Shown here piece after piece: positions 1 to 64,000 of a DNA stretch of 64,000 nucleotides. The number at the start of each line of letters is the position of its first letter. The stretch's first letter is position 1. The notes beneath the pieces were generated by a model, which saw nothing but the letters and a program-made list of their open reading frames with translations, was not told the origin of the DNA and searched no databases. The DNA lies in the NCBI RefSeq assembly GCF_019649055.1, contig NW_026570299.1, positions 496,001 through 560,000 of the forward strand, written 5' to 3'. The stretch is from Paramacrobiotus metropolitanus. Lineage: Eukaryota; Tardigrada; Eutardigrada; Parachela; Macrobiotidae. Both the position numbers and the translations under genes were made by a program.

Positions 1-1
1 T

Positions 2-145
2 TTATAACAGAAACACTTCCGCTTTGCTATCCTGGTCAGGGATTGTTCCCATTACCCATATTGCATTTCCACGTTGTATTTGGATAGATAGTCGCTGCTT
101 AAAGAACTCTTTCGCCCGTTTCTGGCCGGTGGAAGCTGCCAGAAA
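2..145 (-). pseudogene. 3' end of an R2-like non-LTR retrotransposon ORF (fragment cut by window edge or 5' truncation)
   Basis: The minus strand reads the C-terminal tail of the reverse transcriptase/endonuclease protein that is present in longer form at 56067-57605. It contains TGQKRAKEFF, QRLSIQIQRGNA and a final VFLL followed by a stop at 2-4. The matching tail at 56067 carries nearly the same residues, so the two copies belong to one subfamily. Only about 47 codons are present. Sequence upstream on the minus strand (right of about 145) no longer matches, so this is a 5'-truncated copy, as expected from aborted target-primed reverse transcription. Confidence 0.75.
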
Positions 146-772
146 CGGTCGAAAGTTGTTCCTAAATTAAGTTGTTCAAAATTCAGATGTAGTGGATCTT
201 ATTAGTCATTCTGCTTTGTTTTTGTTACCGAGCGTTTGTATAAAAATTTAAAACAGTACTTGTATCGGTTAATGTACAATACAGCGTGACACAGTAATTA
301 TTCCCAATTTATTCTGCTAGTAACCAGTAACCACTATACCAAACCGTCGCTTGGGTCATTGCCGCCTTTTGTAGACAGTGCACATATATGATGATAAGCA
401 TCTGGACTCTTCCAGTGCAAAGGTTTACCGAGCCGCTTTTGCAAGAGCTGTGCTTCTGTTTAATGAAGATAAATGCCGGTGTTAAAGTGGCGGTATGTTT
501 GGACTGTCTGAGTTATAGGGTATCGAATACCGCTATATTAATTCTACAATACCGAGGTGTTTATGGACTCTGGTAACCACGTGGATGCGGTTCTTGAAAA
601 TACTTCCTTGGCCCCGATCATATCTAACACCGTCGGTTAAAGCAGATGGTTGTATTATTTTGGTATTTTACAATAAAAGATATTCTTCTGATAGCTGCTT
701 TACTTTGATTTATTCATTGCATAAAACTATACCACAATACTTGACTTGTATCCTCTCTACCGAAGCAACACA
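146..772. other. Region without a supported gene, upstream of CUB-like gene A
   Basis: Only short chance ORFs occur here (for example 388-576 and 585-776). None has a recognisable domain or a paralog in the window. The stretch presumably contains the promoter and 5' UTR of the gene that starts at 773, but I could not identify a convincing core promoter motif. Confidence 0.4.
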
Positions 773-2060
773 ATGATTTTCTATGCTCTATTATTAATGG
801 TGCTGGTGGCATTCATCGACAGTTGTTGTGGTTCCATGTACAAAACGTATAGTAAGTGGGCGCCTACTTGATTTGTCTCTGACGAATTTACAGTAATTTC
901 TGTTAGATTCCCGCAATCGCTGTGGTGATGTTATCCACCTTGACTGCCCGACAGTCTCCGCGGCCAGCGCCGGTCGTATCGAATTCCGACCGCAGTTAAC
1001 TGTCGTTAAGATGAGCGACAACCTTACCGATTACGGTTATGCCTACGATGTGTGTCACCAGCGGGAGGCGTGTAAACTGACCGTAAAAACAGCGCAAGCG
1101 TGCGGAAACACTGGAGATGAGTACGCCATATACTTCAGTCTGCGGTAATTCAGCCACTATCATCCCTCCCGCTTCTGTAAACGGTAAAACCAACGTTGTC
1201 TATTGACAGAACATTCGAGTTACCTCAAGGTTCGCGGTTAGAAATCTACGATATAACTAAGGACCAGAGCTTACTCAGATCGTGGAGCGTTAAACCGAAT
1301 TATTTTCCGGCTACAACCACTGTCAAGAGCGCTGTGCCGCCAGAAGTCATCGGTCAGCTGCTGTCGGATTTCACTCCCCAACCGGCCCTCTTTCTCGAAT
1401 ATTTGCACGGAACGGGAGCTTGTCGCGGTTCACGGAAGGTGGTCTTCGATTACATTATTGTTGAGAGTAAGCAATTTAGCATGTAATTCAACATTTTGAA
1501 ATACACTGTATCATGTTGTGTGTGAAGGCCAGAGTACGGGAAACAACACCTTGTGCAAAGCCTTGAGTGGCTACGTAAATAACGAGTACATCTGTGATAC
1601 CTCCGACGATCGGATTAACTGCCCGTTGCATTTATCGGAATCGACTGAAAATATGGAAGAAGTTTACAAGCGTCAGTACTGCGGTATGTTGCGATAAAAT
1701 TGTCTGAAAGTTTAGGTATGCGAAAGTAATGTTACAGCAGTATAAATCGGTACGAGTACACATTCAATAAAATTCTTCAAACTTTTTTGTTCAGCGCCGA
1801 CTGGATGGGTCATCGGTGGAATTACAACCGGCGCCGTCATCGCTGGCCTGGCGCTGATAGTCCTGGTAATCCTTTTGGTTGGCCACTGTCGCAGGCATCC
1901 CTGCACTTGCCGCCCTACAAAGTTTTGCACATGGTCCAGCGAACGCAAGTGTAATTTGTGGAGCCCGTATTGTTCGTGCCTGTTTCGCTACGAGATTCAG
2001 TGTGATACTGGAAGCGATACGCATTTGCTGTCCAAAACGAACGATACCACCGATGAGTAG
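773..2060 (+). CDS. CUB-like single-pass membrane protein, locus A (5 exons, 331 aa)
   Basis: Exons by eye: 773-851, 907-1144, 1210-1466, 1528-1683, 1795-2060. Splice phases 1-2-1-1 are the same as in paralogs B, D, E and F, and the total of 996 nt closes in frame. The protein starts with a hydrophobic signal peptide (MIFYALLLMVLVAFI...). The two ectodomain exons follow, with a CG near the start, YAIYFSLR, LEIYD and VVFDYIIV matching the paralogs. Next comes a module with LCKALSGY, ICDTSDDRINCP and QYC, then a TM helix (about residues 245-268) and a Cys-rich cytoplasmic tail. The overall fold looks like a CUB domain (IYD and FDYVI positions), which is an inference. It is the most diverged paralog: the tail is Cys-rich instead of Pro/Tyr-rich and there is no stalk exon. 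The exon 4 acceptor (AAG) is weak. AATAAA at 2234-2239 is a plausible poly(A) signal. Role unknown; a cell-surface receptor or adhesion protein is likely. Confidence 0.72.
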
Positions 2061-2457
2061 CTACTCTGACCCGAAATAGAAAGTTTAAACTGTTAAATCT
2101 GATGTCGCCTTTAAAATTATTAAACATTCCGGAGCAGGAACGGAGTGACTACCATCAAAACATACTTCAACACGTGATTCTGTTAAATGCTATGCAGAAG
2201 GCACAATCCGTATGCGGTTAGGCTAGACCTCAAAATAAAGACAGACGAAGGGTTTCTTTTATGTTTAATGTCGGAAGAATTTACGGTCTACGTTTACTGG
2301 TGAACGAAAATTGTTACGTTTAAATTTATCTTGACATGATCAACCCGAAATTTTATTGCATTAAAATTATTCAACAACCACGCGAAGCTGAATCAGAACT
2401 GCGCACTGGCAAAGTACCAGTAATAAGCGACAACAGACAAAATTCACGACCGAAAAT

Positions 2458-4972
2458 CTAACGCGGCTGAAGGGCTGCAGGGGCCGGTGCATCTTCCTCC
2501 CATACGCGCAGAATATTGTTTGCTTCGAAATCCTCCGTTCCGGCCGTCCACTCCACGGCCTGTACGCTCACGTGATCCCGAATTCTACAGTCCACAGTGA
2601 ATCCGTATGCCGCACTACGAAAGATTATCCTCTCCTTGCAAACAAATTTTATTTGAAGTATCGTTATTAATTCAGTTACCATTTGTAGTCTTTCTGTACG
2701 ACAGCCCGGATAAACTCCAGCACTTGGTTCAGGTAGCTGATACTGCGTCGCTTGCTCCAGTGATTGCAGGTGGCTAGAGGGCACTGCAGTACATGAATAG
2801 TAAAGATACTTTACATATACTTCAAGTACACGTTGTAATAAAAACATTATTACAGCAAAAGGGCGACAGCAGAGCACAAACCTGCGTCTTATCTGGAATG
2901 CCTGCTGGCTGGATCATGTCGCAGCGGATCAGCTCGTTGTTTTGCGTGATGCCAAGGACCACCCGCTTCGAACCACTGACCGTGCAGCGGTTCCAAATTG
3001 CTCTGTCGAGGGTTTGATATTTCCTGAAAATCGATTTCCCTATTTCCCGAACGCCGTACTTTCATATCCGTGCAACATAAGACATTCGAAAGAAAGACTC
3101 CACAGAACGCTCATGTACAGCAAATTGAGCACGGTAAAAGTTTTTCAGGCTCAATTACTTTAGCAGCTACGACGGTGCTTTTCCCGGCTGCTTAATGAAA
3201 ACACGGGATCTGCCACATATCGGTATTTTGAATCTATGACGTGTATGCGACTATAGAAAACGCTTACAGTGGACAGCGGGGTTTGTCGGGCCCGCGCGCT
3301 CGATGATCTTCAACAACACCGAGATAGGTGTAACTGCCCGGTGCAGCGCCCATACTTGGCTCGATACAGTCGATCTTGTGGGAGTAGAGCAAACGCGTTG
3401 AGCCGATCGTCCAGCCCAAAACTGAGTAGAAGTAGTCGATCGAAATGTTCTGCGCATTGACTTCACTGCTCTCGGTCGTCACTAGATCAAGCTGTTGTAC
3501 TCTGTAAATATCACGGCTCTCCAGAGAAAACCGACGCTCAAAAACTTCAGATATGATTATGCGCACAGATTCAACGATAAATTAATGGTCTTTGAAGAAT
3601 TGTGATAAATAAAATCTCGCATACCGTTGAGAATGGAGCACATAACTTACGACAAAATAGTCTGTGTCAGTCTTACCCGGAAGGTTTCGCGCCGTTGACC
3701 GCGGTCGGTTTGGATGCGGCATTCTGTTGAGCGCACGCGAAGTAGACGATGTTTTGGCGTCGACAGGCCACGAACTGATGGCCAGTCTTCTTGTGCGTGG
3801 TGTTCGGCTGGTCCAGCAGCAGTCCCACGGCACGGCCACTGCACACGATATGCGGGCTGCAACGAGGACAGCACAGTCGTCGATCTGGTGCACTGACACA
3901 CCAAAACGTTCACATTTACGTAGAGTATATTCATGCTAAAAGCAGCAAAACCTTACAGAAGCAGTGAGATAAAAAGCGCTGACAAGGAAAACAAGTCATT
4001 AGCTATACGCGTTGGCGGCTTTGCAAACGTCCGGCACATTTGCTTTCCAATTAATTTTGCACTGATTTCATATGATTACCGACTGCTCGTCCGCTCGCAT
4101 CCCACCGCCGACAGCAGCAGCGATCTGAGCAAGAATTCCAGTTAATTCAAATCTAATTTGAAATTTTTAATGAGTATCTATCAGCGCGGGTTTGTGACGT
4201 TAATTGGATATTGCTTGAATAAAAACAAACATAAAAAACTGAAGCAGCACTTACCAATATGAATATAATCAAACTTCTCTATAACAAGCACTAACTATCA
4301 AAATTGGGCACGTTAAGAAGTTACGAATTTGTTTACTATAGAAGTATTTTCGGTGCCTTTGAGCATGTTGGGCTTTTTTATGAATGAATGGACACGGGCA
4401 CTTGTCGCCGCGCATAGTCAGCCGACAAACAATGCCGCACTTTCTCACGGCTTTGACTGTTTGACAATACGACATACGTGCCGACTGAATCTGTCTCACG
4501 AAGTGAGCGGTCTATCAGCGCGTACAGTGATTTTGCTGGGTAAGCTATGATTTATTTTGAAACCAGTGAAATACTTTGCTTCTGATTTCCGATCGTATGA
4601 TCGTATTTCGTATCTGCACAGTAGAATGCGAATACATCTGCAACCGTACCTAAATCGGTCAAACGCTGCCCGATTGTGCTCCATCCAGGTGCGCAGGTGG
4701 ATCAGCGGGCGCCACGTTCCTGTTGGAAAGTGCGATCCCTCTTGCTTGTACTGTTGCAGACGAGTGTCGGGATCCATGGCGCATAGAACGCTCCACTGTA
4801 CCGCCAAAGTGCGCAATAGTTGTCGATCTCTGTCGTCCACGTATTCCTTACAATCCGGATCTTCGTGCTGGTTCCGCAAACCGAACCAGCCCACTTCCAC
4901 GACTGGCGAGCGCTCGCAAGGGACGAAGTCATCGGTAGAGCGGACAAATGACATCTCGCCGACTACGGACAT
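2458..4972 (-). CDS. Unrecognised six-exon protein family X, copy X1 (372 aa)
   Basis: I do not recognise this family. Exons on the minus strand: 4972-4650, 3856-3677, 3501-3268, 3002-2882, 2783-2680, 2614-2458. The 1119 nt close in frame. Each exon is conserved in X3 and most in X2. Exon 1 has VGWFGL, DCKEYVDD and FPTGTWRPLI. Exon 2 has SPHIVCS, FVAC and VYFAC. Exon 3 has YFYSVLGWTIGSTRLLYS. Exon 4 has VSGSKRVVLG. Exon 5 has CNHWSKRRSISYLN and exon 6 has AAYGFTVDC and DFEANNILR. No signal peptide or TM helix is visible in this model. The frame is open 40 codons further upstream (to 5092), and a CTTCAG lies just before the chosen ATG, so an extra 5' exon could exist. I chose 4972 because X2 and X3 also start a few residues before the conserved (S/Y)T-x-DF motif. 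The gene converges on CUB-like gene A with 398 bp between stop codons. Confidence 0.7.
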
Positions 4973-5092
4973 CCTGAAGTAGTCGTGAATTACAGGAAAA
5001 TGAGTACTGGCAACCCACTGTCCAGAGGAAACATATGGGGGATGATCAGTGAGCGGAAGATCAGGAAGTTTATTCTGGTTTATAACGTTCAA

Positions 5093-5788
5093 GAAAATCG
5101 TAGATAAAAGGCACTTACGGGAACGTCGAAGCGCTAAATGGGGCTGAAATATTCGAAGGCTTTACCCAACATAACGTAGTGAAATGCCGTTCGGCATGAC
5201 GACGTTACTCAAATTGTTTCGGAAGTACCTCCCATTCGACGCGCTCGACCAACCGGTTTCACTGCTGCTACGTAGACTGATTGCACCTAGGTACTGGACT
5301 ATTCGACCGTCTAATGTCCCATTGCCTCAGCAGTTAACCCATTAACCAATTAAATTTGGAATGGTTTAAAGTAGTCCTACTTGCGCAAGCTCGTTGTTTA
5401 TCTGGATTGACTGCTGCCGAATAACAAGTTGTACGACTGGATGGATTTTTGCTACTGTAGCGGCAATTGCCAACAACTGCAGTTTCTTCGGCAATGGTTA
5501 CCAGAAGGGCGAAAAACCAAAAACCATGCATTTTACTTTTTATCCAAAACTACATACATGTGTCGAGTGAATAATTATTTCGCTTTTCTTTACAAAAATC
5601 AGAAGCGCACGGAAGTAAAAAAAAATCGACCTGCTAATGTAATACCAGAAACCCATTTACACAGCTGCACTGTGACATCCAAGTTAATTATCAAAATCGG
5701 TGCAACCTTTTAACCCGAAAGAGCTCTAGCAACGCCGTGTATCGCATTCCACAGAGATCGCGATGTTGCCGAGGGGTCCAATCTCGTA
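5093..5788. other. Intergenic stretch between X1 and GPCR exon 2
   Basis: No ORF with recognisable content. A short CCTTTTAACCCGAAAGAG string near 5707-5724 resembles the sequence just after the non-LTR ORF at 46018, so a few bases may be a degraded retrotransposon 3' end. That match is too short to annotate firmly. Confidence 0.35.
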
Positions 5789-8700
5789 TTAGGAATTGTT
5801 GTCCTCCGCCACTGTCTTGGCGACGGTGTTGACGCTGATCTTCCGTTGACCCCACCACAGCTTCCACACGTACCGACTGGCAGCGACGCGGAAGCCGCGC
5901 ATACTCAACGCAAAGAGAACCGGGTCGAGTACGGCCTGCAGCCCGTACAGGACCATCATGACGCTACGGCCACTGGAATTGTCGCTCAGCGTGGTGAACA
6001 GTGTCACCGTCCAGTATGTCTGATCCGGCGTCCAACAGATCAGCACGCTAATGGTCAGCAGGGTCAAAACGACGAAGGGGCGGGGTCCTTTGGGCTGGCT
6101 ATTTTGAGCCTATAATAAACGAGGTCTTTCGTGTTAAATGCTTTAGTACGCTCCTTTAGAAAAATCATATGGCGTTTGGCAGTATTTACTTATTTTACTT
6201 ATTCAGTTCGCTGTCTTTCTAGAAAAAGAACTTGCCAGAATTACCGCGCATCTTAATGTTAAAGTTAAGTATAAATATGGGGAAAATCAGCTAGCCGTTT
6301 AGTTGATATAAAACCCTTAATGCACTACGTCTACCACCGTAACGTACACTAAGGGAAAAAGCTTAACTTTTATTTCCATATCATGACAGCTGCACTCCCG
6401 ACAACTGTGCCGCCTTCCCACAGTTGCATCAACTTATATACCACATCAATATGCTGAATTGCTCATATTCGCATACAGCCACAAAGCTAGAAAAACACAT
6501 GCACCAATCCCATCACTGTGTTTCACATTAACCACATCTGCAGGCCACATTCATCCTGCCTCCTTATTATTCCCACTTGACCAGCAGTCAGCGATCTTAC
6601 AGAGATAAGGAACGATACGGTAAAGATATAAATATCTGCACACACATATGGTCATAATTAATACTCGTACTAACGAGCACGCAGACCATGCACATTGGCA
6701 ATTAATTAAACCATGATAGCCGCCGTCCACTTGTCAACACCACGGCCGTAACATTACCCTCCGCTTAGATTCTTCGTCCCGAAGAATAGGTCAGCTGATC
6801 TGAATGCACCATCAAGATCACGGCCATCCGGAGAACGATATTGCGCTGATCCTTAATTAACTGCACGGAATCCAATTAAATAATGGGCACATTAGCCAAC
6901 CCGGCTACACTGCCTCGATTAATAACCACTATTGTCTGTGCACTGTTGCCACATCTTCCTCCACCGCTTTTAATTCACCTGCGGCTTATTGTTCGTGCAT
7001 TGGGCCATCAAATGTCCAACGCCACCACACTTATAGCACGACCTCGCACCGCGTTGTGCTAACCTTCCCGTAAACTTTGAACCCCGTTTTCCGTTGTCCC
7101 TTTGTCCACTGCCACCCGGCTCATCCCGGCCGCCGGCATTATACACAGTGCTGCCCGCACCGGCGCCGCCACTGTGCACAACGCTGTTGTCCTCAACCGC
7201 GTCGTCGCTGCATGCACTAGCACTATCGTCATCACCCGCATCACCGACCTGTCGCTCCCGCGCGCTATCAGTACTGTCTTCATCCTCTTGACGATCATCC
7301 CGCTGCCCGTAATATTTGCGGTAGTGCTCATGTTCTTCCCATTCTTCCTCGTCAGACGCCACCGGCCCAGTGACGTACTTATTCTCCTTACGCTTACTGC
7401 GCTTCACAGCAGTTTGTGCAAGCACCAAATCAGCGTAAAACTCCGTAGGCGTAGTCGCTTGAGAAAGCACCACATAACCGTAGTACGATTCAAGTAATCC
7501 ATCTTTCAAATGTTCGATAACATCCGCATCGTCCATTTTCGGATTAGCAAGGTAACATTTCGAAACTTTCTCGTTGAAATACGTACTTACGTCCTCATCC
7601 GGCAATTGTTTCCGGCGTCGCATCTCACGCTTGTAACGCTGAATCATGTCCTTAGGACGAAATCGGGCAATTAATGCCGTTTTAAATGCCGCCCAGTCAG
7701 CCCATGGAATCCTCGCTCCGTCACTGGTCTCCCTATCATACCAGTTGGCTGCAAATGCACGCAGGTATATCGGCGCCTGCTTCAGCAAGACAGCATCCGT
7801 CCACTCAAGTGCATTACCTATGCGCTGAAATTGCCGGCACCATTCCTCCACCACTTCTTTAGCTTCCCCGCTAAACAACGGTGGCTTGGTGTCACTGGCC
7901 AATTTCAGATCCGTAAACTCCTTGGCTAACTGGCGAGAGTTCACATTCACTGTATACTTCACACCGGCTGCTTCCACAGCGGTGACCTTATCCTTGTCGC
8001 CCATTCGTTTCCAAGCGATGATCTCTTCCTATATTGTCGGATATTATCCCAATATCTCAACAATATCAAACAACACAGTCCACCGTATCCGCAGCGGTAA
8101 CCTTTTCCTCTATCATCGGATATTAGCCCAATATCCAACAATATCCAACAACACCGTCCACCGTATCCACAACGGCGACCTCCCCGTTAATTGTCAGAAA
8201 TATATCCCGATATTCCGACAATGTCAAACAGCACGGTTTCCCGTTCCCACAGCGGTGATTTTCTCCTTCCGCTATATTGTCACATATTTCCCAATATCCC
8301 AACAATATTCAGCAACTCGGCCCACCGTTCCCACAACGATGACCTTTTCCTCCTCACCCGTTATATTGTCGGATATTATCCCAATATTCCCACAATATAG
8401 CACGGTTTCGGCACCAATGATATAAAACCCTTAATGCACTACGTCTACCACCGTAACGTACACTAAGGGAAAAAGCTTAACTTTTATTTCCATATCATGA
8501 CAGCTGCACTCCCGACAACTGTGCCGCCTTCCCACAGTTGCATCAACTTATATACCACATCAATATGCTGAATTGCTCATATTCATACAATACAAAGCTA
8601 GAAAAACACATGCACCAATCCCATCACTGTGTTTCACATTAACCACATCTGCAGGCCACATTCATCCTGCCTCCTTATTATTCCCACTTGACCAGCAGTC

Positions 8701-11700
8701 AGCGATCTTACAGAGATAAGGAACGATACGGTAAAGATATAAATATCTGCACACACATATGGTCATAATTAATACTCGTACTAACGAGCACGCAGACCAT
8801 GCACATTGGCAATTAATTAAACCATGATAAACGCCAAGACTTCACTTTATTCAAGAACACAACAAGAACACAACTTGGGGTATCAAAAGGGCACAGTAGT
8901 GCCGACAAACAATACGGTGCGAAGCGCCCTAACGACGCCACATGGGGGAAAAAAAAATTTTTCCGTAGCAAGCGGCTGGATCGCGCCAGTAATGAGCCGG
9001 CTCGGCGAAGGTGACCGGCTTATATATGCGCGCTTCCAAGCGGATGTGCAGATAGGCAAAGGGGCTGGGGGTAGGCTTCGCCATGCAGTGGCAGAGAGGC
9101 TACGCGTTCAGTGGGCGTTTATCAACAAATTTCACCAATAGTGAAATCTAACCCATAAACGCCAAGACTTCACTTTATTCAAGAACACAACAAGAACACA
9201 ACTTGGGGTATCAAAAGGGCACAGTAGTGCCGACAAACAATACGGTGCGAAGCGCCCTAACGACATAAAATCCTCAAGTTGGACGCGACAGTTTTGGCGA
9301 AACGGGAGCGGAGGTTAGGAGCGCGGTTAGCGTAACGCTCGAAGCAGTGGCTGGCCCAAGTTCCTTGGGCCTTTAATTCGTCAGTCGTTGCTCCCATGGC
9401 AGCGGCAAAGGTGGTGCCGCCTCTGCGGAAGCTGTGTAGGGAATAACCTTCGGAGTTGTAGCCGGCGGCTTTAAGCGTTCGTTTAAGGAAGTACTGAAAC
9501 TTCCCTGCTGTTAGCGGCTTAACTTTTCCTCTTGCACTGACATGAGAAAAGGGGGAGGCGTGTGGATATGGGTTCAGCTTGTGCAAAGCTGCCCGGACCG
9601 CTTGAACGGGGCACAGCGGTGAATCTTTAACCGTAGGGATCGGCAGTGTAACCGAACCGTCAGCGAAGACGCTTGTTTTGATGGCGGGGACGGTTATGTC
9701 AAGGCCGCTAGGCGTAAAACGTATACCGCTAACTCGCAAGAATTTAGAATTCTTGTGGAAAGGCAGCAGGTTGCTTTTTCGAAGCAACGAAAAGAAGGCG
9801 ACCAGGGCGGCTGCCCAGAAGGGCTTGCGGAAGCACTTTGGAATGGTGGTTAGGCGACCTTGAATTTTACACAAAATCTCAGGCGTGATTGGAAGTCGGG
9901 CGTTGGGGGTTTGTGCTTTCGTACGTTTGATAGCGCGCAACGTCAGCTGTATGCGGAAGTGGGAAAGGTCGGGGGCCTCAAGTCCTTCGCGATGGTGCAA
10001 TGAGACAACGCTGGCAAGGTAATTGCGCACAGAGGAATACTGCATTTTCGGCGAAAGATAGGCAATAAAGCGGCAGAGCGTCTCAATGTTTGCGGGGCAT
10101 GGGCGCGTTGAAATGCTTTTGCAGAAGTGCCGGTAAATCTTCCACTGGCTCTTTCTGGTGCGCAGCGAGGACGGTGCAAGTGAGGTTTTCCACAATTTCC
10201 GCAGCCGTTTGTCCAGTTCCTGCGTTCGGATACCTGTAAATAAAATCTCCAGGTAATTCAGCAAGGGCAGTGCGGCGTCCGGCCATAGCTAAGTCTAGTA
10301 AGCGCGGGTCAATGGTTGCGCGGCTTAAGGCGTCAGCTGCAATATTCTCCTTCCCAGGAAGATAGGAGGCTGATATGCGAAAATTGTAAGCGACTGAAGC
10401 ATAAAATACGAGTTTCAGCCAACATAAGGCTGCTTTGCACTTCGTCGTAGCTCGATTTATAAAGGAAACTGTTTGCGTGTTGTCGGATTCAATAACAACT
10501 CGGAAGCCCGCCAGATGCGGCGCCCATACAAGCAGTGGCAAGCAGGCGGCAATTAGTTCGAGGAAATTGATGTTTCCTCTCAAGGCGTCCTCTAGTAACG
10601 GCGAGGTTAACCAGATAGAGGAGACAATCGCTGGCGGCAATACGTTAGCCCAAGATCCGGCAATTGCACGGCGGCCCATTGTTGCACCAAAGCCGGCGAG
10701 ACAAGCGTCTGTTTGGATGAACACCGATTTCCTGGGCGGGGAAATCAGTGACGGGCAAAGACCGTTTAAAGCAGGGGAGACATCGTGCCACCACTGCAGT
10801 TCTAACTTTAGACTCGACGTCAGGCGTGTGCGGTGGTTAGGGCGAGACAATGGTTTAAGGGCGTCTATGAATATCCTCGCGAAAGGACGAGCACCGTAAA
10901 TGGCTTTGGCGGCAAAGTTAAGGCGTCCAACCAGCTGCTGTAGTTCCTTCTTTGTGGCTTTATTGCGGCTAAGCAAAACACCAGTTTCCGTGCGGAGGTT
11001 CTGGAGTTTCTCTGGCGGTAGCTCAATGGTCAACGACACGGAGTCGAGGGTGACGCCCAAGAATCGGATGCGAGTTGTTGCGGAAATAACTTTTTCCCAG
11101 TTTATGGCAAAGCCCAGGTCTGTTAGAGTAGTTATTAAGCAACTCAAGGCGGCGGTGCATAGGTCAGCTGTCTCTCCTATAACGAGGAAGTCGTCCAGGT
11201 AGCACACAATCTTGTAACCTTTCAGGCGAATAAAGCGCGCAACTGCTGAAGATAAGCGGAAGAAAATGAACGGAGCTATCGAGAGTCCAAAGCACAGGAA
11301 GTTGTCGATAAAGTAAGTTTCGGGTTGTTCGTCGAAACTCCAAGCAAAGCCCTGCAGCTGGCGATGCGGTGGGAAGACTGGCACATGGCGGTAAGCAGAC
11401 TTGATATCGACCAGGGCGTAATGGCAGGCGTAGCTGCTTAGCGCAAGGGCGTCGTCAATAGATTGTAGGGAAAATTTTCCGGGAAAAATATACGAATTCA
11501 AACTGTCCGAGAATGGGCGGCTACAGTCTGTGATAGGGCGGAACTTCTCAGAATCGGCTTTTTGGACTGCACCAATTGCATGCACGCGCTTAGGCTTACT
11601 ATGGGAGTAGGAAATTTTCCCCTCGGCGATCTCACCGCGGAACAGTGTGTCCAGAAATGGTTTAGCTTGTGCCGTAAGTGCGCTGGAGTAGTTGTGGCAT

Positions 11701-14700
11701 TCTGCTGAAGCTATTTGTTCGGCATTTTCTACCAGTTTAAAACCGAAGGCAAGACCATGTAAAATGAAATCTCTATCCTGATCAAAACGCAAAGCCGTAT
11801 TCCAGTTATTAATTTTTCTTGTTAAAGAACAACGATGGTAAAGGTCGGCATCAACTCGAAAGTTCCCCACATGCAACATTTTCATAATAACCACTGCTAA
11901 ACATGCGATTTCAAAACGTACATTCTCCTTGCTGTTATACGCGATTTCAAAGGGAAACAGGTCAGTTAACCAAAAACACGTACAGCGACATGGGCATATA
12001 AAGAGCGAATTCGACGAAAGTATGCCACATAACAATAGTGATTGTCATGCTGGTTACTGTTAGAGGGAAAAATAACCGACCGTTGCGGATGCAGGTTGCT
12101 TTTCGGAATGGACAATGGGCAGGCAGACTAAGTGGGTCAAGCGGTTCCGTTATTGCGACGCAATTGGGGGCAGTTAATGCGGCCATGTCCTGTTTGGTTG
12201 CACTTGTAGCAAATATGGCGGTAGTTGCACCCGGCACACGATCCATTATTAAAACGGCCACAAATTGGGGGCGGATTGCCGGCATTACGCGTGCTTCCGC
12301 TGGAAGTTGCGGCGGCGAAGGCGGTAGGCTTCCCTGCGGCGATTACCATGGCGTTCTGGCAGGCGGTCTGAGAATTAAAGTGGCTTGAGGCAATATTTTC
12401 ACGCTCGATGGCATTATCCAGGTTCCACTTGTGGTCCTTAGCACGAATGCGGAAGTCGTGATCGAAAGCCAGAATAGCACGGGCATAGTAGTGGCGGCGT
12501 TTTTGGGCTAAGTACTCCAGGTAGCTGCAGTACTCTAAGGCGACTTTGGCATGCTTCGGGCTGGAGGACTGCAGCAGGGTCTTCAGCGTCTCCATGCTTC
12601 CGGCCCAGAACTCGTCTAAATTGATATCAAATGCGCCGATTTTGCTTTTGGACTTGCCGTTGGCTCCAAGGCGGGCTTGAGCAAAAACATGCGTATGTGG
12701 GCGGCGCAGGCGGCGGGCTTCCGACTTCAAGATTTTATCGGACTTACCACTGGAGGCGCTAGAGGTGCTAGACGCGGAGCTGGACGAGGAGGAAGACGAA
12801 CTACGGGAGGATTCCGAGGCGCTGGAGCGCGAAGCTGAGCGGGAGCGGCGTGGCTTCTTTGCTTTGACCTCCTTTGCGCCAGAATCCAGCAGCACGTTGC
12901 GCTTATGGCCGGCATGGCTGGTGACCTTTAGCGTTGTTGTGGGAGAGCCTTGCTGGGACGCTTGGAACTGTTTAATGCGGGAACGGTCGCCGATCTTCTG
13001 CACGATTTGCTCCACTTCGGCGTGGGTGAGGAGGACCAGGTGGTGGCTTTCCGTGATATTCTCCTCCTCCAAGGCCTCAATAGTTTCTTTGCTCAGGCCA
13101 AGGCCAGACAGCGTTGGTAGAGCTGGCTGCGGTTGGGGCTCCGGCAGAGCGGGCGGAGGCGGAGTGGGCTGATGAGAATCCAGCCTGAAGTGGGCTATCA
13201 AGCGGTCGGCAAGGGTGCTGTTCCTGCCTGTAACGGAAAGTTTAGCGGCCTGGCATTCGCTTTTCAAAGCCGATTTGGTCATGGCTCTAATTTCGGCAGC
13301 CGTAAGTACCATGGTGCAGGGTGTGTCAGGCAGTTATGTTAAAGGGCAACTTTAAAAGAGTAAAACGAAAATTTTTCCGTAGCAAGCGGCTGGATCGCGC
13401 CAGTAATGAGCCGGCTCGGCGAAGGTGACCGGCTTATATATGCGCGCTTCCAAGCGGATGTGCAGATAGGCAAAGGGGCTGGGGGTAGGCTTCGCCATGC
13501 AGTGGCAGAGAGGCTACGCGTTCAGTGGGCGTTTATCAACAAATTTCACCAATAGTGAAATCTAACCCATAGCCGCCGTCCACTTGTCAACACCACGGCC
13601 GTAACATAGTGAAAGAAATTGACAAGCGACTTCAACAGCATACGGGTGAGCCTCGCTCCCATGAGTATCCGTCAACGTCTGTCGCTGGAAATTCAGCGAG
13701 GCAACGCTGCTTCCGTTCTCGGTGCAATGGAAGGAGCGGCAGCATTAAATGAAATTTTGTTAATTTGATTTTTCGAAACTGTGAAGTATAAATTTGCTAT
13801 TATATAGGAGTTTATTGGTTTAAAACGATTTTGGAAATAAACAGTAGACCGACAATATCAAGTATGCACACTTACAAACCCTAACTCTAAATACACTACA
13901 CACGTATACGTCTCCGTTAACTACGCATCTCGATATCTATACCAGATTGTTGCAAAATGCAGCTGAAAAAACAAAAAAACTAAGAGATTCACAAACGTAG
14001 TTACAATCGTTTTGCTCACCATGACAATAACGAGATGATGCGCCGTTTGCTGGGGATCGGAAATATGGATACTCTGTCGATTTCGCGTCAACACATCCAC
14101 CACCTTCGTCTCGCGGCTTTTCCGCCGCTGCAGCTGCTTGACCAGCAAGAACGGATACGCTCCAACCACATACAGAATCGGCAAGACCTGTGTGACAATG
14201 GCCACCGCCGTCGAATACCACGGTTGCCGGTGGGTGTTCAACGAACACTCGCTGTTATCCACGCGAAAATACAGCTCATCCCGTAGCCACAACGGCACCG
14301 CCAAGATATGTATGTAAAGCACAATCAGCCCGCACATCCCGCACGCGCTCGCCTTACTGTGGCGGTTGCGGTAGGAGACGGGCAGGGCGATGGCCCACAC
14401 CCGGTTCAGGGTGATCAGGACGTGCATGTGCATCGTCAGCGGACAGACGATCCAGATCTGGTAGAGATAGAAGGTGCAGGCGCTGCGGGAGAGCGGCCAG
14501 TGGGGGTACAGTTGGCGGATGATTTCGAGAGGATACTCGCACAGAGTGTATGTCAGATTGGCGGTTAACAGGAAAATGATGTAAATTGTGAAGGAGGTTC
14601 GAAGGTGCGGTTTTATGACAAATACTAGGAGCATGGAGGCGTTGAAGAGGAGCTGAAGAAGCCCGATGGTCAACCGCCCGGCGGGGCCGAATGTCCATGT

Positions 14701-14778
14701 TGCCGGGTTGCTGGTATTGGCGAACGCGGGTTCCCAAGATAGATTATTCTGTGGGAAATCAAACAGGCTTGTATTCAT
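5789..14778 (-). CDS. Rhodopsin-like GPCR, two exons with a 7.9-kb transposon-filled intron (359 aa)
   Basis: Exon 1 is 14778-14020 and exon 2 is 6109-5789. The donor ATG|GTGAGC and acceptor TTATAG|GCT join in phase 0 and total 1080 nt. I use the ATG at 14778 because upstream codons are non-ATG. Exon 1 gives TM1-TM5: FVIKPHLRTSFTIYIIFLL around TM1/2, a TM3 Cys in SRSACTFYLYQIW, then LNRVWAIALPVSYRN in place of the usual DRY. It ends with a basic third loop. Exon 2 gives TM6 (LTLLTISVLICWTP) and TM7 with DPVLFAL in place of NPxxY, then a short tail. The gene at 24489-25508 has the same NR-x-WA and DP features, so the two define one subfamily. Class A is secure; the ligand cannot be inferred. 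The intron holds a four-layer nest of mobile DNA, and correct splicing of such a long intron is untested. Confidence 0.78.
6304..6753 (-). repeat. 3' LTR of the gag-only element (450 bp)
   Basis: It matches 8418-8828 plus 13571-13606 with a few differences; the clearest is a small indel near 6474. It has terminal TG...CA on the minus strand. The outer flank is TAGT at 6300-6303. Confidence 0.9.
6754..6765 (-). promoter_or_regulatory. Polypurine tract next to the 3' LTR
   Basis: On the minus strand a purine-rich GCGGAGGG lies within a few bases of the start of the 3' LTR, where the plus-strand primer of LTR retrotransposons is expected. Confidence 0.55.
6970..8004 (-). CDS. Retrotransposon Gag protein (344 aa)
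   Basis: Structural protein of the virus-like particle that packages the element RNA. Residues about 40-200 match the Ty3/Gypsy-type capsid region: PPLFSGEAKEVVEEW, the aromatic core AANWYDRE, ALIARFRP and KQLPDEDVSTYF. An acidic, low-complexity linker follows (about 225-300), then one CCHC zinc knuckle CYKCGGVGHLMAQC near the C terminus. The ORF is intact with a true ATG at 8004. It stops 216 bp before the LTR and no pol frame follows, so the element can supply capsid but not reverse transcriptase. The knuckle suggests specific RNA packaging. Confidence 0.88.
   Translation of the reverse strand: MGDKDKVTAVEAAGVKYTVNVNSRQLAKEFTDLKLASDTKPPLFSGEAKEVVEEWCRQFQRIGNALEWTDAVLLKQAPIYLRAFAANWYDRETSDGARIPWADWAAFKTALIARFRPKDMIQRYKREMRRRKQLPDEDVSTYFNEKVSKCYLANPKMDDADVIEHLKDGLLESYYGYVVLSQATTPTEFYADLVLAQTAVKRSKRKENKYVTGPVASDEEEWEEHEHYRKYYGQRDDRQEDEDSTDSARERQVGDAGDDDSASACSDDAVEDNSVVHSGGAGAGSTVYNAGGRDEPGGSGQRDNGKRGSKFTGRLAQRGARSCYKCGGVGHLMAQCTNNKPQVN
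8025..8400. repeat. Leader minisatellite, about five units of 75-90 bp
   Basis: Imperfect units begin with a TATTGTCGGATATTATCCCAATAT-like core (first 20 bases conserved best), near 8030, 8111, 8186, 8273 and 8363. Each ends with a CCACCGT...CAACGG-like part. They lie between the primer binding site and gag. The AT-rich core is itself palindrome-like (AATATTG/CAATATT), so the RNA leader would fold into serial hairpins. Confidence 0.75.
8401..8417 (-). promoter_or_regulatory. Primer binding site of the gag-only element
   Basis: Directly after the 5' LTR on the minus strand the sequence reads TTGGTGCCGAAACCGTG. The TGG start fits pairing with a tRNA 3' CCA end. The tRNA identity was not assigned. 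Confidence 0.6.
8829..8936 (-). repeat. Split direct repeat A, outer copy (108 bp)
   Basis: Matches 9157-9264 over 108 bp. It forms the left end of the element. Confidence 0.9.
8954..9154 (-). repeat. Split direct repeat B, inner copy (201 bp)
   Basis: Matches 13368-13568 over 201 bp. It ends in CTAACCC right before the AT at 9155-9156. Confidence 0.9.
9157..9264 (-). repeat. Split direct repeat A, inner copy (108 bp)
   Basis: Abuts the B repeat through AT. The recombinase ORF ends inside it (stop at 9257), so the last few codons are part of the repeat. Confidence 0.9.
9257..10264 (-). CDS. Tyrosine recombinase of the DIRS-order element
   Basis: Integrates the circular DNA intermediate by site-specific-type recombination in place of a DDE integrase. 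The N-terminal part (residues about 15-110) resembles a core-binding domain. The catalytic half has LHSFRRGGTTF (the H-x-x-R box), a conserved W in GTWAS and the presumed tyrosine nucleophile in HCFERYAN, about 30 residues from the C terminus. An upstream Arg sits in FFSLLRKSNL. The frame opens at a non-ATG codon (TTG at 10264) and overlaps the RT/RNase H frame by 182 nt in another frame. Translation therefore probably uses frameshifting, a spliced RNA or an internal ATG; this is inference. Confidence 0.88.
   Translation of the reverse strand: MLNYLEILFTGIRTQELDKRLRKLWKTSLAPSSLRTRKSQWKIYRHFCKSISTRPCPANIETLCRFIAYLSPKMQYSSVRNYLASVVSLHHREGLEAPDLSHFRIQLTLRAIKRTKAQTPNARLPITPEILCKIQGRLTTIPKCFRKPFWAAALVAFFSLLRKSNLLPFHKNSKFLRVSGIRFTPSGLDITVPAIKTSVFADGSVTLPIPTVKDSPLCPVQAVRAALHKLNPYPHASPFSHVSARGKVKPLTAGKFQYFLKRTLKAAGYNSEGYSLHSFRRGGTTFAAAMGATTDELKAQGTWASHCFERYANRAPNLRSRFAKTVASNLRILCR
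10083..12035 (-). CDS. Reverse transcriptase/RNase H of the DIRS-order element
   Basis: Copies element RNA into DNA. The RT core covers about residues 140-360: RPITDCSRPF, LVDIKSAYRHV (first catalytic Asp), FGLSIAPFIFF and the YLDDFLVIG box. The C-terminal part is a DIRS-type RNase H with FIQTDACLAGFGA, NFLELIA, VVIESDNTQTV and PGKENIAADALSR. No protease or methyltransferase domain is seen after RNase H. The frame opens at a TTG (12035), so the true start is not fixed; internal Met codons lie near residues 51 and 53. The frame overlaps the recombinase. Confidence 0.88.
   Translation of the reverse strand: MLCGILSSNSLFICPCRCTCFWLTDLFPFEIAYNSKENVRFEIACLAVVIMKMLHVGNFRVDADLYHRCSLTRKINNWNTALRFDQDRDFILHGLAFGFKLVENAEQIASAECHNYSSALTAQAKPFLDTLFRGEIAEGKISYSHSKPKRVHAIGAVQKADSEKFRPITDCSRPFSDSLNSYIFPGKFSLQSIDDALALSSYACHYALVDIKSAYRHVPVFPPHRQLQGFAWSFDEQPETYFIDNFLCFGLSIAPFIFFRLSSAVARFIRLKGYKIVCYLDDFLVIGETADLCTAALSCLITTLTDLGFAINWEKVISATTRIRFLGVTLDSVSLTIELPPEKLQNLRTETGVLLSRNKATKKELQQLVGRLNFAAKAIYGARPFARIFIDALKPLSRPNHRTRLTSSLKLELQWWHDVSPALNGLCPSLISPPRKSVFIQTDACLAGFGATMGRRAIAGSWANVLPPAIVSSIWLTSPLLEDALRGNINFLELIAACLPLLVWAPHLAGFRVVIESDNTQTVSFINRATTKCKAALCWLKLVFYASVAYNFRISASYLPGKENIAADALSRATIDPRLLDLAMAGRRTALAELPGDFIYRYPNAGTGQTAAEIVENLTCTVLAAHQKEPVEDLPALLQKHFNAPMPRKH
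12137..13312 (-). CDS. Gag-like protein with SAP-like N terminus and zinc knuckle (391 aa)
   Basis: First ORF of the DIRS-order element, with an ATG at 13312. Residues about 8-45 (MTKSALKSECQAAKLSVTG, then NSTLADRLI) look like a SAP helix-loop-helix, a motif that usually binds DNA. A Pro-rich segment follows, then a helical segment with EEENITESHHLVLLTHAEVE, then a long Ser/Arg tract (about 150-200) reminiscent of a nuclear localisation or SR-like region. The C terminus has CGRFNNGSCAGCNYRHICYK (a CCCH-like cluster) and a CYKCNQTGHGRINC knuckle. Role by position: packaging or nuclear delivery of element nucleic acid. Confidence 0.75.
   Translation of the reverse strand: MVLTAAEIRAMTKSALKSECQAAKLSVTGRNSTLADRLIAHFRLDSHQPTPPPPALPEPQPQPALPTLSGLGLSKETIEALEEENITESHHLVLLTHAEVEQIVQKIGDRSRIKQFQASQQGSPTTTLKVTSHAGHKRNVLLDSGAKEVKAKKPRRSRSASRSSASESSRSSSSSSSSSASSTSSASSGKSDKILKSEARRLRRPHTHVFAQARLGANGKSKSKIGAFDINLDEFWAGSMETLKTLLQSSSPKHAKVALEYCSYLEYLAQKRRHYYARAILAFDHDFRIRAKDHKWNLDNAIERENIASSHFNSQTACQNAMVIAAGKPTAFAAATSSGSTRNAGNPPPICGRFNNGSCAGCNYRHICYKCNQTGHGRINCPQLRRNNGTA
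13368..13568 (-). repeat. Split direct repeat B, outer copy (201 bp)
   Basis: Right end of the DIRS-order element, matching 8954-9154. It is followed by AT and then resumed LTR sequence at 13571. Confidence 0.9.
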
Positions 14779-14796
14779 GGCTTTCACAATACTCAC

Positions 14797-15650
14797 AGAA
14801 AAATCCGTCGTAAAATATGATAAATATAATGCATTATTATGGTGATTTTCGGTCAGCTGAATTAGATGGTGATAGATTGGATTTGTACATAAGAAAAACT
14901 TTAGTTCCGGATCAATATACCCGTTATGAATAAAGAGCGTTGTTGAATAATCGTAGCGAAGAAAGGGAGAATCGTTTCTAGCTGGAAATTATAGATGAGA
15001 AATGCACCATGTAACGTCCATCTCGTTGATGAGAACGACATGCTTATATACACGGATGATATTGATACAGATACTTGAGGCTGTTGTTTGGAAACCCCTT
15101 TACCGCTGGAAATTCCGCTCAACACGATCCTCGACGCCCACACCTGTACTGAACGACCGAATGGACAACAATGCTGCGGCGCCCGAGTTCATGCAACTTA
15201 AGCGGCTTTCATTTTGGGGATGACTGGTAAAAGTCAGCGGGCAGGGTAAACGGGATCAGCCTGCAATATCCGCCACCGCTCCCCGAAGCCACATATAAGA
15301 GTACCAACCTGCTGTATTATTCGTGATGTTTAATCTCGTAATCCGCAAATGGCGACTGGATTTGTCCCATTCTCCACTGCATCAAGATTCAAGCTAATCA
15401 TGCTGATTGTTGTTGATCGCTGGCTGGAATACTAATCCCATATCCAGCACGGAGAGATACCAGAGGCACGGTACAGGTAAAGTAGATCACATGTTGTTCC
15501 AAAGTCGCGAGATCAGCTGTCCCATTACGGACTAATTGGCTTTGTTCTGGTTGCCCTGATTTTCCGTGTTGGGACTAGGTTCATCGGTTTCCTTGGTCTC
15601 AGGTAGATCTGTAAAACAATGGTGATGCTTGTAATTTTTTACAGCATTCA
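14797..15650. other. Intergenic region without a supported gene
   Basis: This is the upstream region of the GPCR gene. Short ORFs here show no domain and no paralog in the window. I found no clear promoter motif. Confidence 0.35.
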
Positions 15651-15652
15651 GA

Positions 15653-15775
15653 CAACACGAAGACACGAAGACTACTGCATGCTCCAACACGAAGACTACT
15701 GCATGCTCCAACAAAATACAACACGAAGATATACTATTTACAACACGAAGACTACTGCATGCTCCAACAAAATGC
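15653..15775. repeat. Short tandem repeat with an ACACGAAGACTACTGCATGC core
   Basis: Three near-exact copies of a 25-27-base unit (core ACACGAAGACTACTGCATGC) plus two partial copies lie in about 120 bp. The spacing is irregular, with AAAATACA spacers. Confidence 0.8.
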
Positions 15776-17130
15776 TGTAGAAGTATACAAAATATAGCGC
15801 TTCATTTAGCTCTGTATACGACAACTGTTAATAATATTTCCGCGAACGAGCAGCGGTGGAATTATTTTATGTAGTTTCCGCCTCCGCTTTTCTGGTGTAG
15901 ACAGTGAGACACTTGTTGTTTTCGATACACAAAGACCACAGCAATCTGAGATTGCACGGAACGCTTAGCTTTTTGAGGAAGAGTGGAAGACCCCTGTTTA
16001 TGATAAAAAATGCGATTCCCTTTTGTCTAATTCTAAAATTCGAAATTCATACCACAGCAAGCAAGTTCGGAACAGGTTATAACTTATAAGCGCAACCGTA
16101 CGTTCCCAGTGGCTACATGATGAATCACTGAAAGCCGCTATTTATGGCTTAACAACAGTCTGACTGGAGATTTGCACATACTGACAAACTTCGCTTGTTA
16201 ATTTTCAAGATGTAACTTCAAAATTTACAGTAAAGATGTAACAGGTAAGATGCCTTATTTAAGGTAACTGATATTATCAAGTCACGAGTACGTGGTTTGC
16301 CTGTGGATTATGACTAATGTTTTGTACGGCAGATTGTTTATGTAGGCGGTTCTGTTACGCTTCCCCTGTGGTCTACTTTATTAAGGTAGGTATTTTGTTG
16401 GTAACAGGAACAGTGTGTAAGTTATAAATCTCGTTGGCGTTAGAATGCATACAAAGACCTAAGGTGCCGGAAACAGTCACACTGGCAGTGACTGGCTAGT
16501 GATGGAAGTAAAACGGGATGCTAGCGGCTGTAGACGAATGGGTACTAAGACTACTGCATTTCGCGAAATGTCCGGTTGGTTTTCTGTATTATTTTTTTTG
16601 TATTATTGCTGGCTGGTTTTCTGTATCACAGTGCATATCACGAAGCAGAGCGCAAATCTGTTCACTACTACGGAATTTCAAAGACGTTTAGGTCGGCTAA
16701 CTTGCTACAAGATACATAAGAATGGCCGATGGCGCTATCTCTGTACTATCAGTCCTAATACCCGTATTGTAAATACGCTGTGGACGCGGTGGTCGCCCTC
16801 CGTATTTTGTATCCGCAGTTTTATACATTGTACAATCGAACTAGTAAACCTTATTGTTATTCACGATACACAAAATTTAACCACAGTCGGAGTCTAAGGC
16901 TCTCATGATAGACATAAAAAATACAATCCTCTATTAGATTTTTTTATGAAATGCCCACAAGATTGTGCAAAACGCGACACGGCGACAGCTGAAAAATACT
17001 ACCTACTGCTCCTTAGCAGTGCGACGTCATGTTACCCATGTGTACTGTAGCCTTTCAAAATCTTTCATATCTTTCAGTTAAACCCAGTGAACAATTGTTA
17101 AATAGCCTGCTTTGATAGTTCAGTCGATAG
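15776..17130. other. Intergenic region with no firm gene
   Basis: A 132-codon ORF at 16499-16897 has one hydrophobic stretch but no family match, no paralog and no splice support, so I do not call it a gene. The rest is AT-rich sequence without structure that I could name. Confidence 0.35.
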
Positions 17131-20100
17131 CTAGGAATAGCACTGCTTAGTCATATTGGGCGGCATCAGATGCAGCGTTTCCTCAGTTTTCGGTGGATCA
17201 GAATGTGACCTTTCAGGGTTGGCGGTGGAGGTCCGGCCCGGCGCTGAACTCGTGTCGGGGCGTAGGCTTTGCTTGGAAGCCGACACGGAGATACCCAGAG
17301 CTTCCAGTGTCCTTCCGGCTTCCGGATTCCCCGAACTGCGGGGCAGACCACCGGTCAGTCCCAGCACAGCGCGGTAGCCCTGGCGGAACCGGGCGTTGGT
17401 CACACCGTACAGGATGCAGTTGATGGACGAGTTGCCGTGCGCCATCATGATGGCGATCATGTACAGCCACCCAGGGATCCATGATGGTTGGTGCATGAGG
17501 ACGAATAAGGCGAACGGTGACCTTTAACAACATCTGCATTCTAAGTTAATGATAATGTTGTCATCAATCACCCTTATAAACCCACCAGAAAAGGATTAAT
17601 TTAATGGTATTTTTAGGACGCACACTAACGTCTAACAATTACCTAATAAAACATGCAGCGTGATAATTCCGTGAAGTACCGTTGATTTTTAACGAAATTG
17701 CCAGTTTATTGTGCCTTGAGCCAGCCTTATAAAAATCTCGTTCTGGGTAAAATTGGGGGTTCTACTGTGAAAGAGCGCTTCCTTTGTTTTCTTAAGCATT
17801 GTTTCAGTCTAAATGTTGTTGAAAATATGCTGCGTATACGTTGGCATATACCTTTTAACCCGAAAGATGGATGACGCAGGCTTTTTTCGCTTTTTCAATG
17901 TTAAAATTTTAACGTTTAAATCTCAAGTAGTTACCCGTGCTGTGATTGCCGTTAAATGATCATTTTATAAAGAACAAACAAAACAAAAAGAAATGTCATC
18001 TTTAACAAAGCATAGACATGCACAAAAGCATTGAAATTAAACAGTAAATGAAAGATATCAATAACCTTTGACTCACCAGCAGATTAAGAAGGCAATGCAC
18101 ACCGTGAACAGCGTCTTGGCAAGCTTAATATCCTCCGTGGTGAATCCGTTACCGCGAAACGTACTTCGCCTTCGCACATCGCTGGAACCGCCATCCTTGC
18201 CGCTCACGGGAACCGTCCCAGACACAACAGTGCTGCGTGCCACGGCAGCCACCGATAGCAGTGTCATGCTGATGGATTCCCGGCTCTTCCGACGAATGAC
18301 GGTGTAATGCACTTCGCGTTTACGATGCCGGCGAATGCCTTTCTTCACAAGGACATGGTAGCGGAATATGCTGGCGTAGCTGAAGCAGACGATGCTCAGC
18401 GGCAGGAATACACCCACGACAATGTAGAAGATGGCGTAGGAATGCGTAGCACTGCAAGAACCTTCGGCGCGTCAATACACAACGGAGCATTAAGCACAAC
18501 GTATCGAGCTAACACTTCATTTCATTCAGTTTTACCCTTTTTTCTGCTTTTTTTTGTGAGATGTCCAAATGTTTCATAAGAGAAACATTTTAGACATATT
18601 ACAAAGCAGAACGTCGGCGTTCCATAAACACTGGCTCTACTGCTGCTGCTCTATGCTCTACTACATTTTTCTTCCTTATATTTTTTCCGTCATTCGATGT
18701 TTCACTTACATGGAGAACGTACAGATGTAATAAGCCGGGTCGAAGGCATTGTCGCCCCTGCAAAGCGATCGCAGAACGGCATGAACACCAACCGGAAAAC
18801 GCGCACGTAATATTAAAAGGAGTTCAGAATAATATAACCACATACCAGCCAACATGGTTGGGAAAGTGGATGCCGGTGGAGATGAGCCAGAGCGCGACGC
18901 ACATTAGACAGGTGTTGCGCCAAGTGTACAGTCGGTGGTACAGAGAAATGTGACAGATCATGATGTACCTAATAGTTGTTTCAAATAACTATTAATTCTT
19001 AAATGCATACGGGGTTAAAAAAATACCAGGACACATTAAAAGAACTAAACTAATTTATGTGTAGCTGGCAAGTGTCTATGCGTATTCTTTGTTACAGCTT
19101 AGGATAAAATGGTCGCATACCCAACATCTCCAAATTCGGTACGAATGCAGCGCAGTGCACTGTACGACTGAGTTCAAAATATCCGTTTCGTACAAGTGCA
19201 CTGCACCGCTTGCGTACAGAATGCTGGGTATGGGGCTATGCGACCATTTAGTCCTACACTGTAATTATTTCCAAAGTGTACTACGGGTATTAAGTTACAG
19301 TTTATTTACGCTTTATTTTTAATTATCTTAGGTAATTTGCTTTCACAGTTTTATCTGTATGTTCATTATGACAATCTTCGTTTTATTTAAGAAAGATATC
19401 TTATGTACGTTTTACGTAATATTAAATAACAACAGCTATCGTAATCTATAAAATATATACAGTATCTTTGACAGTAAATCGACAAACCGCTGCGAAAATT
19501 GTACAGCTGCTTCTTAAACGTGCTGACACAAGTGTTGACGGATACGTAGCGAAAACGCTATCCTATTTAATGCAATTACGGCGCGAAAAATATGGCTAAC
19601 CGATTGACGCTGATGGCGGTGATGCTGAACATGGAGCACAGACATGCCGGTGCGCACATGGCGGCGATGAAGTGGCACAGCGTCCGGTGCGTGTCGAAGT
19701 ACGTTTGCCCAACGAACGCCCCGATGACGTTGAAGGGATCGACCAGCGTGGTGACGATGAGGTCCGCGATGGCCAAGTTGACGATGAAGATATTGCTGGG
19801 CAAACGCAGCGCCTGCAAGCACATCCCGTCACTTAATCATCGTACGTTAGTTAATGCACTCTTAGCACGCTAATTCGCCATCGCGGCAGCGGGCGCGGTC
19901 AACACAGAACCGGCGCACTTCCGTTTGTTGACGATGGGCGCTGTTCTCGGCGTGGCAATGAACTGCACCGTAATTTGTTGAACGAAATCAAAGAAATTGT
20001 GTACAGTTTTCTGTCTAAATGAGATCAACGTCCTGCAGGTGAGATTCTACAGAGTAGTAAGAGCTATTCTGCACACGTTAATTGTCGTTATGTTGTTAGA

Positions 20101-20791
20101 GAAGGGTTTTGCGCGCGTCAATTACCGCTCCTCTAATGGATATTAACCGGTGCTGTCATGTGCACTACCTTGGTTAGGGACACCGTCAGAATGACCTACA
20201 AACACTGCATGGTTAGTAATCACCACGATGGCTACTTCGCTTTTTAGCATATTTCGGTCACTTTGCGTATACCTGATCTCCGGTCACCAGCCATGCGGCA
20301 GCTACTTTAGTAACCGCCAGATATGCATGTGATCCCAACCCTTCTCATTCGATTTACTTTTTTATGAAAACGTTTTTATTATCATTATAGTTTTCAGATA
20401 AATTCCGTAAGCGAGATTTTTGTTGGTCAAAACGATTATTTCTAGTAAATTTTTTGCGTTTCGAAATACGATACGTGTGTGACCAGTTTTCGAAAACTTA
20501 TAACGCAAAGTGACCGACAGATGAGAAAGATATCACGGATAAACAGATATACGAACACAAATAATTTTTACTGATCTTTGCAATTCTAGGATTCATGCAG
20601 AATGGCAAACTGGTTTTTACCAGAATGTTCCCAAAAATCCCAACAACGGACGCCAGTAACAGTAAAACGGCAAAGATGACCTGTAGATGTGGATGCTCCT
20701 GCAAGTAGCTTGCTTCCACGGTGATGGCCGGCACGTTATAATCTACCATGTGCGGAATCGGCGGATGCGCGCTGCTAGAAACTGTCTCCAT
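17131..20791 (-). CDS. Melatonin receptor/moody-like class A GPCR (6 exons, 439 aa)
   Basis: Exons on the minus strand: 20791-20621, 19812-19601, 18968-18846, 18757-18710, 18451-18077, 17521-17131. The 1320 nt close in frame. TM1 is FAVLLLLASVVGIFGNIL. TM2 is SNIFIVNLAIADLIV. TM3 ends in ITAISVNRYIMICH, formed across a splice. TM4 is CLMCVALWLIS. The second loop has DPAYYICTF. TM5 is FYIVVGVFLPLSIVCFSY, TM6 is LAKTLFTVCIAFLICWSP (also across a splice), and TM7 ends NCILYGVTNARFRQGY. The NRY-x-x-ICH, YxCTF and ILYGxxNxxFRxxYR pattern is that of melatonin-like and moody/Tre1-type receptors. The Ser/Pro-rich tail is about 85 aa. Upstream in-frame codons before 20791 lack an ATG. The last acceptor is AAG and is the weakest splice. 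Ligand unknown. Confidence 0.8.
17852..17935 (+). repeat. Probable non-LTR retrotransposon 3' UTR remnant
   Basis: CCTTTTAACCCGAAAGATGG and the T-rich sequence after it resemble 46018-46090, just past the ORF end of the non-LTR copy in X3. The remnant lies within the last intron of the GPCR gene. No coding sequence remains. Confidence 0.4.
19095..19261. mobile_element. 167-bp Tc1/mariner-type MITE with TA target duplication
   Basis: The ends are imperfect inverted repeats: left CAGCTTAGGATAAAATGGTC, right end complement CAGTGTAGGACTAAATGGTC. They continue inward through CGCATA and an inner palindrome around AGTGCACT. TA flanks both sides (19093-19094 and 19262-19263). No ORF. It lies in intron 2 of the melatonin receptor-like gene. 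Confidence 0.75.
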
Positions 20792-22691
20792 AATATACAG
20801 CGTAAAAATTAAAATAATCAAAATTGGTTGAGACGCTTCTGCCTGATCGCATTACCGGCAACACACATTTTGACAAATAACGAAGACACACCAGTCATTC
20901 GCCGTACTGCGCGGGGAATGGCTTTTTCAATTGAGTACTGCCGCAAGGCACCAGGCATGTAATCCCTAAGAATTGAGGGATGAGTGGTTCAAATGGGCAG
21001 ACGAGGATGGTGCACTACATTGTAACGCACAAATGATGCGAAATTATACAGATATAATAAATATCACGTTTTCTCGAAATACAGCGCCCACGATTTCCGG
21101 GGAATACCCACCGGTTGATCTCACCGGGCAAATGACGCCGATCGGTAAACGTTGCAGCATGGGTGACAAATTTGACCTTTGAATAACCAGGTTTGCATCA
21201 TGGACTGCGTGTTCGGAGAACCCAAAACTTTGCCGCCAGAATATTGCCCTTATCAAGTGCCGTAAATTTGTACAAGCGAAGCTATGCGGTGCATATTTCC
21301 GGTGGGGAAAAACCGGCGAAAATGGCCTTGCTTTGCTGATAATTAGCGAATCAAGAAATATGTAAAAGCGCGGCCTAGCTAAACGGTTTACCGGCTGGAG
21401 AAAATAAGCCGCCAGCCGCGGGCGCTATCGGGAGTGGTTTGGGCAGTGGGAGCATGGTTGTTCAGAGCGAGTGTAAGCGGGTTTTAATGGGCGCAGCAAT
21501 CAATCTTTATTAAATTAAGCCGCGGAAAATTGCCCCCGAGATTGAGGCGGTGGGCAGAGCGGGTGTTAATTGGCCGCGACGCTCGCGTGATATATCCAGC
21601 GCAGTCAGGAACCCAGGATGCCCAAACAGACCGATCGGTTACATCCGCCCATTAGGCCAGCAGAGCGGAAGATGTTTTAGCCGTACCAGCTTCGTACTTT
21701 ACCGGCAACCGACTCTACCGACAGGGTGGCTACGTTTATCTATGATTTAGGTTCTGCGCAAACGTCATAAGGAAAAAAACAATTAAAAAAGTGCTGCAAT
21801 GGTTATCTATGGCTGCGCATTTGAAACAACCGGGAAGAACCGGTACGAGTGCAGAGTGCAAAAGCAACAAACAAATTAATGTTTTATAAAAATCCGCAGC
21901 TGTATTTTTATAAAGAATAATGCATTAAGAAAATCATTATCATTTTGTTAACTACTGATTCATATATGTTCATATAAGCACCTAATTCTATGATAACGTC
22001 CACATAAAGCAAATATAACGGTATATATGCAAAGACGTCAAACTCTCTTCTGCTAAAAATTATACTGTATCTGTATATGGGTATTCATATGTACGGTATG
22101 TACCTTATCGTTAAATGGAATATTAGTGTACAACAGGATTTACGTATGTCGGACATTCTTGTGCGCCATGCGCCCTCCTTCGCGTGGCAGCAGCGCTGGA
22201 GCACAGCAAAGTACTAGTACCGTGCCGTAGTTCATATATCTCAAGGCGGTCTTTTATTATATTTCCCGCTCATTGATGTGGTTTATGAAAAATTAAACGA
22301 GCTTGTGCATTACTACAAGCACACTGTTGTAGCCGCAGCCGGAGGGTACGTTTTCGAACAGACCGGATGCCTATATGACTAAAGGTACGCATAGGTACGA
22401 TCTAATGCATTTTCTTTCGCCAAACGTTTAGCAGCTGTTACCTAATTTAAATATACACATTAGCGCTTGGTGAGGACAGCTTCTTGATCTTGGTTGACTG
22501 CTTAGAAAGGGATGACATAATACCCTGCTTGAAAATGGTTTAATTAATAAGTGCAACGAACACAAGAATATTTTTTCCGACCTGTGCAACGCCTCGTGGA
22601 AAGCATGGCCACAGTTATTACTGCACAAAAATCCGTGGTTAATCTTTTTTACTGTTAATGAGCAAGCCACAGTAAACTGAAGAAACAAAAA
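20792..22691. other. 1.9-kb intergenic region between divergent genes
   Basis: It separates the minus-strand GPCR from the plus-strand secreted-protein gene, so it should hold both promoters. Small ORFs (20973-21182, 21550-21750) are unsupported. The part at 21380-21720 is more GC-rich than its surroundings, but I found no element boundary. Confidence 0.35.
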
Positions 22692-23705
22692 ATGATGGGA
22701 CCATTGATCGTTGTTCTCGTGTCGTCGCTTGTGGCCGCGCAGGATATTCAGACACGTTTGGACAATGATCAGACCGCCGTCCGCAAGGGTTTACCGGAAA
22801 TTTTTAAGCGACCGCTGCCGGTGCGCAGTCAACCGGAACCGTTACTGCCAGGCATCGGTAAGTAAACTGGTAAAGTTTAGACGACAAAGAATTATTGCAT
22901 CGTAAGAAGAAGTAGATCGCACAGCAAGTATAATATTTTAAAAAGATAGAGTTGAATAATATTTTTTCCCGCTGAATATTTTTGCTTTTAAGCGCACTTG
23001 CGAGTTCGTGCGACGCATGTGGCGCAACTTCCACTTTTCGGAGTGAAAGCAAAAATGGGTTTTCATTATATGAACAATAACGACGTTGCTTTTAGTCTTG
23101 TCAGCTGGTTTACTAGTTTGACGACGCAGATAGAACGGTGTCCTTAATTACGTGCTGAACACTAAACATTTTAACCCACAGTTTCGGTGCTGACGGCATC
23201 AGCATTGACAACGAACGTCATTCCAAGCATCACGCCTTCGACTACCAGAACAATTCAGTCCAGCCCAACGGAAAACACCACCCCCGCATTCACCGTCGCA
23301 TCGGTTAACAAGCAAGCCGTTATCGTCACTTCGACACTCGCTTCCGCCAACCAGACAACTGCTCCTTCCAGTACTATGCAGTCAACGATGACGACACCGT
23401 ACCAGAACAGCACCCCGTCGTATTCGTACCAGAACCCGGGCTATGCGAACCCGAATACCAATATGAATGCATATTCAAGAAGAACGAACAATAACTACGC
23501 CAACACTAACACGTACTCTGGTGGCGGGATGCAGAGCAACTACGGCAATAGAAACCAGTATCCAAGGAGGAATTACCGACAACATGGCGGTTACATTTAC
23601 GTCTCGCATCAGGACTACGGAACGTATTACACGAATCCCGATTTCTGGACGCTCATGACGGAGAACGATATCAACGATGATAATATGTTTAATAATAATT
23701 TCTAA
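22692..23705 (+). CDS. Secreted low-complexity Thr/Asn/Tyr-rich protein (2 exons, about 229 aa)
   Basis: Exon 1 is 22692-22857 and exon 2 is 23182-23705, joined in phase 1 (ATCG|GTAAGT ... CCACAG|TTT). The N terminus MMGPLIVVLVSSLVAAQ is a clear signal peptide. A charged segment with a possible dibasic site (EIFKRPL) follows. Exon 2 starts with about 80 residues rich in Thr, Ser, Ala and Pro, likely O-glycosylated. It then becomes Asn/Tyr/Gly/Gln-rich (YSYQNPGYANPNTNMN, NNNYANTNTYSGGG), with an acidic, Asn-rich end. There are no Cys residues in exon 2. The composition suggests an extracellular matrix, cuticle, mucus or adhesive protein. I do not recognise a family. A second ATG three bases downstream could also serve as start. 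Confidence 0.72.
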
Positions 23706-24128
23706 CCGACCAAAGCAGTTACACATCTGTTCCAAGAAAACTCCTCTCATCTTTTGTACAGTGTTTTTAAATCATAACGTTTATTTAAATACGTTGGCAG
23801 TTTGTGCTGCAGTTGAGCGTGAAACATGTGTACTGTACAGTCTCTGACCTGTATTGTTTTTATTGCAGAGCACCTTCCTATGAACTTTTTGCATCCGAGT
23901 TATAAAAAAAAACAGACAGAAAGTTATTCCGAGCGTTATAGCGCAAAGAACGCATGGTGTTTTAAGGTTTCTTATGAAAAATAAGCAAACATCATGAATA
24001 CAAAATAAGCGCAAATTTGCTTTCGTGTGGACAAACCGTTGACTACCAACGGAGGTTGACATGGGATACTGCTTTTTATTAATAACCAACACACATTTCG
24101 GGTAAGAAAAGGGAACACTCGATGCAAT
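23706..24128. other. Intergenic region, no gene seen
   Basis: 3' flank of the secreted-protein gene. TTTATT on the plus strand near 24074 would be an AATAAA for minus-strand transcripts from 24129 or 24489. Nothing else is recognisable. Confidence 0.35.
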
Positions 24129-24380
24129 TTATAACAGCAAAACTTCATTCAAACTATCCACTCCATCCATCGTCCCAAGGATAGATGCAGCATTTCCGCG
24201 CTGAATCTCCAGCGATAGTCGTTGGCGCAGGAATTCATGTGAACGCCGCTCTCCTGTGTGCTGCTGCAGTCTTTTGCCCAATTCCTTTACAATAGCCATA
24301 GCCGCCGGACCCCAAGGGCCCATCGTCTCAAATGCGATCGGGGAAAAGATGTAACGCCCTTCCAGATACGAGTACAAATG
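24129..24380 (-). pseudogene. 5'-truncated non-LTR retrotransposon ORF end
   Basis: Encodes only the last 80 or so residues of the R2-like protein: FSPIAFETMGPWG, KELGKRLQQHTGE, FLRQRLSLEIQRGNAAS and NEVLLL, then a stop. It is intact over this short span. The 5' edge (right side, 24386-24437) is a tract of repeated GGTTGACA-like octamers, possibly extra sequence made during insertion. It lies directly downstream of GPCR 24489-25508 in the same orientation and may sit in its 3' UTR. Confidence 0.75.
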
Positions 24381-24488
24381 GGACTGGTTGACATGGTTGA
24401 CACGGTTGACAAATGGTACAGTACAAATGGTTGACAATTATCATCAGAACTGATATATTCGTTGCTACATAAAATGCCCGACACGATC

Positions 24489-25508
24489 TCACCGTGGACG
24501 CTGTGTTCTGGCTTTGCGGAAACTAACAATCCACATCAACGGATCAAACACCAGCTGCACCATGTACATCATGTGACAATACTGGAACACCGTGAAGATC
24601 GTCCGTGATGGTTTCTCCACCAGGAAGCGCTGGTACAGCATGACGACGTCCAACGGCAGCCAGCAGATCACCACACTCAGCGTCGTCAACGTCAGAATCA
24701 AAAACGGCCGGACCACGCTGCGTTCGGGGGTGCGTGCCGGTTTCCCTTTCCCGTCGATCCGCGAAGCGTTAAACGTACTTTCCAAATTGTCTATCTTCCT
24801 TACGGATCCACTGCGTTCCATGCTATCCACCGCGTTTATCCGCTTCTTATTGAATCGTTTAATAACCAGGTAAACGTAGATCCCGGCAATGATGAACAGC
24901 GGCGCAAAGCGGTGTAGGACACTGTCTACCTTGCTGAAATAGGAATATCCGGGCGGCACCGGTGTGGAGCATAAGGACGGCGTTTCAAAGCGGACTTGAT
25001 AGGCATTGGGTTTGTAAATAAACACCGATGGCAGCTTGAACACATGGACGTACACCACGGTCAACACACAGATTAGATACGCCGTTTTCTTGGTGTGATA
25101 GTTACGATAACTGTGAGGATACGTCAACGCCCAGAGACGGTTGAAGGCAATCAACATGTGGCACATTACCGGTATCAGACTGACCACCAAGTGGAAATAC
25201 GAAAAGGTCAAGCAGGTAAGTAATCCGTAGGAATGAAATTCGATGTGGTAGACTTCGGTCAAGAAGATAAACGGGAACGCTCCGGCCAAGTAAACAGTGT
25301 TGGCGACATAGAGAAATAACAGATAAATCGTGAAGTGGTTGATGTATGCCGGATGAATTGCATGGACAATCAGGAGGGCAAAATTGAGAACGAAGGACGT
25401 GAACGCGGTGACTGTCTTTACGGCAAACTGTGGAGTAATCGTGGCGCCCGTGGCATTTTCGGATGGGTGGCCAGTTAAATTTGGAATGGATCGGTTGAAG
25501 ATATCCAT
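24489..25508 (-). CDS. Intronless rhodopsin-like GPCR of the NR-x-WA subfamily (339 aa)
   Basis: Single ORF with a true ATG at 25508. The N terminus has three N-glycosylation sequons (NRS, NLT, NAT). Seven TM helices are readable: about 33-55, 63-85, 100-125 (MCHMLIAFNRLWALTYPHSY after TM3), 145-163 (LICVLTVVYVHVF), 200-222, 275-295 (LTLTTLSVVICWLP) and 305-330 (QLVFDPLMWIV). The DRY motif is replaced by FNRLWA and NPxxY by DPLMW. The paralog at 5789-14778 has LNRVWA and DPVLF. TM7 runs almost to the stop, so the cytoplasmic tail is very short. An intronless copy beside a two-exon relative could be retroposed or have lost its intron. Ligand unknown. Confidence 0.88.
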   Translation of the reverse strand: MDIFNRSIPNLTGHPSENATGATITPQFAVKTVTAFTSFVLNFALLIVHAIHPAYINHFTIYLLFLYVANTVYLAGAFPFIFLTEVYHIEFHSYGLLTCLTFSYFHLVVSLIPVMCHMLIAFNRLWALTYPHSYRNYHTKKTAYLICVLTVVYVHVFKLPSVFIYKPNAYQVRFETPSLCSTPVPPGYSYFSKVDSVLHRFAPLFIIAGIYVYLVIKRFNKKRINAVDSMERSGSVRKIDNLESTFNASRIDGKGKPARTPERSVVRPFLILTLTTLSVVICWLPLDVVMLYQRFLVEKPSRTIFTVFQYCHMMYMVQLVFDPLMWIVSFRKARTQRPR

Positions 25509-26700
25509 ATTAAATCAAAAAAGAAAATTGCTCTAAATCTTCAACAACTAAAAAACAGCGTGGAAATATTTGCCGCTCGACAAATGCTTCTTCTGTTCCG
25601 CTGGTTATATTTCCTCTTACCGCGTTAAACACGTCAAACGTCCACGAGGTATACGCGTTAATTAAGTAACCGGAGATGTGTATGCGCGCCAGGGATGCTT
25701 TGTGAGAAAATTATGGAATAATTATTTTAACGATGTGCTCCGCGATCGGATGACGATGGACGCATACGGGGTAAGCCGGAAGTGTAAGTGGAGGAAATAA
25801 AGCGTTCTCTAGAACAATGTGCAACTGCCGGACGTTTACGTGACGGCTGAATAATAATTATAACAGTTTCAGCATGACGCGTGCTTATCTGGAAATAATC
25901 ATCATGATGTTCATTTGGAAAAAGAAAGAAATATCTCCGACTGACGTTCAACGAAGGTAATCTAATTATCCGAACGGGAACGTGTTGTCACGGCATCATT
26001 TTCCGATTATATCACCTAATTTACGGTGGAATAATGTTTGCGTATTCTTTCGCGGTCTTTTTCGTTAAATCGTAACCGGTTCTTAATCCAGCTACTTATC
26101 ATAAACTGGAAAATACATCACAAGACTAATGAGTGACGAAGCAGAAACCGTTTCCTGAACTACTTAAATTTGCTGATGATATACAACAAGCACATATTTT
26201 ACTGTAATACAACATTAATTACACATTTTACTGTAATACAACATTAATTTTCACATTACACGGTTTTAAATGCTTCAAGCGCGGTTTGATTTCGAGACGA
26301 TTGTCCCGGATGCTTGATACTGGTCAAATACGTTCACCAGATTGCAAAACAAGCACGGAGCTGCATTATGGTTACTGAAACTAACTGTAGGGCATCCAAA
26401 GCGGATTTTTTAACAAATCTGCATCTACAGAAAAGTATATGAAGGCTGGGAGCATAAGGTAAGGAAAATACATTTAAAGAGAAAAACAAGGGAGTTGCAA
26501 AAACACTGCGCTGAAGTCACAAACTACATCCTTCTCTTGATGAATCTGATGCAGCCTTCATTTTATGTGTCCAAGCAAAACAGAAGAACCACTCGTTATA
26601 TTTAGCGGGAAAATAATAATCATCATAATTAGGTATACTAGCGTCCCTGAGTTGCCAAGCATCGTTGTCCACGTATGAGTGTTAGGCTACCGTTGGTAAT
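25509..26700. other. Intergenic region downstream of the broken X2 locus
   Basis: No supported gene. I looked here for the missing last exons of X2 (DFEANNILR-type sequence) and did not find them. Repeats at 26181-26250 are noted separately. Confidence 0.4.
26181..26250. repeat. 30-bp direct repeat (copy 1) plus a local tandem partial copy
   Basis: Positions 26181-26210 are identical to 26701-26730. In addition the part ACTGTAATACAACATTAATT is repeated at once (26201-26220 and 26229-26248). Confidence 0.85.
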
Positions 26701-26730
26701 ATACAACAAGCACATATTTTACTGTAATAC
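26701..26730. repeat. 30-bp direct repeat (copy 2)
   Basis: Exact match to 26181-26210, 520 bp apart. It lies just past the last recognisable coding sequence of X2, so it may mark the edge of an insertion or duplication that removed the 3' exons. Confidence 0.85.
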
Positions 26731-27510
26731 CATTGGTTACTGATCGACGACGTCCACCATCTGACAATGCTTGAGAATATTCTCCTCTTTCGCTCCAAGC
26801 AGCGCGTGTGCTGCGCTACTGACGAAACATTTGCTCCATGTGCCGCGCGCCGAATTCTGATTTTTCCTGACAAGTAAAACGAAAATTAAATAAGTAAGCC
26901 AAGCGGCGATTGTGAACGCACTCGTAAGAGGATAGTACCATGGGCACACTTTATTTGGAAGAACATTAACAAGATCCAGTTTGACGTAGCAGGCGCGTGC
27001 TGCCAATGGTCCGACCGAGAACAGAATAGAAATACTGAAAAGTGGACACGCCCAGTGAGATATCATCGTCGCTGCCACACGCGTCCCGGGGACCAAGTGT
27101 TCGTGTGTCGGTGAAGCCTGTGAAAAAACCGCAAACTGTATTACAACAAAACTTTGTTGTGCCCACCGTTGCATAGATATTCACTTCTTAATGGAAATAA
27201 TGTAAAAGATGAGTTACTTTTTCAACGCTATCGCTTGGTGTACGAGTACTTGTACATTTGTTCACCTGTAGCACTTCTTATAGTTGACCGGGAAAGGCTG
27301 CAACTGATCCGGAGCGTCAAACTTGGCACACGTCATGTAAATGATGCCCTCGTTCTGGCAGGCAGCAAAATGTTCCGGATAGGTACCCCGCCGACTGGGA
27401 TCCTCCAGTAACAGTCGTAAGGCGCGCGAACTGCACACAATATGCGGACTGCAGCAATGAAGAACACATGGTCAAGAGAGTTACCAGCGTCTAAACCGCA
27501 CACATGTAAC

Positions 27511-27763
27511 TAATATATGATCGTTTCTCCTACACTATACGTAACGGAGAATACCGCCAAATCCCATCAATGATCTTTACTGTAGCCCACACGATAGATA
27601 ATGATTCGCTCAATCACAACTTCATCATGGCGCTGAGAAATCAGCATAGAAAACAGACGTCTTTAGACACAGATAGCTACGTGAAGATAGTTCACAACAA
27701 TTGCATAAACGCCGGATTACGCCGGTGAGCAACACTGTATACATGACTATGCGTCACACAGCA
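27511..27763 (-). repeat. 3' LTR of the Gypsy element
   Basis: 253 bp, starting TGCTGTGTGACG on the minus strand; the polypurine tract adjoins it. Confidence 0.92.
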
Positions 27764-27775
27764 CTCCCGTTCTTA
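27764..27775 (-). promoter_or_regulatory. Polypurine tract of the Gypsy element
   Basis: On the minus strand AAGAACGGGAG directly precedes the 3' LTR. Confidence 0.6.
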
Positions 27776-27907
27776 AGTTTGAAGCACGGCGAAAACCAAT
27801 CACTTTGAGAAACGGAACATAACTTGAACGATTGGATGACCGTAATGAAGGAAAACGCTATATAAAAAATTACATGAAAGAAGAGGTGCAAGCGTTAAGG
27901 CAAGGCA

Positions 27908-30900
27908 TTACGGCGAGGGTTCCCGTAGGGTCCGGTTACGAAGTGTCCGGATAACGGGGCGATCGGTTTCGTCGACGGGCTCGTCCGGTTTCCTGGCAGG
28001 ACGACGAGGTTTGGTGACGCAGTCCCGCTCAATTTCCACGCGCAGCTCGGGATCCACGTCCTCGACGGGAATGTCCCACTGTGAATCAGTGTCACCCATT
28101 AAATCCAAATCAGACAGAGGCTCCGTGAACAGTTTTAGTCTCTTTACGTGGACAACAAGAGTGTTTTTACCACGTTTTTTAGTACGCACAGACTGGATCT
28201 CGTAGTTAAGCTTTGATTTACGGCTAACCACTTTGTACGGTCCAAAGTAATGTGCGATTAATTTTGGAGACAAACCAACAGGAGTTACCGGCGTATACAA
28301 TAACACCAAATCACCGATTTGGAATTCACGCGGTTCTCTTTTGATATTGCCGGTCAACATATAACCAGCTTGGACATTCTCAATATTAGCTTTTGCAACA
28401 TCACTAGCCAGTTTAAGACGCTCAACGAGAGCCTGACTGTATTCGTGCATGTTATTCAAATTGTTATTCGGAAGTGCACCAAGCTGTGCGTCCATGACTG
28501 AACGGCACTCACGCCCGTACAACAAATAAAATGGTGTTTTATTTGTCGAGGCTTGCTTACTGGTGTTGTAAGCTGTAGTGACATATGGGAGATGTAGGTC
28601 CCAATCTTTTTGATTATCACTGACATACAGGCTAAGCATAACGGCTAATGTTTTATTGAACCGCTCAGTCAATCCATTACACTGTGGATTGTACGCTGTT
28701 GTGTTCAGATGCCGCGTTTGACATAGCACTAGAACTTCCTGAACTACATCTGACAGAAATGGACCACCTTGGTCACTCAAAATTCTTGACGGCGCACCGT
28801 GACGCAGTATTACTTGATGCACCAAGAAATTAGCAACTGCAATAGCGGTCTGCGCCGGAATAGCTTTTGTTTCCACATATTTTGTCAAATAGTCAGTACA
28901 GACTATGACATACCGGTTGCCTTTAGCGGTACGGGGAACAGGACCAAAAACATCCACTCCCACCATCTCGAATGCAGTGCCCACTGGAATTGGTTCAATA
29001 AGACCACCGGGTTTATCAGTTGGGACTTTACGAAGTTGACATTGTCGACAGCCGCGTATGTACTTACGCACATGATCACGCATGCGCGGCCAAAAGTAGC
29101 GCTGACGCACACGAGTATACGTGCGCCAAAATCCCAAATGACCGGATGTACGCTCGTCATGACAAGCGAACAATATGTCACGTCGCAAATGTTTTGGTAC
29201 TACGAGGAGCAGTACGTCTTCCCCGTCAACTAACGCTTTGCGATACAACAAGTTGTTTTTCATGGTATAACACACAGTGTCCCGAGACACCAAACCGATT
29301 GCCAACTTGTCAATCACATCACACAGTCGTGGGTCTTGCACCTGTTCATAGTGGAAATCTGGAGTGTCGGTCATGGCTACTAACATGTCCATTTCGACAT
29401 CAGCACTGTCAGCTGGTTCGACGGGATGTCGCGATAGCGCATCCGCATTTTGGTGACGTTTGCCGCTACGGTATACAATTTCAAAATTGTATTCTTGTAA
29501 CAAGACCGCCCACCTGCTCAGACGACCGGCTAATTCACGCCGGCTCATAAGCCAACACAGTGCACAGTGGTCTGTCACAATGCGAAACATCTTACCATAC
29601 AAATAAGGTCGTAACTTTTTAACCGACCAAACAATTGCCAGACACTCTTGTTCAGTGACCGCATAATTACGTTCTGCGGGACTGAAACTTTTGCTAACGT
29701 ACGCCAACACCCGTTCGCAGTCACCCAGTTTAGATACTAAACATGCGCCTATTCCAAGGCCGCTAGCATCGCAGTGTAGCTCGATCTCAGCATTTGGATC
29801 ATAATGAGCTAAAATCGGCGAACTAATTAGTGCGTGTTTGAGTTTTTCGAAAGCAACCATCTGTTCGGAAGACCACACAAACGGTTCGGTTTTTCTCGTT
29901 AACCGTACCAGCGGTTCCGATAGACCGGCAAAATCCCGTACAAACCGACGAAAATACGAACAAAGTCCTAAGAACGACTTTATGTCCGTGACATTTTCTG
30001 GTACTGGATAATCTGCGATTGCCAACAGTTTATCGGGATCGGGACTAATACCATTACGGTCAACGACATGACCAAGGTATTTGGTGCAATCGGACGCGAA
30101 AACACATTTTGATGGTTTAAGCACAATACCTGCGTGGCGAAGCTTGCGCAGTACGGCATCAAGGTGCTCCATGTGCTCTTCAAACGTCTTCGAATAGATG
30201 AGTACATCATCTATGTACACTATAACAAACTGCCATCTGAATTCATTCAGTATTTTGTCCATTGACCTTTGAAAGGTCGCCCCGGCGTTACACAAGCCGA
30301 AGGGCATACGGCTGAATTCATATAAGCCGTCAGGCGTCACAAAAGCGGTACGGTCCTTGCTGGACTCCGCTACGGGGATCTGCCAGTATCCCCACGCCAT
30401 ATCTAAGGAAGTAAAATAAGCGCACCCACCTAACTGATCAAGCGCGTCGTTCAAGCGGGGCATTGGGTACACGTCCTTCTTGGTAACAGCATTGACCCGG
30501 CGATAATCAACACAAAACCTCGTTGTGCCGTCTCGCTTGTGTACGAGTACAATGGGAGACGACCACGGGCTACAGGATGGGGTCACAATGCCTTGGCGGA
30601 GCATTTTATCAACTTCTGTACGAATGACAATACGCTCGGCCCACGATCGCCGGTAAGGAGGTTGGGACACTGGCAATGCACTGCCTGTGTCTATAACATG
30701 CGAAACTCCTTTACTTCGCCAATAGGGCGTTCAGCAGTGGGAAACACGCTTACGTGTTTGCGCAACACAGCGTGCAACTGTTCAGTTTGATCGGCAGTTA
30801 AATTTGCACCACACTGAATTTCTGGGAGTTCACACGTTTCAACCACCGAGCACTCTGGAACGCGGTCAACATACATTGGTGTCGCAGACGCAATATTCTG

Positions 30901-31630
30901 ACCCTTACCGATTGTTTGGGTCATGCGAGAGAAATTTGCAGACGCCAAATAACACACATTGTTGACAATTTTGACTAGCGCGTTTGATGTACGTAACCCT
31001 TTTGAGCGAACGTGTTAGCGTTTGGGGAAACTATAAACTCCATATTTTCTGGTTTCACACGGCCAGGAAATAGATTACGGTTTAGTTGACATTTCACCCA
31101 AGCTACGTGACCAGCGGAATGTGCACTTTGCGACTTGCAACAAGATTCCGCGCTTTCCATGGCCTGAACTGTTCGCCATCACGTTCATCAAAGCGCCGTA
31201 TAGTACGACCGGCATAATCAATTACTAGATCCGTTCGCATCAGAAAATCATTACCGACCAATAATTCACGATCGTACGTGTCTAGCACAAGTACGTTAAT
31301 TTGGTGCGAACAGTTTGCCAATAACACATCAACACAAACAGTGCCGACAGGCGATATCAATTTGCCACTAACACCTTTAACGGGCCGCCCGGTATATGAC
31401 TGAATACACAGATCTAACATCTGTGCACAGTGCACACTCATAATCGTTACAGCGGAGCCGGTGTCAATCACAGCAGGCACGGCCATACCATTAACATATG
31501 CCGTAGTGCAAACTGGAGCCGGAACAGTTGAATCGTCATTTGGTTCTTCTATCGGAAATGCATCGAAAGGAAAACCAGCAAAATCAGGGGGATCAGACGT
31601 ATGAGCAGCTAAACCCCTGTACTTAGCTAC
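27908..31630 (-). pseudogene. Gypsy Pol: protease, RT, RNase H, integrase (frameshifted linker)
   Basis: The protease (around 31480-31103) has the active-site VIDTGSAVTIMS and the flap-side ELLVGNDF. The long open part (30676-27908) has RT with KRDGTTRFCVDYR, TSLDMAWGYWQI, the YIDDVLIYS catalytic box and RNase H LHCDASGLGIGACL. The integrase has an HHCC zinc finger (HDERTSGHLG ... CRQCQ), the first Asp in VGVDVFGPV, the second in ILSDQGGPF and a Glu in GLTERFNKT. A GPY-type module (HYFGPYKVV) follows, then a charged tail. Between protease and RT the frame shifts more than once (near 31110, 31000 and 30710), so as written it cannot make one polyprotein. Given the young LTRs, assembly or sequencing errors are a real alternative. 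Confidence 0.88.
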
Positions 31631-33191
31631 TCTCTGGAGTTTAAATTTCCCTCACCTTCCGACGGCAGAGCATTTCCATGCTTCGCGTGTGCCGCTTTAC
31701 GTTCCCGCATGCGATCCCAACACCGGCTTTCTTGGTGACCTTGCCGACCGCAGAAATCACACCGCGACTTGTCGTCTTGGTTCCGTTCAACCGTCACAGC
31801 CGGTTTGCGGGATTCGCCATTGCCGCCGTTGCGTGTACCACCACGGCCACGTCCACGAGCACGACCTCGGCCACCGCGACCACGGCCTCCACGGGCACCA
31901 GCAGCGCCTCCCCGTACAAACGTTTGCGTCAACACAGGCGCGGCTGACTGAGTCTCGGGAGGTGTCGATGAGCCGGCAGCCATCTGGAACTCTTGCTGCA
32001 AACGGGCAGAGATAGCTCTGTCCACAGCCTGTTGAAATTCACTGGACTGCAGCACGTTTGACACGTTTGCTGAACTGACATCACCGGCAGCAGTTTCGTC
32101 GTCTTCACTTTGCTTCTGCTTTGCCGAGACTTCAGCTGTCAAAATGACATTTGTGTTAGAACTTGTACGTTCCGAATCAACTTTTAACACCTTGAAACGT
32201 GTCAATAACTCTTCCGGTGTTGTCGGATTAAGCACCGCCATATGATTACGTAGGCTTGTACTAAGACCGTTCAACAGGTAGCGCACTTTCATTTCGTTTG
32301 ACATCGCAGTATCGACTTTATGACAAAGGTCAATGATAGAGTAGTAATATTCAACCAGTCTCTCTTTATCCTGATTGAATTTGCGATTTTGCAACTTGTT
32401 CTGATAGTCCCACTTCTCATCCTCACTGACAAATTCTGTGAGAAATGCAGTACGCAAAGCGTCCCAAGTCGCAAACGGCTTTCTGAGGTTATACCACTGC
32501 TTAGCGGCACCAGCCGTCAAGTAGAACGCAAACCGTTCATTTTTGGTTTTGTCCAGCCAATTCGACATGGTCGCTGCTTCTTCAAACTCCTTCATCCATT
32601 CACGAGCGTTATGCTCTGAAGGCTTGAATTTATCGCACTGCAGCGGACCACTTACTGGAGCGTCTGTTGCGACCTTTACAAGACTCTGTAGGCCATCAGT
32701 AAGTGCTTTAACTTGTGCATCCATATTGACACTTTCAGTATTATTAACGTCAAGGAGAACCGTTGCAGTACGTTCTGGTATATCGGTCAAGAAAGGTGAC
32801 TGTGTACCTGTCTCAACGAGTGGCGAAGCGTCACTTTCAAGTATAACAGCCGACTGTGTTGAGCTTAATGCGGTAACAGGCTCATCGTCATCTGATATTA
32901 ATTCTTCATCAGATTTGATTTCGCCCTGGGCACGCCTGACCTTTTTCGGTTTTGGCAATTCGCCTTCTGCAAACTCTGCTTGACCGTCTGAACGCAACGT
33001 CCGTCCTCCGGCTTTTTTAATATGTCTGCTTCTGTATACGGAAAAGTCTGTGTAGCAGCTTTCGAACTTGAAGCTACAGTTATTGAACTTGCGACAGGCT
33101 TATCTGCTGCTGCAGTTGCAACTGACTTATCTGCTTTCTTAGTTAGCGGTTGCGTTGATTTACCGCTCTTGTCGGACATTAACGTCGACAA
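31627..33191 (-). pseudogene. Gypsy Gag with one frameshift near 33000
   Basis: The ATG at 33191 opens a Lys/Ser/Thr-rich segment. The frame then moves to the one that is open from 32997 to 31627. The second frame carries the capsid core (EHNAREWMKEFEEAAT, AAKQWYNLRKPF, FNQDKERLVEYYYSI), a Gly/Arg-rich stretch (RGGRGRGGRGRARG) and a zinc knuckle CDFCGRQGHQESRC. The overlap of the two frames reads as one protein with a single-base indel. Packaging of genomic RNA is the family role. Confidence 0.85.
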
Positions 33192-33604
33192 TTATTTAAC
33201 CAAGAATAGCATTACAAATAATGTTGGATTGCGCCTGGTGCAGCATGTATCCCAACACGACATTAGCAGTCAAACTACCAGCAGATAAGAGAATTAACAG
33301 TTGAGTTGACCACGAGCAACAGCTCATCAACTTTCTGATCGGTGCTACTATACAGTTCAAAACTTTACACATTTTGAACAAAAGCAACAACCAAATATTG
33401 TACGATATGCGATTCTTGTACGAATATTACATTCAAAAGAACTATCCGCTGAATAACGGAATCACATACCCAAAGCCGCTTCCACCGCCTTTAAACGTTC
33501 ATTACAGGTGTCGTAAAGATGGGTATAAAATGGATCAATAACGGGAGCCGTCATATCGACTGAGAACAGAAAGGTCACCGGGCTATTACGGTTGCTAAAC
33601 GCAT

Positions 33605-33620
33605 CCACCCAGGAGCGCCA
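33605..33620 (-). promoter_or_regulatory. Primer binding site of the Gypsy element
   Basis: Immediately after the 5' LTR the minus strand reads TGGCGCTCCTGGGTGG, beginning with TGG as expected for tRNA priming. The tRNA was not identified. Confidence 0.6.
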
Positions 33621-33874
33621 TAATATATGATCGTTTCTCCTACACTATACGTAACGGAGAATACCGCCAAATCCCATCAATGATCTTTACTGTAGCCGCA
33701 CACGATAGATAATGATTCGCTCAATCACAACTTCATCATGGCGCTGAGAAATCAGCATAGAAAACAGACGTCTTTAGACACAGATAGCTACGTGAAGATA
33801 GTTCACAACAATTGCATAAACGCCGGATTACGCCGGTGAGCAACACTGTATACATGATTATGCGTCACACAGCA
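33621..33874 (-). repeat. 5' LTR of the Gypsy element
   Basis: 254 bp, almost identical to 27511-27763. Confidence 0.92.
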
Positions 33875-34830
33875 TAACCGGCAGGAAGGTGTATGACTTG
33901 ATGGTGAATGTTCAGGAAATCGCCATCATTTTCCTGCCGAATTCAGGCAGAAATTTGGACGATTGATTCCCTAATTCGCCGGAGAGCGTCCGCTTTTCTG
34001 CCGCACTATTGGCGGCGTCAGTTGATCCAACAATACCATACTGAGTGCGTTCTTGCCCATTGTGAGATCACTGAATGCCGCCAGCTCGGCAGATGGGTGA
34101 AACCGTGAAGGACTCGTCCACCAATCTGCGGAACTGCGGTTGGAAGGTGATTGGCACTGGATGTTTCATATAATGTCCACCACCTCAAAATCCCGAGTTC
34201 AATACCTTGAACGCCCCGCTCGAACGGGCCCTTCTCACAGCAAAGCCCCGGCTGTACGTGGAACGGGAAACCAGCGGTACTAGCTTCTTAAAATATTTGG
34301 GAGCAAACTGCGGCAGTACTGATTCCCGCTGGCAAAGGTGACCAATTTGTGATATTTACGCTTATGACGTCTCTACGTTATAATGTCATACAGACGCTAG
34401 ATTGTAATTGTCTGTCGACGATGCTAAGAAAAACCCAGTATGCATTCTCTAAAAATAAATAAGTTAACCTGAACTGGTGAAAAAAGTCCCGGTTGTTCTG
34501 AATCCATGCCTGCATATGAATCATGGGACGCCACTTTCCCGTGGGGAACAGCGCGGTGTTCTCTGCGTACAGCGGATACCGATCATCCAGGTTGACGTTC
34601 TTCACTTGATTCCAGTGATCCGACAGGGTCCGCAGCAGCACCCGATCCTTATCAGGCACGTACTCTTTACAGTCTGAATCTTCGTAATTATCACGGGATA
34701 AACCAAACCATCCGATTTCTCTGACAGTCGAATGCTGGCACGATAGAAAGTCTCTGGTGTAACTGAAGACCGAAAACTGGCCTACATCCGCCATATTTTG
34801 GCATATGATCGTTCGACTCAGCAAACACAA

Positions 34831-35334
34831 TCGGGATATTAAGTAAATGAGGTATTCGATAACTACACTGAAAAACCGGACATCAGTTTTTTTATGCCAA
34901 AAATTGTGAAGATGGCTTTTTCAAATGTCCCGGTTGTACATCAAAATGGCTACGCTACACATCTGAAAAGCACACAACCGACCCCTTATAAACGCACAGT
35001 CGAAATCCTAGCGCCGCCTGATGGAAGAGATTGTCCCATGAGCCGAGCCAGCAGCAATATCTTTGCTCAGTCGCAGAGAATGGAACGAGTACAGAAGGGA
35101 AAAAGGCGTTGGGCGGCCGTTGGCCACCGCAGTCTACACGACTTGAAGTTTTATTCTGACGGGCGGTGGTTATCCACATAATCTGAACCACTTAATTTTT
35201 TCTCCGGTGTTTTTTATTCGCGTTAGTAGCAACAAAATTTTTCACACTTTCTACATAAATCGTGAGAAACTAAACACAAGCGAGTTACACAACATCTACA
35301 AACACAAGCGGGCGAATGGCAAAGAATATTTTGT
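34831..35334. other. Region upstream of X2, no gene seen
   Basis: Contains chance ORFs only (34894-35181 and its complement). It borders the 3' end of the non-LTR copy at 35335. No promoter motif was recognised. Confidence 0.35.
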
Positions 35335-37175
35335 CTAAATTCGCGCCGGTGGTGCAGTTCCCATTATAGATGCTGCGTTTCCCCGCTGAATTTCGATGCT
35401 GATCCTTTGACGCAGAAACTCTAGTGCTCGCGGTTCGCCTGACTGCTGCTGGATCATCTTTCCTAGCACGTTCAGCAGCTGGGTGGTTTCTGGTCCGAAT
35501 GTTCCGTAGGTCTCGAAAGCCAGTGGTCTGAACCAGTAATCCTGGGTGGTGTTGCGGTATTTCTCGGTCTTGCTCCGCTCGGCTAGCGCTGCTGCCGCTT
35601 CGGCTCGAGTGGATGTGGCTGCGATGTATGACAAGGCCATGGTGCTGCGGCAGGTTACATCCCAGGCCAGCGCCTTTCCTCTTTCCCACGGGGAAATCGT
35701 CACTCCGTCCGGTCGTTTGCCATCTGTACGGAAGATTCCGGGAGGTTCCAGCTCAGTTTCAATTCCGGCCAATGCAAAGGCGCGCTTAATTACCGCTTTG
35801 AGGCTTTCATGGATCGGTCTCCGTCCGGCACTGAACTTGCAACTTGAACCATGATATCGATGCTCATCCGCTTGGTCACCGCAAATGCACTGGTGTGGTG
35901 TGCATACCGGTGCACCAAGGCGCAGCGCTACAGCTGTCCTTAGGCTGGAGTCGTTCAGTAAGTTTCCAAGGGATGCTGCCGGTAGTGCTTGGAGCCATGC
36001 GCCCGCCTCTTTGGTGCTGACTGCCAGCATCCGCGCCTGGATGGCGATATCGTCTTCAAAAGCCCGCTCCAACAGTCTCAGTTGTGACCATATAATAGGT
36101 TCGTCCCACGTTTTCTGCATTCCCCGAACTTCAGGTGGTGGCGCGTCTTGATTCGCCATCTGCTGCCATTTGGTGGTTGGTTCACTGCAATACGTCTCCG
36201 GCTGGAAATTCGTAATGGCGGAGGCTCAGGGATCTACTGAATAAGCCGAGGCCAGAAAGGCCGGCAGTGCTAGCTTTACAATGCTCCTAATGCCCAAACC
36301 ACCTCTTGAAACCGGAAGGGACGCTTGCGTCCAAATCACGTCGGTGATAGCAGTGTTAGTTATTTTGGACAGGCTATCGCGTATCATGGTGTCGAATTCA
36401 GCCAGCAAGGGTTCCTGCAAGTAACATTGGCCGGTACGCAGTTTGTAAAGCAGCATTACCGGTCCCATACTGCATCGCAGTAGATAGAGTGCCTGGTGGG
36501 CTGGTACAGTTTGCAGACGTTCAGTCATACGGGCGGCTACCTCCGTTGCACTGACGAGCGCCCCGGTAACGGCATCGTCATGAAGTGGGGCGCCAAGGTA
36601 CTGCAAACCCTTCAACGACGGGCACTTCAGGTCAGGAAATGACTGGAGAAAGGCAGCCGTAACCGAACCGCGGTCTGCTTCGGTTCCCTCAACCACCACT
36701 AGCTCACATTTAGCAATGTTTAGTACCAGTCCACGTTTTTCCAAGTCTTCTTTCAGCGTACACAAGTCGTCAAAAACATCGTCTTGCTGTCCTCCCAGAG
36801 CGTCATCATCCAGAAAGCTTTCGCGGAAAGCTGATTTAAGATGCTTATACGAGCCAACTGTTGACAGACAATACAGTAGCGGGCCGAGGGGGTCACCATG
36901 TTGGATACCCGCCTGAGACGATATACGGTTAGCACCATGGATCAACAAAGACGGCGTGCCATAACACTGCCATATATATGGACAATAGTCTGACAAAAAT
37001 TCTTTAGTGGATTCCAGGATGCAGTTTCTGTCGAGAGAATTAAACGCATTTTTTACGTCTAACTTCAGGAATACCTGAGGCCTGTCGCATTTCAAACCGT
37101 CTTCAATGAAGGATCTGGCGCCATGGACGGCTGCTTCAACGCCTCCTTTGGTAGCAAAACCTAGCTGAAATGGTT
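35335..37175 (-). pseudogene. 5'-truncated R2-like non-LTR retrotransposon: RT plus restriction-like endonuclease, one in-frame stop
   Basis: The RT palm begins near 37175 (GFATKGGVEAAVHG), then LKLDVKNAFNSLDRN (first Asp), QHGDPLGPLLY and FLDDDAL as the catalytic box. Next come ASLPVSRGGLGIRS and a C-terminal domain with a cysteine-histidine cluster (CICGDQADEHRYHGSSC) followed by KRPDGVTISPWERG and LAWDVTC. The CCHC cluster plus PD...D arrangement is that of the restriction-like endonuclease of R2-type elements. One TGA at 36226-36228 interrupts a frame that is otherwise open for about 610 codons. The 5' end, including the N-terminal DNA-binding region, is missing. Insertion by target-primed reverse transcription is inferred. 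Confidence 0.85.
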
Positions 37176-37719
37176 GCAGAATGTTTGATAAATGGCGTGA
37201 GCGGAACGGAACGTCTGCCTATAATGCTCGTTACGTTACGTTCACTACGTCAATGGGATAAATGGAATCACCAACATAATAAGGAGTTTATTACTGTTAG
37301 ACACTTATTTTTTTGTTTACGCATTGCTGCACTAATAATTACCAAAAATCGCAGTTCTTCGTGACCAAGGTTTCAAAGTGATCAAAGGTGTGCCAATAAT
37401 GCTTCGTTGTCAGAGCCTAAGCAACATGAAAGTTCAACTACGCAAAGCCACACCAAAAATGAATTCTTTGCACACCGGTCGAGATTTTTGGTACATACAG
37501 TACAGCGTACAGTCTGCCATCAAGAATCTTACTGAAAGCGTTTTGCTGTTTTTAATAATTATTACGACACAACAACGGAACGGTGGGGGCAATCAAATCA
37601 AGACTGGGGTTTGAGACCGGACAAACCAAATCAAGTCTAGATAGACAGCAATCAGAACAGTGGATTTTGCTCGTTTATTTTAGTTTGCTTTGGTCCTGTC
37701 TCCTGTGAGGGCCATCTAT
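37176..37719. other. Intergenic; 3' flank of CUB-like gene B
   Basis: No gene. TTTATT at 37674-37679 is an AATAAA on the minus strand, 41 bp past the gene B stop, and is its likely poly(A) signal. Confidence 0.5.
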
Positions 37720-39754
37720 TTAACGGACTGCCGGAGGAAGGGGTGCCGCACCAGCTGGATACGGTGACGGAGCGTAGGTCTGGGTAGGATACGGCACCGG
37801 AGCACCCGGTTGGGATACTGTTACGACCGGTGCGGAGTAGGCGTTATTGGTAAAGGCCACTTTATTGGTGACAGTTGTGCGTGGCCGGCGTTTAGCGCAA
37901 GCAACAATGATCCCGATGACAATGGCCACAAAAGCCACACAACCGATGACGATTCCGGCAATCGCTCCACCCTCCAGTGCTAAAACAATCAAAGCCGGGC
38001 TTTTTTAATCTGAGTGGATTTCTCGTTTTCAAACGCGATGCATCCTGCATACTGAATTTTCAAAAGACTTTTTCAGTAATTTCTGGAACAGGTAGCAAAA
38101 AACATTCGGAACGACGAAACAAGCGCTTACACCCGAATATTCCTCCACCATCGTGTGCTGCCAGGATCAGCAATTCCATTTTTAAAATCTTTGTGAATAA
38201 ACTTTATCAAACGCGACACTTTCTGAGTAAAGAATTATCGAACGACGTTTTCCAAAAATTTAAATAAAGTTAGCAACCAATATTCTGAACGATGAAAAAA
38301 CTTACAGCAGCTTTGTCGATACATTGCCGGATCCATACTGTACACTGAGGCTGAATAGGAACTAGGACAGTTGACGCGGTCGTTGCTGGTGTCGCAGATA
38401 AAACTGTCACTGACATATCCGCTTAGGGCGCTGCAGTACGTATTTTTTGATACACTGATATCTACGACAGAGCATCACGCCCAGTTAATTTTGCATAGAT
38501 TTTCCAAGTCAACGTTCATGCATTCACTTCTTTTAGAATTACCCGAGACAAGAACGTAGTCGAATACGACCTGGTGGCTGGATGTGGGAGGATAGAAGCG
38601 AGAGGGGGTGAATTCAATGGAAATTTCCGGTCGGCTAGTCGATCTGGACAGATACTGACCGGCCGATGTGGGATTAGAATACTGCGGCTGACTGCCTCCA
38701 TTCCACTGTTTGCCCAGGGTGCGACTGCTGGATGTGTCGTAAATTTCCATCGTCGAGCTGGTTGGCATTTTAGATTCTCTATTCAACAAAAAGACGAAAT
38801 ACTGAAATGTCATTTTGGAAAGAAAATGTTTATATTTTTCAACAATTAATTACTGTCAGTAGTATTTAAGAAGACTTATCCGGCACTATGGATGTTTTGT
38901 GCTGCAATTCTTGTTTCACACTTTAGCCTACAGTGTCACTTTCTGAACGTTCAAATTCTTACACTTGCTTAAATTTTTGTAATTTAATAGCCTATCTGAA
39001 TGCTGTTCCAGTGGGGTGGCGAAGGCAACAGATTAGGAAAAGGTTGAACAAGTAGATGCAAGCTTTAGCAAGCTGAGTTCAAGACAGAATTCTAGAAATT
39101 CATGAGGAGAACTAGCCGGTGAGGTGTACGGAATTCATAACGCGATGGAATGACGAATCATAACTGGGTGATCTTATCGGTTGTACAAATACTATCGCTA
39201 CAATATGTTTCGCCTGTGAAAATGATAAAATAAGAGTACAGTATTACAGCTGCTGATTACAATAGATCCGTCTACGGCGTCCCTTGATATACGGTCCGTG
39301 CAAGAATCCGGTAGCCACCTTAGCCTTACTGTCGCTTACGAACGAATTTTAATGAAATGGCATACTTTATTTATTATGTGCATACATCTGTTTACGGAAC
39401 TTTCACTTCGACAAGCTTACCTTATATTGAGGTAAATTTTAAAATATTGATTGCACGATCCATAGTAGCAGTTGGTCAGAGTCACAGTCACTTTGCACGT
39501 CGTGCTTGGCATATACCAAAACCGGATAGTACCGGCTTCGCCTGACGAGTACGGGCGGTTAATGCTCAGGGTCCTGCCGCAATAATCCTCCAGATTCTCT
39601 AAAATATTATATCCTATGTTGTAGAAAGTTCAAGAAATGAGCGTTAAAGGCACAGACATTACATACTAGTGGAAGTATAAGATGCGGCATGGATTACGGG
39701 AGCAAACAGACATGTTAAAAAGATGGCAGCTGCTGATACTCCTACGGCTGTCAT
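37720..39754 (-). CDS. CUB-like single-pass membrane protein, locus B (5 exons, 305 aa)
   Basis: Exons on the minus strand: 39754-39667, 39598-39421, 38778-38543, 38461-38306, 37979-37720, totalling 918 nt in frame. Signal peptide: MTAVGVSAAAIFLTCLFAPV. CUB-like part: NLEDYCGRTLSI, MPSTTCKVTVTL, IYLNIR, then SSTMEIYDTSSSRTLGK and VVFDYVLVSG. Four-Cys module: NTYCSALSGY, FICDTSNDRVNCP, YRQSC. TM: GGAIAGIVIGCVAFVAIVIG, followed by the tail motif KVAFTNNAYSAP and Pro/Tyr repeats (YAPSPYPAG). In the first CUB exon the second Cys of the paralogs (SCPS) is replaced by Asn (NRPY), so one disulfide may be lost. No stalk exon. It is transcribed opposite to the other intact copies. Its TM exon start (ALEGG) groups it with broken copy G (ALDWG). 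Confidence 0.82.
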
Positions 39755-41297
39755 GGTAGCACAAAATTAGATGGTTTGCGTAAATCTGGATTTTCTGTAG
39801 TCAAAAGGAAACAAGAAATGAAAATGTGATGTCGCGTGTCACCCCGGAAGAGTTAACACTGATTCTCTCTATCTCTGCTGCATGGTATGTATCAGCAAAA
39901 ATATAACGAACAATCGCACTAGACAGTACTTGTCTTCTATTTCAAGCCGTTAAGTGCAGAAGAGATAAGACAAGACTACGCAACAATATCATCGCACGAT
40001 TAGCATAATGATTCATGCAACTGTTGCGCTGTGCACACTATGTAAGTACTGTACTTGGTTGCGCACATGCGCTATTATTATTCAAAGTAAATTTCCGTAA
40101 GCAAACCTAAGGTTCATATGCATTTTCTAGTCGGAACATTTATTTGAGTTGATGACAAATCACAACTATACTAGCAACTGTCAAATATCAGCAGCCCGCT
40201 TGTATTTGCGGTACGACTGCTGCGCACGTATCTGTTACTCATCATTCTGCTGTGAGTCACAGCCTGTGACTAAAGAAAAAAGCTGAAAATTAATGTGATA
40301 CCGCCACTGATAACGGATACAAGTGTATAAGAAAATACCAAATCTTAGAGCAGTGTGAATTCTGAAATAAATCTGGCTTATGTTAACACTAAATGACGAA
40401 CTACAGGTACAACGTAATTAAACAGTTTACTGCAGTGTGTTACGGTTATTAGCTCAGGATTTTAACGAGTTGATGAGCGGCCATGAATGCGAGCATGAAT
40501 TATAAAACCTAGCTCTACAGCTCCGTTTTATAATTTAGCAACTGATTCTCCATCTGACCTATGCGCGGGGCGTTATCAGTGAATCTGTATGACTCATAAA
40601 TCAGTGCATCAATTTTGCGCACTCATCTGTATTCGGCCTACTACCCGGGTAGGGTAGATACTCGCACAACTCGCATCAGAATCCCAATACGTGGTATATT
40701 TGACAGAATGATAATAAAGCAAACTTGACGCGCATTGTAGAATTGTCCGTGGATCACCGATAAACAACGCAATCATCTTCAGTGGCTATAAAATTTGTAT
40801 GACTTTACTACAGCAGAATAATTCGCAAAATTGATGTCGCAGTAGAAGGTCGGCAGCTAAACTGTGTACTCGTAGTAGAAGTAGCGCAGCTGCAACGTGC
40901 ATGTTTTGGTTCACCATAAAAAAAATCTAACTTGTGATGAAGAGAAGAATCGCGCAGTGAACAGACGAATTTTATACGAAAGTACGCTTAGATCCTACTG
41001 TGAAGTACCACGATAATTCGATAAAATGTTATCCGCACATACTTTGATTGACAGCAGACTAACTGTAAATAAATAAAAACAGGAATAACACAACAACAGT
41101 TGCTAGGTTATTACTCCGGCTTGAGAACTGCCTTCATTCTGACTTCCGGTTTCGTCGCCTTTCCAGTAGTGACAGCTGGCTTCCAATCAGCCTTTTCCGT
41201 TGAAGAAATCGTTTCCGGTTGCACTTGCGGCCTCGCATCCAGCGATGCGGTCGGCGAATTACCTGCAACAAAACGTAAGATCGGCTGCGTCGCAGCC
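39755..41297. other. Intergenic region between gene B and pseudogene C
   Basis: Bidirectional upstream region of B (-) and C (+). I saw no CUB-like exon 1-3 remnants for C and no other gene. Composition is plain AT-rich. Confidence 0.4.
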
Positions 41298-41851
41298 TCC
41301 GTTTCCCTTCGTCGTACTCCGCCTTGGTGTAAAGCATGGACGCGGCAACATTCGCCAAAGTTGCTGTAAGCCTAAACCGCACCACAACCACTTTTCGAAG
41401 CGACTGTTGTAGACAAGGGAGGCGTATGCACTGATCCGCAACACTTTTTTTGTAGTCTGTTAATCTTCAGCAACAACGACAACAGCACGAACAAGAACAA
41501 CAAAAAGAGCAATAACAACGACAGCGACTCACGATTATCTCGGTAAGCAACATATGAATAATTCATCCTACTGTAACCTGATGTTAGAATTTTATCCGGT
41601 GTATTGCAGTGCCCACTCATGGCGCGGTTAGTGGCGGTGCCACTGCCGGCATAGTTATCGGATGTGTGGCGTTTGTGGCCATTGTCATTGGCATCACTGT
41701 CGCTTGCGCCCATCGTGGACCGCAGGCGACGGTGCAGAATGCGGCTTTCACCTATAACGCCCATTCAGTTACACCACCGGTGGTCTTTATACAGCAAGGC
41801 GGACCGCCGCCGTATCCTTATCCTGCCCAGGTTTACGCCCCGGGGCCGTAA
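41298..41851 (+). pseudogene. CUB-like locus C: only the last exons remain, with stop and frameshift
   Basis: The end of the four-Cys exon (41298-41365) matches gene F almost base for base. A change turns the TATAAC of F into TAAAGC, giving a stop, and a one-base deletion follows (ACATTCGCC against ACATCCCGCC). A Thr-rich stalk exon is kept with good splice sites (41471-41542, TTCAG ... CTCG|GTAAGC). The TM/tail exon (41610-41851) is also readable: GGATAGIVIGCVAFVAIVIG and PPPYPYPAQVYAPGP, then a premature TAA where GPYPPG should follow. The signal peptide and CUB exons are absent. It lies 419 bp from the convergent X3 gene, mirroring the A-X1 pair. Confidence 0.8.
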
Positions 41852-42270
41852 CCGGGAACTATGCCACAACCAGCAATAGTCGCAACGACAACGACGACAA
41901 CTAATTAAGGAACTTAATTCAATTACTTAGCATAGTCACAGACATAGAATCACAGCTGGTGCCACGCAAAAATTCGGATCGGGATGCAATCTACATCGAA
42001 AGTCATCAATATACTGTATTACTGTGTTCTTCTTGTAGAAAACCCAACTTTCCACAAAAATTCCAAGATGGAACTCTACATCCATCTTCTGATAACCTCA
42101 GATATGACAATTGATGACAATCGACTTGCAGCAAAATCACCGACTGCATTATTCGTATTAATCGTGCTTGCGTACTTCTGCGCCTTCCGTTGATTTTAAA
42201 GTTTGCTTTACTGCAAGATTAGAACTGCTACAGAGTCAGGTTTTAATTTCAGACACCGATTATCGGCGTA
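41852..42270. other. Spacer between pseudogene C and X3
   Basis: Part of it (about 41905-41975) resembles the 3' flanks of E (55269-55320) and F (63251-63310), with a shared CGCAGCTG/CACAGCTG-type core, so the duplication that made these copies included 3' flanking DNA. No gene. Confidence 0.45.
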
Positions 42271-45200
42271 TCAAACAACAGCCGACGCAGCTTCTACTTG
42301 ATCCCATTTGCGCAGTATGTTATTCGCTTCGAAATCAGCGGACCCGGCACACCATTCCGTTGCTCGTACGGTTGCGGTAGATCGGTTGCTGAAGTCCACA
42401 ATGAATCCATAGGCGGAACTGTCACAGTGAAACGTAGCAGTTACACAGGAATTCGTCGATGAGCAATGATTGTACGTACCGTTCGTAGTCCTGTTGCACA
42501 GTATTTCGCACAAATTTCAGAAAGTCATTGAGGAAGCTGACGTTGCGTTCCTTATTCCAGTGCTGGCAGTTACGATGTCGGCTTCCACACAGCAGGATGA
42601 ATTTTTGTGTCTCAAATCAATGCACATACTTAACCGAACACGCTTGCAATTACTCTAAATCTGAGCGTATCGAAAATTCAAACGTGTAGTTCGTACTGAC
42701 AGTAGCGCTATCCGGAATCCGGGCGACTTCAGTCATCGCACAGTTGATAAGTAAATTATCACGTTTCCGCCCCACAAGCACCCGCGGCGAGCCGCTGACG
42801 AAACATTTGCTCCATAAGCTTCTTTCAGCATTTTGGTGTTTCCTGCAAGTTTGCAACGCAGCGTCATCAGCACTGGCCATATTCAACTTGAAAAACGACA
42901 TGACTTAAAATCACTCGTGAGCAACTTCGGTCCCGTCCCTTCTTACCAGGTGCAACGGTTGTCGTGCGGCGCCGCTGCCTTGTCTTCAGTAAACAGTAAG
43001 GACATGTAGTTCTCTGGCGAAGTCGTCCTAGCCAGCCGCGGATTAACACTGTCGACTTTCTGGGAATAGAGTACGCGCGTGTCGCCGATGGTGCGACCAA
43101 TAACAGAATAGAAGTACTCGAATGAAGAGAAGTCATCGACTTCAGTGCCCGCACCTCGGGTTACTAGCTGCTCAAATCGATGCAACCTGCAACCGAAAAA
43201 TCTCCCGTTTGCATATCGGTACTTCTTTCGTAGTAATATTAAGTACAAGATCTATACTACGCGCGGCGCCCCATAGTTTTGAGATCACTATAACCATAAA
43301 ACTTCTGGAAAAACGGACAACGCCATTAGATCCGGGATAGTTTAGAAGTGGCCGGCATGTGTTTTTTTATGAAAATATCGAGCCGGCATCAAGCCGGCAT
43401 CAAGACCAGATTGCTCCAACCCATCTTAAAGGTCACCTTGAAACTTAGAAATATTTGCCTAGATACAATACAAAATAACTCGTCAGCTGCGTGGATTGAT
43501 CTGCTGTTATTCGGATCAAGAGCACTCTCCTCACCTGCTGCGAAATCCCTACGGAAGGAGTCCCTTTCCACAGTTATCCGCAAGAACCTGGCCGACTTAT
43601 TATGCCATCATCATCCTCCTCGCCAGCGCAATATTCGCGTTGAATCTCATAAAAGCGAACTGAACGAGGAGCGTCTAACGGCCTTGGCCACATCCCTGTT
43701 GCAGGATAACAATGTTCGACGGGCTGTAGGAGTGGTTATGGGGGAAGATGCACTGGCTCCCCTGAACGCCGACACTCTGGAGGCTGTACGCAGCAAGCAC
43801 CCACCCGAGCCCGAAGACAGCGATTATCCACCCCCGCCCGACCACTCATTAAAGCCCCCACTTGCCACTCCAGCGGAAGTTTTCAAAGCTGTCTTCAGCT
43901 TTCCCTCAGGATCTGCTGGTGGCTGCTCGGATTTACGGCCGCAGCACCTTAAAGATATGATGTGCGGGCCTGGTGGGGAAGAGAGCGAGTTATGTTCTGC
44001 CTTAACAGATTTCGTCAATCATGTGCTACAAAACGACGTCCCTGAAGACATCCGACCGTTCTTTTTCGGCGCCAACCTCATCCCGTTGGCCAAAAAAGAT
44101 GGCGGCATCCGTCCCATTGCGGTTGGTGAAACTTTTCGGCGCTTGGTTTCGAAAGTTGTGAGTTATAGCTGCACTGAGCGGATGAAGGAATTGTGTAAGA
44201 ACGTGCAGTTTGGTTTCGGGACGAAGGGCGGAGCTGAAGCAATTATCCACGGGGTCCGGGCCTATATGGAAACCCCACACGCAGGACCGCGCGTAATTGT
44301 GAAACTCGACTTCAAAAACGCGTTCAACCTTCTGAGACGGGATACACTGCTGCAAGCTGTTCGTCAACATTTCCCTGCGTATTATGGTTATTTCTGGCAA
44401 TCCTACCGCTACAGCAGCCATTTGGTCTGTGGTGAAGAAACGCTGACGTCCGCCCGCGGAGTGCAACAGGGTGACCCGTCGGGTCCCTTTGGGTACAGCC
44501 TAGCCACGCTACCGCTGTTCGATGATTTAGATTGCGAACTGCTTCTGGCCTTCCTTGACGACGTGACAATGGCTGGCACAGTAGAAAAAGTAATGGCTGC
44601 CATAAAACGAATTGAAGAACGGGCCGCGAAAATGGGTTTAGAATTAAACTTCAGCAAGTGCGAATTCTTTCCCATCGTAACATGTGATGCAGATGACTCC
44701 ATGATCCGTGCAACATTATTAAGCACTTGGCCAGATATGATTCAGCTCAGTCCCGACAACTTCACTTTGTTGGGAGCACCGATGACCTTCTCAGCGTGCG
44801 CGAGATTTTTAACTGGAAAAACGGAGGAACTAAAGAATTTTGTACAACGATTGAAGAAATTACCGGCACACTACAGTTTATTTCTCCTTAAAAATTGCCT
44901 CAGCGTTCCTAAGGTTTTGTACGGACTGCGCAGTTCTCGTGGTTTTGAACACCTTGACTTGCTGAAAGAATACGATAGCTGTCTACGGGTGGGGGTGGAG
45001 CAGTTGGTCAACGTGAAGATTTCCGAAGCGCAATGGACTCAGATATCTCTTCCAGTACGGCGTGGTGGTTTGGGGACACGACGCATTGAGACATTAGCTG
45101 TTTGTGCCTACTTGGCATCGGTGTACTCTGTGCTGCCTATGGTTTCCGAATTCTACCAGCCTTCTGAAGAGTGCCTGACAAAAACCGCTGTGGAATCTTG

Positions 45201-48200
45201 GATCCAACTGACGCAGGGCGAAATTCCCCCGGAATGTGTTCGGAAGTTTCAGTACGCCTGGGACACGCCAGTGATCGAACGGGACATATCCACGTTAATG
45301 TCGTCTACCGAAGGTAATGAGCGCGCCAGGGCGGTTTTGCTGTCAGCTTTAAACAGAGATTCGGGAGCCTGGCTGAATGCATTACCCGCACCTTGTTTGG
45401 GGACATTCCTGAGGGATGAAGATGTACGTATTGGTGTTGGTTTGCGATTTGGTTTACCAGTAGTGGTGGCGCACAACTGTAACGCATGTGGTAAACAAGT
45501 CGAAAACAACGGTCATCATGGACTATCCTGCAACAAAACGACTAAAGGACGATGGGCGAGACATAAAGAAATGAACAGCATCGCGAAAAACTGTTGTGAA
45601 AGCGCTGGTTTTCCTTGTGAGATCGAACCGAACGGCTTGTCATCAACCACCGCAAAAAGACCGGACGGGATGACACTGATACCAGTTAGACAAGGAAAAC
45701 CGATCGTTTGGGATGTAACCAGCTGGTGTACGGTTGCTGACTCTCATGTCACTGGAAGCTCAAGAAATGTGGCAGCGTAGCCCAGCTGGCTGAAACTGCG
45801 AAGCGTGGAAAGTATTCGTTTTTGGAATACGGATATCTTTTCTACCCTCTAGTAATGGAAACCCTTGGAGTATTTGGTCCGGCTTTAAGTGAATTTTTAC
45901 ATTTTATGGGTCGCAAAATTCGGGATTTGACAGGAGAAGCGCGTTCTACCGCTTTCCTTAAGCAGCGATTCAGCCTTGCTGTTGTCAAAGGAAATGCTAC
46001 GGCTGTTTTGAGTACGTTACCTTTTAACCCGAGGGAGGACCGGGAATTTGGTTGTTTTTTTAATGTTTAAATTCTAACGATTAAGTAGGGTGTCAGCGCA
46101 TGCATCTTTTGTTATTTGGGTGGCTATTGCCAATAAAGATACAAAATACCAACTAACACAAATATCACACTAATTAAACCGAAAAATAAATAAATTATTG
46201 TACTTATTCAAACACTCGCGTTATTGAAACATTGCTGCCGGTGTTGCCGAGCTCGAAACACGTTTAAAATCAACCGATATAAAATGTAAAAATATCAAAT
46301 ATAAATCAATACGAAAAATCACTGGACGAGTGAGTGACCGAAACACTATCACCGACCACTGAGCGGAATCTCTAGATGAGTGGGTGACCGAGCTACCACC
46401 ACTGACCAGTAAGAAAAATCACTAGACAAGTGAGTGACCGAAACACCATTACTGCCCACTGAGCGGAATTTCTAGGTGAGTGAGTCATCGAGCGGGCTTT
46501 GCTCTTCCTCACCTAACGGGCTCTGTGCACTGGACAGTAGTTGTAGCAGGGTCACATCCTCACCTAGCGATTTTCTCCTTACCTAGCGATATTTCTTACT
46601 GGACAGGTTGAGCTCGGTCAGTCCTCTCACCTATTGATTGAGTGCGTCAAAAAATCGCTAGGTGAGTACGTTACCGAGCTACCACCACTGTCCAGTGCTC
46701 AGAACCCGTTAGGTGAAAGAGTACCGAGATACCACTACTGTCCAGTGCACAAACTCCGTTAAGTGATTTAGTGACCGAGCTACCATTACTGTCCAGTGCA
46801 TAGATCCCGTTAGGAAGATGGGTGACCGAGCTACCAATACTGCCCAGCGCACAGAGCCCGTTAGGTGAACGCGTGACCGAGCTAACACTACTGTCCAGTG
46901 CCCGAACTCCGTTAAGTGATCTAGTGACCAAGCTCCACTACTGTCTAGTGCATAGATCCCGTTAGGTAGATGGATGACCGAGCTATCAATACTGTCCAGT
47001 GCATAGATCCCGTTAGGTGAACGCGTGACCGAGCTACCACTACTGTCCAGTGCATAGATCCCGTTAGGTAGGTGGGTGACCGAGCTACCAAAGCTATCCA
47101 GTGCACAGAGCCCGTTAGGTGAACGTATGACCAAACTGCAATATTACTGAGCAAAATAGAGCAGGGCCTGCTAAGTTCTTAATGGGTGACCTATCTAGCA
47201 CCACTGTCCAGTCTTAGCGTCCTTTTAGTTTGTAATGTGATACTCTCGTGGGTAATTAGATTCGGATGGTTTTCGCTAAGAAAATTTAACAAAAAATATC
47301 TGTAAAGTCAAAGTAATTGCGTGCGACTGCACGAAACCAAAACATCCATTTTTTTATAAAATTTTTGTTATCGGGCTCTTCAGATTTAACCGTACTAAGT
47401 TAACAATCCGTAAACCGGCCAAAGAGTTTAGAACCCAAGAAACGCGGAGGCGAAGCCGAGGCTGTTTCTTGTATCGCAATATTGTGAGGTTTTTTACCGG
47501 TATGACTTCTGATAGTTGACTGGGCGCCTGTCATCCGGGAGATCGAATTTCGCACATGTCAGGTAAATAATGCCTCGGCGTTTGCAGGCCACGAACGACT
47601 CGTTGAATGTCCTGTGGCCACAGGTGTTTGGAATGTCCAGGGCTTGTCTTAGCGCACGAGAGGAACAAATAATATTCGGTCTGTGCGACGAGAATACAAA
47701 GTTAAGTGCACCGAAAAATCGAAATAGAACTGCAACGGGATATCATTGTAAGTTTTCGTAATTCAAGCCAGTTCGTAAAATAGCTGTATTTAAAAAAAAA
47801 CAAGTAATTGGTTGTCGATTTATTTTTAAGCTAGGTTTCGAACTAACTGCTTTTTGTTAACCGTTTGGAAACACCGATTACGCCTTCGCCAATTGCGCAG
47901 TTTGATCACCTAAACTTGTTGAAGACGTCGGGATTCTTTTTCATCCATGTTTGCATATGGAACAAGGGTCGCCAGTTGCCGGTTGGAAATTCAGCAGCTC
48001 GGCGAGCATACTGCTGATATTGGTCGTCCAGATCGATGTTCCGCACGTTTTCCCATTGTGGCGAGAGGACTCGCAAAAATCGCCGTTCTGGATCATCAAC
48101 GTACACTTTGCAGTCCGGGTCTTCATACTCATTAACCAAACCGAACGACCCCAGTTCGGCAACGGGAGACGCTTGGCAGGGAACGAAGTCTGCAGTGTAA

Positions 48201-48226
48201 CGAACGGCTGATAGCTGTTGTGTCAT
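42271..48226 (-). CDS. Unrecognised six-exon protein family X, copy X3 (382 aa), with a 4.3-kb intron 2
   Basis: Exons on the minus strand: 48226-47910, 47680-47498, 43186-42947, 42842-42684, 42581-42480, 42418-42271, totalling 1149 nt in frame. Conserved blocks match X1: LGSFGLVNEYEDPDCKVYVD, FPTGNWRPLF, IICSSRALRQ, IIYLTCAKFD, YFYSVIGRTIGDTRVLYS, WSKCFVSGSPRVLVG, CQHWNKERNVSFLN, SAYGFIVDF and DFEANNILR. There is no visible signal peptide or TM segment, but several Cys occur at conserved places, so a missing 5' exon is possible. Exon 4 uses a weak donor (TACAC|GTTTGA), which I chose because it keeps the frame with exon 5. Intron 2 carries a non-LTR retrotransposon in antisense and a 51-bp minisatellite, yet no exon is damaged. 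Function unknown. Confidence 0.72.
43400..46070 (+). pseudogene. R2-like non-LTR retrotransposon copy, nearly full RT-endonuclease ORF with one frameshift
   Basis: Longest copy of this family in the window. It reads an N-terminal region from about 43400 (LRNICLDTIQNNSSAAW), a thumb-proximal segment (LNEERLTALATSLLQDNN) and RT motifs GGIRPIAVGETFRRLVSK, VKLDFKNAFNLLRR, QQGDPSGPFGYSLA and the FLDDVTM box. SLPVRRGGLGTRR follows, then a CNACG...HHGLSC cluster and KRPDGMTLIPVRQG with VWDVTSW, the restriction-like endonuclease signature. The frame ends at a TAG (45778-45780); the true C terminus continues in another frame (45822-46070, FYPLVMETLG, FLKQRFSLAVVKGNA), so one indel lies near 45765. It is antisense to host gene X3, inside intron 2. 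No N-terminal zinc finger is visible. Confidence 0.85.
46320..47150. repeat. 51-bp minisatellite with a 153-bp higher-order unit and an inverted stretch
   Basis: From about 46669 to 47130 nine units of 51 bp (ACCGAGCTACC...CTGTCCAGTGC...CCGTTAGGTGA...) follow head to tail. Unit ends cycle through three types (GAACGCGTG, GATCTAGTG, AGATGGGTG-like), so units 1-3 and 4-6 form a 153-bp higher-order repeat. The part at 46320-46668 holds diverged copies. At about 46505-46555 one unit is inverted (CCTAACGGGCTCTGTGCACT). Because 51 is a multiple of three, minus-strand frames stay open with 17-residue periods, but this is probably not coding. It lies in intron 2 of X3. Confidence 0.85.
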
Positions 48227-49594
48227 GATTAACTTGACACCGTAATATTTCTCGAAAATCTAGAAGGATATTTGGGTAAACCGCCAAAAAAGCGCCTGGA
48301 TAACTGACAGTGCTTGAAGAATTTGCAACAGTCGCTGACGAAGCTGTCTCAGTTCAAAAAAGATTTCTCCAGTGATTGATGCTTATATATAAATGCTAAA
48401 TGCTTATATATAAATTCGGCACAATAGTAATTTATTAGGAGACAGGCTGCTGCGTAACCGACCAACAATATTTCGGCTGGATCGATAACCACAATATGCC
48501 TTATCGTAAAATGCATACGCCGACAAGCACACACTTATCAGAATATATCACAATTGTCAGGGTATGTCATTTGTGGGAACACTGGGAACGCTTAAGCTAG
48601 AATGTTGCAATCAGATAAGCGTTCTATGTGATCATGCAGTTTTCATTTAGTTCGGATTTCGTAACGTAATTTGGCTAGCGGATCTGATAACCTTCGATAT
48701 GACAGTTGATGACAATCGAGGTGCAGTCATCCTGAGATCATCGAATATCATCGCTTACAGCAGCACCATGCCGAACCAGGCACACAGGCGCCGCCAACTA
48801 CCAATAAGTTTTAAGAAAAATCTGCGGATCACCGTTCCAATGATGCTGCTCGAACGATGCCCCAACCAATCCGGGAAAAGAGTACGAGTAGAAATGGAAA
48901 TAAGAATTATAGTCGCAGGTTAAATTTTTTATAGATTGTTAACTTGCAAGTATAGCAAGAGCTAAAGAAATTTCGGTGAATTTATGAGATTGCAATTACC
49001 GTAAAACTGCTTTGTTATGAGAAGAGCATACTTGTACGATTATTTTTTTTCTGTGAAGATATAACGATACTACAGTTATTTCTGTCTCTTGCCCTGTAAA
49101 TGCGCTAGTCAAAAACCGCAAGTCCCAGTTACACCCGGCAGTACATGACTAATGCCCATCTGGTGATCGCTCGTGTGCCCTACCCATTATCTGGTTATCT
49201 TTCATGATAATACTCGTTATGGCTGTTAAAATATTGTTTGTCTTTTCAGTAGGTCGATTGTCAAGTGCATATTTGGAAGCTTTATCTGAAAGGCTGCACT
49301 GGCAAATCTCACCGATATTGGAGATGCATATACAGGATACCTGTGCATCTTTTGAAACGTCGGTCAGGTGCTGGCATTCTGCTTAGCCGGGTAGCTATAT
49401 GAGCTGCATTCGAATCTTGATTGATGACCATTACTTATTAGTACGAAAACTTCTACTGTCCGCTCATCCTGTTTTAAGCAATCGAGTAACGAACCGACGC
49501 ACAGACATCATAATATTTAATCTGTCTGTCTGTTGGGACTTGATATTTAGTCCCGCTGATTACATTTTAACGGTGGTTTGTGCATTTTAGTTAA
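48227..49594. other. Intergenic region upstream of X3
   Basis: A small tandem duplication of ATGCTTATATATAAA occurs at 48379-48415 and may be simple AT-rich drift or part of a core promoter. Other ORFs are short and unsupported. Confidence 0.35.
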
Positions 49595-50056
49595 TGTTAC
49601 CGCTTCCGGACTCCACTGGGGGCACTGGAGCCCCGGCTGCTGGGAGGCTGGTGCTCTCGGTGATCGGCTGTGTGCGGTGACCGTGGGTCAGCGAAAAGCC
49701 GGCCGACCGGGGTCGGCGGAAGAGAGCGACCAGTGCCCTGCGCAACCGAAGGCCTCTTTATTGAGCAAGTGCGAAATAACAGCAGAAGAAAAACAGCAGG
49801 GTGTGGCGGGTGGTAAAAGAACAGAGATCACTCGCGCGCACACGATGTCGAAGGACCAAAGACAGACAGCAATGAGAAATGAGAACCATGCAATGCAGGC
49901 ACACGAACAGTGCCAAGTGCAAACAGCATGCCCGTACATGACGGCGGCCGCTTTGATCTAAGCGGCACGGCGACGCGCAGCGCCACCAACAGACTCACGT
50001 AACTTGCTACACATGGGGAAGGAGAAAGAGCGGGAGCGCATGTCCTCCAGCTAACA
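49595..50056. mobile_element. Probable solo LTR (462 bp) with TTAA target duplication
   Basis: The block starts TGTTACCGCTTCC and ends CCTCCAGCTAACA, with 5-bp inverted ends TGTTA/TAACA. It is flanked by TTAA at 49591-49594 and 50057-50060. Its base composition is clearly more GC-rich than both sides. It contains a TCTTTATTG string that could be a poly(A) region on the opposite strand. No internal domain or second LTR is nearby. TTAA duplication would also fit a piggyBac-type MITE, but the TG...CA ends favour an LTR. ORFs inside it (49578-49961) are not genes. Confidence 0.6.
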
Positions 50057-50060
50057 TTAA

Positions 50061-50752
50061 CATCAATTAACTCGTCAATTGTCATTTAATCTGTGTTTTG
50101 CTGTTCTTGAGATGGACGTTTCAAGCTGCTTATGCTGCAAAATATATGAAAAAGTCTGTAAAGAAGCCAAACTGAAAGAAATTGTGCGCTTGTATGGAAT
50201 GACAATATTTTGGAATGCCCCGACTTAATTAATTTCTTGCAAATTGGAGCACTGCGGCAGGCTCAACACTTTGTCCTCACTTGTAGAGATTAGCTTCCTG
50301 AAATAGCCGTTCAGGAAAATACAATTGAAGTGCGCACGTGCGGAAAAGAAAGCACCAATGTTATAACAATAAAGCTGCAGCGAGGTATCATAATTATGGC
50401 AAATTGTATTAAAAAGTGAATTATTGTTTACAATCTGTTATCGTACTCGCATTCAGCATCTGTAGACGATTGTACCACTTATCAAACATGATGGCTAAAA
50501 CAACTGTATATTGCTGTTAATTGCTGATAAGCTCAGGAAACAATCACAAATATGTACAGTCGGTGACTGGGCATGAAACACGTTTGTTACCGTTGGCGGT
50601 TTAATTCTGCAATTTTTGTACTTAATGCAGCACCCCACTTCTTCATCTGCAGACTGGCTTTAACTGCAACAAATTTTAAGAGTTACTCATATTACAAAAA
50701 AGAGCCCCGGTACCCTTTTACGTATTACGCTTCATTTTTGTGTAACACCATC
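50061..50752. other. Intergenic region upstream of gene D
   Basis: No gene. Presumed promoter region of gene D. Confidence 0.35.
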
Positions 50753-52488
50753 ATGAAAATTTTCGGATTTCCCGCCATTGCCGTTTTCTTGACGTTTCTC
50801 CTTGTTTCGGAAGTGAAGACAGCATCCTATACTGCTGCCCGTAAGAATGCTCAGCACGACAATATCACTTGAAAAGCGATGCTCAGAACGATAACATCAC
50901 CTCAACGAGAACAAGCAGCAGTTTAATTTCATATGATACGTTTCATAAGTTACTACTCTGTTGTAGGGGATTTGGAAAATTATTGTGGTAGCACACTGAG
51001 GATAAGCTGTCCCGGCTCGAATGGAGAAGCCGGGAGACTTAGATTTTATCGCATGCCTAGGACGGTATGCCAAGTGACGGTGACCCTAGAAAGCCTTTGC
51101 GGAGTGTCTTCCGAGTACTTCATGATTTATCTCAATATAAGGTATACCCTAAAGCCTACACTTGCATCCAGAAACGGCTTGTGTAGCAAACCGTTTGATT
51201 TAAATTAATCACGTACTTCGAAGCACAGAAAAGGCATGGAACTTCTTTGTTAACCCGACAAATGCGTCTCTACCATACGTACGAATAAAGAGATTTGGCT
51301 GTAGTTCTGCTAAACCAAATTAAGTCCCTGCAGCAAAATCAGTTGCTGGGATGACGTTGAAAGTAACCGGCTTCACAGCTCATTTTTTTAGGCAGAACAG
51401 TCTCAGTTTATCCCCCTATAGAATCAGAATTTATTTCTCCTTGTAGAAACTCCTACATGCCAACGAATTCTCTGATGGAAATCTACGATACTTCCGGGAG
51501 TCGAACCCTTGGCAAATCGTGGAGCGGAGGCGAGAGTCAGCCGCAGTACTCCAATCCGACTTCCGCCGGGCAGTATCTATCAAGATCCGCCAGGCAGCCG
51601 AAAATCTCCATTGAATTCACACCGTCATCCTCCTATCCACCGGATGGCATCCACGAGGTTTTCTTTGATTATGTTATTCTGTCAGGTGAAAAAGAGAACG
51701 CAGCGCGGCCAATCAAAGCCAGCTGACGGTGACAGGGAACTAATAAATAAAATCAAGTGATTTGATGCTTATTCTCGTAGACACTCGGTCACCGTACAAT
51801 ACGCTCTGCAGTGCTTTGAGCGGGTACGTCAGCAACAGCTTGATCTGCGACATAACGGATGACCGCGTCAATTGTCCTGACTCCTACACCCCGTCAGTGT
51901 ACGATATGAATGCCGCTTGGTATCGCCAGAGTTGCAGTAAGCGCAGCCCGTTTTACAGCCTTGTTTAAAAAATTTTGGCACTGCGCATGTTCATCATAAA
52001 AAAAACGACTATAATATACACTGATCGTTGCATGAAATTGCAGCATTCGAATCAGGAGCAACAATAACGCCAAGAACATGGCCACCCACTACGACCTCCT
52101 TTTATTATGGGCCCGCGCACGGTTAGGAAACTGCCGAAATTCAACAGTTGTTTGTTGAAACGGTAGAATACAGTCAGGTGCTTTTACAGTGTCCTTTTCC
52201 ACGCTCAGTGGCGGCGCAATTGCCGGCATCGTCATCGGATGCGTTGCGTTCGTGGCCATTATTATTGCTATTATTGTCGTATGTGGCCACCGTGACCAGC
52301 AGGCTATGAAGCAAAAAGCGGCCTTTACCCAGAACGCGCACTCAGCGGCGCCAGCGGTGGTTTTCACACAACAAGATGGGCCGGCACCGCAGCCTTATCC
52401 TACCCAGGTTTATGCTCCGGGGCCGTATCCACCGGGTACAATGCCACAACCAACAACAGTCACAACTACATCTACAACCTCTCAATAA
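50753..52488 (+). CDS. CUB-like single-pass membrane protein, locus D (5 exons, 318 aa)
   Basis: Exons 50753-50840, 50967-51141, 51447-51685, 51781-51936, 52190-52488; 957 nt in frame. Signal peptide: MKIFGFPAIAVFLTFLLVS. CUB-like part: DLENYCGSTLRISCP, VCQVTVTL, IYLNIR, SLMEIYDTSGSRTLGKSW, YSNPTSAGQYLS, VFFDYVILSG. Four-Cys module: NTLCSALSGY, LICDITDDRVNCP, YRQSC. TM: GGAIAGIVIGCVAFVAIIIA, followed by a tail with KAAFTQNAHSAAPAVVFTQQ, PQPYPTQVYAPGPYPPG and a Thr-rich end. A relic of the stalk exon found in E and F lies at 52056-52109 (acceptor kept, donor GGTAAG replaced by GGGCCC), so D probably splices exon 4 directly to exon 5. AATAAA at 52581-52586 may be the poly(A) signal. First copy of the D-E-F tandem array. 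Confidence 0.83.
52056..52109 (+). pseudogene. Relic of the Thr-rich stalk exon in gene D
   Basis: After a good acceptor (CGAATCAG) the frame that joins exon 4 reads ATITPRTWPPTTTSFYY, similar in position and composition to the stalk exons of E (54833-54898) and F (62808-62879). Length 54 nt keeps phase. The donor has become GGGCCC, so it is likely skipped. Confidence 0.5.
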
Positions 52489-53301
52489 ACAACTGAATTT
52501 TAATGTTCTGGCAATACTACATGAAAAAATTCTTCTTCATGAGTTCAATTTCATTTATTCTTATTCTTCTTGCGCTTCATAATAAATAATATTTTGTGGT
52601 AAAATGGAAAGCAATAACCAGGAAACTGCTGTCTTGACACAATTAAATTCACAAAGGGAATTATACTCTGTAGCGTGCTTCTGATTCTCGCAACCCATAC
52701 GAATGCCGGCAGTGTCGCTTCCTCACTTTTCCTGGTGACTACTTGGTTAGTTTGGCGCGAGAAGCGCGGAGTCTCAATTGTGGCGTGTCGCTTCTGGTGA
52801 AATTCTTGGTGTCTCGGTAACGTACGTTCTTATGTGCAGTGAGTCTCATTTACTGACGATTTGGCATCAGTTTAATTATAATATGAGGGCATTTGTGTTA
52901 ATCTGTGTTGCTTAACCTCCAATGTTACGCTAACTTCAGCTGACACGTGTAATACTGTGCAAACAAATTAAAGTTCGCAGTGTATTAATGGCCATATATG
53001 TTATCTTTATCTTATTTGCATGCGACAGCTGTTTAACACAATTTATCAAACACAATGAGTAAGATTATTTCCTGTTGTTGATAAGGGATTATTCAGTACA
53101 GCAACAGCAAGCTTAAAAAGCTTGAAACGCCATTGTCAATGTCTTTTGCATTCAACGAAGCACATAAATTGCGTAATTTTTTCTGCTGTGTTACTTCTAA
53201 AGGCAACATCCATATTTTTCATGCTGCATTTCTTTTAAAGACAGCAGCTGCTTTAATAAGCAAAGTATTGGCGCTTCCACTTTATAAAGTACAGAAACAT
53301 C
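52489..53301. other. Spacer between D and E containing a segment repeated upstream of F
   Basis: The stretch 52905-53050 matches 60810-60965 over about 140 bp (shared ACAAATTAAAGTTCGCAGTG and CATGCGACAGCTGTT). It precedes the start codons of E and F by similar distances, so it is probably promoter-proximal DNA copied together with the genes. Confidence 0.6.
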
Positions 53302-55268
53302 ATGTTAGTCTTTCCGGTGGCCACCGTTTTCTTGTCATTTCTGACTGTTTCCCAGATCAATGCAGCATCCTACACTGCAGCGCGTAAGCTAGGCCTGCCT
53401 TTAGCAGAACAGTATTACGATTGCAGTAGTGTTATAGATGACGTTACGAATTTTGACGTTTATTAATGTTTTAGGAAACCTGGAGAATTACTGCGACCGA
53501 ACCCTGAGCATAAGCTGCCCGTCCATTTATGGAGAAGCTGGAACACTCAGATTTCATTACATGCCTAGCACGTCATGCAAAGTGACAGTTACACTCAGCA
53601 GCAGTTCTTGTGGATCGTCTTATGAATACTTCGGCATCTACCTTAATATACGGTAAGAGTGCGTATTGTGAATTCGATTACGTTTCACATAAGTTTTAGA
53701 AGTTTGAGTTTTACCGTATTCGTGGACAGTTGAGTAAGTATCGTTACCAAATAACGGAAGCACGGGCTGATTTATTAAATCTGTTAAATCTCTATAAATC
53801 TGGTGAATCTCTATGAAATCTGGATCGACCGGTAGTACAGTTCAAAGCGAGTCGCGCATTTTATGTACTGCGATTTTGGTTACACTTTAGGGCGGAGACA
53901 TCGCTCCATAACATTAATTTTTAGTAATTTACATAGCACACGCAAGCGACCTGTATTCGGATTTCCCAAGCAAAGCCGCTGTACAAAACTTGTGCCGGGC
54001 CTCGTTTGAGAAGCATAGATAAAAAGCGCTCGGTAGGATTTATTGGAAAGGGAACTTCTTGTAGGAAAGGGAAAAACTAAATTTCGTTAAAGTTCTTCGA
54101 ATGCAGTGTCCCGTATGGCGAGCTGTTTCCTTATCTCGGTGATCGGTTAGCCGTCGGAATCGAAGTAGAGATGACGGTTAACAGTCTTACATAATTATAC
54201 ATACGAGTTGTTCAGTTTGTATGGAAATTATAGTTCTTCATTGCAGAAAATCCTACATGCCAACAAGCTCGACCATGCAAATTTACGACACATCCAGCAG
54301 TCGTACGCTGGGAAAGTCGTGGAACGGCGGGAATCAGCCACAGTACAGCAATCCCACCTCCGCTGGTCAGTATCTCTCCAGATCCACCAGGCGTCCAGAA
54401 ATTTCCATTGAATTCACACCATCCCGCTCCTATCCTCCCACATCTAGCCATGAGGTTTATTTCGATTATGTTATTGTTTCAGGTAACTCAGTGCAATTCG
54501 ATTTGCGTAATGATGTTTTACGGTATCCCTTAAATGTAATTTATTAAAAGAAAATTCTTGGTGAACCTGCAGACACCACCTCATCGTACAACACGTACTG
54601 TCGCGCGTTAAGCGGGTATATCAGCGACAACCTTATTTGCGACACATCGGATGACCGTGTCAACTGTCCTTCGTCGTACTCTGCCTCGGTGTATACCATG
54701 GAAGCGGCAACATCCCGCCAAAGTTGCTGTAAGCGTTGACCGCTCCACAACCGTGTCTGAAAGCGACCATAGTAGAGAACAGAAGAATACGCACTGGCCC
54801 GCATTAATTTTTTATACTCTGTTAAATTTCAGCGACAACGACAACAAGAAGAACGACAAGAAGAGCAGCAACAACGACAGCGAATTACGATTATCTCGGT
54901 TTGCAGCAAAATAAATAATTCGTCATATTGTATTTTGATGGTGAAATAATATCCGGTTTATTGCAGTGCCCACTCATGGCGGGCTAAGCGGCGGTGCCAT
55001 TGCCGGCATAGTTATCGGATGTGTGGCATTTGTGGCCATTATCATTGGGATCATTGTCGCTTGCGCCTATCGTGGACCGCAGGTGACGGTGCAGAATGCG
55101 GCTTTCACCCATAACGCCCACTCAGCTGCACCAGCGGTGGTCTTTACGCAACAAAGCGGACCGCCACCGTATCCTTATCCTGCCCAGGTTTACGCCCCGG
55201 GACCGTATCCACCGGGAACTATGCCACAAACAGCAACGTTCACAACGACCACCACGACGACTAATTGA
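53302..55268 (+). CDS. CUB-like single-pass membrane protein, locus E (6 exons, 339 aa)
   Basis: Exons 53302-53383, 53475-53652, 54247-54482, 54573-54728, 54833-54898 and 54967-55268; 1020 nt in frame. Signal peptide: MLVFPVATVFLSFLTVS. CUB-like part: NLENYCDRTLSISCP, MPSTSCKVTVTL, YFGIYLNIR, STMQIYDTSSSRTLGKSW, EISIEFTPS, VYFDYVIVSG. Four-Cys module: NTYCRALSGY, LICDTSDDRVNCP, SRQSC. The fifth exon, read in the splice-consistent frame, is a Thr/Arg-rich stalk (TTTTRRTTRRAATTTANYDY). TM: GGAIAGIVIGCVAFVAIIIG, then NAAFTHNAHSAAPAVVF, a PPPYPYP stretch with a PPxY-type WW ligand, and YAPGPYPPG. The stalk donor (CTCG|GTTTGC) is weak, so the stalk may be optional; exon 4 to exon 6 splicing also keeps the frame. 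The usual CG after the first Cys is CD here. Confidence 0.85.
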
Positions 55269-56066
55269 GAATTTTTTTGATGATCACAGTCATAAAATCG
55301 CAGCTGATACCACCCGACGAGCAATCTTCCTCATGACATTGCATTATCCTTGGAACACTGCGGCAAAATCTCTGCAATGGTAGTTGCAAATTGTTTTGGC
55401 TTACAATATGTTTTTCATCCGCTTGGCACTGTTTTGTATTAAGATAAAAACGTGTAACAAGGAAAATGCTGCTTTGACATATTGCTGACTCCACAAAGTG
55501 AATTACTGTTGTATTGTGCTCCTGGGCTTCGCAACAAAGACGAAAATCCATGGCACGATTTTTTCATCATACTTTTTCCTGCCACTTGGTTACTCTGACG
55601 AGAAGTGCAGAACATGGCTTGCACGTCTCGTAATGCCTTTTGTGGTGGAACGTTGCGCAACGCTTTTTGCTGCTCTCTTTGCGGCACTTGGATTCCGCGA
55701 GTTATTCTCCCAAAGTAGCCTATCCTCTCCTAGCCGCCGAAGAAGTGCTGGTTTTTGCTTTCTCCGCAGCGGCAACCCCCTGACACTTACTTTTGAGTAC
55801 AATGCGTGTGCATGATGCAGTTCAGAATGCGCCCCAGTTTGGCTACACGTTTAATCAGTTATGAGAAAATGAATGTACGGTAGATGCTAAGATGCGTAAC
55901 AGCCGTTAAAAAATTTCATACCAGCTGGGCCGACGACACCAAAAGTCTTGAAAGCTAAAAGAACAAAGTCGTACTCAGGCGCTAGGTATTCGTACTTCGT
56001 GCCTAGACCATTACCGCCTTTTAATAAGCATCACATACAAGTACATACTGAGTACTAAATCAAAAT
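55269..56066. other. 3' flank of E, no gene
   Basis: Positions 55269-55385 resemble the 3' flank of F (63251-63380), for example CGCAGCTGAT and GCAATGGTAG/GCATTGGTAG, marking the duplicated unit. ORF 55498-55815 is unsupported. Confidence 0.45.
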
Positions 56067-57605
56067 TCATAACAAAAACACTTCTTCAATGCTATCCTGC
56101 TCGGGGATCGTACCCATGACACATAACGCGTTTCCCCGTTGCATTTGAATAGATAGCCGCTGTCTAAAAAACTCTTTTGCCCGCTTCTGGCCTGTGGCGG
56201 AAGCCATGCAGTTGCCGCCCTTCCCCACGAGTTTTTTCGTTCCGCCTCCCCAGGGTCCGTAAATTTCCAAGGCGGCAGCTACTAGATTGTATCTTGGTTG
56301 TAGCCAGCCGTGTTTCGACAGTTTTCTTCTCTCCGCCTGCTCCGCTGCTGCACCGACGCACACGGAAGTACGGTCAATATACGACGCGGCGAGTGGGTCC
56401 ACGCAGGTTACGTCAATAGCCAGTGGTTTTCCCCGCTCCCACGGGACGAGGGTAATCACATCTGGCCGTTTTTTATCTTTCACGGACAGGCCTTTTGGCT
56501 CCATTCTGGCCGGAAAACCCGCGGTCTTCAAAGCACGGGTGAATTCTCCACTGATTCCATCGTGTCGTGGCAGCCTCCCAGCTGACCGTTTGCAACGGAG
56601 CCCGTGACGGCCCAGCTCGTCGACCAGACTGCCGCAGACGCACACGTGAGGAGTGATAATAGGAGCTCCCAGACGCAACGCCACACGTATACGGAAGGCG
56701 TCGTTATCCAACAGGTTACCAAGGCAGGCTGCGGGCAACGCATGGATCCACACACCGGATTCCGGCGCTGACACCGCCTTCAGGTGAGCGACTTCCTCTC
56801 GGGAGACCCTTAACGTGGCCAGCTTTGATAAGGCGTTCAGGGTCGCAGGTGTGTCCCAAACTTTTTGGACGTGGCGCAACGCTACAGGCGGGAGTTCATC
56901 CGTTTCGGTTAACGCTTTCCAGGCGCATGTGGCGGTTGTCAAATCCGTAGCCGTTAGCGTCGGGCACAGTCTGGAGATCAGCGGGTGCAACGAAGAAGCC
57001 GATGCCAAATAGGCAGAGGGAGCTAGCTTCTCCGTGCGTCTGATCCCCAAACCGCCAAATCGAACGGGAAGGGAGGCTTGCAGCTAGGTCGGGTGGTCCA
57101 TTCGTACGTTCGTAATGGTCTCCACTGCTTCGCGAAACACCTGGTCGAGTCTGTAAAGCTCTTTTGGGAACATCCAGGCCAGTAACGTGCGCAAAACGTG
57201 GACGATTTTCGGCACTGCCAGGCAATTCTTCAGTAGAAAAAGGGCTTGGTGCTTAGGTATCAGCTGAAGTCGGCTGCACATAACTTCCAGCTGACGGATC
57301 TTCTCGTCGATCATCGGAACTACTGCTGCTGGCAACAGAGGAGATCCGAGTAAGCTCAGTTTTTCCGCCGAAACAATAGCAATGCCGGGAAACAAACCGG
57401 CAAAGTGATTAGCGGCCGCTGTTCGCTCCGTTGCGGTGCCGCCGCACAGGAACAGTTCACATTTTCCGATGTTGACTGCCAAGCCGATCTTCTGAGCTTC
57501 TGTTATTAGCTGCTGAAAGTTTTGTAGCACGCTCAGTAGGCTGCCTCCTAATGTCGCGTCATCCATGTACCAGGCGTTGAGGTGCCTAGATTGATATCTA
57601 GGCAC
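56067..57605 (-). pseudogene. 5'-truncated R2-like non-LTR copy with one in-frame stop
   Basis: It starts at the catalytic box (AWYMDDATLGG, about 57580). It continues through KIGLAVNIGKCELFLCGG, HQALFLLKNCLAVPKIV, ASLPVRFGGLGIRR, a CVCGSLVDELGRHGLRC cluster, KKRPDVITLVPWERG and AIDVTC, and ends TGQKRAKEFFRQRL ... VFLL with a stop. A TAG at 57084-57086 replaces the Trp found in the other copies (WTQASLPV); otherwise the frame is open. The tail is the closest match to the fragment at the left edge of the window (2-145). Everything N-terminal to the RT catalytic box is missing. Confidence 0.82.
57583..57604. repeat. Perfect 9-bp hairpin at the truncated 5' end of a non-LTR copy
   Basis: TGCCTAGAT (57583-57591), a 4-base loop, then ATCTAGGCA (57596-57604). 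It lies right where homology to the RT family ends. Confidence 0.7.
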
Positions 57606-57866
57606 GTTATCACCTGTCATACACAGTACTCGTACGGTAAAAATATTATTTTTATCACTTTTACATGTGCAGCATACCTTAGTCGGATCCCCACAGTGAT
57701 ATTGTTAACAGAAGTATTAGTAAGAAACAACAAAGGATCGATTTACAGTAAGATCCCCATGACATTTTATGGAAGATAATGCTGACAATAAATTATAAAT
57801 TAAGTGCCTGTATAAAAATACGTTGCAGTTTCTTACCAAGACGAAATTTTGACTTTTCGCTGAGTC

Positions 57867-58848
57867 TAACATGCCATTCGGCTCGAGGATGGACATCTAC
57901 GATACATCACGATACATTTACGATACAGCACGCGCACACTGGGCAAAACCTGGACCGGAACCTCCTATGCAGCGCCGCGGTACTGTCTTTGACATATCCG
58001 CTCAGAGCGCTGCAGTAAGTACTGTACGATGAATAGGTGTCTAGGATAGAGAATAACATCCTGTCTGTTCTACAGGAACTTTAAGGTTCATGAATTCACT
58101 TCCTTTCAGAATTACCTCACACAATAACTTAGTCGAATACGACTTGATGACTGGGATGTGGGATATAATGTTACAGAGGTGGATTCAATAGAAATGTTCG
58201 GTTGCCTAGCCGATGCGGAGAGATACTGGCCAGCTGAGGAGGGGTTCGAGTACAGTGAAACCTCATCTTACGTACACCCCGAAGAAACGTACACCCCGGA
58301 ATTCCGTACGGAGGTGTACGTATTTCAGAGGTTTCACTGTATTATTTGCGACGCCACCGACGACCGCATCAGTTGCCCTTACTCTTATTTGTCGGTAGTG
58401 CACGGTTTGGATCCGGCAATATATCGACAAACCTGCAGTAAACATCTCTTTCTTCGTTCGTTATGTTCCGTAATAACTTATTTCGAATTTTTTGAAAACT
58501 GCTTTTGGATATTCAGTACAGAATGTGTCATTTATAACAAAACGCTGCAAAAGGCGCTTGCCTTGGTTCTATGCAGCACTGGATTGGGGAGAGATTGCCG
58601 GCATCGTCGTTGGGTGCGTGGTCTTTGTGGCAATCGTCATCGGGATCATTGTTGGCTATCGCGCCAATCGCCGGCCTCGCACCACTGTCCAGAAAGTAGC
58701 CTTCACCAACAACGCCTACTCTGCAGCGGTCGTAACTTTTTCTCAACCGGGTGCGCCACCGCCGCACCCCAACCGGGCCTATGTTCCAACTTCCAGCACC
58801 GTATCCAGCGGGTATAGCACCGCTTCCTCCGGCACCACAGCATGTTAA
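57867..58848 (+). pseudogene. CUB-like locus G: rearranged by a microinversion, lacks exons 1-2
   Basis: The first half of the second CUB exon is on the plus strand (57871-57979: MPFGSRMDIYDTS, then ARTLGKTWTG), including a small internal duplication of ACGATACA-type sequence. The stretch 57980-58258 is inverted: on the minus strand it reads the second half of that exon (YSNPSSAGQYLSASARQP...), the intron, and the first half of the four-Cys exon (YCSALSGYV). After a MITE (58253-58339) the plus strand resumes with the rest of the four-Cys exon (ICDATDDRISCP, YRQTC). The TM/tail exon (58586-58848: GEIAGIVVGCVVFVAIVIG, VAFTNNAYSAAVVTF) follows and is intact. Signal peptide and first CUB exon are not present; a truncated retrotransposon lies upstream. 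It is closest to gene B. Confidence 0.8.
58253..58339. mobile_element. 87-bp MITE with CAGTGAAACCTC ends and TA target duplication
   Basis: Perfect 12-bp terminal inverted repeats CAGTGAAACCTC/GAGGTTTCACTG with further inner pairing (TACGTACACC/GGTGTACGTA). TA occurs on each side (58251-58252 and 58340-58341). The CAGT start and TA site are typical of Tc1/mariner/pogo elements. It sits inside the four-Cys exon of locus G, at the right end of the inverted segment. Confidence 0.85.
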
Positions 58849-60077
58849 ATAAGGGACTGCTTGCAGGCGGTAGAACCAATTCTAGCTAAACAAACGAGCG
58901 AAATCTGCTGTGCATACCCAGCAAGTTGACTTCATTTGGTTGACCTTCATCGGGTCTAACACTGTAATCGTACTTTTATAGGCATCCGTAGTTTCAACCG
59001 TAGTATCACTTAAAATTGCTGGAAATGTATTTCGGAAGATTTTCGAAGGCAGACAAAATTTCTTAAAAATGGCTTGTAAACAAAGCATTTGTTTGTGATG
59101 TGTTTCTTAAACAAACTTTTTAGGGGAAGGTTGTGGGCACCACCTTTCACCACCAAGGTCTCCCGACATCACGTTTCAACAGTTCCTGCTTTTGAAAAAG
59201 AGTTAAAAGCACCGAACAAAACACAACGAAATGCTTCTGTTCTTTTTTAATCATAGATGTTTGGTTTGGATGTGTTCTGTGGTCGAAGCAGAAGTAGAAA
59301 AGGAACAGCGACAGCAAGTAAAACATCTGATAGTGTACTGATTGTTGTACTGAAATAAAAAGGGCACGAGTGGTGTTAGTACTGAAATTGGGATTCCAAG
59401 GACAAGTAAGTTATTATCGCATAGACTACGAATCTACAGCTGAAAAGGGGAAGGGAAAGCAACTTCTAATGAATTACGGAGTCCCTATGCAGCAGGTGTA
59501 AGAAATTCAAATGATTTCTCCACTTTAAGGCGCAAAATTTTCCTTTTAAGGTTTAAGATCATTTCTGCAGCCAATTAAAGCGACATGCAAATTTTTTAGT
59601 AGACATTATCGTCGTCTGTGGACTTTGTACAATTTCAGGGTTCGTCCATAAAACCTAATTTCTACCTGCAGGCTGTTTTAATATTTGCACTACTATGTAG
59701 GTTATGATGTTGTATGATTTGTCCATCGCATACAGAGTCTGTAAATGATTAGGTTATGATCTGCCCATCGCATTAATTCTTTCGCGCAATTTGCGCGGGG
59801 TCTGCTGGTACAATGTTTATAATGGTTATAACTAAAGGTCAGCGGCAGCTACTAAACTGATGGCATTTAGTAACCTTTAATACTCAAAACAATTAAGAGA
59901 GTTGGCCGTCGCTAATCATACTAGACAGACTGACCGTTTCCATCTTCACCTTCCAGACTTCCTAACGGCAACTAACTTTACAATTTTCAAAACAGTTCAC
60001 ATTACCAGTTCATATTAACAGCTTAACAATGGACTCTGTGGGAAGCACAACAGAACCGCCAACATGAGTGATTCACA
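58849..60077. other. Intergenic region, no gene
   Basis: AT-rich, only short ORFs. The string TTAGGTTATGAT followed by CTGCCCATCGCA is nearly repeated at 59700-59775 (two units of about 60 bp). No gene is supported. Confidence 0.35.
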
Positions 60078-60109
60078 GCACAAGACAATTATCATAACTG
60101 TCTTGTGCT
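60078..60109. repeat. Perfect 11-bp hairpin at the 5' edge of a non-LTR fragment
   Basis: AGCACAAGACA (60078-60088) and TGTCTTGTGCT (60099-60109) with a 10-base loop, a few bases before retrotransposon homology begins near 60117. Confidence 0.7.
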
Positions 60110-60116
60110 TGTGTAG

Positions 60117-60344
60117 CTACATCTTTTCCCCGATCGCTTTTGAGACGATGGGTCCCTGGGGTCCGTATGCTATCGCTATTGCGAAGGAACTGGGGAAACG
60201 AATGCAACAGCATACAGGAGAGCGCCGGTCGCATGAATTTCTGCGCCAACGGCTTTCGCTGGAGATTCAACGCGGTAAAATGCAGCATTTATCCTTGGCA
60301 CGATGGACGGAGTGGATAGTTTAAATGAAATTTTGCTGTTGTAA
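60117..60344 (+). pseudogene. 5'-truncated non-LTR retrotransposon ORF end
   Basis: Encodes FSPIAFETMGPWGP, KELGKRMQQHTGE and FLRQRLSLEIQRG, like 24129-24380. A one-base indel near 60275 shifts the last 20 codons; the final LNEILLL and stop are readable in the other frame to 60344. Confidence 0.75.
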
Positions 60345-61240
60345 ATTTGCTGTTACGTGTTTCTTTTTCTTTCATCAGAAATGTGCGTTGATTATCATAA
60401 TCCATAGGCAAACCATAAATCAAGAAATCATCGGTTATTTCTAAGTGCCAAAACTCTCTTTAACCATCTTCAGCTGGGGCTGTTGCTCCCTCATAGTTGG
60501 CAAATTATGATGATTCATACGGGAATTATGTAATCACTGGGAATGTATGCCTGCGTTTATAACCAACAGACGTACTACACGTGGCATTCATGAGTCAGCA
60601 AAATATTATCAGCGAATCGGAAGACGAGTACGCTTGCGTGGCACGGCAGTAATTTGTCAATGTCAAAAGTAGTTTTCACAAATTCTTACATGAGATAAAT
60701 GCGATACCATTTCAAAGGATCAATTTTTTTAAAAGTTTATATCTGTGTCACTGTAGGTGTTTTCGTTCCAAACACATAAGAAATTAAGTAGTTTTGTGCA
60801 GGTAAGGTTGGTTGGGTGCTGCTTAGCCTCCAGTGTCTCGCTAATATCAGATGCCACGTGCAATGCTGTACCAACAAATTAAAGTTCGCAGTGCATTAAT
60901 GTCAATATGTGTTATCTTATTTATTTGCATCATGCATGCGACAGCTGTTAAAGATAATTTATCAAACACAACGGTTAAAGGCTGTTGCACGTTGCTGATT
61001 ACTCATGTTGCATGTTGCTGATAACTCAATACAGCAATTGCAAACTCAGAGAGCCGTAAATGCTATTATCAATAATGTCTTTTAAAGTCAACGAAGTACC
61101 ACAACTGCGTACAGGTGCAGGTTAATTTCGACGGCCATAATTAAATTTTGTCATGCTGTATCACTTCTAAAGGCATTAGCTACCGTAACAAGCTTTAAAT
61201 ATTAAATTGGCCCTTCCGATTTGTAAAGCACAGAAACATC
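60345..61240. other. Upstream region of gene F with a duplicated promoter-side segment
   Basis: Positions 60810-60965 match 52905-53050 upstream of E. CATGCATGCGACAGCTGTTA is the best conserved part. No gene. Confidence 0.55.
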
Positions 61241-63250
61241 ATGTTAGTCGCTCCGACAGCCACCGTTTTCTGTGCATTTCTCACTGTTTCCCAGATCAAT
61301 GCAGCATCCTACACTGCGACGCGTAAGTAAGACGCACCTTTAGCCGAGCAGTATTACGACCAGATGCGTTATGAATTATTGTGACATTCCTTAATGCTCT
61401 AGGAAATCTGGAGGATTATTGCGGCCGAACCCTGAGCACAAGCTGCCCGTCCTTGTATGGAGAAGCTGGAACCCTCAGATTTTATTACATGCCTAGCACG
61501 TCATGCAAAGTGACAGTTTCTCTCAGCAGTTATTATTGTGGAACGTCTTATGAATACTACAGTATCTACCTCAATATACGGTAAGACTGCAAATTGCAAA
61601 CTCGAGCGCCAATGTATGTTATAGCAGTTTGTGTTTTTTCCATATTCATATTCTTATGCACCTGAGTACCGTTATCAGGTAATTAATGTACGGGATTGGT
61701 TACTAAATTATTTTGGTTATCTCCTTCCCATTTTTGGTGGACCGGTGGCCCGGTTCAAAGCGGGTGGAACATTTTGTCATTTGTGCATTTTAGCTTTAGT
61801 TACGCTTTGGAGCAGAAGCATTGCTCCATAAAATTTGTGTAACTCCATAGCGCACGCGAGCGATCTTTCAGATTTCACAAGCAAAGGTGCCTCACGAAAC
61901 GTGCGATGGAACAGTTAGAGTATGTAAGAAAAAAACGCTCGGTCAAATTCGGTGCAAGTCGAATTCGAGCGCCTTTTCCCATTAAAAGCAGGTGGCATAA
62001 TATATTATTAGGCACGACATAATGAGTGATTCCCAATCGATAAGAAACTAAAAACCAAATTTCTTTTAGCTAAATTTCGTTAAAGTACTTGGTACTATCA
62101 CAACCTTCAATGTGGCGCCTTACAACCCTTCGTCGGTTTTTGGTTAGCAAGCGTTTTGAGGTTGAGATAACAAACTGACGGAGAGCAATCTAAAAAGTTC
62201 AATCGGTTCCAAAAATGGTTACTTCATATTACAGCAAATCCTACATGCCTTCAAGCTCCAAGATGGAGATCTACGACACATCCAGCGGTCGCACACTGGG
62301 AAAGTCGTGGGACGGAGGCTTTAGTCAGGCGCAGAACAGCAATCCCACCTCCGCTGGCCAGTATCTCTCCAAAACCACTGGTCGTCCAGAAATTTCCATT
62401 GAGTTCACTCCATCCCACTCCTATCCTCCCACATCTAGCCATGAGGTTTATTTCGATTATGTCCTTATTTCAGGTAAATTAATACAATTCGATGTGCTTG
62501 ATGTGCCCCTATTTTCGTCATAATTGAACTTCTTGTTGTATCTGCAGACACCTACACAAGGTATAACTCGCACTGCCCCGCTTTAAACGGTTATCTTAAT
62601 GATAACATCATCTGCGACACAACGGATGATCGCGTCAACTGCCCTTCGTCGTACTCCGCCTTGGTGTATAACATGGACGCGGCAACATCCCGCCAAACTT
62701 GCTGTAAGCGCTGTCCGCTCCACAACCAAGTTTCGAAGCTACCGTAGTAGAGAACAGAGGAGTGCGCACTGGTCCGCACCACTTTTTTATAGTCTGTTAA
62801 ATTTCAGCAACAACGACAACAACTGGACCAACAACAACAAGAACAGCAGCAACAACGACAGCAAATTACGATTATCTCGGTACGCAAAATAATAAATAAT
62901 TTTTCATACGGTAATTTGATGGTATAAATATGATCCGGTGTATTGCAGTGCCCACTCATGGCGGGCTAAGTGCCGGTGCCATTGTCGGCATAGTTGTTGG
63001 ATGTGTGGCATTCGTGGCCATTGTCATTGGTGTCATTGTCGCTTGTGCCCACCGGGCACCGGAAGTGACGGAGCAGAAAAAGGCTTTCACCCACAACGCC
63101 TATTCCGCGATGCCAGCGGTGGTCTTTACGCAACAAGGCGGCTTTCCGCCGTACCCTTATCTTGCCAAGATTTATGCCCCGGGGCCGTATCCACCCGGAG
63201 CCATGCCACAATCAGCATTTATCACTACGACTACCACGACGACTAACTAA
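61241..63250 (+). CDS. CUB-like single-pass membrane protein, locus F (6 exons, 342 aa)
   Basis: Exons 61241-61322, 61403-61580, 62235-62473, 62548-62703, 62808-62879 and 62949-63250; 1029 nt in frame. Signal peptide: MLVAPTATVFCAFLTVS. CUB-like part: NLEDYCGRTLSTSCP, MPSTSCKVTVSL, YYSIYLNIR, SKMEIYDTSSGRTLGKSW, EISIEFTPS, VYFDYVLISG. Four-Cys module: YNSHCPALNGY, IICDTTDDRVNCP, SRQTC. Stalk exon: TTTTTGPTTTRTAATTTANY, with good splice sites on both sides. TM: GAIVGIVVGCVAFVAIVIG, then KAFTHNAYSAMPAVVFTQQ, GFPPYPYL and YAPGPYPPG. The PPxY of E is PPYPY here. Thr residues in the stalk suggest O-glycosylation. It differs from E by scattered substitutions in all exons, so it is a separate old duplicate and not an assembly copy. 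Confidence 0.86.
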
Positions 63251-64000
63251 GGAATATACCTTTAGGCTGGTCATGGCCCAGGCATGGAATCGCAGCTGAT
63301 TCCACGCGAAAAATAATCTTCCTTATGGGCGTTACATTAACCTTGGGACACGTTGACAAAATCTTTGCATTGGTAGCCGTAGATTTTCTGGTGTGCAATG
63401 GAATATGTTTTCATGCTTTCGATAATTCTTAGTTGAAGATAAAAACAAAATAACAAGGAATCTTTGCCGTGACTTAATATTCCCAAATATTCTTGAATTT
63501 ACAGAGTAAATTGCTTTATACTGTACTTTGGGGCCTTGCAAAAAAGATGAAAACCGACGAGCACGATTTTCTTTTCTTCCTGGTGACCACTCGGTTACTC
63601 TGACGAAGCCGTGGCGTGCGTTTTTGGTTGTTCTCGGTGCTTTGCGCAAGACAGCTGCTCGAGTGCAGACGGTCTTAATTTGTTTGCCATTTGACATACA
63701 ATTAAAATAAAAGGGCATTCGGTTGGTAGAAAAAGCATGAAGACTTCCTTTTAACCAACAGGGTCTGCTAATTTTTCAAAGGTAAAATACTAAACAAAAC
63801 GAAATTTAGCTGCTTTTGTTGGCAGTGTCATGTGTGAACAGTTTCTTTGCACGCGACAGTTGTTAAAAATAAGGGTGACACTATAGCCACCCTAACACCC
63901 CCGTGTTTTATACTCACCCCTTTTCCGCACCCTGACACCCTGTATTATTTGGTTAGTCTTGCTGATCGCCCATTGCCCGTTAGTCTACGGATCCCATATT
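63251..64000. other. 3' flank of F and possible start of a further tandem unit
   Basis: Positions 63251-63380 match the 3' flank of E. At about 63848-63872 GCACGCGACAGTTGTTAAAA resembles the promoter-side segment found upstream of E and F, so another CUB-like copy may start beyond the window. AATAAA occurs at 63706-63711. ORFs here are unsupported. Confidence 0.4.

Follow-up and report, generated by a model that had tools for sequence, protein, structure and literature searches.

Known systems closest to the locus

Several families of extracellular modules and single-pass membrane proteins provide a basis for comparison. The CUB domain contains two disulfides, C1-C2 and C3-C4, and the LDL-receptor class A (LDLa) module has six conserved Cys, a number that is also visible in the LDLa sequences compared here. 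It has been reported that CYYR1 recruits WWP1 via PPxY (PMC11399591). For ALG-2, the type 1 motif is defined as PPYP-x4-YP within a Pro-rich stretch, PYP being an accepted variant, and the Scotin and TSG101 strings quoted in the same source look similar to the tails of four genes of this locus, B, D, E and F (PMC5037681).

The window, that is, the whole 64-kb stretch of DNA that was analysed, contains seven related loci, of which A, B, D, E and F are intact and C and G are broken (Table 1). The reading that we prefer, with a probability of roughly 0.4, is a duplicated and apparently lineage-restricted type I cell-surface family, in which a divergent CUB-type sandwich would face a constant partner, the TM helices would pack through a zipper and the tail would act as a PYP-docking adaptor.

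Gene models and kinship

The original prediction of seven related loci, five with in-frame models, was confirmed: the models of A, B, D, E and F have GT-AG introns, close exactly and encode 305-344 aa. Hydrophobic regions occur only at the N-terminus and in one TM segment in all five proteins, which are type I single-pass membrane proteins with an N-terminal leader (called from hydropathy alone, and consisting in D of two overlapping hydrophobic stretches). The proposed expanded single-pass family, with leader, ectodomain and one TM helix, is present in five intact genes. Both C and G are disrupted, and near neither of them was a leader exon or a first ectodomain exon found; the tail of G appears frame-shifted by eye.

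Table 1. Position and composition of the loci and stalk exons in the window
Feature	Approximate kb	Span	Strand	Exons	Remarks
Gene A	0.8-2.1	773..2060	+	773-851, 907-1144, 1210-1466, 1528-1683, 1795-2060	331 aa; closed GT-AG model, leader and TM hydropathy, tail composition; no stalk exon found
Gene B	37.7-39.8	37720..39754	-	39754-39667, 39598-39421, 38778-38543, 38461-38306, 37979-37720	305 aa; closed GT-AG model; double-PYP tail; no S/T/P-rich stalk exon found
Pseudogene C	41.3-41.9	41258..41905	+		Cys exon remnant (stop, shift), stalk exon, TM/tail exon with premature stop
Gene D	50.8-52.5	50753..52488	+	50753-50840, 50967-51141, 51447-51685, 51781-51936, 52044-52121 (stalk), 52190-52488	344 aa; 318 aa without stalk
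Stalk exon of D		52044..52121	+		Phase 1-1, Thr/Pro-rich
Gene E	53.3-55.3	53302..55268	+	53302-53383, 53475-53652, 54247-54482, 54573-54728, 54833-54898 (stalk), 54967-55268	339 aa; 317 aa without stalk; tail with PPPY and PYP motifs
Stalk exon of E		54833..54898	+		Phase 1-1, Thr-rich
Pseudogene G (B-like)	57.9-58.8	57865..58850	+		Second ectodomain exon and Cys exon split by internal inversion ~57982-58253
Gene F	61.2-63.25	61241..63250	+	61241-61322, 61403-61580, 62235-62473, 62548-62703, 62808-62879 (stalk), 62949-63250	342 aa; 318 aa without stalk
Stalk exon of F		62808..62879	+		Phase 1-1, Thr-rich

These genes constitute a real family. When the second ectodomain exons of B, D, E and F are compared by tblastn, the E values are 1e-36 to 4e-45, far beyond chance, and weaker but clear matches connect A with the other members (1e-6 for the second ectodomain exon and 1e-15 for the Cys exon). 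The first ectodomain exon of A, which has no tblastn match to the other members, was assigned from position, phase and Cys. E and F are the products of a segmental duplication. The signature strings proposed to be common to all loci proved to be patchy, each being present in only some of the five intact models: MEIYD (B, D, F), LEIYD (A), FDYV (B, D, E, F), ALSGY (A, B, D, E), ICDTSDDR (A and E only), AGIVIGCVAFVA (B, D, E) and YAPGPYPPG (D, E, F).

Pfam, NCBIfam (for E alone of this family) and PDB sequence searches with whole proteins and separate domains returned only low-level TM, tail and composition matches. Pattern searches for relatives in collections of viral/prokaryote contigs gave 46 (viral_contigs) and 23 (genome_contigs) matches, 0 of which were confirmed in either case. 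No paper on this family was found in searches of open-licence literature, and Rfam and tRNA scans of the whole window gave no match.

Exon plan, stalk and four-Cys module

The exon plan is modular and phase-1, comprising a leader, an ectodomain of two exons separated by a phase-2 intron, a four-Cys module, a stalk in some members and a TM/tail exon. Splice phases 1-2-1-1, which had been predicted throughout, are exact for A and B, in which no stalk exon was found; D, E and F carry an additional exon (phase 1-1; 78, 66 and 72 nt, respectively), overlooked in the original prediction, that follows the Cys module and precedes the TM exon. This Ser/Thr/Pro-rich stalk exon also occurs in the broken C, and its borders coincide across D, E, F and C; in D, the cassette was picked among four open ones because its border aligns with those of E and F. 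Markov-shuffled introns yield S/T/P-rich open cassettes in 0.7-1.6% at a 45% S/T/P threshold that was chosen after viewing the sequences. Skipping the stalk exon keeps the frame in D, E and F, and thus forms with and without the stalk are both possible.

The Cys-module exon measures 156 nt in all five intact models and encodes four Cys within 51 aa, the ectodomains of B, D, E and F having eight Cys each. The module contains a CD-x-SDD-x-x-NC string which, by eye, we take to resemble the LDLa calcium loop. Assignment to LDLa was not supported: the module has four Cys rather than six, its score against a profile built from only five LDLa sequences was 11, a value that shuffles also reached (maximum 19), and none of the five modules had an LDLa match in Pfam. 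An LDLa module was expected to be detectable by profile comparison, which failed. The AlphaFold model of the module was uninformative (pLDDT 49).

Is the ectodomain a CUB domain?

The visual assignment of the ectodomain to CUB could not be established. The Pfam CUB profile matched 0/5 proteins and 0/5 ectodomains at E up to 10, in a search whose HMMER filters drop most matches above ~0.1, and a PDB sequence search to the same E value gave no ectodomain match. In a profile-profile comparison with 11 CUB domains, the score was 20.4 (probability 4.7%), 7 of 800 shuffles being as high with a maximum of 26.6, and all 11 leave-one-out controls with real CUB domains scored 122-206; leaving out A lowered the score to 17.7. 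A separate run gave 18.2, with 0/100 shuffles as high and 16.7 for the reversed alignment, and across runs the probability was 2-5%. A CUB domain was expected to be detectable in this way, and the result was marginal with the reversed control close behind. C1 and C2 have a spacing of 28 residues in B, D, E and F, and the C3 and C4 positions are without Cys in the profile-alignment register, two further Cys lying elsewhere. For the second ectodomain exon alone, AlphaFold predicted three strands (pLDDT 68.6), and Foldseek found no significant match.

The lack of Pfam and PDB matches, the missing C3-C4 pair, scores far below those of real CUB domains and the closeness of the reversed control all favor an alternative in which the ectodomain is a new or unrecognised domain and 'EIYD' is coincidental, a possibility that we take seriously without leaning toward it. 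However, the aligned register follows the order of a CUB domain (second Cys, following long strand, 'MEIYD...LGK'), B scores 7.7 bits when HMMER is run at full sensitivity, and the 1-1 phase borders suit an extracellular module. HMMER places B and E in the same CUB register and F in a different one. A broader and similarly tentative explanation is that the ectodomain and the four-Cys module together form a domain unmatched in Pfam, solved structures and the literature searched, carried by lineage-restricted membrane adaptors with a constant outside and exchanged tails (a Cys-rich one in A, a double-PYP one in the other four intact genes). In the CUB-type reading that we prefer, the two exons of the ectodomain probably encode a highly diverged beta-sandwich with the first disulfide alone retained.

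TM helix and tail

A glycine zipper is present in the TM helix of every intact member; it takes the form GxxxGxxxA in A and GxxxGxxxG in the other four, and can also be read in pseudogenes C and G. The Pro/Tyr-rich tail, proposed as a family trait, characterizes B, D, E and F and not A, whose tail is Cys-rich (seven Cys in the last 53 aa) and has no PYP. Each of the four intact Pro/Tyr tails carries PYP at least twice, with a spacing of 7-9 residues; PPxY occurs in one of them (E), and by eye the strict ALG-2 motif PPYP-x4-YP occurs in none of the four.

The CYYR1 profile (PF10873) reaches the TM and tail of three of the five proteins (E 0.0045-0.023, 15.5-17.8 bits, cut-off 31). This match is not special, because Cadherin_C_2 (E 0.0058) and EphA2_TM (0.0079) score about equally for D. 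Membership of STMC6/CYYR1 was rejected on Cys count, PPxY repeats and profile cut-off alike. The podoplanin profile (PF05808) reaches the Thr-rich stalk and TM of F (3.7e-5, 24.5 bits) and E (8.6e-5, 23.3 bits), with no match listed for A, B or D; membership was also rejected, as no member attains the cut-off of 30.

Selection on the ectodomain

Mean identity among B, D, E and F is 0.84 in the TM, 0.79 in the second and 0.68 in the first ectodomain exon, 0.66 in the Cys module, 0.59 in the Pro/Tyr tail and 0.58 in the juxtamembrane segment. The expected pattern of variable ectodomains with a conserved TM and membrane-proximal tail is therefore correct for the TM but not for the remainder, the juxtamembrane segment being less conserved than either ectodomain exon. 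The family is under purifying selection: wherever dN/dS could be computed for an exon it is below 1, the one exception being the leader of E-F (1.03). In the second ectodomain exon, dN/dS reaches 0.25 in E-F and is 0.08-0.15 in the other five pairs; it is lower than in the TM/tail exon (0.13-0.34) in 6/6 pairs, and pN is also lowest there in all six, although the TM helix alone is more conserved. For the first ectodomain exon, five pairs are computable: dN/dS is above that of the TM/tail exon in two (B-F and E-F), equal to it in D-E and lower in B-E and D-F. The ectodomain exons do not show the consistently higher dN/dS, relative to the TM/tail exon, that had been suggested as a test of a recognition role. 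In E-F, the youngest pair, dN/dS is highest in the leader and the first ectodomain exon (0.49). The tail of A does not align with other members, and its ectodomain plan is kept. Selection has held the ectodomain fairly constant, with no diversification like that of an immune-type recognition receptor.

Mucin-like structural surface proteins in the manner of podoplanin or syndecan, in which stalk and TM matter and the rest is a glycocalyx or adhesion spacer, would suit the Thr-rich stalk and the sub-threshold podoplanin matches of F and E. This explanation is improbable: A and B have no detected stalk exon, B, D, E and F have no N-glycosylation sequon, and the strongest constraint outside the TM falls on the second ectodomain exon. 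Diversifying receptors for immune or self/non-self recognition, with variable CUB ectodomains and a constant signalling tail, are also improbable, because local birth and death (two pseudogenes and the E/F duplication), the E-F peaks in leader and first ectodomain exon, the excess of that exon over the TM/tail exon for two pairs (E-F and B-F) and the TM as most conserved segment are set against the lowest pN in the second ectodomain exon, an average conservation of the ectodomain exons above that of juxtamembrane segment plus tail, and the most distant member, A, which altered its tail with an unchanged ectodomain plan.

Proposed mechanism and implications

The family itself is established, and for its mode of action we infer a membrane adaptor that would link an outside ligand to trafficking. 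The ectodomain may bind a constant, non-diversifying partner, the TM helices would pack via the conserved GxxxGxxxG zipper, and the tails of B, D, E and F may dock a cytosolic proline-motif reader, possibly ALG-2/PDCD6-like; for a PPxY-bearing tail such as that of E, a WW-domain E3 is an alternative reader. A would employ its different, Cys-rich tail. If this is true, the locus represents an uncatalogued modular surface-protein family in an animal lineage, in which modules coincide with exons, tails are exchanged and genes continue to arise and decay within 64 kb. The finding of the family alone answers no long-standing question. Moreover, the visual reading of a CUB receptor under diversifying selection was testable from a single window, and was not borne out.

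Comparison with known systems

The likeness to LDLa is confined to the short CD-x-SDD-x-x-NC string, in contrast to the Cys number and a profile score within shuffles. Podoplanin shares with E and F a Thr-rich stalk ahead of a Gly-containing TM, but these matches are below the cut-off and A, B and D have none; to our knowledge, it has no comparable ectodomain or tail. STMC6/Shisa-like adaptors, including CYYR1, resemble this family in having a leader, a Cys-containing ectodomain, one TM and a Pro/Tyr-rich tail, and differ in their six-Cys ectodomain (eight Cys in B, D, E and F) and repeated PPxY (one here, in E only). Unlike CUB membrane proteins of the neuropilin, NETO and cubilin type, the present proteins have no Pfam CUB or significant profile match and only the first Cys pair can be placed, although the phase-1 intron borders of the extracellular module and the order of second Cys, strand, 'EIYD' and 'LGK' are similar. 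With respect to the ALG-2 (PDCD6) type 1 proteins Scotin and TSG101, the tails miss the PPYP-x4-YP spacing and are putative ligands as judged from their sequences, but they share paired PYP elements in a Pro/Tyr-rich stretch.

Gene Structure and Family Membership

The type I membrane proteins encoded in the window form a real family, uncatalogued and under constraint. A tblastn search with its exons located it at seven loci and turned up nothing else convincing in the window. The five intact models (A, B, D, E, and F) all close exactly, as had been claimed for them, with GT-AG introns throughout, and hydropathy gives each protein a hydrophobic leader and one transmembrane (TM) segment. The exons run from the leader (ending in phase 1) through the first ectodomain exon (phase 2), the second ectodomain exon (phase 1), and the four-Cys module (phase 1; 156 nt in 5/5 genes) to the TM and tail. 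This is the five-exon, 1-2-1-1 plan of the original prediction, but D, E, and F have an additional exon of 78, 66, and 72 nt, respectively, with phase 1 on both sides, for a Ser/Thr/Pro-rich stalk. The signature strings proposed for the family are present in the window, but none is common to all five intact models.

When D, E, F, and the broken locus C are aligned, the borders of their stalk exons fall at the same place; since E, F, and C are closely related to one another, it is mainly D, compared with this group, that lends independent support. Open phase 1-1 cassettes occur by chance in 45–58% of Markov-shuffled introns, and those with at least 45% Ser/Thr/Pro (a threshold chosen after the fact) in 0.7–1.6%. 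Four open cassettes were found in D (three with one donor), one each in E and F, and two in B, neither Ser/Thr/Pro-rich; A has no open cassette. Since D, E, and F stay in frame when the stalk exon is skipped, its alternative use in these genes is possible.

Between B, D, E, and F, copies of the second ectodomain exon match at E values of 1e-36 to 4e-45 (tblastn), and those of the first, matched in these four genes only, at 3e-18 to 1e-31. For A, the second ectodomain exon was matched at 1e-6 and the Cys exon at 1e-15; its first ectodomain exon, to which family copies gave no tblastn match, was assigned from position, phase, and Cys.

Selection and Conservation

Mean identity among B, D, E, and F is 0.84 for the TM, 0.79 and 0.68 for the second and first ectodomain exons, 0.66 for the Cys module, 0.59 for the Pro/Tyr tail, 0.58 for the juxtamembrane part, 0.54 for the stalk, and 0.44 for the leader. 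A reaches shared identities of 0.33 (ectodomain exons), 0.49 (Cys module), and 0.32 (TM), and its Cys-rich tail fails to align (0.14 over the Pro/Tyr part).

Nei-Gojobori dN/dS ratios were computed for the six possible pairings of B, D, E, and F, with A left out, and are rough because many dS values exceed 1. They were 0.08–0.15 in five pairs and 0.25 in E-F for the second ectodomain exon; 0.09–0.23 in four pairs and 0.49 in E-F for the first (one pair saturated); 0.09, 0.10, and 0.30 for the Cys exon (three pairs saturated); 0.13–0.34 in six pairs for the TM/tail exon; 0.42–0.82 in the three pairs of D, E, and F for the stalk; and 0.27–0.48 in five pairs and 1.03 in E-F for the leader. In D-E, the lowest ratio belongs to the Cys exon (0.10). 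The first ectodomain exon is not uniformly slower than the TM/tail exon: its ratio is the higher one for the pairs B-F and E-F, and the two are equal for D-E. Uncorrected pN was lowest for the second ectodomain exon in all six pairs. Purifying selection acts on the family genes, and the ectodomain taken as a whole is not their fast-evolving part, so the per-exon dN/dS comparison that had been proposed as a test of a recognition role does not support the reading of these proteins as diversifying receptors.

Identity of the Ectodomain and Cys Module

Pfam searches gave no CUB or LDLa match in any of the five proteins at E up to 10, either as whole proteins or as separate domains. Ectodomain and Cys-module profiles had no match among PDB chains, and the whole-protein profile picked up no more than six TM matches, all weak (E 0.47 at best). 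With hhalign, comparison of the ectodomain with a CUB profile built from 11 domains gave a score of 18.2 (P 0.022); 0/100 shuffles scored as high, and the reversed alignment reached 16.7. On match columns, the score was 20.4 (P 0.0086), with 7/800 shuffles as high (maximum 26.6). The score was 17.7 without A and 14.4–18.4 for single members, and real CUB domains left out singly reached 122–206 (11/11). Full-sensitivity HMMER gave CUB scores of 7.7 bits for B (single-comparison E 1.9e-4), 6.1 for E, 3.9 for F, 3.3 for D, and 0 for A. The alignment register seen by eye recurs in the 18.2 hhalign run and in HMMER for B and E, F being aligned differently, and the second Cys pair of CUB is absent. 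The original CUB assignment is unproven, with the odds slightly in favour of a highly divergent module of CUB type.

AlphaFold models of single exons were weak (pLDDT 68.6 and 49.4), and a Foldseek search with the better of the two returned nothing below E 1.6. An LDLa reading is not supported for the Cys module, whose score of 11 against a profile of only five sequences lies within shuffles (up to 19.3).

Pseudogenes, Duplication, and Genomic Surroundings

E and F are segmental duplicates (52905-53975 vs. 60816-61886, 72%; 54240-55601 vs. 62228-63606, 77%). Of the two pseudogenes, C retains the stalk, a Cys exon that is broken, and a TM/tail exon cut short by a premature stop. G resembles B; its segment at about 57982-58253, which holds the last part of the second ectodomain exon and the first part of the Cys exon, is inverted, and at the right break sits a perfect 14-bp inverted repeat (58251-58264/58328-58341). 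Around C and G, neither self-BLAST nor tblastn found a leader or a first ectodomain exon.

The window (GC 0.43–0.50, no N) was read as animal DNA from its retroelements, its genes with introns, and its rhodopsin-type 7TM frames; tRNA and Rfam scans returned no tRNA or Rfam family.

Other features of the window
Feature	Position	Strand	Remarks
Rhodopsin-type 7TM receptor frames	13921-14988, 24489-25514, 18073-18471	minus	PF00001
Second protein family, two copies	4496-5161, 34378-34920	minus	48% identity over 109 aa; matched neither in Pfam (E up to 0.01) nor in NCBIfam (E up to 1)
Gypsy-type LTR retrotransposon	27511-33874	minus	Terminal repeats 27511-27763 and 33621-33874
Reverse transcriptase (RT)-bearing element	8827-13577	minus	RT, frame resembling tyrosine recombinase (by eye), split direct repeats
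Repeat-flanked gag-like frame	6304-8835		Two direct repeats of ~420 bp, 98.3% identical; CCHC-type end (by eye)
Non-LTR-type RT frames/fragments	35335-37218, 43330-45780, 56067-57704, 1-132	minus, plus, minus, (blank)	Pfam confirms RT only for 43330-45780
51-bp tandem repeat	46673-47132		About nine copies
Dispersed inverted repeat pair	24082-24353, 60118-60395		84% identical; weaker copy (about 71%) at 13611-13759

The Gypsy-type insertion is probably recent, because its terminal repeats are 99.2% identical. The recombinase-like frame had no Pfam match at 0.01, and split direct repeats like those of the same element are a feature of DIRS elements. The gag-like frame is perhaps a gag-only LTR element. 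Non-LTR fragments match at the DNA level (36239-36328 with 56992-57081; 1-132 with 56066-56197), and such frames or fragments lie near B, C, and G, which they may have helped break or copy.

TM Helix, Tail, and Relation to Known Systems

Lineage-restricted surface families are common in animals. Within the TM, B, D, E, F, and both pseudogenes have G-x3-G-x3-G and A has G-x3-G-x3-A; the former is a known TM packing motif, yet common in single-pass TMs. Two or three PYP elements occur in the tails of B, D, E, and F, the main pair 7–9 residues apart, and PPxY among these only in E, with the same string in C. A CYYR1 profile matched the TM and tail of D, E, and B at E 0.0045–0.023, below its cut-off, and for D other TM or tail profiles score about equally. 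CYYR1 is reported to recruit WWP1 to late endosomes in a PPxY-dependent manner (PMC11399591). The type 1 motif of ALG-2, as described in a review, comprises PPYP and YP with four residues between; PYP may replace PPYP at lower affinity, and the spacing may vary, without experimental evidence for such variation (PMC5037681). Strings of similar appearance are listed there for TSG101 and Scotin (PMC5037681). By these motifs, the tails of B, D, E, and F might dock a proline-motif partner of the ALG-2 kind or, where PPxY is present as in E, of the WW-domain kind.
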